From positions 2,759,501 through 2,823,500 of the forward strand of contig NZ_CAHJXL010000001.1 in NCBI RefSeq assembly GCF_903645315.1: a DNA stretch of 64,000 nt, read 5' to 3'. Each line of letters starts with the position of its first letter. The first letter of the stretch is position 1. The notes below the pieces were generated by a model, which worked only from the letters and a program-made list of their open reading frames with translations, did not search any database and was not told the origin of the DNA. Of this stretch, positions 1 through 64,000 are shown one piece after another. Origin of the DNA: Victivallis sp. Marseille-Q1083 (GTDB lineage: Bacteria; Verrucomicrobiota; Lentisphaeria; Victivallales; Victivallaceae). Made by a program: the position numbers and the translations under genes.

Positions 1-509
1 GTGCGATGATTCTGCCGGGAATTTCCGGCTCGTTCCTGCTGCTGGTGCTGGGGCAGTATAATTATGTCTGGGGGGCGGTCGCCAATCTGGCCGGATTGAA
101 ATTCGCCTGGGCGGATATCAAGACGATCTTCTGGCTGGCGGCCGGCTGTGCGATCGGCCTGGGCTCTTTCGTCTATCTGTTGAATTATCTGTTCAAAAAA
201 TTTCATGACCTGACGATCGTCACGCTGATCGGTTTTATGATCGGTTCGCTGTGGCGGCTCTGGCCGTGGCAGCAGGTGATGGAGGCGGCGGTTAAAACCG
301 CCGAAGGCAAAGTCCTGCTGGCGCTGCCGGCGCAGCAGGCCCAACTGGACGCCTTGCTGGCTGCCGGCGGCAAAATGGAGCCGACCGTCGTCGGCAATAT
401 TCTGCCGGCGTCATTTCAGGCGGCGCTCTGGCCGGTTGTTTTTGCGGTGCTCGGATTTGCATTGGTTTTCGGGTTGGATTATATTGCTGCCCGTAAAGCG
501 AAGGAATAA
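1..509 (+). CDS. DUF368 family membrane protein, C-terminal part
   Basis: This is the 3' end of a gene that starts before the window; the reading frame is open from base 1. The visible 167+ residues are hydrophobic, with about four membrane segments. The segment MILPGISGSFLLLVLGQY matches the Pro-Gly-(Ile/Val)-Ser-Gly signature of the DUF368 family of polytopic inner-membrane proteins, some of which have been linked to undecaprenyl-phosphate or lipid handling. The C terminus is basic (AARKAKE), as expected for a cytosolic tail. lgt follows after 7 bases, so the two are probably co-transcribed. The family assignment is from the motif; substrate is not inferable. Confidence 0.75.
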   Translation, partial: AMILPGISGSFLLLVLGQYNYVWGAVANLAGLKFAWADIKTIFWLAAGCAIGLGSFVYLLNYLFKKFHDLTIVTLIGFMIGSLWRLWPWQQVMEAAVKTAEGKVLLALPAQQAQLDALLAAGGKMEPTVVGNILPASFQAALWPVVFAVLGFALVFGLDYIAARKAKE

Positions 510-516
510 AAAAGTT

Positions 517-1305
517 ATGGATCCCATTTGTTTTCAGATCGGTTCGTTTGAAATCCGCTGGTATGGGGTTTTGGCGGCGCTGGGTTTTCTGGTGGCCACC
601 TACCTGGTCAATCTCAATCGCCGTTATGCCAGAATGAATTCCGATCAGGCCACTTCGCTGGTGTTTTTCGCGGTGATCGCCGGGATTGTCGGCGCCCGGA
701 TTTTTTTCGTCGTGCTGAACTTCGAACAATACCGTCAGCAATTGTGGAAGATCGTCCGGATTGATGAGGGCGGCCTGGTGTTCTACGGCGGTTTTTTTCT
801 GGCGCTGATGACGGTGATTCTGTATTGCCGCTGGCATAAAATCAGCATGGTCGCGACGATGGACGTGCTGGCGCCGGCGCTGGCGGCCGGCCACGCTTTC
901 GGCCGGATCGGCTGCTTCCTGAACGGCTGCTGCTTCGGCAAGCCGACCGATTCCTTTCTCGGCTGCGTCTATCCGGTCGGCTCGGCGCCGTTCCTGCGTT
1001 ACGGCGCACTGGCGCTTCATCCGGTGCAATTGTACGAAGTCGCGGCCAATGTGCTGTTGTTCATCCTGCTCTTTTACCTGGTGCGCCGGGCCCGGACCGG
1101 GATAGCGATGTCCACCTATATCGTCGCTTACGGTTCGTTGCGGTTCGTCGATGAATTTTTCCGCGGCGACCATCCGGCCAGGGAATTGATGTTCGGCGTG
1201 TTGACGCCGGCGCAGGTGATTGGACTGCTGCTGGTGCCGCTCGGCATTCTGTTGTTAATTTTCTTTCTGAAGCATGACCAGAAAATTACTGAAACTCAAG
1301 ATTGA
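517..1305 (+). CDS. lgt: Prolipoprotein diacylglyceryl transferase
   Basis: 262-residue polytopic membrane enzyme that transfers diacylglycerol from phosphatidylglycerol to the lipobox Cys of prolipoproteins. The N terminus carries the IRWYGVLAALGF segment typical of Lgt. The Lgt signature lies near residue 130 as HAFGRIGCFLNGCCFG, a variant in which the usual N-x-E part is replaced by a Cys-rich stretch, as I recall from planctomycete/verrucomicrobial-type sequences. The start at 517 is preferred over the upstream in-frame codon at 436 because AAGGA precedes it and the protein then begins at the family's usual point. The gene overlaps the downstream pseudouridine synthase by 32 bases, implying translational coupling. 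Confidence 0.93.
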   Translation: MDPICFQIGSFEIRWYGVLAALGFLVATYLVNLNRRYARMNSDQATSLVFFAVIAGIVGARIFFVVLNFEQYRQQLWKIVRIDEGGLVFYGGFFLALMTVILYCRWHKISMVATMDVLAPALAAGHAFGRIGCFLNGCCFGKPTDSFLGCVYPVGSAPFLRYGALALHPVQLYEVAANVLLFILLFYLVRRARTGIAMSTYIVAYGSLRFVDEFFRGDHPARELMFGVLTPAQVIGLLLVPLGILLLIFFLKHDQKITETQD

Positions 1306-2218
1306 ACCGGAAGATGCCGGCACCCGGCTGGATCGCTGCCTGTCGCGGCTGATCCAGGACTCTTCCCGTTCCTATTTGCAGAAACTGATCAAAAACGGTC
1401 AGGTCCGCTGCAACGGCGAAGTGGTGACTCTGCCGCGCCTGGCGGTGAATCCCGGCATGGAACTGTCGGTCGAACTCGATGAAGCGCCGGATACGACGCC
1501 GCGGGCCGAGGAGTTCGTCTTTCAGATTCTGTTCGAAGACGAATCGATGGTGGTGATCAACAAGCCGCCCGGAGTCGTCGTCCATCCGGCGGTCGGCAAT
1601 CCGACCGGGACGGTGGTCAATGCCTTGCTGGGCCGTTATCCGGAGTTGGCCGAGACGCTGGCGACCGGCAATTCCCGGCCCGGCATCGTTCACCGGTTGG
1701 ACAAGGATACTTCCGGCTGCCTGATTGCGGCCAAGACGCCGCAGGCGCAATTCCGGCTGGCCAACAGTTTTGCCGAGCGGCAGGTGGCGAAGACTTACAA
1801 AGCGATCGTGCTCGGAGTGCCGCGCCGCAAAAACGGCCGGGTGGAGAGCCTGATCGGCCGGCATCCGGTCAACCGGCAGAAAATGGCGATCGTCGAACGC
1901 AACGGCAAAGAGGCGATCACGCTTTTCGAGTTGGAACGCTCCGGATTGTACGAGTCGGTGCCGGTCAGCCTGTTGAATGTCAATATCCTGACCGGGCGCA
2001 CCCACCAGATCCGGGTGCATCTCGCTTCGCTGGGGTATCCGGTGCTGGGCGATGCGTTGTACGGCGGCAACCGGCTGCTGCATGTCGAGCGCCAATTGCT
2101 ACATGCCTGGAAAATCCGCATCCCGCACCCGGTGACCGGCGTAATGCTGGAATTCGAAGCGCCGCTGCCGGAGGATTTTACCGAAATTCTGCTGCAGATG
2201 AGACCGTTGGAGCATTGA
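1274..2218 (+). CDS. rluD: RluA/RluD-family 23S rRNA pseudouridine synthase
   Basis: 314 residues. An S4 RNA-binding domain occupies roughly residues 1-80, followed by the RluA-type catalytic domain. The catalytic Asp motif HRLDKDTSG and the conserved GRTHQIRVHLAS segment near the C terminus are both present. It isomerises uridines in helix 69 of 23S rRNA if it is the RluD ortholog; RluC or RluA specificity cannot be excluded from sequence alone. The start lies inside the 3' end of lgt. The stop is 5 bases before the ATG of the next gene, so lgt, this gene and the LD-carboxypeptidase form a tight cluster. Confidence 0.9.
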   Translation: MTRKLLKLKIEPEDAGTRLDRCLSRLIQDSSRSYLQKLIKNGQVRCNGEVVTLPRLAVNPGMELSVELDEAPDTTPRAEEFVFQILFEDESMVVINKPPGVVVHPAVGNPTGTVVNALLGRYPELAETLATGNSRPGIVHRLDKDTSGCLIAAKTPQAQFRLANSFAERQVAKTYKAIVLGVPRRKNGRVESLIGRHPVNRQKMAIVERNGKEAITLFELERSGLYESVPVSLLNVNILTGRTHQIRVHLASLGYPVLGDALYGGNRLLHVERQLLHAWKIRIPHPVTGVMLEFEAPLPEDFTEILLQMRPLEH

Positions 2219-2223
2219 AGCCA

Positions 2224-3147
2224 ATGACCGATCCGGTTCATGCCATTCTGCCCGATTCAATCGAACATATTGCCGTTATTGCCCCGGCCGGGCCGCCGGA
2301 TCCGGCGCGGCTGGCGGACAACGCGGCGTGGCTGCGGGCGGCCGGACGCCGGGTTACGGTGATGCCGCATGTTCAATCCGGTTCGGCGGAGGGATATCTG
2401 GCGGCTGATTGGCAGGGGAGGCTGGAAGATCTGCATGCCTGCTGGCTGGACGAAAGCGTCGATCTGGTGCTCTGCGCCCGCGGCGGTTTCGGGTCGGCCC
2501 ATTTGCTGCCGCACATCGACTGGGCGCTGCTGCGTTCGCGGCCGTTGCCGCTGATCGGTTACAGCGATATCACCGCGCTGCATCTGGCGATGCTCGCCAA
2601 CCGGGCCGGAGTGCCGATCGCGGCGCCGATGGCCGGCCAATGGCGGCGGGCTTTGCAGGAGGACGGGCAGGCCGCTTACAGCATCCGTTTCTATGCGCAT
2701 GCGTTACGGGGCGGGGAACCGTTGCCGCTGGCCGTGCCGGAGAGTTGGCCGGCGCTGCAACTGTTGAAACCGGCGGCGCCGTTGACCGGGTTGCCGCTGG
2801 CGATGAATCTGGTGGTCGGCGCTTCGCTGGCCGGGACGCCGTACTGGCCGGACTGTGCGGAACGGATTCTGATCATCGAGGAGGTCAATGAGCCGGTCTA
2901 CAAGTTGGACCGGGCGTTGACCCAACTGGCGCAAAGCGGGGTGCTGCGGCGTTGCCGGGGGGTGATTTTCGGTGATTTCGTCGACTGCGGCACGCCGGAA
3001 GCGCGACTGCGGCTGTTCGACCGCTTTCTGCCGGAAATTGCCGGGCCGGTGGCAATTCACTATCCGTTCGGCCATCGTTTTCCGATGGCGGCGTTGAATT
3101 TATCGAGGCCGATTCGCTGGGAAGAGGATCAAATTACTTTGCTTTAA
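2224..3147 (+). CDS. ldcA: LD-carboxypeptidase (peptidase S66 family)
   Basis: 307-residue cytosolic murein-recycling peptidase that removes the terminal D-Ala from L,D-linked tetrapeptides. The S66 layout is complete: N-terminal AVIAPAGPP, the ARGGFGS loop, nucleophile Ser in IGYSDITALH, the Glu of the relay in IIEEVNEPVYKLDRAL, and the His in YPFGHRFPMAAL. ATG 2224 is chosen because GGAG (2209-2212) lies 11 bases upstream; a TTG at 2215 in the same frame would leave only 2 bases of spacing. It is convergent with the next gene with only 26 bases between the stops. Confidence 0.88.
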   Translation: MTDPVHAILPDSIEHIAVIAPAGPPDPARLADNAAWLRAAGRRVTVMPHVQSGSAEGYLAADWQGRLEDLHACWLDESVDLVLCARGGFGSAHLLPHIDWALLRSRPLPLIGYSDITALHLAMLANRAGVPIAAPMAGQWRRALQEDGQAAYSIRFYAHALRGGEPLPLAVPESWPALQLLKPAAPLTGLPLAMNLVVGASLAGTPYWPDCAERILIIEEVNEPVYKLDRALTQLAQSGVLRRCRGVIFGDFVDCGTPEARLRLFDRFLPEIAGPVAIHYPFGHRFPMAALNLSRPIRWEEDQITLL

Positions 3148-3173
3148 GCTGGAAAGCGAACGTTCCCGGCCGG

Positions 3174-3806
3174 TCAGCACAGCGACAAAGCCAGCCCCAC
3201 CAGCAGCGGAATGGAGAAATTGTCGTCGATGTGCAGTTGTTTCTCGAACAATTCCGCCGCGGCCGCCGCGACGACACCGGCCAGGCCGCCGAACAGCGTC
3301 GGCAGCGTCCAGTAACCGGCCAGATAACCGAGCAGGATGACCAGACCGCCGGCCAGAACGAAGCTGACGGTGCCTTCCAGCGATTTGCCGTTCCAGATTT
3401 TGATCCGGCCGAACCGGCGCCCGACCAGGGCGGCGGCGGTATCGGCCAGCAGCATGACCGCCATCGCGCCGGCGGCGGCCGGCGGCCGGAACAGACCGGT
3501 GACCAGCACGGCGGCGGCCAATACGTAAGGCCCGCCGCTGACGATAATCGCGCCCGGGGCGGGGGTCCGCCGCAGCATCCGGCCGAAAAAAAAGTGGTAG
3601 ACCGGATAAAAAAACGGCCAGCGGCGGGCATAGCCCGCCTCGAAGAGCAGATTGCCCAGCAGCAATGCGGCGAAAATCCCGAACATGATCCAGCGGTCCA
3701 CCAGCAGAATGGCGGCGACCGTCCAGAGCGAACTCAAATGAATCAGTTTGCGGTACACTTCCTGGCGATAGGGGATCGGGCAGGGGACCGGATTCGGATT
3801 GGTCAT
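3174..3806 (-). CDS. CTP-transferase / polyprenol (phytol, dolichol)-kinase family membrane protein
   Basis: 210 residues with six or seven membrane segments. The end of the central part carries the family's signature block DTAAALVGRRFGR followed by a Gly-Lys-Ser segment (NGKSLEGTVSF), and the C terminus has IDDNFSIPL, as in the VTE5/VTE6/SEC59 and CdsA-related family. Members use CTP to phosphorylate a lipid alcohol or to activate a lipid phosphate, so a role in isoprenoid or phospholipid metabolism is likely; the exact substrate is open. It starts with the YRQEVYRKLIHL segment typical of the group. It is divergent from the redox operon at 4019. Confidence 0.75.
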   Translation of the reverse strand: MTNPNPVPCPIPYRQEVYRKLIHLSSLWTVAAILLVDRWIMFGIFAALLLGNLLFEAGYARRWPFFYPVYHFFFGRMLRRTPAPGAIIVSGGPYVLAAAVLVTGLFRPPAAAGAMAVMLLADTAAALVGRRFGRIKIWNGKSLEGTVSFVLAGGLVILLGYLAGYWTLPTLFGGLAGVVAAAAAELFEKQLHIDDNFSIPLLVGLALSLC

Positions 3807-3962
3807 CGGTGCGAATTCTCCTTACTATGTCATCGCGGTTTGGAATCCTGAAAAAAGTTACTCGCTGTCGGTCGATTTGCAATCCGGAAAAGTGAAAAAA
3901 ACGGCTGTGTTGTTTGAAAAAAATGTAAAAAGATGTATTTTGAACTATTTATAAGTTAGCGC

Positions 3963-3996
3963 ATCGATAGTTTTGTCGATATTTAGTGGGAACTAA
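3963..3996. promoter_or_regulatory. Two short inverted repeats upstream of the Stn-like operon
   Basis: Within the 212-base divergent intergenic region there are two adjacent dyads: ATCGA/TCGAT (3963-3967 and 3976-3980) and TTAGT-GGGA-ACTAA (3983-3996). They lie 23-56 bases upstream of the ATG at 4019, in an AT-rich stretch. They could be operators or leader hairpins of the redox operon. Neither matches the Rex consensus well, so no regulator is named. The ribosome binding site GGGAGC is at 4008-4013. Confidence 0.3.
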
Positions 3997-4018
3997 TCAA
4001 GAGCTTTGGGAGCTGTAA

Positions 4019-4471
4019 ATGGGTAATAATTTCGATTATTTGTCCAAGATCGGCCGGGAACCGAGCAATCTGATCAAAGGATTGCAGACGGTACAGGCGC
4101 AGGAAGGCTATGTCTCGGACGAGGCGGTGGCCGCCGTTGCCGGTTATTTCGGACTGCCGGTCGTGGAAGTGGAGGGCGTGCTGACGTTTTATGCGCAGTT
4201 CCGCCGCAACAAACCCGGTCGTTTCCAGATCGCGGTGTGCGACGGGACGGCCTGCCATATCAAGGGGTCGCCGTCGATTCTCGAGTGGATCTCGGCCGAC
4301 CTGGGCATCCGCGACGGCGAGACCGATGCCGAAGGGCGTTTTTCGCTGCAGACGGTGGCCTGCCTGGGCTGCTGCAGCCTGGCGCCGGTGATGAGCATCA
4401 ACGGCCGGGTGTACGGGAAACTGGACCGCAAGAACGTCATCAAGATTTTGAAGGAGTACAGGAGCAAATGA
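4019..4471 (+). CDS. NuoE/HydC-like [2Fe-2S] subunit of a bifurcating transhydrogenase (StnA-like)
   Basis: 150 residues, the usual length for thioredoxin-fold [2Fe-2S] subunits. The four ligands are visible as C74-x4-C79 and C115-x3-C119 (CDGTAC and CLGCC). An N-terminal helical region precedes the fold. It overlaps the next gene by 4 bases (ATGA), so the two subunits are made together. No NuoA/H/J-N genes are near, so this is a soluble complex rather than complex I. With its two partners it matches the bifurcating core described for HydABC and StnABC. Which of StnA or StnB this equals is from memory of the family, not from the sequence. Confidence 0.87.
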   Translation: MGNNFDYLSKIGREPSNLIKGLQTVQAQEGYVSDEAVAAVAGYFGLPVVEVEGVLTFYAQFRRNKPGRFQIAVCDGTACHIKGSPSILEWISADLGIRDGETDAEGRFSLQTVACLGCCSLAPVMSINGRVYGKLDRKNVIKILKEYRSK

Positions 4472-6201
4472 CCGCCTCTAGCAATGTCAAATTGATTCGG
4501 ATCGGCACGGCATCCTGCGGGATGGCGGCCGGCGCCGGCGCGGTATTGGAGTTGTTGAAGCAGCATGCCGGCGGGATTCCGCTGGAGGAAGTCGGCTGTA
4601 TCGGCCATTGTTACGCCGAACCGCTGGTGGAAGTGGTGACCGATCAGGGCAGCGTCATGTATGCCGATGTGAAGCCGACCGAAGAGGCGGTGAAGAATAT
4701 TTTGGAGCTGGGCGAAAAGAATCGTTTCGCCGTTCCCGCCGGGCGTCAAAGCAAGGAATTGGTCCGGGTTTTGAAACTGGCCGGCCGGATCGATCCGGTG
4801 CGGTTCGAGGCTTATACGGCCAACGGCGGTTATGTCGCGCTCAAAAAAGCGTTGGAAATGACGCCGGAAGCGGTGGTCAATGCGGTGAAGGCTTCCGGTT
4901 TGCGCGGCCGCGGCGGCGGCGGCTTCAATACCGGGATGAAATGGTCGTTTTTGGCCGCCAAAAAAGCGGACGAGAAAATTTTGATCTGCAACGCCGACGA
5001 AGGCGATCCCGGCGCTTTCATGGACCGTTCGCTGATGGAAAGCGTGCCGCATCAGGTGCTCGAAGGCATGCTGATTGCCGCTTATGCGACCGGCGCGACC
5101 AAGCTTTTCATCTATTGCCGGGCCGAATATCCGCTGGCGATCAAGCATTTGAAAATTGCAATCGAACAGATTTACCGGCATAAACTCAACGTGGTCGGCG
5201 GCCGGGCGCTGGAAATCATCATCAAGGAAGGCGCCGGCGCTTTTGTCTGCGGCGAAGAGACCGCGTTGATCAACTCGCTGGAAGGCAAACGCGGCACGCC
5301 GCGTTTCCGTCCGCCGTTCCCGACCGACAGCGGCTGGATGGGCTGTCCGACGATGATCAACAACGTCGAAACGTTCGGCAACGTGCCGCTGATCATCGCC
5401 GAAGGACCGGAAGCCTATGCCTCGGTCGGCACCGAAGGCAGCAAGGGGACCAAGTTGTTCGCCCTGGCCGGCGACCTGAAATATCCGGGGCTGGTGGAGG
5501 TGCCGATGGGCATCACGCTGGCGGAAATCGTTTTCGACATCGGCGGCGCCGACCGCGACAGTGTCAAAGCGGTGCAGACCGGCGGTCCGTCCGGCGGTTG
5601 TATTCCGGTCGAATTGTTCGACACGCCGGTCGATTACGACTCGCTGCGGTCGCTCGGCGCGATCATGGGGTCCGGCGGCATGATCGTCATCGGCCGGCAA
5701 CGCTGTATGGTGGAACCCGCCCGCTATTTCCTGGATTTCCCCCATCGCGAATCGTGCGGCAAGTGCACATTCTGCCGGGTCGGAACCAAACGGATGTTCG
5801 AAACGCTGGAGCGTATCACCGCCGGCAACGGCGAAATGTCCGACATCGATTTCCTGGAGAATCTCGGCAATAAGGTTCGGCGCGGTTCGTTGTGCGGACT
5901 CGGCCAGACGGCGCCGAATCCGGTGCTGGCGGCGCTCCGCTACTTCCGGCCGGAATTTGAAGCGCATGTCGTCAAGAAACAGTGCGATGCGCTGGAATGC
6001 AACGCACTGGTGGATGTCAGGATCGACAAGAGCAACTGCATCAAATGCAAGATGTGCATCAAGACCTGCCCGGTCGGCGCGATCAGCGACGATTTCGTCG
6101 TGGACAACCGTAAATGCACGCGCTGCAACAGTTGTATTGAAGTTTGTCCGAAGAAGACCATCAGTCGGGTCAAAAAAGGTGAGGGTATCTGCTGTGAGTA
6201 A
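4468..6201 (+). CDS. NuoF/HydB-like NADH-binding flavoprotein subunit of a bifurcating transhydrogenase (StnB-like)
   Basis: 577 residues. Domains in order: a small thioredoxin-like N-terminal [2Fe-2S]-type domain with C-x-H-C style Cys (GCIGHCYAEP), the NADH site GRGGGGF, the FMN segment CNADEGDPGAFMDRS, the SLBB region, the NuoF 4Fe-4S motif SCGKCTFCRVG, and a C-terminal tail with two ferredoxin clusters (CIKCKMCIKTCP and CTRCNSCIEVCP). That extended tail is typical of HydB and StnB rather than complex I NuoF. ATG 4468 follows GGAG and overlaps the previous stop; a longer in-frame ORF reaching 4237 would run inside the previous gene and is rejected. The 3' end overlaps the next start by 8 bases. 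Confidence 0.9.
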   Translation: MTASSNVKLIRIGTASCGMAAGAGAVLELLKQHAGGIPLEEVGCIGHCYAEPLVEVVTDQGSVMYADVKPTEEAVKNILELGEKNRFAVPAGRQSKELVRVLKLAGRIDPVRFEAYTANGGYVALKKALEMTPEAVVNAVKASGLRGRGGGGFNTGMKWSFLAAKKADEKILICNADEGDPGAFMDRSLMESVPHQVLEGMLIAAYATGATKLFIYCRAEYPLAIKHLKIAIEQIYRHKLNVVGGRALEIIIKEGAGAFVCGEETALINSLEGKRGTPRFRPPFPTDSGWMGCPTMINNVETFGNVPLIIAEGPEAYASVGTEGSKGTKLFALAGDLKYPGLVEVPMGITLAEIVFDIGGADRDSVKAVQTGGPSGGCIPVELFDTPVDYDSLRSLGAIMGSGGMIVIGRQRCMVEPARYFLDFPHRESCGKCTFCRVGTKRMFETLERITAGNGEMSDIDFLENLGNKVRRGSLCGLGQTAPNPVLAALRYFRPEFEAHVVKKQCDALECNALVDVRIDKSNCIKCKMCIKTCPVGAISDDFVVDNRKCTRCNSCIEVCPKKTISRVKKGEGICCE

Positions 6202-8230
6202 CGCTATTGAATTTATTTTGGATGGCAAGACCGTCAGCGCGGCGCCGGGACAGACGATCCTGCAGGTGGCGGCCGCCAACAACATCGCGATTCCGTCGCT
6301 GTGTTACAATGAGAAAGTGAGTAAAAACACCAGTTGTTTCGTCTGTGTGGTCAAGGATTTGAAGAGCGGCCGTTTCCTGCCGTCCTGCTCGGCCTGCCCG
6401 TCGCCGGGGCAGCAGATCGACGCGTCGAGTCCCGAAGTGAAGGATATGCGCCGGACCTGCCTCGAACTGCTGCTGAGCGAACATTCCGGCGACTGCGAAG
6501 CGCCCTGCACGATCGCCTGCCCGGCCCATGCCAGCGTCGAAGAGTACGTCCGGGCCGGCCGCAAAGGCGATTTTCTGGAGTGCCTGCGGATCGTCAAACA
6601 GCGGATTCCGTTGCCGATGAGCATCGGCCGGGTCTGTCCGCGTTTCTGCGAGAAGGATTGCCGGAAGAATATTTTCGGCAGCCCGGTGGCGATCAACGAT
6701 TTCAAGCGGCTGGCCGCCGATCTGTATTATGATGATTATATGGAAGAACTGGCGCCGGAAACCGGCCGCAAAGTCGCCCTGGTCGGCGGCGGTCCGGCCG
6801 GCCTGGCGGCGGCTTATTTCCTGCGGCTGGCCGGGGTGGCGGTGACCATTTTCGATCAGATGCCGGAGATGGGCGGCATGTTGCGTTACGGCATTCCGGA
6901 ATACCGGCTGCCGAAGAAAGCGGTCCTGGACCGGGAGCTGGCCCATTTTGCCAAGCTGGGCGTCAAGTTTGAGAACAACCGTAAACTCGGCGATAATTTG
7001 TCGATGGCGGAACTGGAGGCCGAATTCGACGCCGTCGGAGTGACCGTCGGCTGCTGGCAGGCCTCGTCGATGCGCTGCGAAGGCGAGGAACTGGCGCTGC
7101 AGGGAATCGATTTCCTGCGCACGATCGCCTTGAAAGGCTGGTCCGGCGCCAATCCCGGCCGGGTCATCGTCGTCGGCGGCGGCAACACGGCGATGGACTG
7201 CGTACGCACATCGGTGCGGCTCGGCAGCCCGGAAGTCCGCTGTTTCTACCGTCGGACCGAAAACGAAATGCCGGCGGAAAAAATTGAAATCCAGGAAGCG
7301 CGCGAAGAAGGGGTCAAGTTCGAGTTTTTGGTGGCTCCGGTCAAAATTCACCGGTCCGGCCACCATCTGGTGCTGACCTGCCAGCGCATGGAACTGGGCG
7401 AGCCGGATGCTTCCGGCCGCCGTCGTCCGGTGGCGGTCGCCGGCAGTGAATTCGAGGTCGAAGCGGATACGATCATTGCTGCCATCGGGCAATCGACGCT
7501 GGCGCCGGCCGACGTGATCATCGACAAGCGCGGCAATATCGCCGTCGATGAAAAATCGATGCAGGTCTCCGGCCGGATTTTTGCGACCGGCGATTGCGTG
7601 TCCGGCGCGGCGACGGTGGTCGAAGCGGTCGCCGGAGGACGGCGTTTGGCCAACGGCATCATCAGCTTGCTGACCGGCGCCGAGCTGCCGGTGGAGCGGG
7701 CGATCAACGTGTCGCGCGGCTATTGGCGGAGCATGAGCAAGGATGAGGTGTTGCTGCTGCGCAGGGATGTGGCGGATTCGGCACGCGTCAAGCAGCCGTT
7801 GATTGCGTTGAACGAGCGCAAGCAGACTTTTCTGGAAGTCGCCGGCACGATCGGCAAGGAACAGATGATGGCGGAAGGCGAACGCTGTATCGAGTGCAGT
7901 TGTACGGCCAAGGGGGATTGCAAGCTGAAGAAATTCTCCGAAGAGTATTGCGCTTCGCCGGTGGCGATCAAGGGTGAAAAATTACCGTTGAATTATGACA
8001 ACCGTCATCCGGTGATCATTCAGGATCGCGGCAAATGCATCAAGTGCGGCATTTGCGTCAAAGTCTGCAAAGAGGTGATCAACCAGACCTTGCTGTCGCC
8101 GAAAAAACGTGGTTTCTTCACTGCCGTCGGCACGGCGTTTGAGCAGGGGTTGCCGCAAAGCTGTGCGGAATGCGGCGCCTGTATCAACGAGTGTCCGGTC
8201 GGGGCGCTGGACTGGAAAATCAAACAGTAA
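6194..8230 (+). CDS. NuoG-like/GltD-like fusion, NADPH-binding subunit (StnC-like)
   Basis: 678 residues, GTG start at 6194 overlapping the upstream stop. Domains: a plant-type [2Fe-2S] domain (C37, C48, C51, C65) as at the N terminus of NuoG and HydA; a GltD-type Fe-S region with C101, C105, C109 and RVCPRFCEKDC; an FAD site VGGGPAGLAAA near residue 197; a second nucleotide site VVGGGNTAMD near residue 327; the GltD-family C-terminal FAD motif FATGDCVSGA; and a C-terminal ferredoxin-like tail with CIKCGICVKVC and CAECGACINECP. This is the architecture reported for StnC, where NADP(H) binds the GltD-like part and electrons come from a HydBC-like core. No H-cluster motif is present, so it is not a hydrogenase. 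A simple glutamate synthase small subunit is unlikely given the operon. Confidence 0.88.
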   Translation: MSNAIEFILDGKTVSAAPGQTILQVAAANNIAIPSLCYNEKVSKNTSCFVCVVKDLKSGRFLPSCSACPSPGQQIDASSPEVKDMRRTCLELLLSEHSGDCEAPCTIACPAHASVEEYVRAGRKGDFLECLRIVKQRIPLPMSIGRVCPRFCEKDCRKNIFGSPVAINDFKRLAADLYYDDYMEELAPETGRKVALVGGGPAGLAAAYFLRLAGVAVTIFDQMPEMGGMLRYGIPEYRLPKKAVLDRELAHFAKLGVKFENNRKLGDNLSMAELEAEFDAVGVTVGCWQASSMRCEGEELALQGIDFLRTIALKGWSGANPGRVIVVGGGNTAMDCVRTSVRLGSPEVRCFYRRTENEMPAEKIEIQEAREEGVKFEFLVAPVKIHRSGHHLVLTCQRMELGEPDASGRRRPVAVAGSEFEVEADTIIAAIGQSTLAPADVIIDKRGNIAVDEKSMQVSGRIFATGDCVSGAATVVEAVAGGRRLANGIISLLTGAELPVERAINVSRGYWRSMSKDEVLLLRRDVADSARVKQPLIALNERKQTFLEVAGTIGKEQMMAEGERCIECSCTAKGDCKLKKFSEEYCASPVAIKGEKLPLNYDNRHPVIIQDRGKCIKCGICVKVCKEVINQTLLSPKKRGFFTAVGTAFEQGLPQSCAECGACINECPVGALDWKIKQ

Positions 8231-8540
8231 AAAGCAAACGCTCCTGCTTGTACGCAAGATGCGGTCCGGCGGGCGGTGACGAGATGACGCCGCCCGTTCC
8301 GGGCGCAAAATAGCCTGCCGTAGTCTGCCGTTGCCGCCGGTGAATGGTAGCCTTTCTGGGGTTTATGCGCCATGCCGACAGTCCGGTTGCCGCAAATAAG
8401 GCAGGCTGGAAATCGATCACACCGTCCATCGGGAAGATGGCTGAATCGGCATGGGCTGATTCTTAAATGATATCCGCCCATGATAAACTGGCCGGGGGCC
8501 CTGGAGGCATCGGGGAGGTCGGGACGGCCGCCGGGAAAAG
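8228..8540. other. 310-base gene-free stretch holding one copy of an interspersed repeat
   Basis: Between the convergent ends of the Stn-like operon and the large exported protein. Bases 8228-8279 resemble the left end of the element at 61928: TAAAAAGC(A/G)AACGCTCC, then a short hairpin, then GTCCGGCGGGCGG. Here the hairpin arms are CTTG/CAAG; in the other copy they are CCGGG/CCCGG. A further stem GGGCGG/CCGCCC (about 8270-8294) could act as a terminator for the upstream operon, though no T-run follows. The rest (8300-8540) shows no convincing gene, RNA or repeat. Confidence 0.4.
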
Positions 8541-11500
8541 CTATTGCGAGACGGCTGCCCGGCTGTTTCCGGGTGAAGCGGCGGCTTCCGGCATCGGCGG
8601 CGTGATTTTGATCAAATCCTGGGCACGGACCGCCACCACTGAAATGCCGTCCGGATGGGGAAACAATTCCAGCACCGAAGGAAAAATCAATAGATAGGGC
8701 ATGTTGCCGCCCGGCAATTCGATATAATTGGTCAGAGAAACGATGTCGGAGAAGCCGGAGGGGGCGAACAGCCAAAGTTGTTGTTCCCGGCGCAGGAAGT
8801 GCGGGCCGAAATTGCCGGTCTTGCCCCAGTACGCGGCCGGCTGAAAAGAATCGACGACTTCGCGGTCTCCCCAGCCGCCCGTCGCAGAGACGGTTTCATT
8901 TTGAATGTCATAACGAAAAATGATGCAATGCTGGAAATAGGTGCCATTTGATTTTCGGGCACCGACGATGGAGAAATCGACAAATTTTTCGTCTGATGAA
9001 GAACTTACCTGGTTCTCCACTGCCATTAAATAATGGATATCTCCTTCATTGCGCAGGTCGACGACTCGTCGTGCCTGGTTGGTTGCCGGATCGAATTCAA
9101 AGAGGCCGTTGTAATTACTGGCATCATCCTGCGCCAGAAAATAAAGCCGGTTACGCCGGGAATCTGTTCCGAATCCCCAGATGAAAAAATTCGCTTCTGT
9201 GGCGTCGAAAAGATTGCTTTGAGAATCGCCGTTCAGTGAGATGTGGATTTGCCGTCCACTGCCGTCCGGCAAGCAGGAGAACAAATAGCGCAAGCCGGAA
9301 AACAAATAAATCCGCCCGTTCATCATGCCGCACTCGATCAGCCATTCGCCGGGAAAATTGGTGAGGTAATTTACCTGGCCGGAAGCGAGTTCGACAATCG
9401 CCAATTGGTCGTTACGGCCGATCAGGAGATAATTGTCACAATATTTCAGGTGGAAATCCTGTAAGTAACAATGTCGACCCGCCAACGGCGTGACGGGGTG
9501 AAATGCCGTGGTTGGTGAAATTTCGGCAATTTGGCGAATTCCGGCGGTACTCCAGTGCATCACCCGCCACGGAGAGGATTCGTCATGAGTGTTGCCGACC
9601 AGAAAATAACCGTCGTCCCGGCCGCGGGCGGCGGCAAGGATGGACTCTTCCGGCCGGTTTTGCCAGAGCAGTTCGAGGCGGAAAGCCGGGTTCCAGCATT
9701 GCAGATCGTAGATCAGGCTGAGACGTAACTCGTTCAGAAACGTTTGCGGCAGTTTTGAGAGGAAATTGTCTGCATGTACCAGTTGCGGATACGGCTGCAG
9801 CAGTTGGAACAGTTTTTCCATATCCGGATATTGCGCATTCTCCGCGAGCACTTGTTGTAGAATAATTTCCGCCTGGTTGGTGGACGGCAATAACCCGTCA
9901 AGTTCTTGAGACCAGGAAAGTTTGATCGAATAGTTGAAATAGGGAGAGGTTTGAGCCAATTCCTGAAAAAAAGCGACCGATTCCTCCACTGCTTTCGTCA
10001 GCGTCCGGCGATAATTCTGCTGGTCGCCACGGTAGCGGTATGCCAGCGCTTTCAGTAACAAGCCGAAACTTCTGGCATCCGCTTGCGGACAATTTTGAAA
10101 TTGCCGGCAAACATCGTTCAGGGCGGTTTCTGCCGGAGCGGAGAGGGACAATTGAAAACAATCGGTATTCTGAAGGGCTGCGAAATAGATTGAAGGACGA
10201 TATTTCTCCAGCGCGTTTTCCGTTCCGGTGAATTTTTGCAGTGCTGCCGCTGTGGCCGCCAGCCTTTGCAGTGCCATCAGGGGGTAGTCTTCGTTCTTTC
10301 CATAAAAATGTGGTCTTATGAAACGGCTGTTCAAGGCGCAGTATGCCGCCAGCTCGGCCGCCTGGCCAAAAGAGGGAACCTGAGCGGGAGAGGTGCCGAA
10401 CAATGCCTGGCTTTGTTCCAGAGAAAATGGCGTGTTGAAGGCGGCCAGATGAACGAAAATTCGTTGACGTTCATGTTGGCGGTAGCGGTCGATTGGAAGG
10501 AGCTCTTTTTCGGATGTCGAAACCATGTCCGGCTCTGCGGAAAGGCGATGATGGAGAAAATGGAATATTTCTTCCTGGCGGCCGGCAGCAAAGGAATAAA
10601 TATAGCCGTCATAGGGAATTTCAGACCGGACCAGGTCGATCTGCTGCAATGCCTGCAGGCATTGTTGAGGAGTTTGGGCCTGCTCCTGAAGTTCCAATAA
10701 CAGCCAGGCGCGGTAGGGGATTTTGGCCGGGTTCAATGCCAGCGCGGCGGACAACTTTTTTATCGCCGCCGGCCGGTTGTAATCCCGCAGGTGTTTGTAT
10801 TCGTTGAAATACCGTTGCGCTTCGACCGCCGGCTCGACCGGCGGCGGTGGCGGCAATTTCAGGGAATTAGTCAGTTCGTTCATCAAAAAGTCGACCAGTT
10901 GCAGTCCGGTCAGAGCGGAATCGCAGCGGAACAATTCTTGTCCGCTGCCGTCGGTGACCTGCAGCCGGGTCAGAAAACCGCTGCCGTCGTCATTGGTGGA
11001 AAATTCCAACCGGATCAGGCGCGCGGCGGCGGCTACGGCGAATTCCCGGGCGGTAAGATGTTTTTCCTGAATCAGCCGGTCCAGATATTCCCGCTCGACG
11101 AACAATATTTCCGGAATGCTTTGCAGGCGGTCCGACAATTGTTCTTCAAGGGCGAAGAACTGGTTTTGGAATCGGACGCCGACTCCGGTATTGCGCACGG
11201 CGGAAATGGTCACCAGATTGTCGGAATCCAGGTTTTTCCGCCGCTGCAGGACGGTTTGCAGGACGGTCCGGATCGCTTCGACGGTGGTATCCGGCAATTG
11301 CCGGTGATACAAGCGCAAACCGTGGGCGGTTTCAAAAACGGTCAGATAACAGGGGGCGTTGTTTTCCGATTCCATGCTTTCCAGGATCGCGATCAAATCG
11401 GCGGGCAGGAGCAGTTGATAAATCTGTTCACCGGTCAATTGATGCAGGGAGAGGTCGCGTTCCCGCAGAATCGCGTCGATTTCCTGCCGTTCCACCAGCT

Positions 11501-11648
11501 CGAACGGCTCCGTGAGCGATTCCGGCAGGAGGGCGGACAATCTGGCTGCCGTTTCTCCTTCGCCCAGAACGGCCAGCTGCACCGGTTCGCTGCCTAGCAG
11601 CCGGAGGACGAGGCTGAATAACAGCAAAAAAGTCAGAATTTGTTTCAT
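8541..11648 (-). CDS. Large exported protein with two CsgG-like N-terminal modules
   Basis: 1035 residues, unrecognised as a whole. An N-terminal signal peptide (ILTFLLLFSLVLRLLGS) is followed by two segments that share the hallmark of CsgG/TolB-like secretin-assembly domains: LVERQEIDAILRERDLS (about residue 52) and FVEREYLDRLIQEKHLT (about residue 185). A Pro-rich linker (LPPPPPVEP) then leads to a helical, TPR-like central part starting with YFNEYKHLRDYNRPAA. The last 400 residues have short beta-like repeats suggestive of a propeller. ATG 11648 is preferred; an adjacent GTG at 11651 is possible, and AGGAGA lies upstream. The gene is monocistronic and convergent with the redox operon. The function is unknown; an envelope or periplasmic role is inferred from export only. 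Confidence 0.7.
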   Translation of the reverse strand: MKQILTFLLLFSLVLRLLGSEPVQLAVLGEGETAARLSALLPESLTEPFELVERQEIDAILRERDLSLHQLTGEQIYQLLLPADLIAILESMESENNAPCYLTVFETAHGLRLYHRQLPDTTVEAIRTVLQTVLQRRKNLDSDNLVTISAVRNTGVGVRFQNQFFALEEQLSDRLQSIPEILFVEREYLDRLIQEKHLTAREFAVAAAARLIRLEFSTNDDGSGFLTRLQVTDGSGQELFRCDSALTGLQLVDFLMNELTNSLKLPPPPPVEPAVEAQRYFNEYKHLRDYNRPAAIKKLSAALALNPAKIPYRAWLLLELQEQAQTPQQCLQALQQIDLVRSEIPYDGYIYSFAAGRQEEIFHFLHHRLSAEPDMVSTSEKELLPIDRYRQHERQRIFVHLAAFNTPFSLEQSQALFGTSPAQVPSFGQAAELAAYCALNSRFIRPHFYGKNEDYPLMALQRLAATAAALQKFTGTENALEKYRPSIYFAALQNTDCFQLSLSAPAETALNDVCRQFQNCPQADARSFGLLLKALAYRYRGDQQNYRRTLTKAVEESVAFFQELAQTSPYFNYSIKLSWSQELDGLLPSTNQAEIILQQVLAENAQYPDMEKLFQLLQPYPQLVHADNFLSKLPQTFLNELRLSLIYDLQCWNPAFRLELLWQNRPEESILAAARGRDDGYFLVGNTHDESSPWRVMHWSTAGIRQIAEISPTTAFHPVTPLAGRHCYLQDFHLKYCDNYLLIGRNDQLAIVELASGQVNYLTNFPGEWLIECGMMNGRIYLFSGLRYLFSCLPDGSGRQIHISLNGDSQSNLFDATEANFFIWGFGTDSRRNRLYFLAQDDASNYNGLFEFDPATNQARRVVDLRNEGDIHYLMAVENQVSSSSDEKFVDFSIVGARKSNGTYFQHCIIFRYDIQNETVSATGGWGDREVVDSFQPAAYWGKTGNFGPHFLRREQQLWLFAPSGFSDIVSLTNYIELPGGNMPYLLIFPSVLELFPHPDGISVVAVRAQDLIKITPPMPEAAASPGNSRAAVSQ

Positions 11649-11875
11649 CACAATTTAGTTTTTTCTCCTGAATGATCCGGTCATACACCGTCAATATGAC
11701 GTCACGGCAGCGATTTTTGTAGTGATATTCGGAAAAAAAACGGCGATTCGATGCCGAGGCGGAGCAACAGGGCGGGCGATCGTCTCCTGCGGCGTAACCG
11801 CCGGGATGAAATCTCTGCCTTTGTTGGCAACGAGTTGAAAAATTAGAAAAAATTAGAAAAAAAATGGAAAAGGGA

Positions 11876-11904
11876 TTGACTTTTTTTTCAAAATCTTCTA
11901 TACT
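11876..11904 (+). promoter_or_regulatory. Sigma70-type promoter of carbohydrate locus 1
   Basis: TTGACT (11876-11881) and TATACT (11899-11904) are separated by exactly 17 bases. A run of A-rich sequence with a tandem AAAAATTAG repeat lies directly upstream (about 11838-11868), resembling an UP element. The start of the LacI-type gene is 38 bases downstream of the -10. The 8-base palindrome ATCATGAT (11908-11915) sits at the expected start site and could be part of an operator for the encoded regulator. Confidence 0.7.
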
Positions 11905-11941
11905 ATAATCATGATAACACGGGTAATCTGGAAAAATTGAA

Positions 11942-12961
11942 ATGATGAACAAAACAAAACCGCATATCCGAATGATCGATATCGCTCGCGAGGCCGGTGT
12001 ATCGCGAGCGGTGGTGACCAAGGTGCTTTCCGGGGCGGGAAGTTCGATTCGAGTGAGTGCGGAAACGGCGGCCATGGTGCGTTCGATTGCGGAAAGGCTC
12101 GATTATCGTCCGAATATTCTGGCGAGCGCCCTGGGGGGACGGTCCAGCCATATCATCGGCGTGCATATCGACAGCATGGCGCCGCAGACTTATTTCCGCA
12201 CGTTGGCGATGACGGAATATGAATTGACGAAACGGGGGTACCGGATCATGATCGCCGTGTCGCACGAGGATGGCCGCAGCGTGATTGAAAGTCTGCAGGT
12301 GTTTCAGCAATACGGGGTCGAAGGGGTCATTTTCATGTGCGACGATTATACCGACCGCGCCGAGGAGTCGCAGCGCGAGTTGGCGCGGCATCAGCCTGTG
12401 ATTTGCATCGGCCGGCCCCGCGTCGACATTCAGGTGCCTTACGTGAACATCGACTGGGGGGCCGGGGCCGAGCAGGCCGTACGGCACCTGCTGGCGCGCG
12501 GCAAACGGCGTCTCGGCATTCTGCTGACGCAACTGGAATATGCGCTCGGCTGCCGGCTTGCCGGTTTCCGTCGCGCCGCCGCCGGAAATACGGAATTTTG
12601 CGACTGCTGGCATTTGAGTTCGCTGGACGGCGGAATCAGCATTCCGGAAGCGATGGAACGGTTTGTATTGCCGAACCGGCTGGACGGCCTGGTCATGCAG
12701 AACGACATTCATGCGGCTTTCATGATGCGGGAATTGCTGCGGTGCGGTATCCGGATTCCGGATGAAATTGCCATCGTCGGACATGACAACCTGGAGTTTG
12801 GCGCCGGTCTGTATCCTTCGCTGACGACGATTTCGGAAAATCATGATCAAATCGGACGCAAAGCGGTGGAATTGCTGTTGAAGATATTGAAAAAGGAAGT
12901 CGTCGGGCCGGCCGATTATCCGTCGGTGGCGCCGTCGTTGATCATAAGGGAATCGACTTGA
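11942..12961 (+). CDS. LacI/GalR-family transcriptional regulator (locus 1)
   Basis: 339 residues. The N-terminal LacI helix-turn-helix is clear: MIDIAREAGVSRAVVTKVLSG, followed by a hinge region ending RPNILASALGGRS. A periplasmic-binding-protein-like sugar-sensing domain fills the rest, with IIGVHIDS at its start and the C-terminal IVGHDNLEFGAGLYPSLTTI segment common to the family. It is the first gene of the five-gene carbohydrate locus that ends with a symporter at 19458 and probably controls it, with an effector sugar released by the glycosidase. Downstream, 33 bases separate it from the pseudopilin gene. Confidence 0.92.
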   Translation: MMNKTKPHIRMIDIAREAGVSRAVVTKVLSGAGSSIRVSAETAAMVRSIAERLDYRPNILASALGGRSSHIIGVHIDSMAPQTYFRTLAMTEYELTKRGYRIMIAVSHEDGRSVIESLQVFQQYGVEGVIFMCDDYTDRAEESQRELARHQPVICIGRPRVDIQVPYVNIDWGAGAEQAVRHLLARGKRRLGILLTQLEYALGCRLAGFRRAAAGNTEFCDCWHLSSLDGGISIPEAMERFVLPNRLDGLVMQNDIHAAFMMRELLRCGIRIPDEIAIVGHDNLEFGAGLYPSLTTISENHDQIGRKAVELLLKILKKEVVGPADYPSVAPSLIIREST

Positions 12962-12994
12962 AAAACAAACCGGAATGATGAAAGGAATGAAAAG

Positions 12995-13666
12995 ATGAAA
13001 AAATTCACATTAATTGAATTGCTGGTAGTTATTGCTATTATTGCAATATTGGCCAGCATGCTGCTGCCGGCCCTGGGAAAGGCCAAAGCGGCAGCCCAGT
13101 CGATCAAATGCGTCAACAATCTGAAGCAGATCGGTTTGGCGGCGGCGATGTATTCGGATAACTACGATGACTATTCGCTGTGCGCTCACTATGATCCGAT
13201 GCTGTATGTCAGCAGCGGTCTGGTGACCAGCGGCAGTTGGGTGAATCTGCTCTATGAACATGAGAATTTGAAGTTGCTGGATATGTTCCGTTGTCCGGTC
13301 GAAGGCAACAACGCCGACGTCTGGTTCCCGAAGTGGACGCATTACGGCGTGGCCTGGAAGCAATTCGGCTTCAACAACACCAGAGACGGCAATCCGCATC
13401 CGGTTAAAATGACGTCGCTGAAACGTCCGTCGTCGGTGGTGTACATCACTGAACGGTGGTTCAATGAAGCCGGCTCGGCGCCGGCATCCGGGGTGAATTT
13501 CGAGAAAATTTATCCGACCAATTCCGACGGCGCGAGTTACGCGGTCAATTTGCGGCACAATAAGAAGGCCAACGTCCTGTTCGGCGACGGTCATGTGCAG
13601 GGGATGGGGTTCGCTGAACTCAACGATATTGACAACTGGAAGGATGATCCGGATGCGAACTGGTAA
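12995..13666 (+). CDS. Prepilin-type N-terminal domain protein with H-X9-DG C terminus
   Basis: 223 residues. The N terminus [26 protein letters not shown] is a type IV pilin-like methylation/transmembrane segment with Glu at +5, and it continues into the [16 protein letters not shown] region typical of DUF1559-like pseudopilins. The residue before the predicted cleavage site is Lys, not the usual Gly. Near the C terminus, [15 protein letters not shown] contains the H-X9-DG motif. Proteins of this kind are strongly expanded in Lentisphaerota and Planctomycetota. Its place between a LacI regulator and an exported glycosidase suggests a surface role in polysaccharide use; this is inference. Confidence 0.88.
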
Positions 13667-16600
13667 GTCCGGCAGGTCCGCTTGGCAGCTGGAATGGCTT
13701 GCCGGTCTGGCGGCGGCGGTTCTGGCGATTGCCGCCGGGGGGAAAGTGCAGGCGGCGACAGAGTTGCCGCTGCCGCCGCAGCGCTGGATTTTGAATACCG
13801 GCGATGAGTTTCCGGGGGCCCGCGGTTCGCTTGAAACGATCGGGCAGGGGGTTCGGGTCGAATCGGATTTCTCGGGCGGCGGCAATTATATCGGCGTCTT
13901 TCAACTGCTGCCGGACAAAGGCAGCGCCGCCGGCTTGGCGTTCGACATAAGCACCCCGGCCGGAGTCATCCTGGTCGAGGCTACTGATGCAGGGGGACGG
14001 AATTTTTTCCAGACGGTTCAGTTGAGCGGTGATTCGGAAGAGGTTCAGCATGTCGTTTGCGGACAACTGACCGGCAGCGCTGAAGAAGGTTTCGGCCGCT
14101 GGGGAGGGCCGGACGGCGACAGCGAAGCCGATCCGGTTCGAAAGATCACGATCCGCTGGATTGCCGCCCATCAGAAGGCGTTGAAAACATTTACGACCGA
14201 GTTGACCAATTTGAAGCTGCGCTACCGGGGCGACGCGCCGCTGCCGGCGGTCCTGCCGGCCGATCCGGCCGGATTGGTGGTGCCGCCCGGCACCGAAAAT
14301 ATTGCCCTGAAGCTGGAATACCCGGTGGAAGCGGCAGCGCTGGACTATCAATTGACCGGTTACGATGGCGGCGTACTCGGTTCCGGCCGGGCGGAGTTGC
14401 GTGATGGGCAATATTTTACGCTGCCGCTGCCGGCGGAAACCGGTTTTTTCGAATTCGTCTTTCCGGTGCTGGACCAGCGCGTCGGCGCGCTGGTACTGGC
14501 GGAATTCGAAGGAGAGCGCGATTCATTTTTTGCCGTCGACGGCGCATTTTCCGTTTTTCAGCCGTTTCGCGACAACAGCCGCGTCGAAGCCTATTTGAAA
14601 TTGCTGCGTTACAGCGGCATCGGCACGATTCGCGATCGATTGACCTGGCAGTCGCTGGAAGGAGAGGGGCCGGGAGAGTTCGACTGGGAATTGAAGCGCA
14701 ACGCCGCGACGATTCGTCGTCTGGCGGCGCAATACGGGATCGAGGTGCTCGACTCCTTTCACGACGCGCCGCTCTGGACCGGCGCGGTTCGCGACCGGAG
14801 TTTGCCGGAATATGCGCCGTATCCGCGGGATTTGATCCGCACGGCGGAGAGTTGGCGTCAAATCGGTGAATATTACCGGAATTGCTGGACGGCGCTGGAA
14901 GTCTGGAACGAGCCGGAAATCTCTTTCGGGGCCGGTTTGCCCGGCGACCAGCCGATGACCTTGCTGCGGGTGCTGGCGTGGGAGTTTGCCGTCAATAAAA
15001 TCGATGTGCCGCTGATTGCCGGCGCCTTTACCGGTTCGGTGACGCACCGCGACATGATGCGGCTTTATCTGGAGAACGGGCTGTTGGATAACGCCGAGGC
15101 GGTCAGTTTTCACGATTATAACCTGCCGGAAAAATTGGAAGGCAAAATTCGTGAGTACCGTGACGTTTTTCAAGGACATTCCGGTTCGGACCTGCCATTG
15201 TGGATCACCGAATGCGGCCGGCCCTGGCCGGTCGGAACGGCGCGCGCCCTGCCGGCGGATGATCGTTTTTCGGCGATGTGCATCGCGATGAAAGCGACGG
15301 AAGCCCGCGCCGGCGGCGTTGCCCGCTTTTTTCCGTTCGTACTGCCTTATTACGAGGAATCGGCCAATAATTTCGGCATGTTCGATCGATTCGATACGCC
15401 GATGCGTTCCTTTGCCGCTTATGCGAATGCGGTGCGGCAGTTGGCCGGCAAACGCTACGCCGGCGATCTGCCGGGCATCGAAGGCGCCCGGCTCAGCCGG
15501 GTTTTTGTGGGCGGCGACGACGCGGTCATCGTCCTTTATACCGGCAGGGAGGATGCGATGGTGAAACTGCCGGCTGACCTGCCGATCGAAGTTGTCAGCG
15601 GCGCCGACGGGCGGCGGATTGCGACGGAACGGTCATGGCGGGGCGGCGACGGAATCTGGTTCGTGACGGCGGCCCGGACGGCGGTTGAGCCGTGGTTGCA
15701 GTCGGAGACGCCGATGATGGAATTGCGGAAAATCGCCGATGGGTACGAACCCGTCGCGCGCCAGGTTCACCCGGTCGTTCTTCAGTACGATTTCGACCGG
15801 GAGGCCACGTCGTGGAATTTGAATGGTTATCAGTTCGAGGACCAAAGGCGGATTGTATTGCCGATCTGTTTCAACAATCTGTCGGAGGAGACGATGGTTG
15901 TCCAGCCGGCGTTGCAGTTGCCGCCGCAGGCCGTGGTCCTCGAAGCGCTGCCTGAACAAATTGAAATCGGGCCGCGCCGCCGGATGGAGTATGCGCTGGT
16001 GCTCGATCTGGATGCCGCATTGAAGGCGGAGTCATTGTGCGAAGTGGTCATCCGGGATGAAAACCGCCGGGCGGAGCCGTTGGTGATCGGCATCGCCGCC
16101 TGGAAGCGGGAAATTCTGGAAGCGGCGGCGGGCTTGCTGCCGGATGACTTCGATTTCACCGGCAACCTGCCGGATGCCGTCGTGCTGGAGGGCGCGGAAT
16201 GCTGGGAAAAATGGGACGGGGCGTTTCTGCCGAATATCCGCGCCGGATTTTTGATCCGCTACTCGCCGGAAAAATTGCAGATTGTCGTCCGGGTGGAGGA
16301 CAAGGAATACAATCAACCCTATCCGCTGGCCCAGGCGTGGCGGGCCGATTCGGTTCAGGTTGCACTCCAGACGCGAGCGCCGGGCCATCGGCCGGGCCAG
16401 AACTTCACTGAAGTCGGAGCCGCTTGCTGCGATGGCGAGCCGGGGTTATACCTGTACGGACTGGAAGATTCCGCCCGGCGCCCCGGCGGCAGGCTGACCG
16501 AATCGCGCCTGCAATGGCTTCGGACTGGGCAGGGGTATGTTTACAACATTGAGCTGAATGCCGCCGAATTGGGGCTGCCGGTGCTGGAACCGGGAACCCA

Positions 16601-16742
16601 GCTGGGCATGGCGTTGATCGTCAACAGCAGCGCCGGCGTGGACCGCGACGGTTATCTGTATTGGGGAGACGGGATTGGAAAAAACAAGAATCCCCGGGCG
16701 TTTAATTTATTGGAACTGTCGGAAAAGCAATTGGAAAAATGA
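13653..16742 (+). CDS. Exported clan-A glycoside hydrolase (GH39-like) with CBM9-like C-terminal module
   Basis: 1029 residues. ATG 13653 lies just inside the 3' end of the pseudopilin gene, with AAGGA 10 bases upstream; the start gives a signal peptide ([20 protein letters not shown]). A beta-rich N-terminal region is followed by a TIM-barrel with WNEPEISFG, where Glu420 is the likely acid/base, and WITECGRPW, where Glu520 is the likely nucleophile. The 100-residue spacing fits clan GH-A, GH39-like enzymes. The C-terminal region (about residues 830-1020) has ENW/KWDG- and [11 protein letters not shown]-like elements of CBM9-type domains. The substrate is unknown. The next gene overlaps by 4 bases. 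Confidence 0.8.
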
Positions 16743-17611
16743 AATTTATTTTAGGTATGGTATTGGGTGCTCTGCTGGCGATGGCGGACGGGGCAAGCCG
16801 AGAGGCGGCGGATCAGCCGGCCGGTTCGATTCGGGTGGTGAGCTGCAATTTGCGCGGGGCATTGATTGACGACGGCCCGGACAGTTGGGAATACCGGAAA
16901 GAGAGCTGTCTGGAGATACTGAAAGAGATCGATGCCGATATCATGTGTTTTCAGGAATTGCAGACGCCGAACCGCGAGGCGTTGGAGGAAGCTTTTCCGG
17001 ATTACTGTTTTTTCGGGGCGCTGGACCGTCCCGCCGGCGGCCATCCGATGAACGGGATTTTATACCGGCGCAGCGCTTTCAAACTGCTCGGCAGCGGCGG
17101 TTATGCACTGTCGGACCATCCGCATCTGTCCGGCAGTATCGACTGGAATCACAGTTGTCCGCGCTTTGTCAACTATCTGATTCTGGAAGAGAAAACGACC
17201 GGCCGGCGGTTTCGCATCGTCAACACCCATCTGGATCATGAATCGCAAATTGCCCGGGAGAAAGGCGCCGCGCTGATCAATGAAGAGAGCGCGGTTTACG
17301 ATCCGGCCATGCCGCAGATTCTCGCCGGCGACATGAACTGCATGGTTTCCAATCCGGCGGTCCGGGCGTTGCTGGCCGCCTCCTGGCAGGATTCTTTTTT
17401 CCTGGCGACCGGGCAGGAGGAGCCGGGACGCACCTTCCACGCCTTCCAGGGCCGGGAATGTACGGTTGACAGTTTTCCGGGAAAAATTGATTTTATCCTG
17501 GTCCGCGGCGCATTGGAGGTGACCGGGGCAGAGATTGTCGATCGAGTCGGCAAAAATGGCCGGTATCCCAGTGATCACTTTTTCGTTGAAGCCGTTGTGC
17601 GGTTTCGATGA
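16739..17611 (+). CDS. Exported endonuclease/exonuclease/phosphatase-family enzyme
   Basis: 290 residues with a hydrophobic N-terminal signal ([15 protein letters not shown]). The EEP fold motifs are in order: VVSCNLRG, the metal Glu in CFQELQ, NTHLDHE, the GDMNCMVSNP block, and SDHFFVEAV at the end. This superfamily includes DNases, sphingomyelinases and inositol phosphatases; an exported member in a glycosidase operon more likely cleaves a phosphodiester or phosphate on an extracellular substrate than DNA. It overlaps the glycosidase gene by 4 bases (ATGA), so it belongs to the same operon. Confidence 0.82.
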   Translation: MKFILGMVLGALLAMADGASREAADQPAGSIRVVSCNLRGALIDDGPDSWEYRKESCLEILKEIDADIMCFQELQTPNREALEEAFPDYCFFGALDRPAGGHPMNGILYRRSAFKLLGSGGYALSDHPHLSGSIDWNHSCPRFVNYLILEEKTTGRRFRIVNTHLDHESQIAREKGAALINEESAVYDPAMPQILAGDMNCMVSNPAVRALLAASWQDSFFLATGQEEPGRTFHAFQGRECTVDSFPGKIDFILVRGALEVTGAEIVDRVGKNGRYPSDHFFVEAVVRFR

Positions 17612-17646
17612 CTTCAGCAGGCTGAAAATCCATCATCGGGGAACTT

Positions 17647-19458
17647 ATGGACACACCGACAGCACTTTGGATAGACAGCGCGATCCTGGCGGCTTATCTG
17701 CTGGCGTCGTTTCTGATCGGCATCTTCGCCAACCGGCTTTTGAAAAAAGACGTTTCGACCGAATCGGGTTATTTTCTCGGCGGTCGGAGCATGCCCGGCT
17801 ATTTGACCGGCATCTCCAACGCGGTCAACGCGATGAATTCCGACGTGATGCCGACCTATATGGGGCTGGCGCTGGCGGTCGGACTGCCGGTCTGCTGGTT
17901 CTATTTCTCCCGGGCCGGGCTGGGCATCTTCCTGGCCGGCATGCTGTTCTACGCCCGCTGGAAACAACTCGGCGTCGCCACCGGACCGGAGTTCTTCGCC
18001 GTCCGTTTCGGTTCCGACGGCGGCCGCTTCATCCGGGTGTTCACTTCATTGTATTCGGTGCTGTTCGGCATCATCCCGTGGATGGGAGCCGGTCTGCTGG
18101 CGGCCCATCTGATTTTCGGCTCCTTCTTCGGCTATGAAAGCAAGGCGCTGTCGCTGCTGATCCTGCAGCCGCTGATGCTGCTCTACGTCTGGTTTTCCGG
18201 TTATGCCGGCGTCCTGGTCACCAACCTGTTCCAGACCGTCATCATCGTCGTCGCCTGCGTCACCGTCTGTCTCGTCATCCTGTCCCATTTCGGCGGGCCG
18301 GCCGGTCTGACCGCTTCCATTCAGCAGGCGATGCCGGCGGAAACCGGCACGGCGGTGCTGTCGATCTGGCCGCAGAACGGTAACGCCTATGTCAGCCCGC
18401 TGCTGGTGGCAGTCTGGATCATTCTGACCGGCGTCGGCGTCGGCGCCAATGTTTCGGTCGACGGCCAGCGGATCATCCCCTGCAAAAATGTCCGGGAAGC
18501 GGTCAAAGTCAGCATCTGGACCCAGCTGGAGCTGTTCATCATGCTGCTGCTGGTGACGCTGCCGGCCCTCGGGCTGCTGGCGCAGACGCCGGAGTTGTTC
18601 TCCGCGCCGGCGGCGGAACGCGAAGCGATGTACGGCGTGCTGGTCCGCGAATACCTGCCGGTCGGCGTCAAGGGGCTGACGCTGGCGGCGCTGGCGGCGG
18701 CGGTGATGTCGACGGTCAGCACCCAGTTGAATTACAGCGCCCAGACCCTGACCCATGACGTGCTCGGCTCCTATCGGCATTTTTCGCCGGTCCGCGGCGT
18801 CCTCTACGGCCGGCTGGCGATGATCGTCGTCATGCTGCTGGCGATCGTCGTCGTTTACTGCGCCGGCAGCCTGATCAGGATCGCCATCTTCATCACCGGC
18901 CTGCTCGGCTCCTCGGCGCTGATCGGCTGGGGATACTGGTGGTACTGGCGGATCAACCTCTATTCCTGGTATGCCGCGATGCTCGGCGGGCCGCTGGTCT
19001 ATCTGGCCTGCTTCTTCGGCCTGCCGCGGATCCCGTGGTGGGCGGCCCAGGCCGCCCTCAGTCCCAACCACGCCGACATGATGGGCATCTGCGCCGGCGT
19101 GGTCAGCATGGCGCTGACCACCGTCGTCACGCTGATCGTCACGTTTCTGACCCCGCCGGACGATATGGACGTCCTGACCGAATTCTACCGCCGGGCCCGG
19201 CCGATGGGGGATTGGAAGCCGGTGCAGGAGGTGCTGCGCCGCCGCGGCGAACTGCGCGCCGAACCGCGCGGGCTGCTGGCCGGCGGCACCGTCACCGCGT
19301 TGTGCGGCGCCGCCTGGCTCTGCCTGCTGATCATGGGGCTGTCCGAGCTGTTCGTCGGCCGCTATCTCGAAGCCGCCGGGTTCGGGACGGTTGCCGCTCT
19401 TTTCGCCGTCATCTTCAAGAAGCTGTTCGACTGGCACTTGAAACGCCTCGAAGCCTGA
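17647..19458 (+). CDS. Sodium:solute symporter (SSS family), locus 1
   Basis: 603 residues with about 13-14 membrane segments. The N-terminal FLGGRSMPGYLTGISNAVNAMN region and the NVSVDGQRIIPC and LAALAAAVMSTVSTQLNYSAQ segments fit the SSS fold; the last contains the Na+-site Ser/Thr pattern of this family. A cytosolic loop and an extra C-terminal helix extend the core. It closes the operon that begins with the LacI regulator, and probably imports the sugar released by the 13653 glycosidase. GGGGA (17637-17641) precedes the ATG. Confidence 0.9.
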   Translation: MDTPTALWIDSAILAAYLLASFLIGIFANRLLKKDVSTESGYFLGGRSMPGYLTGISNAVNAMNSDVMPTYMGLALAVGLPVCWFYFSRAGLGIFLAGMLFYARWKQLGVATGPEFFAVRFGSDGGRFIRVFTSLYSVLFGIIPWMGAGLLAAHLIFGSFFGYESKALSLLILQPLMLLYVWFSGYAGVLVTNLFQTVIIVVACVTVCLVILSHFGGPAGLTASIQQAMPAETGTAVLSIWPQNGNAYVSPLLVAVWIILTGVGVGANVSVDGQRIIPCKNVREAVKVSIWTQLELFIMLLLVTLPALGLLAQTPELFSAPAAEREAMYGVLVREYLPVGVKGLTLAALAAAVMSTVSTQLNYSAQTLTHDVLGSYRHFSPVRGVLYGRLAMIVVMLLAIVVVYCAGSLIRIAIFITGLLGSSALIGWGYWWYWRINLYSWYAAMLGGPLVYLACFFGLPRIPWWAAQAALSPNHADMMGICAGVVSMALTTVVTLIVTFLTPPDDMDVLTEFYRRARPMGDWKPVQEVLRRRGELRAEPRGLLAGGTVTALCGAAWLCLLIMGLSELFVGRYLEAAGFGTVAALFAVIFKKLFDWHLKRLEA

Positions 19459-19578
19459 AAGGAAGGGCTGAAAAAGCTGCGGTTGAAACAGCCGCAGAAC
19501 AACCGTCTGCCGTGTCCGGGACGGGCCGTAAGGCGCCGCGGGACCTTGCCGGAATCCGGCGGCGTCCGGCCGCTGCTC

Positions 19579-19770
19579 TTACCCGGCCGACATGGTTGTT
19601 TCGGCGGTCTCGAACTGCTTCAGCCTTGCTGCCAGATGCTCCCGCCTTTGATGGTACTCATTTTCGATAAGTCGAAATTCCGAATCGAGCAACTCAATTT
19701 CCTCGAGTATTTCAAGGTGTTCTTTGGCTTTTTCGATCGCACTGCGGACATCTGTTTTCTGATTTTGCAT
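19579..19770 (-). CDS. Small coiled-coil protein overlapping the upstream gene out of frame
   Basis: 63 residues, highly charged and helical (AIEKAKEHLEILEEIELLD then EHLAARLKQFE), so a coiled coil is likely. The start is supported by a strong Shine-Dalgarno: GGAGG with a 4-base spacer before the ATG. About 150 bases of it are shared, in another frame, with the 3' end of the 196-residue gene upstream. That overlap is unusual; either both are expressed or the upstream protein has an accidental C-terminal extension. The function is unknown. Confidence 0.6.
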   Translation of the reverse strand: MQNQKTDVRSAIEKAKEHLEILEEIELLDSEFRLIENEYHQRREHLAARLKQFETAETTMSAG

Positions 19771-20210
19771 ACTGCCTCCATAAAGCTGAGGTTGGGTTTG
19801 GCGGTTTTACTGCTGTGGTTGAGCAGCACTTCCGAGAGTTCCGGAATTTTCCGGCAACGCTGCAGAATGAATTTGTGAATTGCCTGCCGCGACAGGCGGC
19901 GCTGTCTGGCCAGCCCGGCGAAAGTGATATTCGGATCGGCGATCTTCTGATCCAGCATTTCCAGAGTCTGGTAATCCAGCGCCAGCAGAAAATGGATGAC
20001 TTCCAGCAAATCGGACCGGGTGTAGCACAATTTTTCCGGCGCCGCTTTTTCCGGGTTTCCGGGCGGGCTGGCCAGATATCGCTGCAATTCGTCGTCGGCG
20101 GTGGCGGCGGACAGCAGCGGCAGGTCCGCCGCGGTTTGACACCAGCGCCGGTAACTGCAGCTCCGGCAGGAGCGGTTGTCGGCGTGGTAATGGCTGTAAC
20201 ATTTCATCAT
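19620..20210 (-). CDS. Cys-cluster and helix-turn-helix protein of unknown function
   Basis: 196 residues, unrecognised. The N terminus has a compact Cys set (C4, C15-x2-C18, C24) that could bind zinc or Fe-S. In the middle, the sequence ITFAGLARQRRLSRQAIHKFI reads as a helix-turn-helix. The last 50 residues are basic and are encoded by the stretch that overlaps the coiled-coil gene in another frame, so they may be less constrained. It lies 43 bases downstream of the 59-residue XRE gene and probably shares its promoter. A DNA-binding role in a small regulatory module is inferred. Confidence 0.6.
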   Translation of the reverse strand: MMKCYSHYHADNRSCRSCSYRRWCQTAADLPLLSAATADDELQRYLASPPGNPEKAAPEKLCYTRSDLLEVIHFLLALDYQTLEMLDQKIADPNITFAGLARQRRLSRQAIHKFILQRCRKIPELSEVLLNHSSKTAKPNLSFMEAVCKIRKQMSAVRSKKPKNTLKYSRKLSCSIRNFDLSKMSTIKGGSIWQQG

Positions 20211-20253
20211 GGTGTTTTCTCACAATCGGGTTGAAAATTAAGATTATCCTGAA

Positions 20254-20433
20254 TTAGTCCAACAAAAAGAGCGGATCGCACTGTAGCACCCGGGCATATT
20301 TTCTGGCGGTTCTGATGCTTCTGATTCCTTTTTTGGCCAGCATTGAAACCGCCGGCCGGCTGATTTTCAGTTCGGTCGCCAGTTTCGCCTGAGTGATCTG
20401 CCGTTTCCGGATCATTTCTGTCAATTGAGTCAT
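20254..20433 (-). CDS. 59-residue XRE/Cro-family helix-turn-helix protein
   Basis: A short gene. The translation starts MTQLTEMIRKRQITQAKLA and continues ELKISRPAVSMLAKKG, a textbook XRE helix-turn-helix, and ends DPLFLLD. AGGAGG lies 4 bases before the ATG. It is almost only a DNA-binding domain, as in phage Cro proteins. It is divergent from a larger XRE-S24-like protein at 20612, and each has its own promoter in the AT-rich gap. The arrangement looks like a phage-type two-repressor switch, but no other phage gene is near. Confidence 0.8.
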   Translation of the reverse strand: MTQLTEMIRKRQITQAKLATELKISRPAVSMLAKKGIRSIRTARKYARVLQCDPLFLLD

Positions 20434-20474
20434 ACAGCCTCCTGTTTTTTGGGTTTATTTAGGAATTGCTTAAA

Positions 20475-20503
20475 AATATAGGGAATATACCTGAAAAAAT
20501 CAA
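20475..20503 (-). promoter_or_regulatory. Promoter of the XRE (59 aa) operon
   Basis: On the minus strand, TTGATT (20498-20503) and TATATT (20475-20480) are spaced 17 bases apart. The start codon at 20433 is 42 bases downstream of the -10. The region is markedly AT-rich compared with the flanking genes. Confidence 0.55.
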
Positions 20504-20534
20504 CCGTATAATGTAAAAATTTTTAAATTTTTTC

Positions 20535-20563
20535 TTGAAGTTAAATAAAAGCTGGATTATACT
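20535..20563 (+). promoter_or_regulatory. Promoter of the XRE-S24-like gene
   Basis: TTGAAG (20535-20540) and TATACT (20558-20563) with a 17-base spacer. It lies back-to-back with the minus-strand promoter, with 31 bases between the two -35 boxes, the classic layout of a divergent repressor switch. Confidence 0.6.
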
Positions 20564-20611
20564 GTATATGTATTAAGCGTTGAGTTAATGATTTCCAGAG
20601 GAAAATGCAGA

Positions 20612-21343
20612 ATGAATGACCATGTGAACGGCTGGGGACTGATTGAAAATTGGCTGAAGGCACGGCATTGCCGGCAAATCGACCTGGCGCGGGTGCTGGC
20701 GATTACACCGTCGGCGGTGACGCAGATCAAAAAAGGAGAAATCGTCCTGCACTCTGAGCAGATTGAGACCATTTTCGATTATCTGGGAGTCGGCGACGAG
20801 GAGCGCTGTAAATTTTATACGCAGATTTTCAATGTCCGGATGAGCAGCGGCGCCACCGACCAGGGGAAGCGCAAGCGGTTTATCGTCAACGTGCAGGAGC
20901 AGGTTCCGCGCCCGCTGGTGGAATCGCTGTGGCGGGCGGTGCCGCTGCTGGACCAGACGGAGTTGCAGTGTTACCGGCCCGGCCAGGAGCGGCTTGCCGA
21001 CTATGCCAGCCGTTGTGCGGAGCGCCATTTGTTGTTCGCGCCGAACGTTCGCGGCGATGTCGCCTTTCAAGTCAATGCCGACCGGCAATTGCTCGACGTG
21101 TCCGGCAAAGCGGTGTTGCTGCTGGACAGTTCCCGTGAGCCGCAGTCCGGCGAGATTATCGTCGGCTGCCAGGTGGGCGGTTCGATTATCATCAAGCGTT
21201 ACTGGCAGGCGGCCGATACGGTGGAATTGACGCCGATCTGGGGGCCGGGGCACCGGCGGCACCAGGAGGCGGTCGGACAGAAACCGGAACTGGCCTGGTT
21301 CCATCCGGTCTGCGAAATGCGGCTGATGGTGCTGAACGCCTGA
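20612..21343 (+). CDS. XRE-family regulator with S24/LexA-like C-terminal domain
   Basis: 243 residues. The N-terminal half has an XRE helix-turn-helix (QIDLARVLAITPSAVTQIKKG). The C-terminal half has the SGEIIVGCQVGGSIIIKRYW segment, resembling the G-D/E-I-V-x(n)-G-x-x-x-x-K-R-Y strand pattern around the catalytic Lys of S24 peptidase-type repressors, but a clear Ser-Lys dyad is not visible, so autocleavage is doubtful. ATG 20612 follows AGAGGAAA at a good spacing; an in-frame ATG at 20588 lacks a ribosome binding site. It faces the 59-residue XRE gene across a divergent promoter pair. Confidence 0.7.
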   Translation: MNDHVNGWGLIENWLKARHCRQIDLARVLAITPSAVTQIKKGEIVLHSEQIETIFDYLGVGDEERCKFYTQIFNVRMSSGATDQGKRKRFIVNVQEQVPRPLVESLWRAVPLLDQTELQCYRPGQERLADYASRCAERHLLFAPNVRGDVAFQVNADRQLLDVSGKAVLLLDSSREPQSGEIIVGCQVGGSIIIKRYWQAADTVELTPIWGPGHRRHQEAVGQKPELAWFHPVCEMRLMVLNA

Positions 21344-21383
21344 CCGGTTTCCGATCCGATGTTTTTTTGGGGGAGAAGAAGCC

Positions 21384-21420
21384 GCGGCGGCGGTTGTCGC
21401 CGCCGCAGGGGGATTTTGTT
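21384..21420 (+). terminator. Stem-loop after the XRE-S24-like gene
   Basis: GCGGCGGCG (21384-21392) pairs perfectly with CGCCGCCGC (21398-21406) around a GTTGT loop. A short T-run (TTTTGTT) begins a few bases later, so this is a weak intrinsic-terminator candidate. Confidence 0.4.
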
Positions 21421-21432
21421 GTCGCCCGGCAG

Positions 21433-21461
21433 TTGCAAATGAGGTCATCCGGCGTTAAATT
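21433..21461 (+). promoter_or_regulatory. Candidate promoter of proS
   Basis: TTGCAA (21433-21438) and TAAATT (21456-21461) with 17 bases between them, 58 bases upstream of the proS ATG. Confidence 0.4.
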
Positions 21462-21519
21462 AAGTAGTTCGTTGGATGCATAACCTCAAAATCAGATATT
21501 CCCGGGAGAGCACGGCATT

Positions 21520-23253
21520 ATGCGCATGAGTCAAATGGTCGGTCGGCGGATCAAAGAAGATCCCAAAGACGCGAAGACGGTCAGTCACAAATTCCTGATT
21601 CGCGGCGGTTACATCCGGCCGGTGTCGGCCGGAATTTATTCTCTGCTGCCGCTGGGACAGCGTATCGTCGCCAAGATCGAAGCGATCATCCGCGAGGAGA
21701 TGAACCGGATCGACGGGCAGGAGATTCTGATGCCGGTGGTGTTGCCGGCCGAGCTGTGGATGGAGTCCGGCCGTTTCCAATCGGTCGGGCAGGAGCTGCT
21801 GCGTTTCAAGGACCGCAACGGCAAAGACATGCTGCTGGGGATGACGCACGAGGAGGCGGTGGTTCAACTGGCGCGGACCGAATTGTCCAGCTATAAGCAG
21901 TTGCCGGTCATGCTGTATCAGATTCAGACCAAATATCGCGACGAGGCCAGGCCGCGGGCCGGCATGATTCGAGTCCGGGAGTTCACGATGAAGGACGCCT
22001 ACTCCTTTCATACCGATCAGGCTTCGCTGGATGCCTATTACCGGCGGGCCCATGAGGCGTATGAGCGGATTTTTCAGCGGCTGGGCATGAAAAATGTGCT
22101 GTCGATCAAGGCCAACAGCGGCATGATGGGCGGCAATGTCTCGCATGAGTTCATGGCGGTTTGCGAATGCGGCGAGGATACCATCGTCTGTTCTCCGGAT
22201 TACAGCTACCGGGCCAATTGCGAGGTGGCCGTCGCCGATTGGCAGTTCGAAAAGGGCGAACCGCTGCCGCTGGAAAAAGTTCATACGCCGGGCGCGCATA
22301 CCATCGAAGAGGTGGCGGAGTTTCTGAATGTGCCGCGTTCGCAGACCGGCAAAGCGGTCTTCTATCAGGATGTCGGCAGCGGCGAATTGATTTTTGCGCT
22401 GATCCGGGGCGATTTCGAAGTCAACGAGAGCAAACTGGCCAATACGGCATTGGTGCCGGAGTTGAAATTTGCCGAGGACGAAGCGATCCGGGCGGTCGGC
22501 TGCGTGCCGGGATTCGCCTCGCCGCTGGCGATCGATGGAACGAAAGTGAAGATCATCGTCGACCGTTCCGCCGCGGAATCCGGCAATCTGGTGGTCGGCG
22601 CCAATGAGGAAGATTTCCATTATAAAAATTTCAACTGCGAGCGTGATCTGGCCGGGGTGCAATATGTCGTCGCCGATATCGCCACCGTCCGGGCCGGGGA
22701 TCCGTGCGTCGGCAGCGGCGAACCGCTGCAGCTGACCCGCGGTATCGAGGTGGGCAACATCTTCCAGCTCGGGACGAAATATTCGTTGCCGATGGGCTGC
22801 AATTATCTGGATCAGAACGGCAAGTCGCATCCGATGGTGATGGGGTGTTACGGCATCGGCGTCGGCCGGGCGATGGCGGCGGTGCTGGAGCAGTCCAACG
22901 ACGAATACGGGCCGATCTGGCCGCTGTCGATTGCGCCGTATCAGGTGCAGTTGTGCGCTTTGACTCCGGCGAAGGACAATGTCGGCGCCGCGGCGGACCG
23001 TCTCTATGAAGCGTTGACGGCGGCCGGCATCGAAGTGCTCTACGACGACCGCGGCGAAAAGGCCGGTTCGATGTTCAGCGACGCCGATTTGATCGGCATT
23101 CCGTTCCGCGTCATCCTGTCGCCGAAAACGCTGGCCGACGGGGAAGTGGAATGGAAGCGGCGCGGCGAAAAAGAGAGCGTCCGGATGAAACTTGAAGTGG
23201 TGGCGGCTTGTCTGAAAGAACAAATCGCGGCGGAGGCGAAACGGTTTTCCTGA
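21520..23253 (+). CDS. proS: Prolyl-tRNA synthetase
   Basis: 577 residues, the length of the bacterial-type enzyme with the internal editing (INS) domain. Class II motifs are visible: motif 1 near LPLGQRIVAKIEAIIREEM, motif 2 in YRDEARPRAGMIRVREFTMKDAYSF, and motif 3 in GCYGIGVGRAMAAVLEQ. The C-terminal anticodon-binding domain begins at IAPYQVQLCALTP. The insertion domain lies between motifs 2 and 3 (EEVAEFLNVP through the KIIVDRSAA region). The enzyme charges tRNA-Pro in the cytosol. Confidence 0.96.
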   Translation: MRMSQMVGRRIKEDPKDAKTVSHKFLIRGGYIRPVSAGIYSLLPLGQRIVAKIEAIIREEMNRIDGQEILMPVVLPAELWMESGRFQSVGQELLRFKDRNGKDMLLGMTHEEAVVQLARTELSSYKQLPVMLYQIQTKYRDEARPRAGMIRVREFTMKDAYSFHTDQASLDAYYRRAHEAYERIFQRLGMKNVLSIKANSGMMGGNVSHEFMAVCECGEDTIVCSPDYSYRANCEVAVADWQFEKGEPLPLEKVHTPGAHTIEEVAEFLNVPRSQTGKAVFYQDVGSGELIFALIRGDFEVNESKLANTALVPELKFAEDEAIRAVGCVPGFASPLAIDGTKVKIIVDRSAAESGNLVVGANEEDFHYKNFNCERDLAGVQYVVADIATVRAGDPCVGSGEPLQLTRGIEVGNIFQLGTKYSLPMGCNYLDQNGKSHPMVMGCYGIGVGRAMAAVLEQSNDEYGPIWPLSIAPYQVQLCALTPAKDNVGAAADRLYEALTAAGIEVLYDDRGEKAGSMFSDADLIGIPFRVILSPKTLADGEVEWKRRGEKESVRMKLEVVAACLKEQIAAEAKRFS

Positions 23254-23308
23254 CGAAAACGCCTGGTCCTTCCGAAAAACGCGATGGTATAGAAATGGAG
23301 TGTGTGTG

Positions 23309-24157
23309 ATGTGGGATTATAATAAAAAAGTGATGGATCATTTTTTGAATCCGCGCAATGCCGGCGAGGTGGAAAATCCGGACGGGGTCGGCGAGGTCGG
23401 CAACGTCAGTTGCGGCGACGCGTTGAAATTGACGTTCAAGCTGGATGAGAACGGCCGGATTGTCGATGCCAAATTCAAGACTTTCGGCTGCGCCAGCGCC
23501 ATCGCTTCTTCGTCGGCCCTGACCGAATTGATCAAGGGCATGACGCTGGAAGAGGCGGCGAAGGTGACCAACAAGGACATCGTGGCGGTGCTCGGTGAAC
23601 TGCCGGAGGAGAAGCTGCATTGTTCGGTGATGGGCATGGAAGCCTTGCAGGCGGCCATCGCCGATTATCGCGGCGAAAAGAATCCGATGGAGACGGAGGG
23701 CGATCACGAAGGACGGATCGTCTGCCGCTGTTTCGGCGTTACCGACGTGAAAATCCGCAAGGTGGCGAAGGAGAATAATCTGCACAAGGCGGAAGAGGTG
23801 ACGCATTACTGCAAGGCGGGCGGCGCCTGCGGCGCCTGTCTGGATGACATCCAGACGCTGCTCGACGAGCTGTGGAAGAATGCGCCGGCTGCCCGGCCGC
23901 CGGCCGATGCGTTTCAGAGTCTGACGCTGGTGCAGAAGATTTTCCGCATCCAGGACGTGCTGGACAAAGAGGTCAAGCCGCTGCTGGAAAAGGACGGCGG
24001 CAGTGTGGATCTGGTCGATTTGACCGGCAACGTCGTGACCGTCCGGCTGCAGGGGCGGTGCTCTTCCTGCCCGGCGTCGAATGTGACGTTGAAGCATACC
24101 GTTGAAGATAAATTGCGCGAATTCGTTTCGCCGGAGTTGGTGGTCGAAAACGCCTGA
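23309..24157 (+). CDS. nifU: NifU-type Fe-S cluster scaffold
   Basis: 282 residues with the full three-domain NifU layout. The IscU-like domain (residues 1-125) has Cys ligands in VSCGDALKL, FGCASAIASSSAL and LHCSVMGMEAL. A central BFD-like [2Fe-2S] domain follows with CRCFGVT and CKAGGACGACLDD. The C-terminal Nfu domain has the CSSCPAS motif. ATG 23309 follows GGAG at 8 bases; a GTG at 23300 would give three extra residues. It is followed by nifS, so the pair forms an Fe-S assembly operon likely feeding the many Fe-S redox enzymes here. No nitrogenase gene is visible. Confidence 0.93.
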   Translation: MWDYNKKVMDHFLNPRNAGEVENPDGVGEVGNVSCGDALKLTFKLDENGRIVDAKFKTFGCASAIASSSALTELIKGMTLEEAAKVTNKDIVAVLGELPEEKLHCSVMGMEALQAAIADYRGEKNPMETEGDHEGRIVCRCFGVTDVKIRKVAKENNLHKAEEVTHYCKAGGACGACLDDIQTLLDELWKNAPAARPPADAFQSLTLVQKIFRIQDVLDKEVKPLLEKDGGSVDLVDLTGNVVTVRLQGRCSSCPASNVTLKHTVEDKLREFVSPELVVENA

Positions 24158-24200
24158 GGCGGTTTTCGATGGCCGGTAATTGCAGAAGGCGAGGTGAAAG

Positions 24201-25409
24201 ATGAGCAATTCCTCCAAAGTGATTTATTTGGACAACAACGCGACGACCGCCGTCGATCCGGCGGTCTTTGAAGCGATGCGTCCGTTCCTGTGTGAACGTT
24301 ACGGCAATCCGTCGAGCATTTACTCGTTCGGCGGCGAGATTGCCTTCGACATCGAAACGGCGCGCCGCCAGGTGGCCGAGCTGCTCGGGGCAACCCACCG
24401 CAATGCGGAAAACCAGGCGACGGAAATTATTTTCACCAGTTGCGGCACCGAGAGCGACAATGCGGCGATCTGGAGCGCGTTGCTGACCAGCCCGGACCGT
24501 CATAAGGTGGTGATGTCCAAAGTGGAGCATCCGGCGGTGCTCAATCTCGGCAAGGAGCTGGAGCGGCGCGGTTATACGGTGGTGACGGTGCCGGTCGATG
24601 ATCGCGGCCGGCTGGACATGGCGTTTCTGCGCCAGGCGGTCGACCGGGATACGGCGGTGGTGTCGGTGATGTGGGCCAACAACGAAATCGGCAACGTCTA
24701 TCCGGTGGCCGAGATCGGTGAAATTGCCCACCGGCACGGTGCATTGTTCCATACCGATGCGGTTCAGGCGGTCGGCAAAGTGCCGATCAATCTGGCCGGG
24801 CTGCCGATCGATATGCTGAGCATGTCCGGCCATAAGGTTCATGCCCCGAAGGGAATCGGCGTATTGTACGTCCGCCGCGGCGTCCGTTTTCGTCCGTTCA
24901 TCGTCGGCGGCCACCAGGAAAAAGGCCGCCGCGGCGGAACCGAGAACGTCGCGGAAATCGTCGCGCTGGGCAAAGCCTGCGAACTGGCGCGCTTGAATTT
25001 CGACGCGGAAGTCGAACAGGTGAAATTGCTGCGCGACCGGTTGGAGCGGGGCATTGCCGAAGCGGTGCCGTCCATCCGGATCAACGGCGACTTGGAATCC
25101 CGGCTGCCGAATACGGCGTCGATCAGTTTCGAGTATATCGAGGGGGAGGCGATTCTGCTGCTGCTCAATCAATTGGGCATCTGCGCCTCGTCCGGCAGCG
25201 CTTGCACGACCGGCAGTCTGGAGCCTTCTCACGTGCTGCGGGCGATGGGGGTGCCGTATACGGCGGCGCATGGCACCATTCGTTTCAGTTTTTCGCGGTT
25301 CAACACCGTCGAGGAAGTCGATTTCACCGTGCAGGCGGTCCCGCCGGTGATCCGCCGGCTGCGGGAGCTTTCGCCCTATTGGAAGGACGGTTCGAATGGC
25401 CGGCGCTGA
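24201..25409 (+). CDS. nifS: Cysteine desulfurase (NifS type)
   Basis: 402-residue PLP enzyme that takes sulfur from Cys for cluster assembly on NifU. Visible are YLDNNATT at the start, the PLP-binding Lys in MSGHKVHAPKGIG, the FHTDAVQAVGK segment, and the active-site Cys loop SSGSACTTGSLEPSHVL. It begins 43 bases after nifU and its end overlaps the following DUF493 gene by 14 bases. Confidence 0.95.
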   Translation: MSNSSKVIYLDNNATTAVDPAVFEAMRPFLCERYGNPSSIYSFGGEIAFDIETARRQVAELLGATHRNAENQATEIIFTSCGTESDNAAIWSALLTSPDRHKVVMSKVEHPAVLNLGKELERRGYTVVTVPVDDRGRLDMAFLRQAVDRDTAVVSVMWANNEIGNVYPVAEIGEIAHRHGALFHTDAVQAVGKVPINLAGLPIDMLSMSGHKVHAPKGIGVLYVRRGVRFRPFIVGGHQEKGRRGGTENVAEIVALGKACELARLNFDAEVEQVKLLRDRLERGIAEAVPSIRINGDLESRLPNTASISFEYIEGEAILLLLNQLGICASSGSACTTGSLEPSHVLRAMGVPYTAAHGTIRFSFSRFNTVEEVDFTVQAVPPVIRRLRELSPYWKDGSNGRR

Positions 25410-25662
25410 TTCACCGGAATTGCAGTTTCCGGCGCCGTGGCGTTACCGGGTGGTGGTGGAGGCCGGCAACCCGGCGTCCCCGGCGCTGCTTCGGGCGGTG
25501 CTCGACCGCTATGGGATTGCGGCGCCGCTGCAGGAGGCCCGCTGTTCCGGCGGCGGCAAATACCGCAGCTACCACATCGATGTATTGTTCGAATCCAGAG
25601 CGATGATGGAGGCGCTCAGCCGGGATTTGCAGGCGGTCGATGGAGTCAGGTTTCTGCTCTGA
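25396..25662 (+). CDS. DUF493 (YbeD-like) small protein
   Basis: 88 residues. The C-terminal YRSYHIDVLFESRAMMEAL and DLQAVDGVRFLL segments match the DUF493 family (YbeD of E. coli), an alpha-beta ferredoxin-like fold of unknown biochemical role sometimes linked to lipoate metabolism. The gene overlaps nifS by 14 bases, so it is probably translated from the same transcript; why it is attached to a nifUS pair is not known. Confidence 0.85.
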   Translation: MAGADSPELQFPAPWRYRVVVEAGNPASPALLRAVLDRYGIAAPLQEARCSGGGKYRSYHIDVLFESRAMMEALSRDLQAVDGVRFLL

Positions 25663-25691
25663 CCGGCGAGCTTGGCGCCGGAGACGCCGCA

Positions 25692-25811
25692 ATGGCGTAT
25701 TTTCCGAGGAAAAAAATCGAATATTTTCCGAAAGCGGCACTTGATCAATTTGAAAATCATTATTTGAATGCTAAGTTTGAAGATATCGAGTGCATCATGT
25801 GCAAGCGGTAG
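25692..25811 (+). CDS. Possible 39-residue protein
   Basis: Open frame from ATG 25692 with GGAG 9 bases upstream; basic and aromatic N terminus (AYFPRKKIEYFPK) and a C-terminal ECIMC. It lies between DUF493 and the envelope operon. There is no family match and the amino-acid content is only suggestive. Confidence 0.35.
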   Translation: MAYFPRKKIEYFPKAALDQFENHYLNAKFEDIECIMCKR

Positions 25812-25845
25812 ATAGGGATGGTTAATCAATAGACAGGAGAGACCG

Positions 25846-27072
25846 ATGAAAGTTCTGAACGTAGTTTTGAGTGTATTAATTCTGATCTTGGCGGCAGCTT
25901 CCGCTGTCTTCTCGTATCTGTTATTTGAGAAGCGCGAAAAGATGGCCAGCGGGATCGAAAAAATGGCGACGGCGATCAGTCAGGCTGCCCAGACGATTGA
26001 TGCCAACAGCGGCAGCGGTTATGCCAAGAAGCTGACGCCGGATGAACTCGGTATTAAAAATACCGATGCTTTGGGCAACAATTTGAAAGAATTTTCTCTC
26101 GCCGTTCGCCAGGTGGTGGAAGAGCGGGATTATCTGGCCAATTCGCTGCGCAAGATGGCGGCGACTGTCGTCGACGAGGGTAAACTGGGTTCGGAAGCGG
26201 ACTTCACCAATCTGACCAGCTATCAGAGCAGTGTCGATACCGCCTTGAGCGAGGTGGATGCCTATAAGCAGCGGCAGGATGAAGTGGCGAAGTTCCTGGC
26301 GGACACCGCCGGTAAGATGGGTGCCAGCCTCAAGCAGAGCGACTTTACCGGTGAATATGCCGGAACTGCGATCACCCGGCTGGGGAACAGCGTGCAGGAT
26401 GTCCTGGACCGTTTGGTCAAACATCAGGATTTGGATACCAAAATTGGCCAGTATGTCGGCGCCAAGGATATGGATTTCGTCACTCCCCGCAAATATCTGG
26501 ATACGTTGAAGAGGATTGAAGCGGCGGCTACCGCGTTCAAACAGCAATATGACGAATCCCATACCAAGCTGGTTCAGGCCGATGCCAAGATTTCCGCGCT
26601 GCAGAAGGAAGTGACCAATCGCGACGGCAATATCACTGAATTGAAAGGCGAAGTCAGCAAGCTCAATACCGATATCGACCGGTTGAAACGGGTGCTCGAT
26701 CCGGATCACCCGGAAAATATCCCGCCGTTGTGGGCCGACGGTTCCGCCGACGTTCGCCGGGCGACGCAGGGCAAGGTGCTGGAAATCAATGATAAGTTCG
26801 GTTTTATCGTCATCGATCTGGGTAAGAATACCCGTGTCATGCAGCAGTTGGGCGGCAAGTCGGTCGATATCGATCCGCAGATAGCCGAAGATATGACGAT
26901 GGTGGTGACCCGCGGTCTGGATGGCACCGATTCGCAGTACATCGGCCGGGTGAAGATTTTCAAAGTGGAAGACGATTGCGCGTTTGCCCAGATGGAATCT
27001 TCCAGCGACAAGAAAATTCGGGTCGGCGATACGGTGTTCTTCTCGGACAGCGACATTGCCAAGACCGAATAA
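25846..27072 (+). CDS. Membrane-anchored coiled-coil protein with beta-barrel-like C-terminal domain
   Basis: 408 residues. One N-terminal membrane segment (VVLSVLILILAAASAVFSYLLF) is followed by a long, mostly helical region with coiled-coil potential (residues ~150-285, ending SKLNTDIDRLKRVLDP). The last ~110 residues have a strand pattern GKVLEINDKFGFIVIDLG, YIGRVKIFKV and IRVGDTVFFSD, recalling FlgT-C-like and related SH3-type modules. It is followed by a 43-residue membrane protein and a small lipoprotein, apparently one envelope operon. The function is unknown; a scaffold or tether in the envelope is inferred. Confidence 0.7.
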   Translation: MKVLNVVLSVLILILAAASAVFSYLLFEKREKMASGIEKMATAISQAAQTIDANSGSGYAKKLTPDELGIKNTDALGNNLKEFSLAVRQVVEERDYLANSLRKMAATVVDEGKLGSEADFTNLTSYQSSVDTALSEVDAYKQRQDEVAKFLADTAGKMGASLKQSDFTGEYAGTAITRLGNSVQDVLDRLVKHQDLDTKIGQYVGAKDMDFVTPRKYLDTLKRIEAAATAFKQQYDESHTKLVQADAKISALQKEVTNRDGNITELKGEVSKLNTDIDRLKRVLDPDHPENIPPLWADGSADVRRATQGKVLEINDKFGFIVIDLGKNTRVMQQLGGKSVDIDPQIAEDMTMVVTRGLDGTDSQYIGRVKIFKVEDDCAFAQMESSSDKKIRVGDTVFFSDSDIAKTE

Positions 27073-27095
27073 TAAGACTGCCGGAGGAAAAAAGT

Positions 27096-27227
27096 ATGTT
27101 TGAATCGAAGTTTTTCACCGGTATGATCGTGGCCACACTGGTGGTGCTGGGAGTAATCCTGGCACTGCAGTGTGTCGAGATGCAGCAATATGATTTGTTC
27201 AATGAGACGTTCGGCAGCGTCAAATAA
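27096..27227 (+). CDS. 43-residue single-pass membrane protein
   Basis: A clear GGAGG ribosome binding site (27083-27087) precedes the ATG. The protein has one hydrophobic helix (FFTGMIVATLVVLGVILALQCV) and a short polar tail. It sits 23 bases after the coiled-coil protein gene and overlaps the start of the lipoprotein gene in another frame. Confidence 0.65.
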   Translation: MFESKFFTGMIVATLVVLGVILALQCVEMQQYDLFNETFGSVK

Positions 27228-27396
27228 GTATTTTTTCTCCTGTCTAAAAAGTGTGGTCGGCGGTATGTTGCTGATCGTGGTTGGGCTGGCACTCGCAGGG
27301 TGCCGGTCGCCGCAGGAAGAGCGGGGATATTCCCCGCTGCCGCAAAATCGTCCGACCGACTGGGAAATGCGTCCGTTTGGGGATCTCCGTTCCTGA
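27202..27396 (+). CDS. Small lipoprotein
   Basis: 64 residues from ATG 27202 (an internal start at 27265 is possible). A basic start and hydrophobic stretch lead to the lipobox LALAGC (Cys34), a substrate for the Lgt encoded at 517. The mature part is short and Pro/Arg-rich (PLPQNRPTDWEMRPFGDL). It overlaps the preceding gene by 26 bases, which suggests coupling within the envelope operon. Confidence 0.6.
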   Translation: MRRSAASNKYFFSCLKSVVGGMLLIVVGLALAGCRSPQEERGYSPLPQNRPTDWEMRPFGDLRS

Positions 27397-27487
27397 ACGG
27401 ACTTTTTCTTTGCCGATTTTACGAAGGACGAGCCTTGCTTTTTCTGGAATTCGATTCCGGTTTCAAGCCATTTTTTCCCGGACTCTG

Positions 27488-27534
27488 TTGCATCTGAAAA
27501 AAATCGTGTTATATTAATGGTTCTAAAATGGAAC
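27488..27534 (+). promoter_or_regulatory. marR promoter with overlapping dyad operator
   Basis: TTGCAT (27488-27493) and TATATT (27510-27515) with a 16-base spacer. Directly downstream, GTTC-TAAAATG-GAAC (27520-27534) is an inverted repeat at the expected transcription start, 8 bases before the ATG at 27542. Its position suits an autorepressing MarR-type operator. Confidence 0.5.
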
Positions 27535-27541
27535 TATTAGT

Positions 27542-28006
27542 ATGAAAGACATGCCGAATCTGGAAGTTATTTTTCTGATGCATCGGGCTCTGGAGCATTT
27601 GCGCCGCCGGACGGTTGCCGAATATTGGCGTACCAACCAGCAGGATGACCTTATTGCCCAGTTGAACCAGCGGCAGATCGGTTATCTCTTCACGATTCAT
27701 CAGCATGAACCGTGTACTTTGCTGGAAGTGATGCACCACAGCGGCTTATCGAAATCGGCCGCTTCGACGGCGGTGGCGAAACTGGTCCGCTTGAAGATGG
27801 TCACGCGGGTTCGCAATGCGGCCGACCGCCGGGAAGTGATGATTCGGCTGCAGCCGGAATTGCGCGGCCATATTGAAGCGATCGACCGGCAATTCCGGTG
27901 CAATGTGGCGGCCTGCTTGGCCGGCGCGTCAGCCGGGGAGCTGGCCGGGATCCTGGCCGGCGCGGAATTGCTGTATCAACGGGTATTGGAGAATATTCAT
28001 GAGTGA
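27542..28006 (+). CDS. MarR-family transcriptional regulator
   Basis: 154 residues, normal length. The winged helix is visible as LLEVMHHSGLSKSAASTAVAKLVRLKMVTRVRN followed by the wing AADRREVMIRLQP. The gene overlaps the MATE exporter gene by 8 bases, so a MarR-controlled efflux operon is likely, with a drug-like effector unknown. No good Shine-Dalgarno is seen before the start; the predicted leader is only about 20 bases. Confidence 0.88.
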   Translation: MKDMPNLEVIFLMHRALEHLRRRTVAEYWRTNQQDDLIAQLNQRQIGYLFTIHQHEPCTLLEVMHHSGLSKSAASTAVAKLVRLKMVTRVRNAADRREVMIRLQPELRGHIEAIDRQFRCNVAACLAGASAGELAGILAGAELLYQRVLENIHE

Positions 28007-29441
28007 AGCGGGCCGGCGCAACAGTTATACGACCGGTTCGATCGGCGGCACGATGATCCGGACCGCCTTTTCCATGTTGCCGGCGACGCTGGCGATGTCC
28101 GGATACAACATTGCCGATACCTTTTTCGTCGCCAGGCTCGGCACGACGCCGCTGGCGGCGATGGGATTTTCCTTTCCAGTCATCATGCTGGTCAACTGCG
28201 TGTATCACGGTCTCGGCGTCGGGGTGATGACGACGGTGGCTCAGGCGCTGGGCGGCGGCCGGACGGCGAAAGCGGCCAGGATTATCACCGCCGGGCTGCT
28301 GCTGATTGCGGTTGTCTCGGTTCTGGTCGGCATGACGGGAATTGCCTGCCTGGACTGGACGTTTGCCCAGTTCGGCGCAACCGGAGAGGTGTTGAAACCG
28401 ATCCGGGCGTACATGATGATCTGGTACCTGTTCGGGTTGACCGGCTCTCTGGGGATGGCCGGCAACGATTTGCTGATCGCCGCCGGCGATTCCAAAATTG
28501 CCAGCACAGTGATGTGCGGCGGCATGATCGTCAACGTGGCGCTGGACCCTTTGCTGATTTTCGGCTGGGGAGGGATTCCCGGATTGGGCATTCAGGGTGC
28601 GGCGATTGCGACGGTGGCTTCACAGATGGTGACGGCGGTCATTGCGATCGGTTGGTTGTATGAACGGCATCGGCTGCTGACCTGGGCGGCGTTTCAATGG
28701 CGGTTGTTCAAGCATATCACCAGGTTGGTAACCCGTTTCGCGGTTCCGGCGACGATCGGCATGCTGATGATGCCGATCGGCAACGGAGTGGTGACGAAAA
28801 TCATCGCCGGCTTCGGCGATGCCGCCGTGGCGGCGACGGCGGCGGCCGGCCGGATTGAAGCGGTGGCGTTCGTTTTTCCGATGTCGCTGGGGATTACGCT
28901 GCTGCCGATGGTCGGCCAGAATTACGGAGCTTATTTTTACCGGCGCATCAATCAGTGCCGGCGTTTTTCGATGCGTTTTGCGTTGTATTTCGAATTGGTG
29001 ATGGCCGTTATTTATTTTCTGGCGGCGCCGCGGCTGGCCGGCTTTTTCTCCGACGATCCGGAAGTGGTGAAAATCATGGTCTGGTATTTGCGGATCATTC
29101 CGGTCGGCTTCGGCCTGATCGAAATTCATCGCTACAGCGGTTTTTTCTTCACCGGCTGCGGCAAACCGGGCGTCTCCGCCTGGTTGAACGCTTTGCGGAT
29201 TCTCGGCCTGATGGTGCCGTTTTCGCTGCTCGCGCTGTACTTCAAATCGTTGATCGGGGTGTTTGCCGCCCGGCTGGCGGCCGATGTGATCGCCGGTTCG
29301 GTCGGCTGGGCGGCGGCGCACTATCTGACCAGCCGGCTGCCGGCCGACGGGGTGCCGCCGAAAGCGGCGCCGAAGCGGGTGCCCGGGCCGGAAAGCGTGC
29401 CGGAAGAGTTGGCGGAGGCGATGGACAAAGTCGGCTTGTAA
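27999..29441 (+). CDS. MATE-family efflux transporter
   Basis: 480 residues with about 12 membrane segments. The N-terminal [24 protein letters not shown] segment is typical of MATE proteins, and the second-half repeat is recognisable at [22 protein letters not shown] 27999 follows GGAGA and overlaps the marR stop. It exports cationic or other drugs using an ion gradient; substrate unknown. Control by the adjacent MarR is likely. Confidence 0.9.
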
Positions 29442-29487
29442 GCGGCCGGCTGGTGCCGGATTTTCCTCGGCCGGCTGTTTTCTTTTG
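29441..29487 (+). terminator. Candidate terminator after the MATE gene
   Basis: GC-rich arms (GCCGG/CCGGC) around a TTTTCCTC loop are followed by TGTTTTCTTTT. The stem is short and imperfect, so this is tentative. Confidence 0.35.
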
Positions 29488-29580
29488 CAAGATCGTCGCG
29501 GCGGCGGATTGCAAAATTCCCGGTTTGCGGTTACAGTATCCGGCGTGAAAGCAATATTAACGGTAAAGGATTGGATAAAA

Positions 29581-32139
29581 ATGGCCGGAGAGTACGATTT
29601 TAGTGCGATTGAAAAGAAATGGCAGAATTACTGGTTGACGCATAAGACGTTCAAAACCGAGGATTTTGTCGATAAGCCGAAATATTATGTGCTGGATATG
29701 TTTCCGTATCCAAGCGGAGCCGGGCTGCATGTCGGCCATCCCGAGGGATATACCGCGACGGATATCATCTGCCGGTACAAGCGGATGAAGGGGTTCAACG
29801 TGCTCCATCCGATGGGATGGGACGCGTTCGGGCTGCCGGCCGAGCAGTATGCGGTGGAGACCGGCACCCATCCGGCGGTGACGACGGAGAAGAACATCGA
29901 CAAATTCCGGGAACAGATCCGGGCGTTGGGTTTCAGCTACGACTGGGACCGGGAGATCAATACCACCGATCCGGAATATTTCAAATGGACGCAATGGATC
30001 TTCCTGCAGTTATTCAGGAAGAACCTTGCCTATATCGACGAAGTGGCGGTCAACTGGTGTCCGGCGCTGGGAACGGTGCTGGCCAACGAGGAAGTGATCG
30101 ATGGACGCAGCGAACGCGGCAATCATCCGGTCTTCCGCCGGCCGATGAAGCAATGGATGTTGAAGATCACCGAATACGCCGAACGGTTGCTGAACGACCT
30201 GGATGACCTGGATTGGCCGGAGGGCATCAAAGAGATGCAGCGCAACTGGATCGGCAAATCCACCGGTGCGGAGGTGGAATTCGGTGTCGTCGACCATGAT
30301 GACATCATCACGGTTTATACGACGCGGCCGGATACCCTGTTCGGAGCGACCTACATGGTGCTGGCGCCGGAACATCCGCTGGTGGACCGGATTACCGCCC
30401 CGGCACAGCGGTCGGCGGTCAAGGTTTACCAGGAGCAGGCCGCCTTGAAGAGCGATCTGGACCGCACCGAGCTGGCGACTGAGAAAACCGGCGCCTTTAC
30501 CGGCGCCTATGCGATCAATCCGGTCAACGGCGCGGCTTTGCCGATCTGGATTGCCGATTACGTGCTGAGCAGTTACGGGACCGGGGCGATCATGGCGGTG
30601 CCGGCGCACGATACTCGCGATTTCGAGTTTGCCCGGACTTTTGATTTGCCGGTCAAATGTATCATTGAACCGGATCCGGCGGCCGCTGCGGCGGAAAATG
30701 TCGATGTGGCGGCGGTATTGGCTGGCAAAGCCTGTTGGACCGGCAACGGGAAATTGATCAATTCGGCCAATGCGGAAGGATTGACACTCAACGGCCTGGA
30801 GGTGGCCGACTCCAAAGCGTTGGCGACCGCCTGGCTGGAAGAACGGCATATCGGCAGGGGGGCGGTCAAGTATAAATTGCGCGACTGGCTGTTCAGCCGG
30901 CAGCGTTATTGGGGGGAACCGTTTCCGGTGATTCATTTCGAGGACGGGTCGATCAAGCTGCTCGACGAGGATGAATTGCCGTTGGAGCCGCCGGCGATGG
31001 AGGATTTCAAACCGTCCGGGACCGGGGAGCCGCCGCTGGCCAAAGCGACCGACTGGGTGGAATATATCGAACCGGGCACCGGCCGGCGCGGCCGGCGGGA
31101 AACCAATACGATGCCGCAATGGGCCGGCTCCTGCTGGTATTATTTGCGCTATATCGATCCGAAGAACAGCGAAGCAGCCTGGGATCCGGCCAAGGAAAAA
31201 TACTGGATGCCGGTGGATTTGTACGTCGGCGGCGCCGAGCACGCGGTGTTGCATTTGCTGTATGCGCGTTTCTGGCACAAGGTGCTGTACGATTTGGGTT
31301 ACGTCTCGACCAGGGAACCATTCCAGAAGCTGATCAACCAGGGAATGATTTTAGGCGTTTCCTACAAGGATCAGCGCGGCGCGCTGGTGCCGTCCGATCA
31401 GGTGGAATTGACGCCGGACGGGCCGGTCCGCAAGAGTGACGGGGAGAAACTGGTGGAATTTCCGGCCAAGATGTCCAAGTCGCTGCGCAACGTCGTCAAT
31501 CCGGACGACGTGATCCGCGAATACGGCGCTGACAGCATGCGGCTGTATGAGATGTTCATGGGGCCGTTGGAAGCGGTGAAGCCGTGGAATACCAAAGGGG
31601 TGGAAGGGGTCTATCGTTTCCTGAAGCGTTCATGGCGGCTGATTGCGGCAACGCCGGTCGTCGACCGGGCCTGTACGGCCGGGGAGCTGCGCGTCCTGCA
31701 CGGCACGATCAAAAAGGTGACCGAGGATCTCGACACCTTTGGTTTCAATACGGCGATCAGCCAGTTGATGATTTTCGTCAATGAGTTCGGCAACAAACCG
31801 GAATTGCCGCGCGAGGCCGCGGAGGCGTTTGTAAAATTGCTGTCCGTCTTTGCGCCGCATATCGGCGAAGAGCTCTGGGAAAAATTGGGCCATGACTGGA
31901 CTGTCGCTTACGAACCGTGGCCGATATTTGAAGAAAAATATCTGGTGGTGAGCGAAGTGGAAATTCTGGTGCAGGTGTTGGGCCGGCCGAAGGCGCGGAT
32001 GATGGCGCCGGCCGATGCCGATGAGGCGACATTGCGGGAGATGGCGTTGAAGCAGGCGGAAATCCGTTCACTGCTGGATGGCAAGACGGTTCGCAAAGTG
32101 ATTTGTGTGCCGGGCCGCCTGGTCAACATCGTCATATGA
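29581..32139 (+). CDS. leuS: Leucyl-tRNA synthetase
   Basis: 852-residue class I enzyme. The HIGH-type motif is GLHVGHPEG with the FPYPSGAG lead-in, and the KMSKS motif is [12 protein letters not shown]. The CP1 editing domain lies between them and includes the [15 protein letters not shown] segment. ATG 29581 starts the protein with the usual [12 protein letters not shown]; a longer in-frame extension to 29485 has no support. Confidence 0.96.
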
Positions 32140-32197
32140 CAAGCGACCGGTCCGGATCGATCCGGCCGCCTGTATCCGGCGGGCGAAACTGAATTCC

Positions 32198-32226
32198 GGG
32201 AAGCGCCGTCATCTCCGGCGCTTCCC
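32198..32226 (+). terminator. Stem-loop downstream of leuS
   Basis: GGGAAGCGCCG (32198-32208) pairs perfectly with CGGCGCTTCCC (32216-32226) over a 7-base loop. No T-run follows, so it may be a transcript-stabilising hairpin or a weak terminator. Confidence 0.45.
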
Positions 32227-32489
32227 GTCAGACCATCGGCCGATCGGCGACTGTTATCAGTGGTCCGGCCAGGATTTCGGCAGCCGGCCGAAAGCGCGAA
32301 GTTTGTGGTCGCGAGTGCCGTTGCTTGATAATATTGCCGTCCGGTTGAATGCCGGTTGTCGCTTTGTCCGGTCTTATTCATGCTTACATTTCCGCGTTGG
32401 CATGGCAAATGGTTTCGCTGCTTTTTTATATTGCTCTTGATCGATTTCCTGATGGATAATTATAGTAATACAAGCTATTTCAAATAAGA

Positions 32490-32672
32490 TTGACAGAATC
32501 TGATGTCAATAAATATTTTGAAAGAGGCAGACTTGTGGGATTCTTTTATATTTTAGGCATTAGTTTGGTTATATGCTTAATTGAATGCCTGGCGACCGCA
32601 ATCATTTTTATTTATTTCCGCTTGCATCAGCGGTTGGTCGGCGGCTTAGTGACAAACCCATCGTCCGAATAA
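32490..32672 (+). CDS. Candidate 60-residue membrane protein in an AT-rich patch
   Basis: TTG-initiated frame with one or two hydrophobic helices (GFFYILGISLVICLIECLATAIIFIYF). A possible promoter, TTGATC then TATAGT with an 18-base spacer, lies about 30 bases upstream. The sequence is much more AT-rich than the neighbours and its 3' end overlaps the convergent symporter gene. There is no ribosome binding site, so it may be a decayed or foreign fragment. The remaining bases from 32227 to 32489 show nothing convincing. Confidence 0.3.
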   Translation: MTESDVNKYFERGRLVGFFYILGISLVICLIECLATAIIFIYFRLHQRLVGGLVTNPSSE

Positions 32673-34591
32673 TCGATTCGGCGGCCTTGCAGATCCCGGA
32701 ACAGCCGGCCGGCATCGCGGCAGCCGCCGCAAAAAATCCAGCCGGTACAGACGATTCCCATGCCGATGTTGAGCCAGACATTCCAGTACCAGTAATCGGG
32801 CCAGAAGGTTGCCGGCAGCCAATCGGGGCGCAGAACGCCCAGCAGGGTGACAATCAGGAAAAATCCCCACCAGGCCGTCATCCAGGCGAAACTACCGTAA
32901 AAGAGCAGTCGTTCGAAGCGGGAAAAATCAGCTGCTATTCCCAGCAGCCTCCCCAGTTTTGGCAACCCGGCGGCCGCTGTTTCGGAGCATTCCTGCCGAT
33001 CCTGGTAACGCCCCCGGTGCAACAGCCGGTCGAGGTTGAATGGCTGTTTTTCCGGCAGCAGCAGCGAGCCGAGGACGTAAATAACGCTCGCTGCCGCCAT
33101 TGCGATAAAATAGATCCATTGTCCGTTTAGCGGGAATGCCGTATTCGTCCAGCGCGACCAATTCTGTTCGAGGACGATTCCACCGAATCCCAGCAGCGTG
33201 CCGGAGAGAAGCGCCAGGTAGGCCCCCCCGGTGGTGCCGCGCCGCCAGTAAAGCCCGCCGATGATCACGGCGCCCGCGCCACCCAGATAGATTGCTCCGG
33301 TCAGTGCGAAGAATTGCAGGACATAAGTTTTCAGGTCGAACAGGCAACTGAACAAAAAAGCGAAAACCGCCACTCCGACGATTGATAGCCGCAGCAACCG
33401 CAGATGCCGCCCGGGTTCGAACGGTTTGCCGCGCAACGGCACCACGATATCCTGGATGAAAATCGTTCCCCAACTGTGCAGATAGGTATCGTCGAAACTG
33501 ATCGCCGTGCCGATCACCACGGCGGCGAACAGGCCGAACAGACCGGGCGGCAGCAGATTGGAGATGGCTAGCGGCACGGTCATCTGTCTTTGCATTTGGG
33601 CGTCGCCGGCGGCGGCGATCTGTTCCTGGATGGGAACGGCCAGTCCGGCGAATTGCGGCAGATGGAGCACCGCGTAGGCGGTCAGCGGGATCAGGATGGC
33701 GACGCTGGTGTTGCTGACCAGCGTGCGCCAATTGCTGATCACGCCGGCCATCACCGCTTCGTGCGGCGTTTTGGCTGCCGCGTTGTAGCCGGAATTGCCC
33801 TGCCAGCTTCTGGCGTTGTAGATCATTCCCACCACGCCGATCAGAAAGTAGAAGATGTTGAAATCCGAAGTGGCGCTGCCGACCAGTGGATCGATTCGTG
33901 ACACGCCGGGCGGGGTGTCGCAGGCCAGTCCGGCCATCAATTCCGGCCAGGAGAAATTGGCCAGCAAATAAAGCGAGATGACGACGAAACTCAACATCAT
34001 GATGCTGCCTTGCAGGAAATCGGTGATCATGATCGCGATCTGACCGCCGGAGCAGGCGACGAAAACTGCCAGGCTCAGGTAGGCCAACATCATCAGCGGG
34101 ATGGTCGGCAGCGGATGACCGGCGATTTCCACAGTGCCGGGCAACCGTAGGAAGAAAACCAGCAGCCGGGCGGTGATGGCCGGGAAAATGCCGTAATTCA
34201 GCACACCGGAAATCCAGCAGAGCAATGCGGAAAAGAGGCGGAATCGGCGGCTGTAGCGCTCTTCGAAAAATTGGGCCAGTGTCAATGCCCGGGTCTGCCG
34301 GAAACGATAGACGATGAAACCGGTCAGCGCCAGAAACAGCGAAACCGGCGTTCCCAGCAGCGACCACCATTGCGGCGGCAAACCGGTCGAATAGGTCATT
34401 TCCCACAACGCCACCAGCCAGACAGCGCCGAGGAAGGTGTTGGAAACTGTCAGCAGATAGCGTCCGGCGACCCGGTTGGCGGCCAGGAAATCGGCGACGC
34501 CGCGCAGGTAGCGGCGGCTGTATTGCGCCAGCAGGAAAATCCCCGTTGGCATTGCGCCAATGATGCACCAGTCCAGCCAGTGGATGTTCAT
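32627..34591 (-). CDS. Sodium:solute symporter (SSS family), locus 2
   Basis: 654 residues with about 13-14 membrane helices. The N-terminal YLRGVADFLAANRVAGRYLLTVSN segment and the ISFDDTYLHSWGTIFIQDIV segment match SSS-family structure. It is the last gene of the minus-strand locus, overlapping the giant exported protein gene by 4 bases, and probably takes up the product of that enzyme. The protein differs in detail from the locus 1 symporter, so the loci are not simple duplicates. Confidence 0.88.
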   Translation of the reverse strand: MNIHWLDWCIIGAMPTGIFLLAQYSRRYLRGVADFLAANRVAGRYLLTVSNTFLGAVWLVALWEMTYSTGLPPQWWSLLGTPVSLFLALTGFIVYRFRQTRALTLAQFFEERYSRRFRLFSALLCWISGVLNYGIFPAITARLLVFFLRLPGTVEIAGHPLPTIPLMMLAYLSLAVFVACSGGQIAIMITDFLQGSIMMLSFVVISLYLLANFSWPELMAGLACDTPPGVSRIDPLVGSATSDFNIFYFLIGVVGMIYNARSWQGNSGYNAAAKTPHEAVMAGVISNWRTLVSNTSVAILIPLTAYAVLHLPQFAGLAVPIQEQIAAAGDAQMQRQMTVPLAISNLLPPGLFGLFAAVVIGTAISFDDTYLHSWGTIFIQDIVVPLRGKPFEPGRHLRLLRLSIVGVAVFAFLFSCLFDLKTYVLQFFALTGAIYLGGAGAVIIGGLYWRRGTTGGAYLALLSGTLLGFGGIVLEQNWSRWTNTAFPLNGQWIYFIAMAAASVIYVLGSLLLPEKQPFNLDRLLHRGRYQDRQECSETAAAGLPKLGRLLGIAADFSRFERLLFYGSFAWMTAWWGFFLIVTLLGVLRPDWLPATFWPDYWYWNVWLNIGMGIVCTGWIFCGGCRDAGRLFRDLQGRRIDYSDDGFVTKPPTNR

Positions 34592-37500
34592 GGCTGCCGC
34601 TCCGGAACCGAATTGACCGGGTGTAGAATTGCCGGTGGAGCCGGTCGGCGTGATCGGGTCGACAGTTCCACCAGCCGGCCGCGGACGACATCGTCATGCC
34701 AAGTTCGGACGACAAAACGGTTGCCGGCCGGCGGCAGCTCGAAACTGAGACGCTTGATCACGGTCATGCCGTCGTACCGGACGTCGAGGACGCCGTCATG
34801 CAGGTTGATCACCAGTTGCTTGAATTCATTGCGGTTCAGCGGGATCGATTGGAAAATCCAGCCGCGCCCATAGGGATCGGCCGGACCGGTGGCCATCCAG
34901 CCCCAGCCGGGAAAGCCGCCGCCATAGGTGAGTGTCAGTTTCCCCAATTGAAAGGCGAAACGGTCCGGCAGTTTGACCTGCATTTCCACATACAAATTCC
35001 GTCCGAACTGCGGTTCGAACGTTGCCACGGCCGCGCCGGTTGCCGGCGAGGCCGCCAGCACCAGTTCGTTCGCTGTCAGCTTGCTCTCCGGTGCCGCGTT
35101 GGTAAGCTGCCACTGCGCGGCGTCGAAACGGGTGACCGTCCAGGCCGGTTCCTCCGTAATTTCTTCAGGCGAAGGCGGAAATTCCGGTTCGCTTCCGGCC
35201 GGTTTGACGACCAGGAGCCGGCAACTGTGCGGCGCCAGTTCGTCGTGTAACCGGCTGCCGTCGACCGGTTCCCGGCGCAGATAATCGGCGACTTCGATCA
35301 CCCGCCCCGGATACAGTTTGCTCAAATCCAGTTGATATTCGCCCGGGCGGTAACGCAAATTGCCGACTACGACCAACGATTCCCGTTCGCTGTAATAGAG
35401 CGAAACCAGGCAGGTTTCCGAGTTGAAGCCGAGTCGGGTCTGAGGGCGCCAGAAGGGATGGAACTCCCGGTCGGGGCCGCCGAATCGGGTCAGCAGTTGC
35501 AGGTCGAGCTCTTCCGGTTCGGTGTCGGTATTGACGGCGTACTCGCTGTTGAAGAGCAGCGCATAGACCAGCGCCGTGTCCAGACCGTCGTAGTTGTGCA
35601 GTTGTTTCGGCCAGTAGATGGTGCGCCAGCCCCACGGCAGGCCGGAATAGCCGACGGCGAACATCGCCCGGGACGGGTAATAGCCGCGCCGGAAACGCAT
35701 CAGTTGTTCGCCTTCGAAGTAGGCGTCGAAGAAACTCAGGGTATTGACGTCGATTCCGCCGCCGGTGTGGGCGATCAGCCAGAATTCGTCGCCGGTGGCG
35801 TCGAAAAGGCCGCGCAGCCGTTTCAGAAATTCCCGCTGCTTGACTACCAGGCTGGGAGTGTCTGCTTCCAGCGCTGCCACTGTCGGGCGGCCGCAGCCGT
35901 ACGGATGTAGCACGTTGGCGTCTCCCCAGGGAACCGAAAGTCCGTCGCTCATGATGCCGCGAATACCGGTTTCGGCGATCAGCTGGCGGTAGTTGTGCAG
36001 TTGCAGATCACCCTCCGGCCCACGTTTGCAGGTCGCGTAACAATCCTTGTCCTGCCAGAAATAATAACGCCATTGCGGTTCCAGCTCCAGATCGTCGCGG
36101 AACTCTGTCATCGCCGGGGCGTCCTCCTGCAGACCCTGGCAGCAATAGAGGGTCAGCAACCGGTTTTGCTCTGCCAGCTCTGCCACCCGGGTTTTCAACG
36201 CTTCCGTTCTGCCGAGGTCGGGGTAGCCGTGCCAGCGGCTCCAGCCTTCCCACCACCAGGTCGCCGCGGAGCGCACCGGGCGGTTCGGATAAGGCTTGGT
36301 GGGAGTCGGCTGCAGGAAGAAACGGAAAAGCGCCGAGCGGCCCTGCAATTGTCCGGCGCCGTCCACCAGCCGCACGATCAATTCATCGCCGTCCGCCGTT
36401 TGGCGCAGTTCCAGTTGATGGCGGATATCCCGTGACCGGAATGGGTCGGTATCGTAATTAAACGAGAGTCCTTCCTCTTCATTGCCGACCCATAATGTCG
36501 AGGCCGGGCCGCGGTAGCCGGCGCCGGTCAGCGCGCCGGCTTTCTGAACCGAAACACCGGGTAGCAGGTATTTCGCCACGCCGTCCGCCAGCGGAATGAT
36601 GACCGTCACCTGGTCGATATCCGCCAGCTCTGGTGTGGTGAGTTCGAATTTGTATTCGATGAAGCCGTCGAAGTCGACTTTGGCCCGCGCTTCGATGGCG
36701 GTGCCGTCATCGGCGTGCAGGCTGCCGGCAACTCTTGCCTGAGTGCCGTCGAGCGCCAGTTGGGCCGGCGGTCCGGAAAGTTTCAATGTCGTTCCCCGCC
36801 GGGAGATGAGCAACCGGGCCGGACCGCCGAGCAACGCATCTCGCGCTCCGTTGCGCCGGACTGCCGACGGCAGCGCGTTCGGGGCGAATTCCAGCGACTG
36901 ATGCAGCAGTTTCAAATGATTGTCGACGAGTTCGGGCAGCGTCCACGGCGCTGGGATTTTTTGATCGATATATTCGGCCCCGGCGTCGGTTCCCAGCCAT
37001 TCCGGCATGGTCATCGCCGGGCAGACGGTCGTCACTTCGGCAACCGGTTTGCCGGCTGGATCGCGGACTGTGAAATGGGCTTGGCGTTCCGGCTGGTCGC
37101 CCGGCGGCAGAGGGCAGACCAGCAGCGCTTGGCGCTCTTCCAGCAGATTCCGGTCGCGGTCGACGGCAGGGAAGAATTGCAGCACGCCTTCCACCGGGAC
37201 GCAGCCGCTGACTTCCAGCCGGGCGGACAGCTCCGGCTGTTTCCCGGTGATCTTGACGCTGCCGACCACCACGCCGTTCAACGGCCCGTATTTGATCGCC
37301 GCCCGGCAGGTCGCTGCCGGCAACGTCTGCCGCCGGGGAGGCGGAAACCGTTCCCGCGTGGCGTCGCCGCCGAAGACGAACCGGCCGAACGGCATCGCTG
37401 CGTAACCGCCATAACTCGGCAAATGCCAACCCAGCATGTCCGGCGGACGGAAACGGAAGAGATTGCCATAGATGGTCCGACCGGCGACGGCTTCGAGTCC

Positions 37501-38091
37501 GCAGGCGACAAACGGAATGCGCAGTTCCACCGTCCAGCCTTCGCCCGGCTGGACCGAAACGGCGGAATCGAACCCGGCGACTTCCAGCGGCGCTTCGTTG
37601 AATTGGCGCTGTCGGGCGTTGACGGCGTTGACGGTGAAGAGGTAGTAGAAATCGGCGGCAGCCACTTCGCCGTCCAACGCTCCCTCGTAACCACCAACGT
37701 TGATTTTATCCCGGACCGCGATCTCCGGGTCAGCGACGCCGAGAACGACTTGAATGGCGTCGTCATTGTTGAAAAAGAGGTCGTGCCAGGGACGCTGGTA
37801 GGCTTCGGGATAACCGGGAGTACCATCGAAACAGCGCGCTGCGACATACAATGCTTCGTCGTCGAACATCAAGTGGAATTCTGTTGCCACCGCGGCCGCT
37901 GTCGGCGAACCCAGCGGCCGGATTTGCCGGATTACCGCCGCCTGCGACCACTCTTCCGGAGAAAAGCGGCCGTCGATGATTGGTGCGGTGCCGGTTTGGA
38001 ATGGAATGACGGCCTGCGGCATTTCCGGCCCGGCGGCGGCAGCGGTGAACAGCGGCAGGAAAAAAAGAGCGGATAAGTGGCGAATTGACAT
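34588..38091 (-). CDS. Giant exported glycosidase-like protein (CBM9-like N-terminus, DUF6067-like core)
   Basis: 1167 residues with a signal peptide (LSALFFLPLFTAAAA). The N-terminal ~200 residues have the CBM9-type pattern: IIDGRFSPEEWSQAAVI, then FDDEALYVAARCFD. A long beta-rich middle region precedes a core with TWWWEGWSRWHGYPD, IRGIMSDGLSVPWGD and FWLIAHTGGGIDVNT, which recalls the DUF6067 glycoside-hydrolase-like family; catalytic residues are not certain. The last 200 residues look like a concanavalin-type sheet domain. A beta-galactosidase or GH42-like alternative cannot be excluded. Confidence 0.7.
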   Translation of the reverse strand: MSIRHLSALFFLPLFTAAAAGPEMPQAVIPFQTGTAPIIDGRFSPEEWSQAAVIRQIRPLGSPTAAAVATEFHLMFDDEALYVAARCFDGTPGYPEAYQRPWHDLFFNNDDAIQVVLGVADPEIAVRDKINVGGYEGALDGEVAAADFYYLFTVNAVNARQRQFNEAPLEVAGFDSAVSVQPGEGWTVELRIPFVACGLEAVAGRTIYGNLFRFRPPDMLGWHLPSYGGYAAMPFGRFVFGGDATRERFPPPRRQTLPAATCRAAIKYGPLNGVVVGSVKITGKQPELSARLEVSGCVPVEGVLQFFPAVDRDRNLLEERQALLVCPLPPGDQPERQAHFTVRDPAGKPVAEVTTVCPAMTMPEWLGTDAGAEYIDQKIPAPWTLPELVDNHLKLLHQSLEFAPNALPSAVRRNGARDALLGGPARLLISRRGTTLKLSGPPAQLALDGTQARVAGSLHADDGTAIEARAKVDFDGFIEYKFELTTPELADIDQVTVIIPLADGVAKYLLPGVSVQKAGALTGAGYRGPASTLWVGNEEEGLSFNYDTDPFRSRDIRHQLELRQTADGDELIVRLVDGAGQLQGRSALFRFFLQPTPTKPYPNRPVRSAATWWWEGWSRWHGYPDLGRTEALKTRVAELAEQNRLLTLYCCQGLQEDAPAMTEFRDDLELEPQWRYYFWQDKDCYATCKRGPEGDLQLHNYRQLIAETGIRGIMSDGLSVPWGDANVLHPYGCGRPTVAALEADTPSLVVKQREFLKRLRGLFDATGDEFWLIAHTGGGIDVNTLSFFDAYFEGEQLMRFRRGYYPSRAMFAVGYSGLPWGWRTIYWPKQLHNYDGLDTALVYALLFNSEYAVNTDTEPEELDLQLLTRFGGPDREFHPFWRPQTRLGFNSETCLVSLYYSERESLVVVGNLRYRPGEYQLDLSKLYPGRVIEVADYLRREPVDGSRLHDELAPHSCRLLVVKPAGSEPEFPPSPEEITEEPAWTVTRFDAAQWQLTNAAPESKLTANELVLAASPATGAAVATFEPQFGRNLYVEMQVKLPDRFAFQLGKLTLTYGGGFPGWGWMATGPADPYGRGWIFQSIPLNRNEFKQLVINLHDGVLDVRYDGMTVIKRLSFELPPAGNRFVVRTWHDDVVRGRLVELSTRSRRPAPPAILHPVNSVPERQP

Positions 38092-38126
38092 GGCTGGACC
38101 TCTGGAATTCCGGATTGTTCAGGGGG

Positions 38127-38780
38127 TTAAAGACTGAGATAACGGCCGGTTTCAACATGGCCGTCGACCGCCACGAAATTGACGCGGTTGTTGTGCGGAA
38201 ACCAGACGTCGGGAGTGTCCAGCCAGTGACCGTAACCGTAGGTGGCGACGTTGCAGCGCTCATCAGTGATGGCCCGTTCGGAGGGATTGTCCAGCGTCGA
38301 CGCTTTCTGATTCCAGACTGCCCCCCAAAACTTGCCGCCGATCTTATTGGTATCGCTTGAATCGCGCTGGTTCCACGGATAGGAGGCGATCATACTCCAA
38401 TTGTAAATGGCCGGATTGTTGGTGGAATGAGCATCCAGCGGGCACCAGACGATCGGGTATTTTTTACTGTAGGCGGTTACCCGGATGGTTTCCGGCTCGG
38501 TATTGTTGCTCATATACGGAATCAGATAGCAGACCCAGTCGGTACCGGTGCCGAATTTGATCTCGCCGTTCTGGTACCAGTAAAAATCCGGAAAACGATC
38601 CTCCGAATCGTTGAGATAGAAGTTGAAAAACAGTCCGACCTGTTTCAAATTGTTGATGCATTTGGTTGACTGGGCGGCCGCTTTGGCCTTGGCCAAAGCC
38701 GGCAGCAACATGCTGGCGAGTATGGCTATAATGGCAATAACGACCAGTAGTTCGATGAGTGTGAATAAATTTTTTCTCAT
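38127..38780 (-). CDS. Prepilin-type N-terminal domain protein with H-X9-DG C terminus (locus 2)
   Basis: 217 residues from the ATG at 38780; a longer in-frame start at 38822 would put 14 residues before the pilin-like segment and is less likely. The N terminus is [28 protein letters not shown], with Leu instead of Gly before the cleavage point, then [16 protein letters not shown]. The C terminus has [17 protein letters not shown] with H-X9-DG. It lies 35 bases upstream of the giant glycosidase gene, mirroring the pseudopilin-then-glycosidase order of locus 1. Confidence 0.87.
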
Positions 38781-38940
38781 TTGTGTTGCCCTTCTTTCCT
38801 TGATTATTTCATTTTTCATCAAAAGCCATCCTGCCCGATTGTGGATTGAATGGTCGCCAAAACGTTGAAATGCGCCGATTGCTCTCTACCTCCTTTCGAT
38901 GTGCCGGTTGCTCCGGCGGCGGCCGGCGTTGCGCCGCGTT

Positions 38941-40242
38941 TCAGTGGTTTGCCTCCCCGGCGGCGAAGATGGCCATCAACGCGTCGGCATAGATGGCCAT
39001 GCCACGTCCATCCGGATGATTGATGCCGTTGACCATCATGATATTGTAGGGAATTCCCTCCCGCCACAGCCGGCCGTAACGTCCGGCCGCGTCGGCGAGG
39101 GCAATCTGATGGTCGGCGGCGAATTTCCGCAGGAAAGCGACATAGGGGCGCGGATCGTTTTCCAGGGCGGGTCCGTTTTGAGCGGTCAGCCCCATTCCTT
39201 CCGGGTAAATATAGTGCGGTGTCAGGATGATCCATTCGAAGCCGCGGGCCCGGAAATCGGCCAGTGTTTTCGAATAAGCCTGCGGCCAGACTTCCGGCGC
39301 CATTCCCGCATCGTTGACGAATTCGGAAATCACCAGATCCGGTTCGGCGCCGAGCACCGTCTCCGCATAATTGAATTCGGATCCGGGCGGTTCGGCGTGG
39401 AAAGACGGCATTACCCGGCCGCCCCAGCCATTGGTGATCAGCTCGATCCGCGCGGCGGGATAACACCGGCGCAATCGTTCGACCAGCTGGAATTGCCAAC
39501 GCTGCGCTTCCGGCAAATAGGTGCCGGCGGTGACGCTGTCGCCCCAGGCGAGAATGCGCACTTTTTCGCCTTTTCGCAATTTCTCCAGGGTGTTCGGCAG
39601 GAAGCGCCGTTGGGCCGCCGCGTTGGCCGCCGCGTTGGCCGGTTCGGCGACGGTTTCCTGAATGGGGTAAAGATTGGTCCGTTCCAATTTTTCCGTCCCG
39701 GGTTCCAGAAAGACATTCAACAACCGGCGTTCCCCCTCTTGCAGCGGCGGCAATTCCGGCAATGCCACCGCCGGCCGGCCGATTGCATAGCGCAGTTGTC
39801 CCGATGGAGCGGCGATCACCGAATCCAGGCGCATCGGCCGGTAGCGATAGCTGATTTTGACCGCGCTGTCCGGTCCGATGGCGCCGCCTTCCAGCCGGCC
39901 CAATGCCGCCCATTTCTCCGAAAATTGATAATCGCGGCCCTGCGTCAGCGGCGTGCCGTCCGCCAGCTCCACTTGCACGGAAGCTGCTTCGAGCGCACCG
40001 GGCAGCGAACACTCGGCGGCGGCCAGCTGCCGCAGGACCGTCCCCGCTGTCCAGTTGTCCAAAGCACGGTAAAGCGGCAGGGCCTCGTAAAACTCCTGAT
40101 TCACCTGGATCGATTGCGGCGGCGGCACGGCAAAACGCGTCCCGGCGAAGGCGAAGGTCCACGGCGCGACAATTTCCAGTTCCGCTGCCGCCGCCAGCGT
40201 GGCGGCGGCCAGAAACAATGTGGTCAGAATTCCGAATTTCAT
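38941..40242 (-). CDS. Exported SGNH/GDSL-family hydrolase
   Basis: 433 residues with signal peptide (FGILTTLFLAAATLAAAA). The SGNH blocks are visible: the nucleophile in AWGDSVTAG, the Gly of block II in TNGWGGRVM, the Asn of block III in FVNDAG, and the final Asp/His in GINHPDGRG. The first ~200 residues form a separate beta-rich domain. ATG 40242 is preceded by GGGAGC at a 4-base spacing; a TTG at 40254 in frame is unlikely. Such enzymes often deacetylate polysaccharides, so an esterase that trims acetyl groups for the glycosidase is a reasonable guess. Confidence 0.86.
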   Translation of the reverse strand: MKFGILTTLFLAAATLAAAAELEIVAPWTFAFAGTRFAVPPPQSIQVNQEFYEALPLYRALDNWTAGTVLRQLAAAECSLPGALEAASVQVELADGTPLTQGRDYQFSEKWAALGRLEGGAIGPDSAVKISYRYRPMRLDSVIAAPSGQLRYAIGRPAVALPELPPLQEGERRLLNVFLEPGTEKLERTNLYPIQETVAEPANAAANAAAQRRFLPNTLEKLRKGEKVRILAWGDSVTAGTYLPEAQRWQFQLVERLRRCYPAARIELITNGWGGRVMPSFHAEPPGSEFNYAETVLGAEPDLVISEFVNDAGMAPEVWPQAYSKTLADFRARGFEWIILTPHYIYPEGMGLTAQNGPALENDPRPYVAFLRKFAADHQIALADAAGRYGRLWREGIPYNIMMVNGINHPDGRGMAIYADALMAIFAAGEANH

Positions 40243-40243
40243 T

Positions 40244-41320
40244 TTAGCTCCCAATCGAAAATTTTTGGTCGAATTGCGATTCCGCCAGCGGGATTATACT
40301 TTCGCGTTCCGCCAGTTTGGCCGTGGCCCGGTGTTGCCGGAGCGGCGGCGGCGAGTCGGGGGACGCATTTAACAGCTCCAGCGTGATTTCCAGCAGGTGA
40401 TCGATATAGTCGTCCAGATCGAAATAGATCGAACTCAAGCCGGGATTGGCCAGCCAGGCGCTCGGCTGGTTATCGAAGCTGATCAACGCGAGATCCTCCG
40501 GAATCCGCCGGCCGCATTCTGCCGCCGCCTTGAAGGCCAGCATGGCGAAACTGTCGTCGTGGCAGAAAAAGGCGCTGACCCGGTCTGGCCGGAGAAGCAA
40601 TCGTTTCAAATCCGCCAGCATTGTCGGCTCCGGCAGCAGTCGAGGCGTATGAATGACCCAGTCCGGCTGAAACGGCAGACCGTGCCTGGCCAGAAAATCA
40701 CGGTAGCGCGCGTACCGGGTATAGGGCGACGGCGAAGTGGCGTCGAAATGATTGAGGCCGAGATAGCCGATCTGGCGGTGTCCGGCCTGAAAGAGGTATT
40801 GCATCGCCATTTCGCAACTGCCGGACATATCCAGCCCGACATGCGGTACCGGCAGCGTTTCGAGCGCGTCGAACACCACCAGCCGCGGCAGAGCCGTCAA
40901 TTCCCGGCGCAACAGACTGAAGCGTTCGACATCCAGCGGGCCGAACAGAATTGCCTCGGTTTTGATCTGGCGGAAAAAGTTCAACGCCCATTTTTCCCGC
41001 TGCAGGCGGTCGCCGCTTTCGAAAGGATTGATGATGATGGTATTGGCGTAATAGTTCTCCTCGGCCAGCCGGTGCTGCAACTGGGACAACAGATTGCAGA
41101 ACCACGGCGTCGCCGGCGGCACGCATAAACATACCCCGATCGTGCCGGTCCGGCCGGAGAGCAGGGAACGGGCCAGATAGTTCGGCTGGTAGCCGATGCT
41201 GCCGGCGTAATCCCTGATCTGCCGGGCCAAGGCTTCCGCGACCCCCTTGCGGTAGTTCAGCGCATTGCTGACCGTCACCGGGGAAACGGAGAATTTGCGG
41301 GCTATTTCAACGATGTTCAT
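40244..41320 (-). CDS. LacI/GalR-family transcriptional regulator (locus 2)
   Basis: 358 residues. The helix-turn-helix is MNIVEIARKFSVSPVTVSNALN with the LacI hinge following (IGYQPNYLARSLLSGRTGTIG). The sensor domain has PDRVSAFFCHDDSFAMLAF and the LALISFDNQ strand at the usual places. It is the first gene of the minus-strand carbohydrate locus and has a consensus promoter with a perfect-arm palindrome just upstream (41328-41382). Its stop lies 2 bases before the SGNH start codon. Confidence 0.92.
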   Translation of the reverse strand: MNIVEIARKFSVSPVTVSNALNYRKGVAEALARQIRDYAGSIGYQPNYLARSLLSGRTGTIGVCLCVPPATPWFCNLLSQLQHRLAEENYYANTIIINPFESGDRLQREKWALNFFRQIKTEAILFGPLDVERFSLLRRELTALPRLVVFDALETLPVPHVGLDMSGSCEMAMQYLFQAGHRQIGYLGLNHFDATSPSPYTRYARYRDFLARHGLPFQPDWVIHTPRLLPEPTMLADLKRLLLRPDRVSAFFCHDDSFAMLAFKAAAECGRRIPEDLALISFDNQPSAWLANPGLSSIYFDLDDYIDHLLEITLELLNASPDSPPPLRQHRATAKLAERESIIPLAESQFDQKFSIGS

Positions 41321-41327
41321 GTGGGTT

Positions 41328-41382
41328 ACTTAAACCTTTAAGTTCTTTTTGATAGTATAGCAAATTTTGGGCAAAAAAGCAA
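41328..41382 (-). promoter_or_regulatory. Promoter with LacI-type operator of locus 2
   Basis: On the minus strand TTGCTT (41377-41382) and TATACT (41354-41359) are spaced 17 bases apart. Downstream of the -10, the 16-base element ACTTAAA-CC-TTTAAGT (41328-41343) has perfect 7-base arms and ends 8 bases before the start codon. Its position over the start region fits autorepression by the LacI protein at 40244. Confidence 0.7.
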
Positions 41383-41461
41383 TACCCTTTTCAATTTTTT
41401 GATGAAAAATGTTGAATTGGAGCACGGCGGCCGAGGGGTTTGTGCCGGAACGGGAAAGATT

Positions 41462-43252
<1,791 letters not shown>

Positions 43253-43260
43253 TTTCGCGT

Positions 43261-43533
43261 CTACTCCTCGCCGAATTTATTGTTTATCAGCTCTACAATC
43301 GCCTCGAGGGCATCGGAGCTGTCGTCGCCTTGCGCTTTGATTTTCAGTTTGCTTCCGGCTCCGGCGCAGAGCATCAACAGTCCGATGGGGCTTTTGCCGT
43401 TGACCTCCTCACCATCCTTTTCAACAATGATTTCGGAGAGAAATTGCTGAGCCAGTTGGACGAATAGAGCGGCAGGACGCGCATGCAGCCCCAGAGAATT
43501 GGCGATGACCACCTCTTGTTCCTGTCTTTGCAT
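43261..43533 (-). CDS. ptsH: HPr phosphocarrier protein
   Basis: About 90 residues. The phospho-His motif is LGLHARPAALF and the regulatory Ser position is kept in NGKSPIGLLML, the site that HPr kinase would phosphorylate. ATG 43533 places the His at residue 17, close to other HPr proteins; in-frame ATGs at 43548 and 43572 are alternatives. It is 8 bases upstream of ptsI. Confidence 0.88.
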   Translation of the reverse strand: MQRQEQEVVIANSLGLHARPAALFVQLAQQFLSEIIVEKDGEEVNGKSPIGLLMLCAGAGSKLKIKAQGDDSSDALEAIVELINNKFGEE

Positions 43534-43737
43534 GTTTCTTTTTTCCATTCCTTCCAAGCTGGTTTGGTTCATTATAACCTGTCATTTTTCAGGAGGCAGT
43601 TATCCTTTAAAAAATCCACGATAATTTAGCCTGATAATCACTGAATTCAAGTTCCGACAATGATTTAATTGTTTTTTTGTCGACGCTCGTCCGGCGGTTT
43701 TGCCGGAGAAAAAATGAGGCGATCGACTGGAAAAAAG

Positions 43738-43766
43738 TTGTAAAAAACGTTCCCCGGCCTTATATT
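43738..43766 (+). promoter_or_regulatory. Candidate promoter of the KDPG aldolase gene
   Basis: TTGTAA (43738-43743) and TATATT (43761-43766), 17-base spacer, give a predicted leader of about 135 bases before the ATG at 43908. The rest of the 335-base gap back to the HPr gene (43573-43737) is AT-rich near that gene and shows no gene or clear RNA. Confidence 0.5.
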
Positions 43767-43907
43767 TTTTGAGCGGGGTCGGGCCGCCGGCCGGTTGTCC
43801 GGCGAAAGTTGGAATTTCCGGCGTGGCCCGGAGAGGGGAATTCGCCGTCGGCGGAGTGCGGCGGGAGTGGTTGGTCAACGACAGAGTTTAGAATAAGGAT
43901 CGGAATC

Positions 43908-44570
43908 ATGAAAGAAGCGTACGCGAAATCGTTGCAGCAGGTGGCGGAGAAATTGGCGAAGTTCAAAATCATTCCGGTGTTGGAGCTGGAGGAGTTGGAC
44001 AGCGGTCTGAAGATGTGCGAACTGCTGGTGGAGAATGGTCTGCCGGTGGCGGAGATCACCTTCCGGACGCCGGCGGCCGAAGCGATCATCCGGGCGGCGG
44101 TCAAGCGGTTTCCCGAGATGTACATCGGCGCCGGGACCATCTTGTCCCCGAGCGATCTGCAGTTGGCCTTCGAAGCCGGCGCCAGATTCGCCGTCGCGCC
44201 CGGATTCAATCCGACGGTGGTACGGACGGCGGTGGCCGAGCGTCTCAATTTCGTGCCCGGCATTTGCACGCCGAGCGAGATCGAGCAGGCGGCCGAACAG
44301 GGCGTTCGCTTTATGAAGTTTTTTCCCGCCCTGGCTTCCGGCGGTCCGGCTTATCTGAAGGCGGTGGCCGCGCCGTACCGGCAGCTGGAACTGCAGTTCA
44401 TGCCGACCGGCGGGGTGACGCTGGACAATGCCGCGGAATTTTTTGCCGTCCGCGAAGTGGCGGCGGTCGGTGGCACCTGGCTGGGGCGGCGGGCCGATAT
44501 CGTCGCCGGCAACTGGGAGGCGATCGCCGCCAATATCCGGGCGGCGGTGGAACGCGCGAAAACGCTTTGA
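43908..44570 (+). CDS. eda: KDPG/KHG aldolase
   Basis: 220 residues, usual length for 2-dehydro-3-deoxy-6-phosphogluconate / 4-hydroxy-2-oxoglutarate aldolases. The Glu motif is AEITFRTPAA, the Schiff-base Lys is in RFMKFFPALASGG, and the phosphate site is in FMPTGGVTLDNA. ATG 43908 follows AAGGA. It cleaves the Entner-Doudoroff intermediate (or a uronate-pathway intermediate) to pyruvate and glyceraldehyde 3-phosphate, consistent with a sugar-acid diet. The partner dehydratase is not in the window. Confidence 0.93.
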   Translation: MKEAYAKSLQQVAEKLAKFKIIPVLELEELDSGLKMCELLVENGLPVAEITFRTPAAEAIIRAAVKRFPEMYIGAGTILSPSDLQLAFEAGARFAVAPGFNPTVVRTAVAERLNFVPGICTPSEIEQAAEQGVRFMKFFPALASGGPAYLKAVAAPYRQLELQFMPTGGVTLDNAAEFFAVREVAAVGGTWLGRRADIVAGNWEAIAANIRAAVERAKTL

Positions 44571-44808
44571 CGGCTCCGGCGGCATGATCCGGTCCGGCGT
44601 ATCTGCCGGTCTGGGGCAGTCGCGGGAAGAATGCGCCGGGCCGGGCTACGGAACCGTCAGGCGCTTGCGGTTTCCGCCCGGCAAATGGTCGGCGGAATCG
44701 GGGATGCGACCGGCGGGGAGGGGAAATCCTGAGGAATCGGGTTTGTGCTTGCATTTGTTCGTTTCTATTGTATCTTTAAAAGAAAAACATCAGGATTTCT
44801 TGCGATCA

Positions 44809-46044
44809 ATGCTTTTTCCGCGGTCGGGGTTTCGTACTTTTTTTATCAGGTATTTTGACAGTTGTTATTATCCTGGTTTGTTGTTGGCGCTGGGCGTGGG
44901 CGGTTTGTATCTGGCTACTTTCACCTGCCGATTCTGGCCGGTCGGTTCGATTGCGGCGATTTTCTGTCTGCTGTTGGCGGTCGTATTGCTGCTCTGCGGC
45001 GTGATGTGCGCGGTGGCGTGGAATGTTTACCGGCGCCGTCCCGGCCGCCTGCTGGTGAACGGGGTGGTGGCGGCGGCGGCAATTTGCTGGCTGGTATCGC
45101 TGCTGCCGTCCCGGGAAAATCGTTTTGCCGTCCAGTTGGCCATTCCCGACGATGTGGAATATGCCGTGCCGGCGGTTTTGCCGGCGGTGGACGAACCCTG
45201 GCAGGCGGAGTTAAGCGCCAGGTTGTCGCGGCCGGGACGCGGATGTCCGCTGGTGGCGGCCGATGTGCTGGAACAGCCGGCTTTGCCATTGGACGAATTG
45301 CGGAAGCGGCTGGCGGCCAGCCCCCGGTGGCGGGTGCTGGAAGTGTACGGGCAGTGGTTTGCCGCCCGGCGGGTGCGGCGGGGCAAGTATTATTTCAACG
45401 GTTACCAGGGCTTTCACCGTTCGAGAAAACCGTTTTATCTGTTCCGGCTGGTGGTCGATCTGAGCGGGGAGACGCTGGGAGGCCGCCAGTTGCAGACGGT
45501 GCGGCCCGGGGTGCCGCCGGAAGTGAGGGTCTGCTTCGGCGGGGACGGTTATGACAGCGAACTCCATTTTCTGGAGGAGAACTGGCCGCTGGAGATTTTC
45601 GAATGTTCCGGCGCGCCGGAACGGGTGGCGACCAACTTCCTGCGGCGGCTGGCGGCAGCGGATTTGCGGGAGTTGGCGGCTTCCCCGGCGGCCGGCTGCC
45701 GCGGCGAACCGGAATTTCAACTCTGGCAGGTTTCGCCCGGCCATTATGAAATTACCTGGCAGCTCAATCCGGGTGAGCCGGGACTGTGTTATTTGCAGGC
45801 GTTTGAAGTGACCGGCGGGACGGCGCTGTCGCCGGCGGCACTGAAGTTCAACAGTTTGGAACGGCCCGGTTATTCGGATGATCCGGAAGAACAGTTTCCC
45901 GGCGGCTGCAATGTTTTTATCCGGGAAGGGGAGCCCGGCCAGTTTTATCTGGCGCGCTTCGAAGTCTGGTTCCGGCCGGCGAGCGGGGCGCCGGAACGGA
46001 AATTGCTGGAGAAAACGTATCGAATCGAAGGACGTAAAAATTGA
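44809..46044 (+). CDS. Membrane protein with large extracytoplasmic domain, unknown function
   Basis: 411 residues from ATG 44809 (AGGA 13 bases upstream). Three hydrophobic helices span roughly residues 20-105 (PGLLLALGVGGLYLATFT, IAAIFCLLLAVVLLLCGVM, LVNGVVAAAAICWLVSLL). The rest is a soluble, beta-rich region of about 300 residues with no motif I recognise. The gene ends 4 bases into the thioesterase gene, so they form one transcript. The 240 bases upstream (44571-44808) hold no gene that I can support. Confidence 0.65.
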   Translation: MLFPRSGFRTFFIRYFDSCYYPGLLLALGVGGLYLATFTCRFWPVGSIAAIFCLLLAVVLLLCGVMCAVAWNVYRRRPGRLLVNGVVAAAAICWLVSLLPSRENRFAVQLAIPDDVEYAVPAVLPAVDEPWQAELSARLSRPGRGCPLVAADVLEQPALPLDELRKRLAASPRWRVLEVYGQWFAARRVRRGKYYFNGYQGFHRSRKPFYLFRLVVDLSGETLGGRQLQTVRPGVPPEVRVCFGGDGYDSELHFLEENWPLEIFECSGAPERVATNFLRRLAAADLRELAASPAAGCRGEPEFQLWQVSPGHYEITWQLNPGEPGLCYLQAFEVTGGTALSPAALKFNSLERPGYSDDPEEQFPGGCNVFIREGEPGQFYLARFEVWFRPASGAPERKLLEKTYRIEGRKN

Positions 46045-46787
46045 ACGAGAGACTGGAACAGGAAACGGGTGCGCCGGCGGCGGAGTGGCGGACGGTGGTC
46101 CGCCATAGTGAATGCGATCGCCGGGGCCGTCTGAAATTGCGCAGTTGGTTCGACTTTCTGCAGGAGGCGGCGGCGGTTCATGCCGAACAGCTCGGCGTCG
46201 GCGTCAGCATGTTGCTGGAACACCGGATGGCATGGGTGCTGTCGCGCCTGAAGCTGGTGATGGAAACGGATCTGCGGATCGGCGACTCGGTGGTGGTTCG
46301 TACCTGGCCGAACGGTTTCCATCGTCTGTTCGCCAAACGGCAATACGAATTGTTCCGGGCCGGCCGGCGGGTCGGTTATGCCTCAAGTTTCTGGCTGCTG
46401 TTGGAGGCGGCCAGTTTGCGGCCGCTGAAGCCGTCGGCGCTGCCGCGGCCGTTTCCGGACAACAGTGCCCGGCCGGAGTTCTTTCCCGAGCTCGACAAAC
46501 TGCCGGCCCCGGAGCTGGAGGCGGGGCGGCTGGAGTGTCCGGTCCGGGAGTCGCTGATGGATGTCAACGGCCATCTCAACAATGCCGAATACGCCGGCTT
46601 TGTCCAGGATTTTCTGGCGGTCGTTTCGCCGGAATGGCGGACGCGGCAGATTCAGATCAATTACCTCAATGCGATCCGGGCGCCGGATTGGCTGGCGCTG
46701 CACGGCGGCGCGGCGAACGGCGTCTACCGCCTTGCCGGCGACAATCCGGCCGGACAGCTTTGCTTCCAGGCCGAAATCATCGGCTGA
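46041..46787 (+). CDS. Acyl-ACP thioesterase family protein
   Basis: 248 residues, two tandem hotdog domains. The N-terminal domain begins VVRHSECDRRGRLKLRSWFDFLQEAAAVHAEQLG, as in FatA-like acyl-ACP thioesterases; the second hotdog has MDVNGHLNNAEYAGFV, the conserved Asn-His region, and DWLALHGG. The TTG start at 46041 overlaps the previous stop and follows AAGGAC. It probably releases fatty acids from acyl carrier protein. Confidence 0.82.
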   Translation: MNERLEQETGAPAAEWRTVVRHSECDRRGRLKLRSWFDFLQEAAAVHAEQLGVGVSMLLEHRMAWVLSRLKLVMETDLRIGDSVVVRTWPNGFHRLFAKRQYELFRAGRRVGYASSFWLLLEAASLRPLKPSALPRPFPDNSARPEFFPELDKLPAPELEAGRLECPVRESLMDVNGHLNNAEYAGFVQDFLAVVSPEWRTRQIQINYLNAIRAPDWLALHGGAANGVYRLAGDNPAGQLCFQAEIIG

Positions 46788-47166
46788 CGCGGTCGGGTGC
46801 ACGGCAGGCCGTGCCGGGCGTCCGGCGGCAGCCAAACCCCCCCCTTGCCATTTTAGTTAAAATATCCGAAAAAAATTATAAAATCTGCTTGTTTTTTTAC
46901 GAAACACACTTTAGTTTTAACATTCAACCAGAGATGATTTCAAATTTGTTTCTTATGCCGGCAAAACAATCTGAAGGCAGGGAAATACGGCCGGAATTGC
47001 GGCGCTGAAATTCGGTTCGATCCGTCTGTTGCCAAACCGATTGGCGACCGGGGGGCGGGCCGGGGCGGCGTCCGCAGGCGTCTGTCCGTCGCCCGCTTTC
47101 CGGATTGCGGATCGGTATCGCTACATGTGACAAGGCAGTCAACAACTTGAATTCTTGGGAGGATTT
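46788..47166. other. 380-base gap before hydCBA
   Basis: No gene seen. The region has a run of eight C residues (46837-46844), a perfect-arm dyad ATTTTA-GT-TAAAAT (46850-46863), and AT-rich sequence up to about 46945 that could contain the hydrogenase promoter (weak TATAAA boxes). I did not find a clear Rex site or riboswitch. Further on, GC content returns to normal. The ribosome binding site GGGAGGA precedes the hydC ATG at 47167. Confidence 0.4.
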
Positions 47167-47703
47167 ATGACTTGTGCGTGCCATCGGTCGGAAACGGAAC
47201 CCCCGCAGGGTCTGTTTCAACAGTATCCGGAAAAAAAGGCGGCGTTGGCCGCCTACATCGACTCTTTGCCGCTGGAGGAAAATCCGCAGCGCAATCGCGG
47301 TTTTCTGATTCAATCGCTTCACCGGGCCCAGCATATCTTCGGTTACCTGCCGAGCGAGGTGCAGCAGTATGTGGGCAAGCGGCTCGGATTACAGCCGGCC
47401 GACGTGTACGGCGTCATCAGTTTTTATTCCTATTTTACCGACAAGCCGGTCGGCCGCTACAAGATCAATGTCTGTACCGGCACCGCCTGTTTCGTCAAAG
47501 GGGCGAACAAGGTGCTGGACGAGTTCAAGCGGTATTTGAATATCAGGGAAGGGGAAAGCACGCCGGACGGTAAATTTTTCCTCGGGGCATTGCGCTGTCT
47601 CGGCGCCTGCAGCCTGGCGCCGGTGGTCATGGTAAACGATCGGGTTTACGGCAATGTGACCGCCAAAATGGTTCCGGATATCATCAACGATTGTGTCGAA
47701 TAA
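47167..47703 (+). CDS. hydC: NuoE-like subunit of bifurcating [FeFe]-hydrogenase
   Basis: 178 residues. The [2Fe-2S] ligands are in NVCTGTACFVKG and RCLGACSLAPVVMVN. An N-terminal extension of about 25 residues begins MTCACHRSETEPPQG and has extra Cys. ATG 47167 has GGGAGGA 4-5 bases upstream. With hydB and hydA immediately downstream this is the HydC subunit of an NAD+- and ferredoxin-dependent hydrogenase. It is a paralog of the protein at 4019. Confidence 0.92.
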   Translation: MTCACHRSETEPPQGLFQQYPEKKAALAAYIDSLPLEENPQRNRGFLIQSLHRAQHIFGYLPSEVQQYVGKRLGLQPADVYGVISFYSYFTDKPVGRYKINVCTGTACFVKGANKVLDEFKRYLNIREGESTPDGKFFLGALRCLGACSLAPVVMVNDRVYGNVTAKMVPDIINDCVE

Positions 47704-47717
47704 AAAGGAATTTTCGG

Positions 47718-49565
47718 ATGAAGAAGTTAGACTCATACCGTACCTTGCTCGATTATGCCGACCAGTTGAAGCATCGCAGCCGGCCGCGTAAAAAAATTCT
47801 GGTTTCGATGGGTACTTGCGGCATCGCCGCCGGCACCGGGCCGGTTCTGGCGGCCATCAAGTCGGAAATTGCCGACCGCAATCTCAGCAACGCCATCGAA
47901 GTGGTCGAAGTCGGCTGCATGGGACTCTGCCACAGCGAACCGACCATTCAGGTCATCGACAATGAAACCGGCGCCAACACCATTTACGGCGAAGTGACCG
48001 TGCCGCAGGTGCCGGCCATTCTGGCGACGGAACCCGGCGACATCGCGCCGGGTACCCGCAATCTGGAGCGTTCCTGGTATTATCCGGAGGATGAGGAGCG
48101 GCCGTCCGGCACTTTGCAGGCCCGGATTGTCCTGCGCAACACCGGCCGGGTCAACCCGGAGTCGCTGGAGGAATATCTGGCGCAGGACGGCTATCAGGCG
48201 CTGGCCAAAGCCGTCACCTCGATGGCGCCGGATGCGGTCATCGATGAGATCGTCGCCTCCGGGCTGCGCGGCCGGGGCGGCGGCGGTTTCCCGACCGGCA
48301 AGAAATGGCAGTTTGCCGCGGCGCAGCCGGATGGCGAAAAGTTCATGCTCTGCAATGCCGACGAAGGCGACCCGGGTGCCTTCATGGACCGCGCCGTGCT
48401 CGAAGGCGATCCGCACGCGGTGCTGGAGGCGATGGCGATCGGCGGGTTTGCAATCGGCGCGTCCACCGGCATCATTTACATCCGGGCGGAATATCCGCTG
48501 GCGGTCAAACGGCTGGAAATCGCCATCGCTCAGGCTGAGGAGGCCGGTTTGCTGGGGGACAGGCTGTTCGGCAGCGATTTCAATTTCAAAATTGAGATCA
48601 AATACGGCGCCGGCGCTTTCGTCTGCGGCGAGGAGACTGCCTTGATCCATTCGATCGAAGGAATGCGCGGCGAACCGACCTTCAAGCCGCCGTTTCCGGC
48701 CGTCCAGGGCCTCTGGAAGCAGCCGACGGTGGTCAACAACGTCGAAACCTACGCCAATATCGCCGCGATCATCCGCAACGGCGCCGACTGGTTCAAGCGG
48801 ATCGGTACTGCCGGTTCGCCGGGGACCAAGGTATTCGCGCTGGCCGGCAAAGTCAATAAAGTCGGGTTGGTCGAAGTGCCGATGGGGGTCAAATTGCGGG
48901 ACATCATCTTCGGTCTGGGCGACGGGATCAAGAACGACCGGGGATTCAAAGCGGTGCAGACCGGCGGGCCTTCCGGCGGCTGCCTGACCAAAGACAATCT
49001 GGACGCGCCGATCGATTATGAATCGCTCAAGGCGCTGGGGTCGATGATGGGGTCCGGCGGCATGATCGTCATGGACGAGGATGACTGCATGGTCAGCATC
49101 GCCCGTTTCTTCCTGGAATTCACGCTGGACGAATCCTGCGGCAAGTGCACGCCGTGCCGGGTCGGCAACCGGCGGATGTTCGAAATGCTCGATGATATCT
49201 GCCAGGGCAACGGCACGCTGGAGACGCTGGAAAAATTGAAGACGCTGTCGCGGGTGATCAAGGACACGGCGCTGTGCGGCCTCGGGCAGACTTCGCCGAA
49301 TCCGGTGTTGTCTACTTTGGCGAATTTCGAGGAGGAATATCGCGCCCATGTCGTCGACAACCGTTGTCCGGCCGGGGTTTGCAGCAGTCTGATCACCTAT
49401 CAGATCAACGACAAATGCGTCGGCTGCACGTTGTGCGCCCGCCATTGTCCGGTCAATTGTATCAGCGGCGAACGCAAGCAGAAGCATTTCATCGATCAGA
49501 CCAAGTGTATCAAATGCGGTGTCTGTTTCCAGAACTGTAAATTCCACGCCATCGACAAAGATTGA
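47718..49565 (+). CDS. hydB: NuoF-like subunit of bifurcating [FeFe]-hydrogenase
   Basis: 615 residues. Order: a thioredoxin-like [2Fe-2S] domain (ILVSMGTCGIAAG, GCMGLCHSEP), the NADH loop GRGGGGFPTGKKW, the FMN segment CNADEGDPGAFMDRA, SLBB, the 4Fe-4S motif DESCGKCTPCRVG, and a C-terminal double ferredoxin tail (CVGCTLCARHCP, CIKCGVCFQNC). It is clearly related to the protein at 4468 but has a different N-terminal Cys pattern. It carries the flavin thought to bifurcate electrons between NADH and ferredoxin. Confidence 0.94.
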   Translation: MKKLDSYRTLLDYADQLKHRSRPRKKILVSMGTCGIAAGTGPVLAAIKSEIADRNLSNAIEVVEVGCMGLCHSEPTIQVIDNETGANTIYGEVTVPQVPAILATEPGDIAPGTRNLERSWYYPEDEERPSGTLQARIVLRNTGRVNPESLEEYLAQDGYQALAKAVTSMAPDAVIDEIVASGLRGRGGGGFPTGKKWQFAAAQPDGEKFMLCNADEGDPGAFMDRAVLEGDPHAVLEAMAIGGFAIGASTGIIYIRAEYPLAVKRLEIAIAQAEEAGLLGDRLFGSDFNFKIEIKYGAGAFVCGEETALIHSIEGMRGEPTFKPPFPAVQGLWKQPTVVNNVETYANIAAIIRNGADWFKRIGTAGSPGTKVFALAGKVNKVGLVEVPMGVKLRDIIFGLGDGIKNDRGFKAVQTGGPSGGCLTKDNLDAPIDYESLKALGSMMGSGGMIVMDEDDCMVSIARFFLEFTLDESCGKCTPCRVGNRRMFEMLDDICQGNGTLETLEKLKTLSRVIKDTALCGLGQTSPNPVLSTLANFEEEYRAHVVDNRCPAGVCSSLITYQINDKCVGCTLCARHCPVNCISGERKQKHFIDQTKCIKCGVCFQNCKFHAIDKD

Positions 49566-49595
49566 GTTGCGGCGTCAAAGGGAGATATTTTCATT

Positions 49596-51326
49596 ATGGT
49601 CAATTTGATAATCAATAATTTGCCGGTGGCGGTCGAACCGGGCAGTACGATTCTGGAAGCCGCGGAAAAGCTGGATATCAAGATTCCGACGCTGTGCCAT
49701 ATGAAGCTGGATTGCTTCAATGTCGAGCATCGGACCGGCTCCTGCCGCATCTGCGTCGTCGAAGTGGCCGGCCGGCCCAACCTGGCGCCGGCGTGCTGTA
49801 CGCCGGTGGCGGAGGGCATGGTGGTGCGGACCAACACGCTGCGGGCGATCAATGCCAGGCGCACCATCCTGGATCTGCTGCTGTCCGACCATCCGAAGGA
49901 TTGTCTGCTCTGTTCCAAGAACTTGAATTGCAGCCTGCAGCGGCTGGCCCATGAGTTGAATCTGCATCATCTGCTGTACAAGGGCGAACAGTCGACCTAC
50001 AACCGCGATCTGTCCAGCCAGGCGATTGCTCGGGACCTGGACAAATGCATCATGTGCCGGCGCTGCGAAACCGCCTGCAATACGATTCAGACCGTCGGGG
50101 TGCTTTCCGGCGTCAACCGCGGTTTCCAGGCGGTGGTGGCGCCGGCGGAATTCAAACCGCTGGCCGAGACGCAGTGTGTCTTTTGCGGACAATGCGTCCA
50201 GGCTTGTCCGGTCGGCGCTTTGAGCGAGATGAGTTACAAATACGATGTCTGGCGGGTGCTGAACGACGAGACGAAGAAGACCGTCGTCCAGACGGCGCCG
50301 GCGGTCCGGGTGGCGCTCGGCGAAGCTTTCGGCATGGAGCCGGGATCGATCACCACCGGCAAGATGGTGGCGGCGCTGCGGATGCTCGGGGTCGACTATG
50401 TGTTCGACACCGATTTCGCCGCCGATCTGACGATCATGGAAGAGACGCATGAGTTGATCGACCGGGTGAAGAGCGGTGAGAATCTGCCGATTCTGACCAG
50501 TTGCTGTCCCGGCTGGGTGAAATTCCTCGAACACCAATTCCCGGACCTGCTGTATATGCCGTCGACCGCCAAATCGCCGCAGCAGATGTTCGGCGCGATT
50601 GCCAAGACGTTCTTTGCCGACCGCATCGGCGTCAAGCCGGAAAATCTGGCGGTGGTGTCGGTGATGCCGTGCCTGGCGAAGAAATACGAGGCGTCCCGTG
50701 AGGAATTCCGCCGCAACGGCGTCCGCGATGTCGATATCGTGCTGTCGACCCGTGAATTGGCCGATATGATCAAGGAAGCCGGTATCATGTTCAAAGATCT
50801 GGAGGATTCCGATTACGACAGCCCGCTGGGCGAATCGACCGGCGCGGCGGTGATTTTCGGCTCTTCCGGCGGCGTGCTGGAAGCGGCGCTGCGGACGGCG
50901 GCCGACTGGCTGAGCGGCGAAGATTTGCAAGCGGTCGATTTCCAGGCGGTGCGCGGTTTGGAAGGCATCAAGGAGGCGACGGTGGAAGTGGCCGGTTTGA
51001 AGTTGCAGGTTGCGGTGGCGTCCGGCCTGGGCAATGCCCGGAGACTGCTGGAAAAAATCCGCCGAGGCGAAGCCGATTATCAGGCGATTGAGATCATGGC
51101 CTGTCCCGGCGGCTGCCTGAATGGCGGCGGCCAGCCGTACATTATGGGAGACACGTCGGTTCTGGAGAAACGGCGTCGGGCGCTCTACCGGGATGATCAG
51201 GGCAAGACGTTGCGGAAATCGCATTTGAATCCGGCGATTCAAGCGTTGTACAAGGAATTCCTCGGCGAACCGGGCAGCCATTTGGCGCATGAACTGCTCC
51301 ACACCGCTTATACGGCCAGAGAATGA
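49596..51326 (+). CDS. hydA: [FeFe]-hydrogenase catalytic subunit
   Basis: 576 residues. The N terminus is a [2Fe-2S] domain (C37-region ITLCHMKLDCFNVEHR), then a His-ligated 4Fe-4S site (LLLSDHPKDCLLCSKNLNC), then two ferredoxin clusters (CIMCRRCETAC, CVFCGQCVQACP). The H-cluster domain has TSCCPGWVKF near residue 302, MPCLAKKYEA near 357 and ACPGGCLNGGGQP near 502. All four motif Cys are intact. The enzyme makes or uses H2, bifurcating with HydB and HydC. It ends before a strong bidirectional terminator shared with hydF. Confidence 0.96.
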   Translation: MVNLIINNLPVAVEPGSTILEAAEKLDIKIPTLCHMKLDCFNVEHRTGSCRICVVEVAGRPNLAPACCTPVAEGMVVRTNTLRAINARRTILDLLLSDHPKDCLLCSKNLNCSLQRLAHELNLHHLLYKGEQSTYNRDLSSQAIARDLDKCIMCRRCETACNTIQTVGVLSGVNRGFQAVVAPAEFKPLAETQCVFCGQCVQACPVGALSEMSYKYDVWRVLNDETKKTVVQTAPAVRVALGEAFGMEPGSITTGKMVAALRMLGVDYVFDTDFAADLTIMEETHELIDRVKSGENLPILTSCCPGWVKFLEHQFPDLLYMPSTAKSPQQMFGAIAKTFFADRIGVKPENLAVVSVMPCLAKKYEASREEFRRNGVRDVDIVLSTRELADMIKEAGIMFKDLEDSDYDSPLGESTGAAVIFGSSGGVLEAALRTAADWLSGEDLQAVDFQAVRGLEGIKEATVEVAGLKLQVAVASGLGNARRLLEKIRRGEADYQAIEIMACPGGCLNGGGQPYIMGDTSVLEKRRRALYRDDQGKTLRKSHLNPAIQALYKEFLGEPGSHLAHELLHTAYTARE

Positions 51327-51409
51327 GGCTTGCGGCCGGTGAGGGGGAACCGCGCGGCTCGGAATGAAGTGGATTTCCGATAGTTGAAGCGACTGGTTCG
51401 TAAAAAATG

Positions 51410-51446
51410 AACGCTTCCGGCGGCGAAACCGCCGGAAGCGTTTTTT
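51410..51446. terminator. Bidirectional terminator between hydA and hydF
   Basis: AACGCTTCCGGCGG (51410-51423) pairs with CCGCCGGAAGCGTT (51429-51442) over a CGAAA loop, followed by T residues and preceded by TAAAAAA, so it works for both convergent genes. Confidence 0.85.
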
Positions 51447-51477
51447 CTGTCGGAAAAGGAAACGGATTTTCCAGCGG

Positions 51478-52701
51478 TCAACGCCGGTTGTCCCGGTTCA
51501 GTACCGGCTTCAACGCGCGCGGCAGGATGCCTTTCAAGTAGGCGATCAAGACGCCGTAATTGACGATCGGCACCTGATTTTCCGCCGCCTGGCGGATGCG
51601 GGATTGCATCGCCTGACGGTTCAACATGCAGCCGCCGCAATGGATGATCAAGCGGTACTGTTTGATTTGCTCGGAGAAGCTGACGCCGGAAGAGTGGTCG
51701 AAAATCAACTCCTTGCCGGTCACCTGCTTCAGCCAGCGCGGAATTTTGACCGTACCGATGTCGTCGGCCTGACGGTGGTGGGTGCAGCCTTCGCTGATCA
51801 GGATCCGGTCGCCGTCCCGCAGTTGTTCCACCGCTTCGGCGCCTTTGACCAGTTCGGCCAGATCGCCTTTGTAACGGGCGAACAGGATGGAAAAGGAGGT
51901 CAGCGGCACTTCCGGCGGCGTTTCCGCGTCGACCTGCTGAAATGCCTGGGAGTCGCAGATCACCAGTTGCGGCGGACAACACAGGGCGACCAGCGCCGCT
52001 TTCAACTCGGTTTCCCGGCAGACCACGGCAGGAATGCCGTGGTCCAGGAGATCGCGCAGTACCTGCTGTTGCGGCAGAATCAGCCGGCCTTTCGGCGCGG
52101 CGCTGTCGATCGGCGTGACCAGGACGACCGGTTTGCCCGGTTCCACCAGGTCGCCGACCAGCGGCCGGGCGTCGGTCGACTCCGGCTGCAGCTCAGCCAG
52201 AGCCGTTTTGGCCTCCTGGATGCCGGATTGGCTGACGGCGCTGACCGGCAGCAGTTTGATCTGCAGCGTTTCGGCCAGCGTTGCCAGCCGGCTTCGGTAA
52301 TCCGGGCAGCAGTCGATTTTGTTGAGCAGCCCGAGCAGCGGCAATTTTTTGCTTTTGACCAGCCGGATGATTTCCCGGTCGTAATCGGAAGGCGGAACGG
52401 TGGCGTCCAGCACGATCAGCGCGATATCGGTTTTGTCCAGCACCGCCAGGGTTTTCTTTTTGCGCAGTTCACCGAGTTCGCCGACGTCGTCCAGCCCGGC
52501 GGTATCGATCAGGACACAAGGGCCCAGCGGCAGAATTTCAATCGATTTGTAAACCGGGTCGGTCGTCGTTCCCTTGACGGGGGAGACGATCGCCAGGTCC
52601 TGGGAAGTCAGGGCGTTGATCAAACTGGATTTGCCGGCGTTGCGGCTGCCGAACAATGCGATGTGGGTGCGTTCGGCACTGGGAGTGCTGTTCAGACTCA
52701 T
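51478..52701 (-). CDS. hydF: [FeFe]-hydrogenase maturation GTPase HydF
   Basis: 407 residues. The GTPase domain begins with the P-loop GSRNAGKSS and has the switch/G3 region LIDTAGLDD and NKID in G4. The C-terminal Fe-S domain has the Cys-x-His of GCTHH and the HCGGC motif, which together bind the 4Fe-4S cluster that holds the H-cluster precursor. It is convergent with hydA. The radical-SAM partners HydE and HydG are not in the window, although hydF alone cannot build the cluster. Confidence 0.95.
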   Translation of the reverse strand: MSLNSTPSAERTHIALFGSRNAGKSSLINALTSQDLAIVSPVKGTTTDPVYKSIEILPLGPCVLIDTAGLDDVGELGELRKKKTLAVLDKTDIALIVLDATVPPSDYDREIIRLVKSKKLPLLGLLNKIDCCPDYRSRLATLAETLQIKLLPVSAVSQSGIQEAKTALAELQPESTDARPLVGDLVEPGKPVVLVTPIDSAAPKGRLILPQQQVLRDLLDHGIPAVVCRETELKAALVALCCPPQLVICDSQAFQQVDAETPPEVPLTSFSILFARYKGDLAELVKGAEAVEQLRDGDRILISEGCTHHRQADDIGTVKIPRWLKQVTGKELIFDHSSGVSFSEQIKQYRLIIHCGGCMLNRQAMQSRIRQAAENQVPIVNYGVLIAYLKGILPRALKPVLNRDNRR

Positions 52702-52867
52702 GAATAAAATCTCCGGTTGCGGTACAGTTCATTTTTCCCGTTAAAATACCGCTCCGGATTGGCGTTTGCAAGATGAAACGAGTAATTTATCAAAGAATAC
52801 CCCTTCGGCCGCCGGGCTGATTCCGGCAATGAAAAAGGAGTTCATCGACGGGGAGAAGGAAGATGGA

Positions 52868-52939
52868 ATGAAGGCGTTGACAGGAGCGGTGCCGGCCATT
52901 GGAATTGCATTGGCCGGTCTGGAGAGCGGAGCGACGTGA
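52868..52939 (+). CDS. Possible 23-residue leader peptide coupled to the phosphoesterase gene
   Basis: An open frame starting MKALTGAVPAIGIALAGLE, with AGAAGGAAG about 6 bases upstream, whose TGA overlaps the next ATG as TGATG. It is moderately hydrophobic. It may be a coupled leader, the end of a decayed gene, or chance. Confidence 0.3.
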   Translation: MKALTGAVPAIGIALAGLESGAT

Positions 52940-53682
52940 TGGAAGGTTCGACGGACAAATTGGTGATCGCCCAGCTCTGCGATCCGCAGATCGGTTTCCG
53001 CGATTACCCGGGAGAACTGGCGGCGTTCCGGCGGGCGGTCGAGCTGATCAATGCCGGCAACTTCGATGCCGCGGTCATTTGCGGCGATCTGGTGCATGTC
53101 AACGACGAGAAGTCTTATGACGATATCCGGCGGGCGCTGGACCGTCTGACGGTTCCGGTTTACTGCGCGCCGGGCAACCACGATATCGGCGGACCGGATC
53201 CCGTGGCGGCAATCGAACGCTACCGGGATAAAATCGGAAAAGATTACTTTGCATTTGACCTCAAAGAATATCGGTTTATAGTATTGAATACGCAGCTTTA
53301 TCAGCAGGCTCCGGCACTTCCGGCCGAAACGATGGACTGCTGGCTGCGGCGGGAACTGGACGAGGCGGTGGCGGCCGGGCGGAAGGTGGTGATCGTCGCG
53401 CATGTGCCGTTGTTTGTGGAGGAGCCGGACGAGCCGGCGGAATATTTCAATATCGAACCGGAACGACGGGCCGGATTGCTGCGGCTGTTCGCCGAAAAGC
53501 AGGTGGTCGCTTATCTGGCGGGTCACACGCATACGGCTTTCACGCTGGTGTATGACGGTATTCTGTTCAGCAGCGGCGAGAATACCAGTGTGGCGTTCGA
53601 CGGCTTGCCGGCCGGTTTCCGGAGCGTGGAATTCAGCGATGGCTTGGTGAAAGTCAAAACGATAACCGTACCAGAAAAATGA
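52939..53682 (+). CDS. Calcineurin-like metallophosphoesterase (CPPED1-like)
   Basis: 247 residues, no signal peptide. Motifs: the first metal site is D15-P-Q17, with Gln in place of the usual His; then CGDLVHVND, PGNHDIGG, VIVAHVPLF, and AGHTHTAF. The DPQ form of motif 1 is known from CPPED1-type phosphatases. ATG 52939 follows GGAG at 7 bases. The gene is 13 bases upstream of the hexosaminidase, so the two are likely one operon. Confidence 0.85.
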   Translation: MEGSTDKLVIAQLCDPQIGFRDYPGELAAFRRAVELINAGNFDAAVICGDLVHVNDEKSYDDIRRALDRLTVPVYCAPGNHDIGGPDPVAAIERYRDKIGKDYFAFDLKEYRFIVLNTQLYQQAPALPAETMDCWLRRELDEAVAAGRKVVIVAHVPLFVEEPDEPAEYFNIEPERRAGLLRLFAEKQVVAYLAGHTHTAFTLVYDGILFSSGENTSVAFDGLPAGFRSVEFSDGLVKVKTITVPEK

Positions 53683-53695
53683 GAGTGAAAAACGT

Positions 53696-55549
53696 ATGAG
53701 CAGACTGTATTGGAATCGCCGGGAGGTCAAAGAGGACGTCGCGCTGATGCTGGAAACGCTGGCGGAGGAGTATCCGCTGGCGGAAGGGCAGGGCGAGGTG
53801 AAGCTGGAATTCGTCGGCGCCGACCGGGCCGGCGTCAAAGTCAACGATGTCGGCGACAAGTACATCATCACGTATTCTTCGGTGGCGACCGCCGCCCGCG
53901 GCGTGGCGTTGGCAATGGCCGGCTTGCAGGGCGACAATCCGACGGTGTTCGAGACGATCGGCATCATGCTGGACGCTTCGCGCAATGCGGTGATGACTGT
54001 CGGCCATGTCAAGAACTGGCTGCGCCGGCTGGCGCTGATGGGCTATAATATGGCGATGCTCTATACCGAGGATACCTATGAATTGCCGGGCGAACCGTAT
54101 TTCGGGTATCTGCGCGGCGCCTATACGTTGGAGGAGATTCAGGAGATCGACCGTTACGGCGCCCGGTTGGGCATCGAGGTGATCGGCTGCATTCAGACGC
54201 TCGGCCATCTTGAGCAGATTCTGAAATACGGCACCTACGGCGACGTGCGCGATACCGCGTCGGTGCTGATGGTCGACAAGCCGGAAACCTATGCGTTGAT
54301 CGACAAGATGCTGGCCTTCTGGGGCAAAGCGGTCAAGAGCCGCCGCATTCACATCGGCATGGATGAAACCCATGATCTCGGCCGCGGCCGCTTCATGGAT
54401 TTGAACGGTTACCAGAAGGGCTATGAGATTTTCAACCGCCATCTGGCCAGAGTGAACGACATGTGCGCCTCCCACGGCCTGAAGCCGATGATCTGGTCGG
54501 ATATGTATTTCCGCCTCTGCAACAAGAACAACGATTATTATGACAAATCGACGGTAATCACCGACGAGGTCAAATCGACGATTCCGAAAGAGGTCGAACT
54601 GGTTTACTGGGACTACTACAACAAGGACCAGGATTTTTATGCCGACTGGATCGAGCGGCACCGGGCGCTCGGCCATGAACCGTTGATGGGCAGCGGTGTC
54701 TGGACCTGGAGCCGGTTGTGGTACGATCATCGCCAGACGGTCGACACGGTCAAGCCGTGTATCGACGCCTGTACCGAACGGAAGGTCAAAGAGCTCTTTT
54801 TCACGATGTGGGGTGATGACGGCGCCTATTGCGAATACGGTTCGTCGCTGGCCGGGCTCTGTTACGGCGCCGATCTGGCGTACGGCAACGATGCCGGCGA
54901 AGAGCGGATGGAGAAGTTCTTTCTGGCGTTGACCGGCGGCAGCTACAAGGCCAATTTGATCGCCTCCGGCATGGAGCTGTACACCGATGAAGGGCTGTTC
55001 GACAATGAACGGCTGCTGTGGGATGATCCGATGCTGTGGAAGGCTTATCGCGAAAACGAAAAATTGCGGCCGGGCGTCACCAAAGAGATCATCGCCAATC
55101 TCGAACGGGTGTTGAAAGAGTTGCAGCCCTATGAGAACGATTGCGGCGGCGGCCGGATCCGTTACGCGATGACGGTGGTCGAATTGCTGTTGGCCAAGGC
55201 CCGGCTGCACCGCAATCTGATGGCGGCGTACCGCCGCGGCGACCGGGAAGAATTGCGCCGGGTTCAGCGGCAGGAGCTGCCGGCGGTCCGCAGTCTGCTC
55301 CGGTACTTCATGGCGGAGTTCCGCGATCAGTGGTTGAGCCGCAACAAGCCGTTCGGGCTGGAATCGATGCAGCATCGTCTCGGTGGCCAGTTGGTGCGTT
55401 ATGATGAATTGGAACTGCGCCTTGATGAATATTTGACCGGTAAAGTGGCGTCGATTCCTGAACTGGACATCACGCTGGACGAATCGGTGAAGCCGTTCGG
55501 CGGCTGGGGCGGTTACCGCTACTGGACGTTCGGCTCGTTGATCAATTGA
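53696..55549 (+). CDS. GH20-like beta-N-acetylhexosaminidase, cytosolic
   Basis: 617 residues, no signal peptide. The catalytic Asp-Glu pair D223-E224 is in HIGMDETHDLGRG, the GH20 pattern. The barrel strands IGIMLDASRNAVMTV, VIGCIQTLGHLEQIL and MIWSDMYFRL also match. The closest layout is that of GcnA-type enzymes with a short N-terminal domain. It would remove N-acetylglucosamine or galactosamine from imported oligosaccharides. A terminator follows at 55582. Confidence 0.87.
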   Translation: MSRLYWNRREVKEDVALMLETLAEEYPLAEGQGEVKLEFVGADRAGVKVNDVGDKYIITYSSVATAARGVALAMAGLQGDNPTVFETIGIMLDASRNAVMTVGHVKNWLRRLALMGYNMAMLYTEDTYELPGEPYFGYLRGAYTLEEIQEIDRYGARLGIEVIGCIQTLGHLEQILKYGTYGDVRDTASVLMVDKPETYALIDKMLAFWGKAVKSRRIHIGMDETHDLGRGRFMDLNGYQKGYEIFNRHLARVNDMCASHGLKPMIWSDMYFRLCNKNNDYYDKSTVITDEVKSTIPKEVELVYWDYYNKDQDFYADWIERHRALGHEPLMGSGVWTWSRLWYDHRQTVDTVKPCIDACTERKVKELFFTMWGDDGAYCEYGSSLAGLCYGADLAYGNDAGEERMEKFFLALTGGSYKANLIASGMELYTDEGLFDNERLLWDDPMLWKAYRENEKLRPGVTKEIIANLERVLKELQPYENDCGGGRIRYAMTVVELLLAKARLHRNLMAAYRRGDREELRRVQRQELPAVRSLLRYFMAEFRDQWLSRNKPFGLESMQHRLGGQLVRYDELELRLDEYLTGKVASIPELDITLDESVKPFGGWGGYRYWTFGSLIN

Positions 55550-55581
55550 TAGGGAGTTTTCTGCAGTCGCAGCGTGAGTTG

Positions 55582-55614
55582 GCGCCGGGAATTTCCCGGC
55601 GCTTTTTGTTTTTT
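55582..55614 (+). terminator. Intrinsic terminator after the hexosaminidase
   Basis: GCGCCGGG pairs with CCCGGCGC across an AATTT loop, followed by TTTTTGTTTTTT. Confidence 0.85.
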
Positions 55615-55661
55615 CGCTGATTTTGGAGTGATTGTTGATGGCGGGAAGTTTGCATTTGGGA

Positions 55662-55690
55662 TTTCCCGGCGCTAAGTTAGCGCTGGGAAA
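55662..55690. repeat. Dyad hairpin in the leader of the PDZ/repeat protein gene
   Basis: TTTCCCGGCGCTAA (55662-55675) and TTAGCGCTGGGAAA (55677-55690) form a 14-base stem with one mismatch. The arm ATTTCCCGGCGCT also occurs in the terminator about 70 bases upstream. It is close to the start codon at 55729. Confidence 0.45.
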
Positions 55691-55728
55691 CCGGTAAAAA
55701 AATGATCAATCAGCAAAGGAGGCGGACG

Positions 55729-57954
55729 GTGAAAAAGATCATCTGGCAGATCGGTGTTCTGGCGGCGGCGCTTCTGCCGCTGCAGGCGGAAGAGGACGCT
55801 TATCTGGGTAAAACGATGTGGGGGCTGTCGACGCAGAACGTTGCGGCGGAAACGATTCCGGAACTCAAGGCGGAGCCGGAGCTGGGCGAGGTCTGGCGGA
55901 TTACGATTGTGGCGCCGGGCGCCACCGGCGAGCAGGAGGGGTTGCGGAAAGGCGACCTGGTGCTTTCGATCGACGGCAAGAAACCGACCGAGTTCAATAT
56001 TTCCAACGTCAGCGGCAGCCGCGGCGGTAAATTGGCCGTCGGCGATAAAATTCCGGTCCGGGTTTTGAAGTACCGCGACGGCAAGGCCAGCGTGGAAGAA
56101 CTCGAGTTGGAAACCCGGCGTTATTTCGAAAACGAAAAAGTGCCGTACCGGGAACCGGCCGGCGCGAAGGAATTTGAAAATGCCGAGTCGGAACATTGGC
56201 GGACCGCCGAGCCGGTCATTGCCGGAAACCAGTGGGAAGAGCGCTTCGCCGATCTGCTGCAGCGGCTGGAGAATACCGATGTCTATCAGGATCCCTACCG
56301 GTTGCCGATTTTCAGTTATCTGATCCGGAATCCTTTCCGGATCGAAGCGGTCAGCCGGAGCGTTGTCGACCGGATCAAGCAGTGCGGGCAGCAGCCGGTT
56401 AAGTTGTTGGACTGTGCGCAATATCTGCTGGAATTTGCCGAACCGGCGCCGCAGGAAAATCCGCTGCCGGAGTTCAAAGGCGGCGATCTGGCGGCCCATC
56501 TGGATTACATCGAAGCGGTATTGAAACAAGCCGACCAATGGAACCGGCAGGCGTTCAGCCGGATTTCCGAAGAGGAACGTGATTTCGTGCTGGCCAACCG
56601 CGAGGCGCTGCTGGATTCCTTCATCTTCTATAAAATGCTCACCTATGAACCCGATACGGAGTTGACCTGCCGTTCGCTTGAGGTATGCCGGATTTTGAAC
56701 CGGATCGACCGTGAAGCGTTGTTCCGGCAAGCCCGGACGGCCGGTCTGCTGCTGGCGGACACCTTCCTGGATTCACTCTATCAGGCGGCGGCTGGCGAGG
56801 CGGACAAGGCGGTCGTCGCCGAACGCGATACCGCTTACGGCAAAATCGTCATTGCCGGCGTCGGCAACAACATCCATGACCGGGATTGCGCCGTCATTTA
56901 TGACCTCGGCGGCGACGATCTGTATTTGAACAACCAGGCCGGTTCGGTGCCCGGCAAAATTCCGACCGCCGTCATCGTCGATTACGCCGGCAACGACGCT
57001 TATGAGACGACGGAGCCGCTGACCCAGGGCGGCGGCAATTTCGGCGTCGGTCTGCTGCTGGATTTGAGCGGCGACGATCAGTATGTCGGGATCCGTTCCG
57101 TACAGGGCTGTTCGTTCGGCGGCATCGGTTTGCTGCTGGACGGGTTCGGCGACGATTGCTACCGGGCGATCAGCGTGGCGCAGGGCGTCGGATTTTTCGG
57201 CGCCGGCATCCTGGCCGACCGCGCCGGCGACGACCGTTACGAAGCCCATCAGAATTCCCAGGGCGTCGGTCTGGTCCGGGGCGTCGGCTTGCTGGTGGAC
57301 GACGGCGGTGACGACAGTTATTATTGCAAGGGCAGTCAGCCGACTGGCTACGGCACCCGTGGTCATTTTGAAGGGTGGGGGCAGGGGATGGGATTCGGTA
57401 TGCGGCCCTACGCCTCCGGCGGGGTCGGAGTATTGTATGACCGTTCCGGCCGCGACCGTTTGGAAGCCGGCACTTTCGTCCAGGGCGGCGGTTATTATTA
57501 TGCTTTCGGCATCTGCTGCAACGACGGCGATGATGACGATGTGTATATCGGAACGCGCTATGCGCAGGGATTCGGCGTCCATCAGGCGCTCGGCGCGTTT
57601 CTGGAAAGCGGCGGCAACGATACCTATCGCACCCGGCACAGCGTCGCTCAGGGATTGGCCTGGGACGAAGCGGTGGGACTGTTCATCGACGAACAGGGGG
57701 ACGACAGCTATGACGGCGGCGCTTTCTTCAGCCTGGGGGCGACATCGCACAACGCGATCTGTCTCTTCTGGGACCGGGCCGGCAAGGACACCTATGCGTC
57801 GGTGCAGCCGGCAATTGCCGATATCAACACTTATCACGGCGGCACTTCGCTGTCGGTCTTCATCGATGACGGCGGTGCTGAGGATAGTTACGTCAATCGC
57901 CGGAACAATTCGGTGGAAACCGGCCCGGAAGATTCCATCTTCGTCGACCGCTGA
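55729..57954 (+). CDS. Exported PDZ-domain protein with DxxGDDxY-type repeats
   Basis: 741 residues. GTG 55729 is chosen because AAAGGAGG (55715-55722) lies 6 bases upstream; an in-frame ATG at 55702 has no ribosome binding site. A signal peptide (IIWQIGVLAAALLPLQA) is followed by a PDZ-like module around residues 35-110 (GLRKGDLVLSIDGKKP), a helical middle part, and from about residue 390 a series of about 12 repeats of consensus (G)VGLLLDxxGDDxY. Several repeats have a period of 26-27 residues with a QGxG motif in between. The acidic turns look suited to Ca2+ binding, and the repeats to a beta-solenoid; both are inferences. The function is unknown. Confidence 0.75.
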   Translation: MKKIIWQIGVLAAALLPLQAEEDAYLGKTMWGLSTQNVAAETIPELKAEPELGEVWRITIVAPGATGEQEGLRKGDLVLSIDGKKPTEFNISNVSGSRGGKLAVGDKIPVRVLKYRDGKASVEELELETRRYFENEKVPYREPAGAKEFENAESEHWRTAEPVIAGNQWEERFADLLQRLENTDVYQDPYRLPIFSYLIRNPFRIEAVSRSVVDRIKQCGQQPVKLLDCAQYLLEFAEPAPQENPLPEFKGGDLAAHLDYIEAVLKQADQWNRQAFSRISEEERDFVLANREALLDSFIFYKMLTYEPDTELTCRSLEVCRILNRIDREALFRQARTAGLLLADTFLDSLYQAAAGEADKAVVAERDTAYGKIVIAGVGNNIHDRDCAVIYDLGGDDLYLNNQAGSVPGKIPTAVIVDYAGNDAYETTEPLTQGGGNFGVGLLLDLSGDDQYVGIRSVQGCSFGGIGLLLDGFGDDCYRAISVAQGVGFFGAGILADRAGDDRYEAHQNSQGVGLVRGVGLLVDDGGDDSYYCKGSQPTGYGTRGHFEGWGQGMGFGMRPYASGGVGVLYDRSGRDRLEAGTFVQGGGYYYAFGICCNDGDDDDVYIGTRYAQGFGVHQALGAFLESGGNDTYRTRHSVAQGLAWDEAVGLFIDEQGDDSYDGGAFFSLGATSHNAICLFWDRAGKDTYASVQPAIADINTYHGGTSLSVFIDDGGAEDSYVNRRNNSVETGPEDSIFVDR

Positions 57955-57987
57955 CTGATAAAGTCCGGCAGCGTAGAAACTTGGAGA

Positions 57988-58031
57988 GGCGGGGAAGAAC
58001 TTTTCTTCAAAAGTTCTTCCCCGCCCTTTTT
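57988..58031 (+). terminator. Strong terminator after the PDZ/repeat protein
   Basis: GGCGGGGAAGAACTTTT (57988-58004) pairs perfectly with AAAAGTTCTTCCCCGCC (58009-58025) over a CTTC loop, then CTTTTTC. Confidence 0.9.
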
Positions 58032-58123
58032 CAAACCTTTTTTCGAGGAATTTTCCGCGCTTAAAGGATTGAAAACAGAGGCTTATGCCATCTTCAAAGG
58101 GTATGGAAGATTGATTGGGGAGA

Positions 58124-58165
58124 AAGCGGGAAGCCCTCTTTTTAGAAAAAAGGAGCTTCCCGCTT
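58124..58165 (-). terminator. Hairpin downstream of iorA
   Basis: AAGCGGGAAGC (58124-58134) pairs with GCTTCCCGCTT (58155-58165) and the inner CTCTTTTT/AAAAGGAG extends the stem. It lies after the minus-strand iorA stop. A weak T-run follows on that strand. Confidence 0.5.
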
Positions 58166-58191
58166 CCCCGGGGAACGATTTCCGGCGTCGG

Positions 58192-59943
58192 TTACGATTC
58201 CGGTTGGATGGCGCCGAAACGGCAGAGCTGCCGGCACATGCCGCAGCCGGTACAGCTTTGTGGGCTGATTGCCGGCTTGTTGCCGCCGGCGGATTCCAGA
58301 GCCGGGCAGCCGAGTTTCAGGCAGGCTTTGCAGTTGCGGCATTTCGCCTGGTCGATGGAGTACAGCGGGCCGATTTTCCGGCGGATTTTCAACAGGCAGG
58401 GCGCCCGGGAGATAATCAAAGAGACTTCCGGCGCCGCCAGTTCGGTTTTCAGGACTTCGGTCACTCGGTCCAGTTCGTAGGGATTGACGACGGTGATCCG
58501 CTTGACGCCGCAGGCCGCGGCGATTTTTTCGATTGAGGCGGCCGGGGTCGCTTCTCCCATCAGGGTCCGGCCGGTGCCGGGATGGTCCTGGTGGCCGGTC
58601 ATTGCCGTCGTACTGTTGTCGACGACGATCAATGTCGCTTTGCCCCGGTTGTAGACGATGTTCAGCAGCCCGGTGACGCCGGAATGGAAAAAGGTGGAAT
58701 CGCCGACGATGCCGACGACCGGACGCTTTTCGCCGGCTTTGTCGAAGCCTTGCGCCATGCTGAAGCCGCCGCCCATGCAGAGGATGACATCGGTTCGGTT
58801 GAGCGGCGGAAAGACGCCGAGGCTGTAACAGCCGATGTCGCCGGTGACGATGACATCGAATTTGGTCAACGCGTAAAAGATGCCGCGATGCGGACAGCCG
58901 GCGCATAGGATCGGCGGCCGGCCCGGCAAATCGGCCGCGGCGGCCACCGGCGCCGGCGGTTGGAGGTCCGTGCCTTCCAGCGCGGCTTTGACGGCCAGCA
59001 GACGCACCGGCGTCAGCTCGCCGGTGCGCGGTACGAGGTTTTTGCCGTCGCAGGCGATGCCGAGCGATTTGACGTGTTCTTCGAGAAACGGGTCGGCTTC
59101 TTCGATGACGATAAGCCGCTTGACGCCGGCGGCGAATTCCCGGATCAGTTCGTCCGGAAAAGGCCAGGCCCAGCCGAGTTTCAACAGCGACGCTTCCGGA
59201 AAAAGTTCCCGGCAGTGCAGCGCCGTGAGGCCGGAGGAGAGGATGCCGAGCGCTTCGCCGCGCCGGTCGATGACGTTCAATTCCCGGTCGGCGGAAGCGG
59301 CGGCGGCCTGTTCGGCAAGGCGTGTTTCGACAGCCTGGCGCAAGACCCGGCCCCAGATCGGAATCGGCACATATTGACTGGGGTTGCGGACGAAATCGGC
59401 GGTCGGGGTCGGCCGGCGTTCGCCGACTTCGACCAGCGAGCGCGAATGGCTGACGCTGGTGGTGGAACGCAGAATAACCGGGCAGCCGAATTGTTCGGAC
59501 AACTCGAATGCCCGGATCATGAAGCGGCGCGCTTCATCGGCATTGGCCGGTTCGAGGATCGGAATCTTGGCCAGCCTGGCATAATGCCGGGTATCCTGTT
59601 CGGTCTGGGAAGAATGCATGCCGGGATCGTCGGCGACGCAGAGCACCAAACCGCCTTTGACGCCGATGTAGGAGAGCGTCATCAACGGGTCGGCGGCGAC
59701 ATTCAACCCGACGTGTTTCATCGTCACCATGCTGCGGACGCCGGCCAACGCCGCGCCGACGGCGGTTTCGAGCGCCACCTTTTCATTCGGCGCCCACTCG
59801 CAATAGAGGTCCGCTTTATAACCGGCCGCCGTTTCCATGATTTCGGTCGACGGGGTGCCGGGATAGCCGGAGGCCAGCCGGACGCCGGCCTCCCAGGCGC
59901 CGCGGGCGATCGCTTCGTTGCCGGAGAGTAATTCGCGCATCAT
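58192..59943 (-). CDS. iorA: Indolepyruvate ferredoxin oxidoreductase, alpha subunit
   Basis: 583 residues. The N-terminal pyrimidine-binding region has ASGYPGTPSTEIMET. The TPP-binding part has DIGCYSLGVFPPL and VGDSTFFHSGVTGL. The C-terminal ferredoxin tail has CRNCKACLKLGCP and CTGCGMCRQLC, so two clusters, one with altered spacing. The enzyme oxidatively decarboxylates aryl pyruvates to aryl-acyl-CoA with reduced ferredoxin. It overlaps the ligase gene by 4 bases. Confidence 0.94.
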   Translation of the reverse strand: MMRELLSGNEAIARGAWEAGVRLASGYPGTPSTEIMETAAGYKADLYCEWAPNEKVALETAVGAALAGVRSMVTMKHVGLNVAADPLMTLSYIGVKGGLVLCVADDPGMHSSQTEQDTRHYARLAKIPILEPANADEARRFMIRAFELSEQFGCPVILRSTTSVSHSRSLVEVGERRPTPTADFVRNPSQYVPIPIWGRVLRQAVETRLAEQAAAASADRELNVIDRRGEALGILSSGLTALHCRELFPEASLLKLGWAWPFPDELIREFAAGVKRLIVIEEADPFLEEHVKSLGIACDGKNLVPRTGELTPVRLLAVKAALEGTDLQPPAPVAAAADLPGRPPILCAGCPHRGIFYALTKFDVIVTGDIGCYSLGVFPPLNRTDVILCMGGGFSMAQGFDKAGEKRPVVGIVGDSTFFHSGVTGLLNIVYNRGKATLIVVDNSTTAMTGHQDHPGTGRTLMGEATPAASIEKIAAACGVKRITVVNPYELDRVTEVLKTELAAPEVSLIISRAPCLLKIRRKIGPLYSIDQAKCRNCKACLKLGCPALESAGGNKPAISPQSCTGCGMCRQLCRFGAIQPES

Positions 59944-61244
59944 TTCGACTCCTTGGCGGGGGTGTCGGCATCATTTTGATAGAAAACCCGCTTGGCTTTG
60001 CCTTCGGTCCGCGGCAGCGCGCCGGGCGGATAGACGTCGCCGTCCGGCGAGAAGCCGAGGTCCTCCTTCAACTGTTTCTCGATCATATAGCCGGTGACGC
60101 CCGGTTCGGCTTCGACGTTGATGTGCAGTTTTTTGATGCCGTGGTGATCTTCGATGATCAATTGATAATTGGGCAGTACGCCCGGAATCTTCAGCAGAGA
60201 CTGTTCCACCTGGCCGGGGAAGAAGTTGACGCCGTGGATGATCAGCATATCGTCGGCCCGGCCGCTGACCGATTCGATGCGCGCGTGGGTCCGGCCGCAG
60301 GCGCAACGGTCGCGCCCGGCGATCCGGGTCAAGTCGCCGGTCCGGAAACGGATGACCGGCAGCGCTTCGCGGGTCAGCGAGGTGATGACCAGCTCGCCGA
60401 GTTCGCCGTCCGGCACCGGCCGGCCGGTGGCCGGGTTGATCACTTCGAGGATATAATGATCTTCCCAGACGTGGATGCCGCAATGAGCCGGACAATCCAT
60501 GCCGAGGGTGCCGATGCCGCCGGTTTCGGTCATGCCGTAGATGTCGAACACCTCGATGCCGAGATGGCTGCTCAAGCGCTGTTTCATCGCCGGCGTGAAG
60601 GTTTCGGCGCCGAAAATGCCGATTTCCAGCGTCGGCAGCGAATCGCCGGTTTCTTCGAGCACTTCCAGGATCCGGGTGCCGTAGGAGACGACGGCGGTCA
60701 GGATTCTGGTTTTGAAATCCTTGGCCAGTTTGATCTGGCGCACCGTGTTGCCGGCGCCGCAGGGCAGGATGAAAAGGCCGCGTTTGCGGGCGCCGTGGAA
60801 CAAGCCGAAACCGCCGTTGAACAGCCCGAAACCCGGCGTGATCTGCACGACGTCGCCGGTGGCCGCGCCGGCCATGCTGTAACAGCGCGCCATGCACTCC
60901 GCCCATTGATCGACGTCGTGCAGCGTGTAAGGCATCACCACCGGCGTGCCGGTCGATCCGCTGGACATGTGCATTTCGACGATGTGTTGCGGCGCGACAC
61001 AGCACATGCCGAGCGGATATTGGCTGCGGAAATCGACTTTGCTCATCGTCGGCAGGCTGGTCAGGTCCTCCAGGCCGCGGAACGATTCCGGGTCGACGCC
61101 GGCGGCGGCGAACCGGCGGCGGAAATAATCGCTGTGGGCCGCCGTGTAACGGACCAGCGCCTTCAATTTTTCATTTTGACGGCTTTTCAACTGATCTGCC
61201 GACATGGTTTCGGCGTCGGGCTGGAAAAAATGAGAATGGTTCAT
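59940..61244 (-). CDS. paaK: Phenylacetate-CoA ligase family protein
   Basis: 434 residues, normal length for PaaK-type AMP-forming ligases. The ATP site SSGSTGTPVVMPY, the acyl-adenylate motif YGMTETGGIG and the C-terminal FRTGDLTRI and GRADDMLIIHGVNFFP are all present. ATG 61244 starts 5 bases after the iorB stop with AGAGG upstream. Situated between the two IOR subunits, it probably interconverts aryl-CoA with the free acid. Running in the direction of ATP formation is possible but not shown. Confidence 0.92.
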   Translation of the reverse strand: MNHSHFFQPDAETMSADQLKSRQNEKLKALVRYTAAHSDYFRRRFAAAGVDPESFRGLEDLTSLPTMSKVDFRSQYPLGMCCVAPQHIVEMHMSSGSTGTPVVMPYTLHDVDQWAECMARCYSMAGAATGDVVQITPGFGLFNGGFGLFHGARKRGLFILPCGAGNTVRQIKLAKDFKTRILTAVVSYGTRILEVLEETGDSLPTLEIGIFGAETFTPAMKQRLSSHLGIEVFDIYGMTETGGIGTLGMDCPAHCGIHVWEDHYILEVINPATGRPVPDGELGELVITSLTREALPVIRFRTGDLTRIAGRDRCACGRTHARIESVSGRADDMLIIHGVNFFPGQVEQSLLKIPGVLPNYQLIIEDHHGIKKLHINVEAEPGVTGYMIEKQLKEDLGFSPDGDVYPPGALPRTEGKAKRVFYQNDADTPAKESK

Positions 61245-61249
61245 GGTGG

Positions 61250-61819
61250 TCAGGCCTCTCTGCCCGCCTGGAACGCCGCGAGATTGGCGTCGATGAGCGG
61301 TGTTTTGATACAGTTGCGGATTGCCTGGCTCCAGGCGTCGACCGGCAGGTCGAGTCCGTTGGACAACGCGCCGAGCAGAATGGTGTTGGCCAATCTGGCG
61401 TCGCCGCGCTCCCGGGCCATGCCGGGGCAATCCAGGTAATTCAAGTGTTGGAAACAGCTTTGCAGCCGGATTTCGACATCGGTCGGATATTGCGCCTTGC
61501 CGCTGGAAACGGTCACCGGAATGATCGCCTGCCGGGAAACGACCGCCAGGCCGTCCGGTTTCAGGTAATGGGCGTAGCGGAGCGCTTCGATTTGTTCGAG
61601 GGCGCCGAGCACATCGGCGGTGCCTTCCAGGATAAGCGGCGAGTGTACTTTTTCGCCGTAACGGACCTGGGCGGTGACCGAGCCGCCGCGTTGCGCCATG
61701 CCGTGAATTTCGTTGGTGGTCACGTCGAATCCGGCGCCGGAAGCGGCGTTGGCGATGATTCTGGCGGCCAGCAGAATGCCCTGGCCGCCGACACCGGCCA
61801 GAATGATGTTTCTGATCAT
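61250..61819 (-). CDS. iorB: Indolepyruvate ferredoxin oxidoreductase, beta subunit
   Basis: 189 residues from the ATG at 61819. It has the gamma-subunit-like domain of 2-oxoacid oxidoreductases: ILAGVGGQGILLAARI at the start, then EIHGMAQRGGSVTAQVRYG. A longer in-frame ORF to 61921 has no family support. It is the first gene of the iorB-paaK-iorA operon. Confidence 0.93.
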   Translation of the reverse strand: MIRNIILAGVGGQGILLAARIIANAASGAGFDVTTNEIHGMAQRGGSVTAQVRYGEKVHSPLILEGTADVLGALEQIEALRYAHYLKPDGLAVVSRQAIIPVTVSSGKAQYPTDVEIRLQSCFQHLNYLDCPGMARERGDARLANTILLGALSNGLDLPVDAWSQAIRNCIKTPLIDANLAAFQAGREA

Positions 61820-61858
61820 GGAAGAAGTCCCCTGTCGCTGATAAACGGTTATTCGGGT

Positions 61859-61887
61859 AATATATCCGTCGAAAAAGGAATGTGCAA
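61859..61887 (-). promoter_or_regulatory. Promoter of iorB-paaK-iorA
   Basis: On the minus strand TTGCAC (61882-61887) and TATATT (61859-61864) are 17 bases apart, 40 bases upstream of the iorB ATG. A short dyad GCCGG/CCGGC lies just upstream of the -35. Confidence 0.6.
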
Positions 61888-61927
61888 ATGTTCCGGCCGG
61901 GTTGGAGCCGGCGAAGTGCATTCCTCA

Positions 61928-62112
61928 ATAAAAAGCGAACGCTCCGGGTCGTCCCCGGACGCAGTCCGGCGGGCGGACACCGCTGGTCGCTTCAGCTTCA
62001 CTGGAGTGAAGCCAGCTTCGAAAAGTGCCGGCATTTCCGGCGCTTACCAGCCAGCCAGCCGGGCGATTGCCGACTATTGCCGGCGGCAATGCCCCGGAAC
62101 GTTCACTTTTTA
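61928..62112. repeat. 185-base element flanked by 20-base inverted repeats
   Basis: The ends TAAAAAGCGAACGCTCCGGG (61928-61947) and its near-complement ending in ACTTTTTA (62093-62112) pair with two mismatches. Inside are a CCGGG/CCCGG hairpin and a perfect GCTTCACT/AGTGAAGC stem. The left 50 bases recur, with a different but still paired hairpin, at 8228. It abuts the stop of the antiporter gene and may be an expanded bidirectional terminator or a small interspersed (MITE- or REP-like) element. Confidence 0.5.
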
Positions 62113-63576
62113 TTCGAAGTCGCTGTTCGGGAAATATTCGGCGGCGATTCTGGTCATTTCGTTGATGTCGCCCATCATCAGCATGCCGTCGCCGGCTTCC
62201 AGCCGGGTGTTGCCGCGGGCGAGGATGAAATGATTGTTGCGGCGCAGCAGCAGCACCAGCACGCCCGGCGGCAGTTTCATTTCCGCCAGCGTCTTGTTGA
62301 CGAACGGCGCGTCGGGTGGAATTTCGAATTCGAACATTTTGCTGTTCAGCGTATCGGTTTCTTCCAGTTCGATTGGTGCCCGCACTTTGTCGTTCAGCGG
62401 CTTGTCCAGCTTGAGCAGCCGGGCGAACGGCATCAACGTCCGGCCCTGGATCAGCACCGAGGCGATGACGATGAAAAAGACCAGATTGAACAGCAGCCCG
62501 GCGTTCTCGATACCGGCCAGCAGCGGGAAGGTGGCGAACACGATCGGCGCCGCCCCGCGCAGCCCGACCCAGGAGATCAGCAGGCGCTCTCGCATCGAAT
62601 AAGGGCTCCTGATCATGCAGAGCAGCACGGCGGCCGGCCGGGCGACGAACATCAGCAGCAGCGCCAGGATAAAGCCGCTGATGGCGATCCCCGGCAACTG
62701 TTTCGGGAAGACCAGCAAGCCGAGCACCAGGAACAGCATGACCTGCATCAACCAGCCGACGCCGTCGCTGAATCGGACCAGGCCTTTTTTGTAGTTGAAG
62801 CGCAGATTGCCCATCGTCAACCCGCAGACATAGCAGGCCATGAAGCCGTTGCCGTAGATACATTCGGCGATGCCGTAGGCGAAAAGCACCAGCGAAATGC
62901 CGAGGACGAAGTAGAGTCCTTCATAATCGAGTTTCAGCTTGGTGTACAGCCAGGCGCCGGCCCGGCCGACCAGATATCCCCAGACGATGCCGATGGACAT
63001 TTTGCCGAAGAAGGCCGGAAAAATTGACCAGTAGGAGGTTTCCGGGTTCTGGATGATGCCGATCATGAAGACGGTCAGAAAGGCCGCCATCGGGTCGTTG
63101 CTGCCGGATTCCAGTTCGAGCAACGGTTGCAGCCGTCCCTGCAGGCTGACGCTTTTGGAGCGCAGGATGGCGAATACCGCCGCCGCGTCGGTGGAGGAGA
63201 CCACCGCGCCGAGCAGCATGCCCCATTTCCAGTCGCAGCCCAATACGAAGGTGACGCCGATACCGAGGAGAATCGCCGTCAGCAGCACGCCGGCGCTGGC
63301 CAGCAGCGTACCGTAACCCAGTACGCTTTTGATGCTGCGGAAATTGGTGTCCAGTCCGCCGGAATACAGGATGAACGCCATGGCGACCGTGCCGAGATAG
63401 TTGGCGGCGGAAGCATCGGAAAATTCAATGCCGCCGAGGCCGTCCGACCCGGCCAGCATGCCGACGCCCAGAAACATCAACAGGATCGGGACATTGAACT
63501 GGCTGGACAATTTACTGGAAAAAACGCCGAGAAACAACAGCAGCGCCACGACGGCCAGCACATATTGGATGATCAT
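62110..63576 (-). CDS. Potassium/proton antiporter (CPA1 family, CvrA/NhaP2-type)
   Basis: 488 residues. About 11-12 membrane segments fill residues 1-375, with SSTDAAAVFAILRSKSVSLQ and ELESGSNDPMAAFLTVFMIG matching the ion-binding Asp region of CPA1 antiporters. The last ~90 residues form a TrkA-C-like cytosolic domain (FEFEIPPDAPFVNKTL). It exports or balances K+ against H+. It lies upstream of the repeat element and downstream of a possible chromate transporter on the same strand. Confidence 0.88.
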   Translation of the reverse strand: MIIQYVLAVVALLLFLGVFSSKLSSQFNVPILLMFLGVGMLAGSDGLGGIEFSDASAANYLGTVAMAFILYSGGLDTNFRSIKSVLGYGTLLASAGVLLTAILLGIGVTFVLGCDWKWGMLLGAVVSSTDAAAVFAILRSKSVSLQGRLQPLLELESGSNDPMAAFLTVFMIGIIQNPETSYWSIFPAFFGKMSIGIVWGYLVGRAGAWLYTKLKLDYEGLYFVLGISLVLFAYGIAECIYGNGFMACYVCGLTMGNLRFNYKKGLVRFSDGVGWLMQVMLFLVLGLLVFPKQLPGIAISGFILALLLMFVARPAAVLLCMIRSPYSMRERLLISWVGLRGAAPIVFATFPLLAGIENAGLLFNLVFFIVIASVLIQGRTLMPFARLLKLDKPLNDKVRAPIELEETDTLNSKMFEFEIPPDAPFVNKTLAEMKLPPGVLVLLLRRNNHFILARGNTRLEAGDGMLMMGDINEMTRIAAEYFPNSDFE

Positions 63577-63705
63577 GCTTGAAACTTTTCCTCCCCGCTG
63601 AAATCAAGATTATTTCCGTTCGCAATGTACCAGAAAAGCGGCGATTTTCAAATGGAACAACCCGTTTTATCGCCGGAAAACCTTCGTTTTCTCCTCCATG
63701 GTCGG

Positions 63706-64000
63706 TCAGCCGATCTGGAATAGCAGCCAGCTCAGCAGCGCCGAACCCAGCAGCACGTAGATCATGTTGATCTTCCAGCGCAATTCGACGAACAGCACCA
63801 GCGCGAAAATCGCCGTGCCCTGCCAGCAGAGGCCGAAGGCGCCTTTCCGCCACCAGTCGGCCAGCGGCGCGCTGAATACCGAGGTATCGGCGAAAAAGAT
63901 GACGGCGGCGGCGATCAGGCCGAGCGTCGCCGGCCGGATGCCGGCGAGAAGCGCCTTGACCAGGGGATTGTCCTTGAACAGCACCATGAAGTAGGCGATC
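63706..64000 (-). CDS. Chromate transporter family protein, C-terminal part
   Basis: The 5' end lies beyond the window; the frame is open to the last base. About 98 residues are visible, with VKALLAGIRPATLGLIAAAV, the ChrA C-terminal half signature, and three hydrophobic helices. The family exports chromate or related anions, but many members have unknown substrates. Confidence 0.75.
   Translation of the reverse strand, partial: IAYFMVLFKDNPLVKALLAGIRPATLGLIAAAVIFFADTSVFSAPLADWWRKGAFGLCWQGTAIFALVLFVELRWKINMIYVLLGSALLSWLLFQIG

Follow-up and report, generated by a model that had tools for sequence, protein, structure and literature searches.

Pseudopilin genes recur beside genes for large, often exported proteins in Victivallis sp. 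Marseille-Q1083

In the genome of Victivallis sp. Marseille-Q1083, DUF1559-type pseudopilin genes are enriched next to genes for large, often exported proteins. The arrangement recurs in some related genomes, and its parts are reshuffled piecewise between loci. With moderate confidence, we propose that the core unit is a DUF1559 pseudopilin with a large, often exported hydrolase encoded directly downstream, that a sugar-type repressor precedes it in half of the runs while further genes are optional, and that the pseudopilin acts in the T2SS pseudopilus. The sugar-type repressor is either LacI or a GntR helix-turn-helix (HTH) fused to a sugar-sensor domain, and the optional extras include a second hydrolase or a symporter.

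Two loci with the same five slots

The window, a stretch of 64,000 nucleotides, holds two loci of this kind. Pfam matches bear out the original prediction that each contains a LacI regulator, a pseudopilin, a glycosidase-like protein above 1000 residues, a second exported hydrolase and an SSS symporter:

Locus 1
11942..12961, plus strand: LacI-family regulator; Pfam LacI and Peripla_BP_3 above cut-off
12995..13666, plus strand: DUF1559/H-X9-DG pseudopilin (pp1); PF07596 33.1, TIGR04294 24.9, TIGR02532 22.5 bits
13653..16742, plus strand: glycosidase-like protein of 1029 aa, predicted exported, labelled GH1; Glyco_hydro_cc below cut-off, weak match to SglA 8exd
16739..17611, plus strand: endonuclease/exonuclease/phosphatase-fold (EEP) hydrolase with a hydrophobic N-terminus; PF03372 65.3 bits
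17647..19458, plus strand: SSS symporter; PF00474 113.4 bits (cut-off 22.8)
17639..19463, plus strand: repeat unit containing the SSS gene alone; 99.3% identity to C1:371128-372952 of the same genome

Locus 2
40244..41320, minus strand: LacI-family regulator; Peripla_BP_3 92.6 bits, LacI HTH 24.6/28.8 bits
38941..40242, minus strand: GDSL/SGNH-type hydrolase of 433 aa; PF13472 (Lipase_GDSL_2) 36.7 bits, signal peptide by a crude rule
38127..38780, minus strand: pseudopilin (pp2); TIGR02532 22.3 bits, PF07596 22.7 bits (cut-off 23.3)
34588..38091, minus strand: 1167-aa protein, predicted exported, labelled GH2, with a CBM9-like N-terminus and GH123_N; PF19543 47.2, CBM9_1 27.4 bits
32627..34591, minus strand: SSS symporter; PF00474 46.3 bits (cut-off 22.8)

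Both pseudopilins have the prepilin N-terminus of TIGR02532 (cut-off 16.3 bits). The pp1 protein also exceeds the cut-offs of PF07596 (23.3 bits) and of the H-X9-DG model TIGR04294 (19 bits); pp2 has an H and a DG at the H-X9-DG spacing and gives no TIGR04294 match at E<=0.001. The LacI HTH of locus 2 scores 24.6 bits in the scan (cut-off 27) and 28.8 bits in the genome search. An alternative open reading frame at 38819-40162 has no Pfam match and is probably the wrong frame for the SGNH gene.

The two giant proteins differ in how well they can be classified. GH2 is a putative GH123-like protein, with GH123_N well above its cut-off of 22 bits and no GH123_cat match at E<=0.01. For GH1, no catalytic model reaches its cut-off: Glyco_hydro_cc gives 16.3 bits with the whole protein and 18.8 bits with a fragment against 21, no Pfam family exceeds its own cut-off, there is no NCBIfam match, and the sterylglucosidase SglA (8exd) is matched weakly (E 2e-6). 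Its start at 13653 is preferred on a signal peptide seen by eye and by the crude rule, the longest open reading frame beginning at 13593. A CBM9-like module had been claimed for both giants. It holds for the N-terminal fragment of GH2 (27.4 bits against 23.4; 21.5 bits with the whole protein) and fails for the C-terminus of GH1, which has no Pfam match at E<=1; BLAST between these two segments gave no real match. Of the predicted 4-base overlaps, two are present, between GH1 and the EEP gene (16739-16742) and between GH2 and the SSS gene (34588-34591).

Genome-wide arrangement of pseudopilin runs

A motif search found 146 DUF1559-type pseudopilins in the 30% of the 4.82-Mb genome that was read, namely the stretches around scored matches; our gene caller found 127, missing some N-termini. 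Contig C1 carries 140 of them. Over the whole genome, at least 150 N_methyl proteins lie above cut-off (the best 150 of 198 candidates were scored) and TIGR04294 has at least 26 matches (150 of 203 candidates scored). The DUF1559 proteins are mostly 200-260 aa long and have H-X9-DG and two invariant cysteines; Cys41, Cys113, His196 and Asp206 are invariant in 100 aligned sequences (95 of the 146 and 5 from relatives). Nucleotide identity in the N-terminal region averages 0.80, where codon usage predicts 0.78, so recent copying was rejected as the cause of N-terminal conservation and the constraint lies at the protein level.

The surroundings of these genes were compared with gene runs elsewhere in the DNA read. 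A run ended at any gap above 200 bp or where the stretch itself stopped, 6.5 kb downstream, and runs with two pseudopilins were counted twice. A non-membrane protein of at least 500 aa is present in 107 of the 146 pseudopilin runs and in 71 of the 392 runs that lack one. A LacI/GntR-type sugar regulator, detected with an iterated profile seeded with both LacI proteins of the window, occurs in 71/146 against 23/392. Across the genome, pseudopilins are thus strongly enriched beside large, often exported proteins and beside sugar-type regulators. All three parts together are found in only 53 of the 146 runs, which are small: 15 consist of the pseudopilin alone, 41 of two genes and 38 of three. 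Most of the background genes lie in stretches rich in pseudopilins; 11 control stretches were hand-picked away from known pseudopilins. Genes were called with a home-made caller based on codon bias and start scoring, which misplaced some starts (the locus 1 LacI at 12074, EEP at 16757), and signal peptides and membrane spans follow crude hydropathy rules.

The order of the parts is far from random. For 131 of 145 pseudopilins there is a downstream gene on the same strand, which encodes at least 500 aa in 102 cases (92 of 496 background pairs) and has a crude-rule signal peptide in 92 (178 of 496). The downstream neighbours scanned (123 of 131) include at least 22 GH123_cat, 12 DUF4838, 9 GH42 and 6 DUF6259 proteins, these counts being summed over three listings of 25 families each. 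Upstream on the same strand, 93 of 106 neighbours were scanned and gave Peripla_BP_3 in 46, GntR in 34 and LacI in 20; the 8 downstream and 13 upstream genes left out of the scans were pseudopilins, cut genes or genes in the other set. In 25 of 58 cases, a LacI gene preceded a same-strand pseudopilin by 0.6-1.6 kb; 2000 rotations gave a mean of 1.0 such cases and a maximum of 5. That test used 151 pseudopilin places (the 150 scored plus one added H-X9-DG place, a few being T2SS pseudopilins) and took the highest listed position as the contig end.

The arrangement recurs in part of Lentisphaeria. In six other genomes of this class, with sites taken from best-scoring matches and the gene caller trained on little DNA per genome, 42 of 51 pseudopilins have a same-strand downstream gene; 24 of these 42 genes encode at least 500 aa and 10 encode another pseudopilin. 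Large downstream genes are few in two genomes, 0/3 in G010 and 4/12 in G008. Orthologues of GH2 adjoin a pseudopilin in five other genomes, and in four of them pp2 is the top match among our 146; in the fifth (L163) neither of two pseudopilins is pp2-like. A second locus tested across genomes (L238) agreed, at rank 1 of 146. Six of 12 near-full-length GH2 orthologues lack a pseudopilin in the flanking DNA examined (two of these loci being short), and no pseudopilin was found at the two named Kiritimatiellae MAG loci.

Reshuffled parts and possible roles

Parts of these runs are exchanged between loci. Among 29 pseudopilin pairs with similarity above 0.5, 19 share no homologue among the next three genes, and 13 of 22 enzyme pairs at least 50% identical have dissimilar pseudopilins; the pairs share members and hence are not independent. 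A GH1 homologue with 47% identity has a pseudopilin unlike pp1 beside it. Near-identical copies can be confined to a single pseudopilin gene (94.9%, 90% and 96%), and the SSS repeat of locus 1 has gene-exact borders, the homology running from 8 bp 5' of the ATG to 5 bp past the stop. One enzyme pair (L058/L087) is 97% identical in protein and 98% in DNA with a diverged signal-peptide region, which may reflect gene conversion between old copies and so is weak evidence of a recent swap. In no more than 18 of 120 cases does the nearest pseudopilin come with a homologous enzyme (permutation mean 6.4, maximum 15), which likewise speaks against a dedicated enzyme partner. Pseudopilin similarity tracks that of the regulator (Mantel 0.25, n=81) and of the enzyme (Mantel 0.23, n=120), with a permutation maximum of 0.09 for each. 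Some loci have inherited pseudopilin and enzyme together, as in locus 2 (4 of 5 relatives with an adjacent pseudopilin), whereas others have swapped them. Because similar pseudopilins precede unrelated enzymes, the pseudopilin is probably blind to the enzyme fold. This weakens a role as dedicated chaperone or adaptor of one fold, and the pseudopilin probably acts generically or on the glycan.

The DNA read includes three T2SS gene clusters, all on contig C2. Each contains T2SSF and T2SSG, and in one T2SSE is visible as well; none of the DUF1559 pseudopilins is in the three T2SS stretches read. In a canonical prepilin (class III signal), the residue just before the cleavage site (-1) is Gly. 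This residue is present in 1 of the 146 DUF1559 pseudopilins, in 12 of 52 from the six other genomes and in 0 of 9 T2SS pseudopilins of the same genome. Its loss in both the T2SS and the DUF1559 set fits one shared peptidase; alternatively, the DUF1559 proteins could be altogether uncleaved.

We then propose the following model. When a breakdown sugar appears, the repressor would free the gene run, and pseudopilin and enzyme would be produced together. The prepilin peptidase of the cell would mature the pseudopilin, which would enter the T2SS pseudopilus as an exchangeable subunit and might help to bring the co-made enzyme to the cell surface or keep it there. The sugar would be taken up by a symporter that is usually encoded outside the run. 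It is tempting to go further and speculate about a combinatorial system for secretion or capture, in which about 150 interchangeable pseudopilins, co-produced with exported hydrolases under the control of sugar sensors, would give a common T2SS pseudopilus a new tip for each glycan, while regulator, pseudopilin, enzyme and symporter would move between loci, at times as single genes with exact borders; we regard this extended version as rather unlikely.

A true five-part kit with an intrinsic SSS gene, in which both loci are regular PUL counterparts, is now largely refuted, and we consider it very unlikely. Regulator, pseudopilin, large enzyme and SSS gene do occur together in both window loci and in a third run at C1:3040122, where the SSS gene precedes the regulator. 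These three are the only runs with regulator, enzyme and SSS gene, and an SSS gene is present in just 4 of the 146. The genome has 13 SSS genes, a census free of the 6.5-kb downstream limit by which distant symporters may escape the run counts, and 8 of them lie within 8 kb of a pseudopilin against 5.4 expected (p 0.11), so clustering does not exceed chance. Polytopic membrane proteins in general are not enriched either (4/146 against 24/392, p 0.13), and locus 2 as it occurs in Victivallis vadensis has an MFS_2 symporter in the SSS slot. The SSS symporter is thus an occasional extra. The idea that slots are kept while their parts change is supported.

A more serious, if somewhat unlikely, alternative to the T2SS model, and the reading of the original prediction, is that the pseudopilins assemble into thin pili on the cell surface and bind glycan as an adhesin or capture fibre, each run adding a binding subunit of its own taste beside its enzyme. 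The two Mantel correlations are consistent with it, a shared glycan would fit similar pseudopilins beside unrelated enzymes, and the pseudopilin profile has matches to PilA and further pilin chains in its N-terminal segment. Pilin-type proteins are also linked to glycan handling in the available text on Akkermansia MUL2 (PMC13174399), and pili on chitin appear in that on Fimbriiglobus (PMC11131199). Against solved pilins, PilA and GspG, however, the profile matches in the N-terminal segment only; its C-terminal part matched no solved chain, and hence no glycan-binding domain is recognised. The shuffled pairings and near-identical single-gene copies described above would also suit a hitch-hiking pseudopilin family, expanded and self-copied into operons for exported proteins and lacking any function tied to them. 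We find this distinctly unlikely, as the N-terminus is kept at the protein level, the four residues noted above are invariant, and the placement behind a regulator and before a large protein is far from random.

Comparison with known systems

The frequent placement of the pseudopilin between regulator and large exported protein provides a role hypothesis for the very large DUF1559 families of some PVC bacteria, and poorly annotated proteins behind pseudopilins, such as GH1, become candidate glycan-active enzymes. With the T2SS pseudopilins GspG-GspK, the DUF1559 set shares the N-terminal prepilin segment and, in this genome, a non-Gly residue at -1; it differs in being encoded outside the three T2SS clusters read and in its length of mostly 200-260 aa, H-X9-DG, the two invariant cysteines and its roughly 150 copies.

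Bacteroidota PULs (SusC/SusD) group a regulator with exported glycosidases and, in some cases, a transporter, in many repeats with changing enzymes. The runs described here are likewise serial clusters of a regulator and exported glycosidases, with or without a transporter, whose enzymes change. Unlike PULs, they are small, have a pseudopilin in a constant slot and come from a genome with no match to the TonB-dependent barrel PF00593 at E<=0.001, a profile positive in 3 of 14 named genomes; the predicted PUL counterpart without SusC is upheld to that extent. This suggests one way in which glycan use could be organised in a Gram-negative bacterium that lacks a TonB barrel.

Large DUF1559 families are known from Planctomycetes, with 74 PF07596 genes in Rhodopirellula baltica (PMC2754498) and 68 paralogues in Planctopirus limnophila (PMC10632474), described in the available parts of these accounts as unknown or solute-binding. 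They have PF07596 and many paralogues per genome in common with our set, whereas a pairing with sugar regulators and exported enzymes is unmentioned in those parts. Akkermansia MUL loci, in a related phylum, also place a pilin-type protein in glycan foraging; as far as the available description goes (PMC13174399), MULs are single conserved loci, unlike the serial enzyme runs of Victivallis.

The pseudopilin–enzyme unit at genome scale

Pfam and NCBIfam scans found in both window loci all five gene types that the original prediction had described as a kit: a LacI regulator, a pseudopilin, a giant glycosidase-like protein, a second exported hydrolase and an SSS (sodium symporter family) transporter. 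The gene orders differ, being LacI, pseudopilin (pp1), glycosidase-like protein (GH1), EEP and SSS in locus 1, and LacI, SGNH, pseudopilin (pp2), glycosidase-like protein (GH2) and SSS in locus 2. Divergent from the LacI gene of locus 1 lies a gene for a 1035-aa protein (window 8541-11648). Its product starts with a signal-like segment and matches no Pfam family; the gene may belong to the same regulon as locus 1.

In the 4.82-Mb genome, Pfam N_methyl gave 150 scored matches of 198 candidates, every scored one above the cut-off, while the LacI HTH gave 58 matches (55 above the cut-off) and SSF gave 13. For 25 of the 58 LacI matches, a pseudopilin follows on the same strand with the LacI match 0.6-1.6 kb upstream of it; 2000 rotations gave a mean of 1.0 and a maximum of 5. 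The DNA read amounts to 30% of the genome (the stretches around the scored places, 11 hand-picked 20-kb controls and the window) and holds 146 DUF1559-type pseudopilins, one of these in a control stretch. In these stretches, which were chosen around scored matches and are not a full census, 140 of the 146 lie on contig C1 and 6 on contig C2, compared with ~28 expected from the length of C2.

The downstream gene is in view for 145 pseudopilins and lies on the same strand for 131. These same-strand genes encode proteins of at least 500 aa in 102/131 cases, compared with 92/496 background neighbours (p = 1e-36). Among the matches listed for 123 downstream proteins (42, 46 and 35, with the 25 commonest families per list), GH123_cat occurs 22 times, DUF4838 12 times, GH42 at least 9 times and DUF6259 6 times, together with a few regulators, a helicase and oxidoreductases. 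Upstream, 93 proteins were scanned, with Peripla_BP_3 in 46, GntR HTH in 34 and LacI HTH in 20. Since the sensor domain is commoner than the LacI HTH, many upstream regulators are probably GntR/sensor hybrids of the AraR type.

Gene runs were ended at gaps over 200 bp and at the limits of the stretches read, 6.5 kb downstream. A large non-membrane protein is present in 107/146 runs with a pseudopilin versus 71/392 other runs, a regulator in 71/146 versus 23/392, and a polytopic membrane protein in 4/146 versus 24/392; regulator and large protein occur together in 53/146 pseudopilin runs. The core observation, a pseudopilin–enzyme unit often accompanied by a sugar-type regulator, survives and grows to genome scale. 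The role of the pseudopilin is hypothetical. The symporter has to be dropped as the fifth part: SSS is found in 4/146 pseudopilin runs, regulator, enzyme and SSS together in 3/146, and its proximity to pseudopilins is not beyond chance, with 8 of the 13 SSF matches within 8 kb (5.4 expected, p = 0.11), 4 within 5 kb (3.8 expected) and 2 within 3 kb (2.5 expected). The three fullest runs found include both window loci, and the five parts were therefore apparent from the window alone.

Linkage, reshuffling and duplication of the parts

In Mantel comparisons inside this genome, pseudopilin similarity is correlated with that of the enzymes (0.23, permutation maximum 0.09, n = 120) and with that of the regulators (0.25, maximum 0.09, n = 81). 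For the 68 cases with both regulator and enzyme, the pseudopilin–enzyme value is only just outside the permutations (0.23, maximum 0.22), alongside 0.18 for pseudopilin–regulator (maximum 0.12) and 0.29 for regulator–enzyme (maximum 0.16). A homologous enzyme stands beside the nearest pseudopilin in 18/120 cases (permutation mean 6.4, maximum 15). For 19/29 pseudopilin pairs of similarity >0.5, the three genes that follow include no shared homologue, and the 22 enzyme pairs at least 50% identical have a pseudopilin similarity of at most ~0.15 in 13 and at least 0.4 in 9. Judged from these sequence comparisons, regulator, pseudopilin and enzyme are loosely linked, reshuffled parts.

Some near-identical repeats coincide with single genes. 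The SSS gene of locus 1 matches C1:371128-372952 at 99.3% over 1825 bp; the match begins 8 bp ahead of the ATG, ends 5 bp beyond the stop codon and covers exactly one gene. Single pseudopilin genes are copied at 94.9%, 90% and 96% identity, and the stop codon is the repeat end in two of the three. Other repeats are not gene-exact: a pseudopilin–enzyme pair copied jointly (96.7% over 3334 bp), an enzyme match extending 60 bp beyond the gene without reaching its start (93.7% over 4601 bp), and a regulator together with the initial portion of a pseudopilin (80.8%). A further SSS gene (L099) lies directly behind a pseudopilin; its copy at C1:1490725 (L078) is 97.6% identical as far as read, and the genome search reports two internal stop codons in that copy.

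An IS110-family element is present in 18 full copies, 100% identical after rounding (for example G000:C1:3196504-3197841, in this genome). Its right end (GGGAG) lies 4-10 nt before the ATG of an ORF of at least 80 codons in 16/18 copies, where random positions would give 18.5%. The left end likewise has such a sequence, AGGAG. Two of the 18 copies have identical flanks, and 4 precede pseudopilins. Judged by these insertion points, the element seems to have Shine-Dalgarno sites as its target, which would leave the following gene with a ribosome site; the excerpts of PMC3196728 contain no description of such targeting.

Enzyme loci and pseudopilins in relatives

The scan of named genomes gave GH2 three relatives, one in Victivallis vadensis at 52% identity and two in Kiritimatiellae MAGs at 47% and 45%. 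Genome G009, assigned to the same family as the own genome, carries the V. vadensis-like GH2 locus, so the window is probably from Lentisphaeria, in the family of Victivallis. The V. vadensis locus (L031) reads LacI (50% identical to that of locus 2), a 668-aa protein, pseudopilin, GH2 orthologue, MFS_2 symporter and GH43 protein. For the 668-aa protein Pfam gives no hit, and BLAST does not align it with the SGNH protein of locus 2; the symporter slot is kept and its family changed, MFS_2 for SSS. In frame ahead of the pseudopilin ORF beside GH2 (L031 8736-9908) stands a second FTLIELLV segment, truncated, which looks like an inserted additional pseudopilin start.

Twelve near-full-length GH2 orthologues (L154-L165) include six with a pseudopilin in the fetched DNA: all five that belong to the own genus or to genus g2, plus one of another family. 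The fetched DNA of the other six, two of these loci being short, contains none, and neither gene list nor motif scan revealed one at the two Kiritimatiellae loci. Overall, 10/30 GH2 loci have a pseudopilin, L166-L183 being partial matches with flanks mostly inside the gene. For the pseudopilins of L155-L158, pp2 is the best of the 146 own (70-82 bits; next best 36-44), which is not the case for the two at L163. GH1 loci contain a pseudopilin in 12/30, including all six long matches of the family that were retrieved (L184-L186, L188-L190); pp1 is the best own match at L190 only, and narrowly so (58 vs 55 bits), and not at L185, the closest GH1 homologue. The loci of one DUF4838 enzyme have a pseudopilin in 12/15 (8 upstream, 4 downstream). 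Among 29 foreign pseudopilins with a downstream gene of at least 300 aa, 12 have an enzyme homologue in the own genome; the partner pseudopilin ranks 1 of 146 for the 2 strong homologues (one being the GH2 locus) and 24-119 for the 10 weak ones.

N_methyl matches occur in 78/78 sampled genomes of the class, from 3 to at least 91 per genome and at least 91 in 19, the own included. In the phylum sample, surveyed with ~12 candidates scored per genome, PF07596 is found at E<=0.001 in 106/193 genomes; first-look candidates number up to 270 in Lentisphaeria and at most 46 among the other-class genomes listed. In six other genomes with 52 pseudopilins, the downstream gene is on the same strand in 42/51, of which 24/42 are at least 500 aa and 22/42 have a crude signal peptide.

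Same-strand downstream genes of at least 500 aa in the six other genomes
G012: 10/14
G028: 5/7
G067: 4/4
G042: 1/2
G008: 4/12
G010: 0/3

Among the openly licensed papers listed, no title or displayed abstract mentions a pseudopilin–glycosidase pairing in Lentisphaerota, and prior notice elsewhere is possible; no Victivallis genome paper is among the matches listed in that literature. The other sources, cited from excerpts, are PMC2754498, PMC4807772, PMC10632474, PMC5352709, PMC11361711, PMC13174399, PMC11131199 and PMC6617341.

Pseudopilin sequences and type II secretion

The codon for Thr +2 of the pseudopilins is the rare ACA in 77%, compared with 5% genome-wide, and several codons nearby lean to TTG, ATT and GAA. 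Three separate T2SS-type operons (L139, L141 and L142) each contain GspF, GspG and further prepilin-like genes; C2 is the contig that carries every T2SS cluster found, three in all.

Gly at -1 is the rule for prepilins elsewhere. The 146 own pseudopilins have Lys, Asn, Arg or Ser at this position in 112 and Gly in 1; Gly is found in 12/52 pseudopilins of the six other genomes and in 0/9 T2SS pseudopilins of the own genome. An alignment of 100 pseudopilins, 95 of them own and 5 of relatives, shows Cys41, Cys113, His196, Asp206 and much of the N-terminus to be invariant, and the profile built from it matches solved pilins and GspG within about the first 75 positions only.
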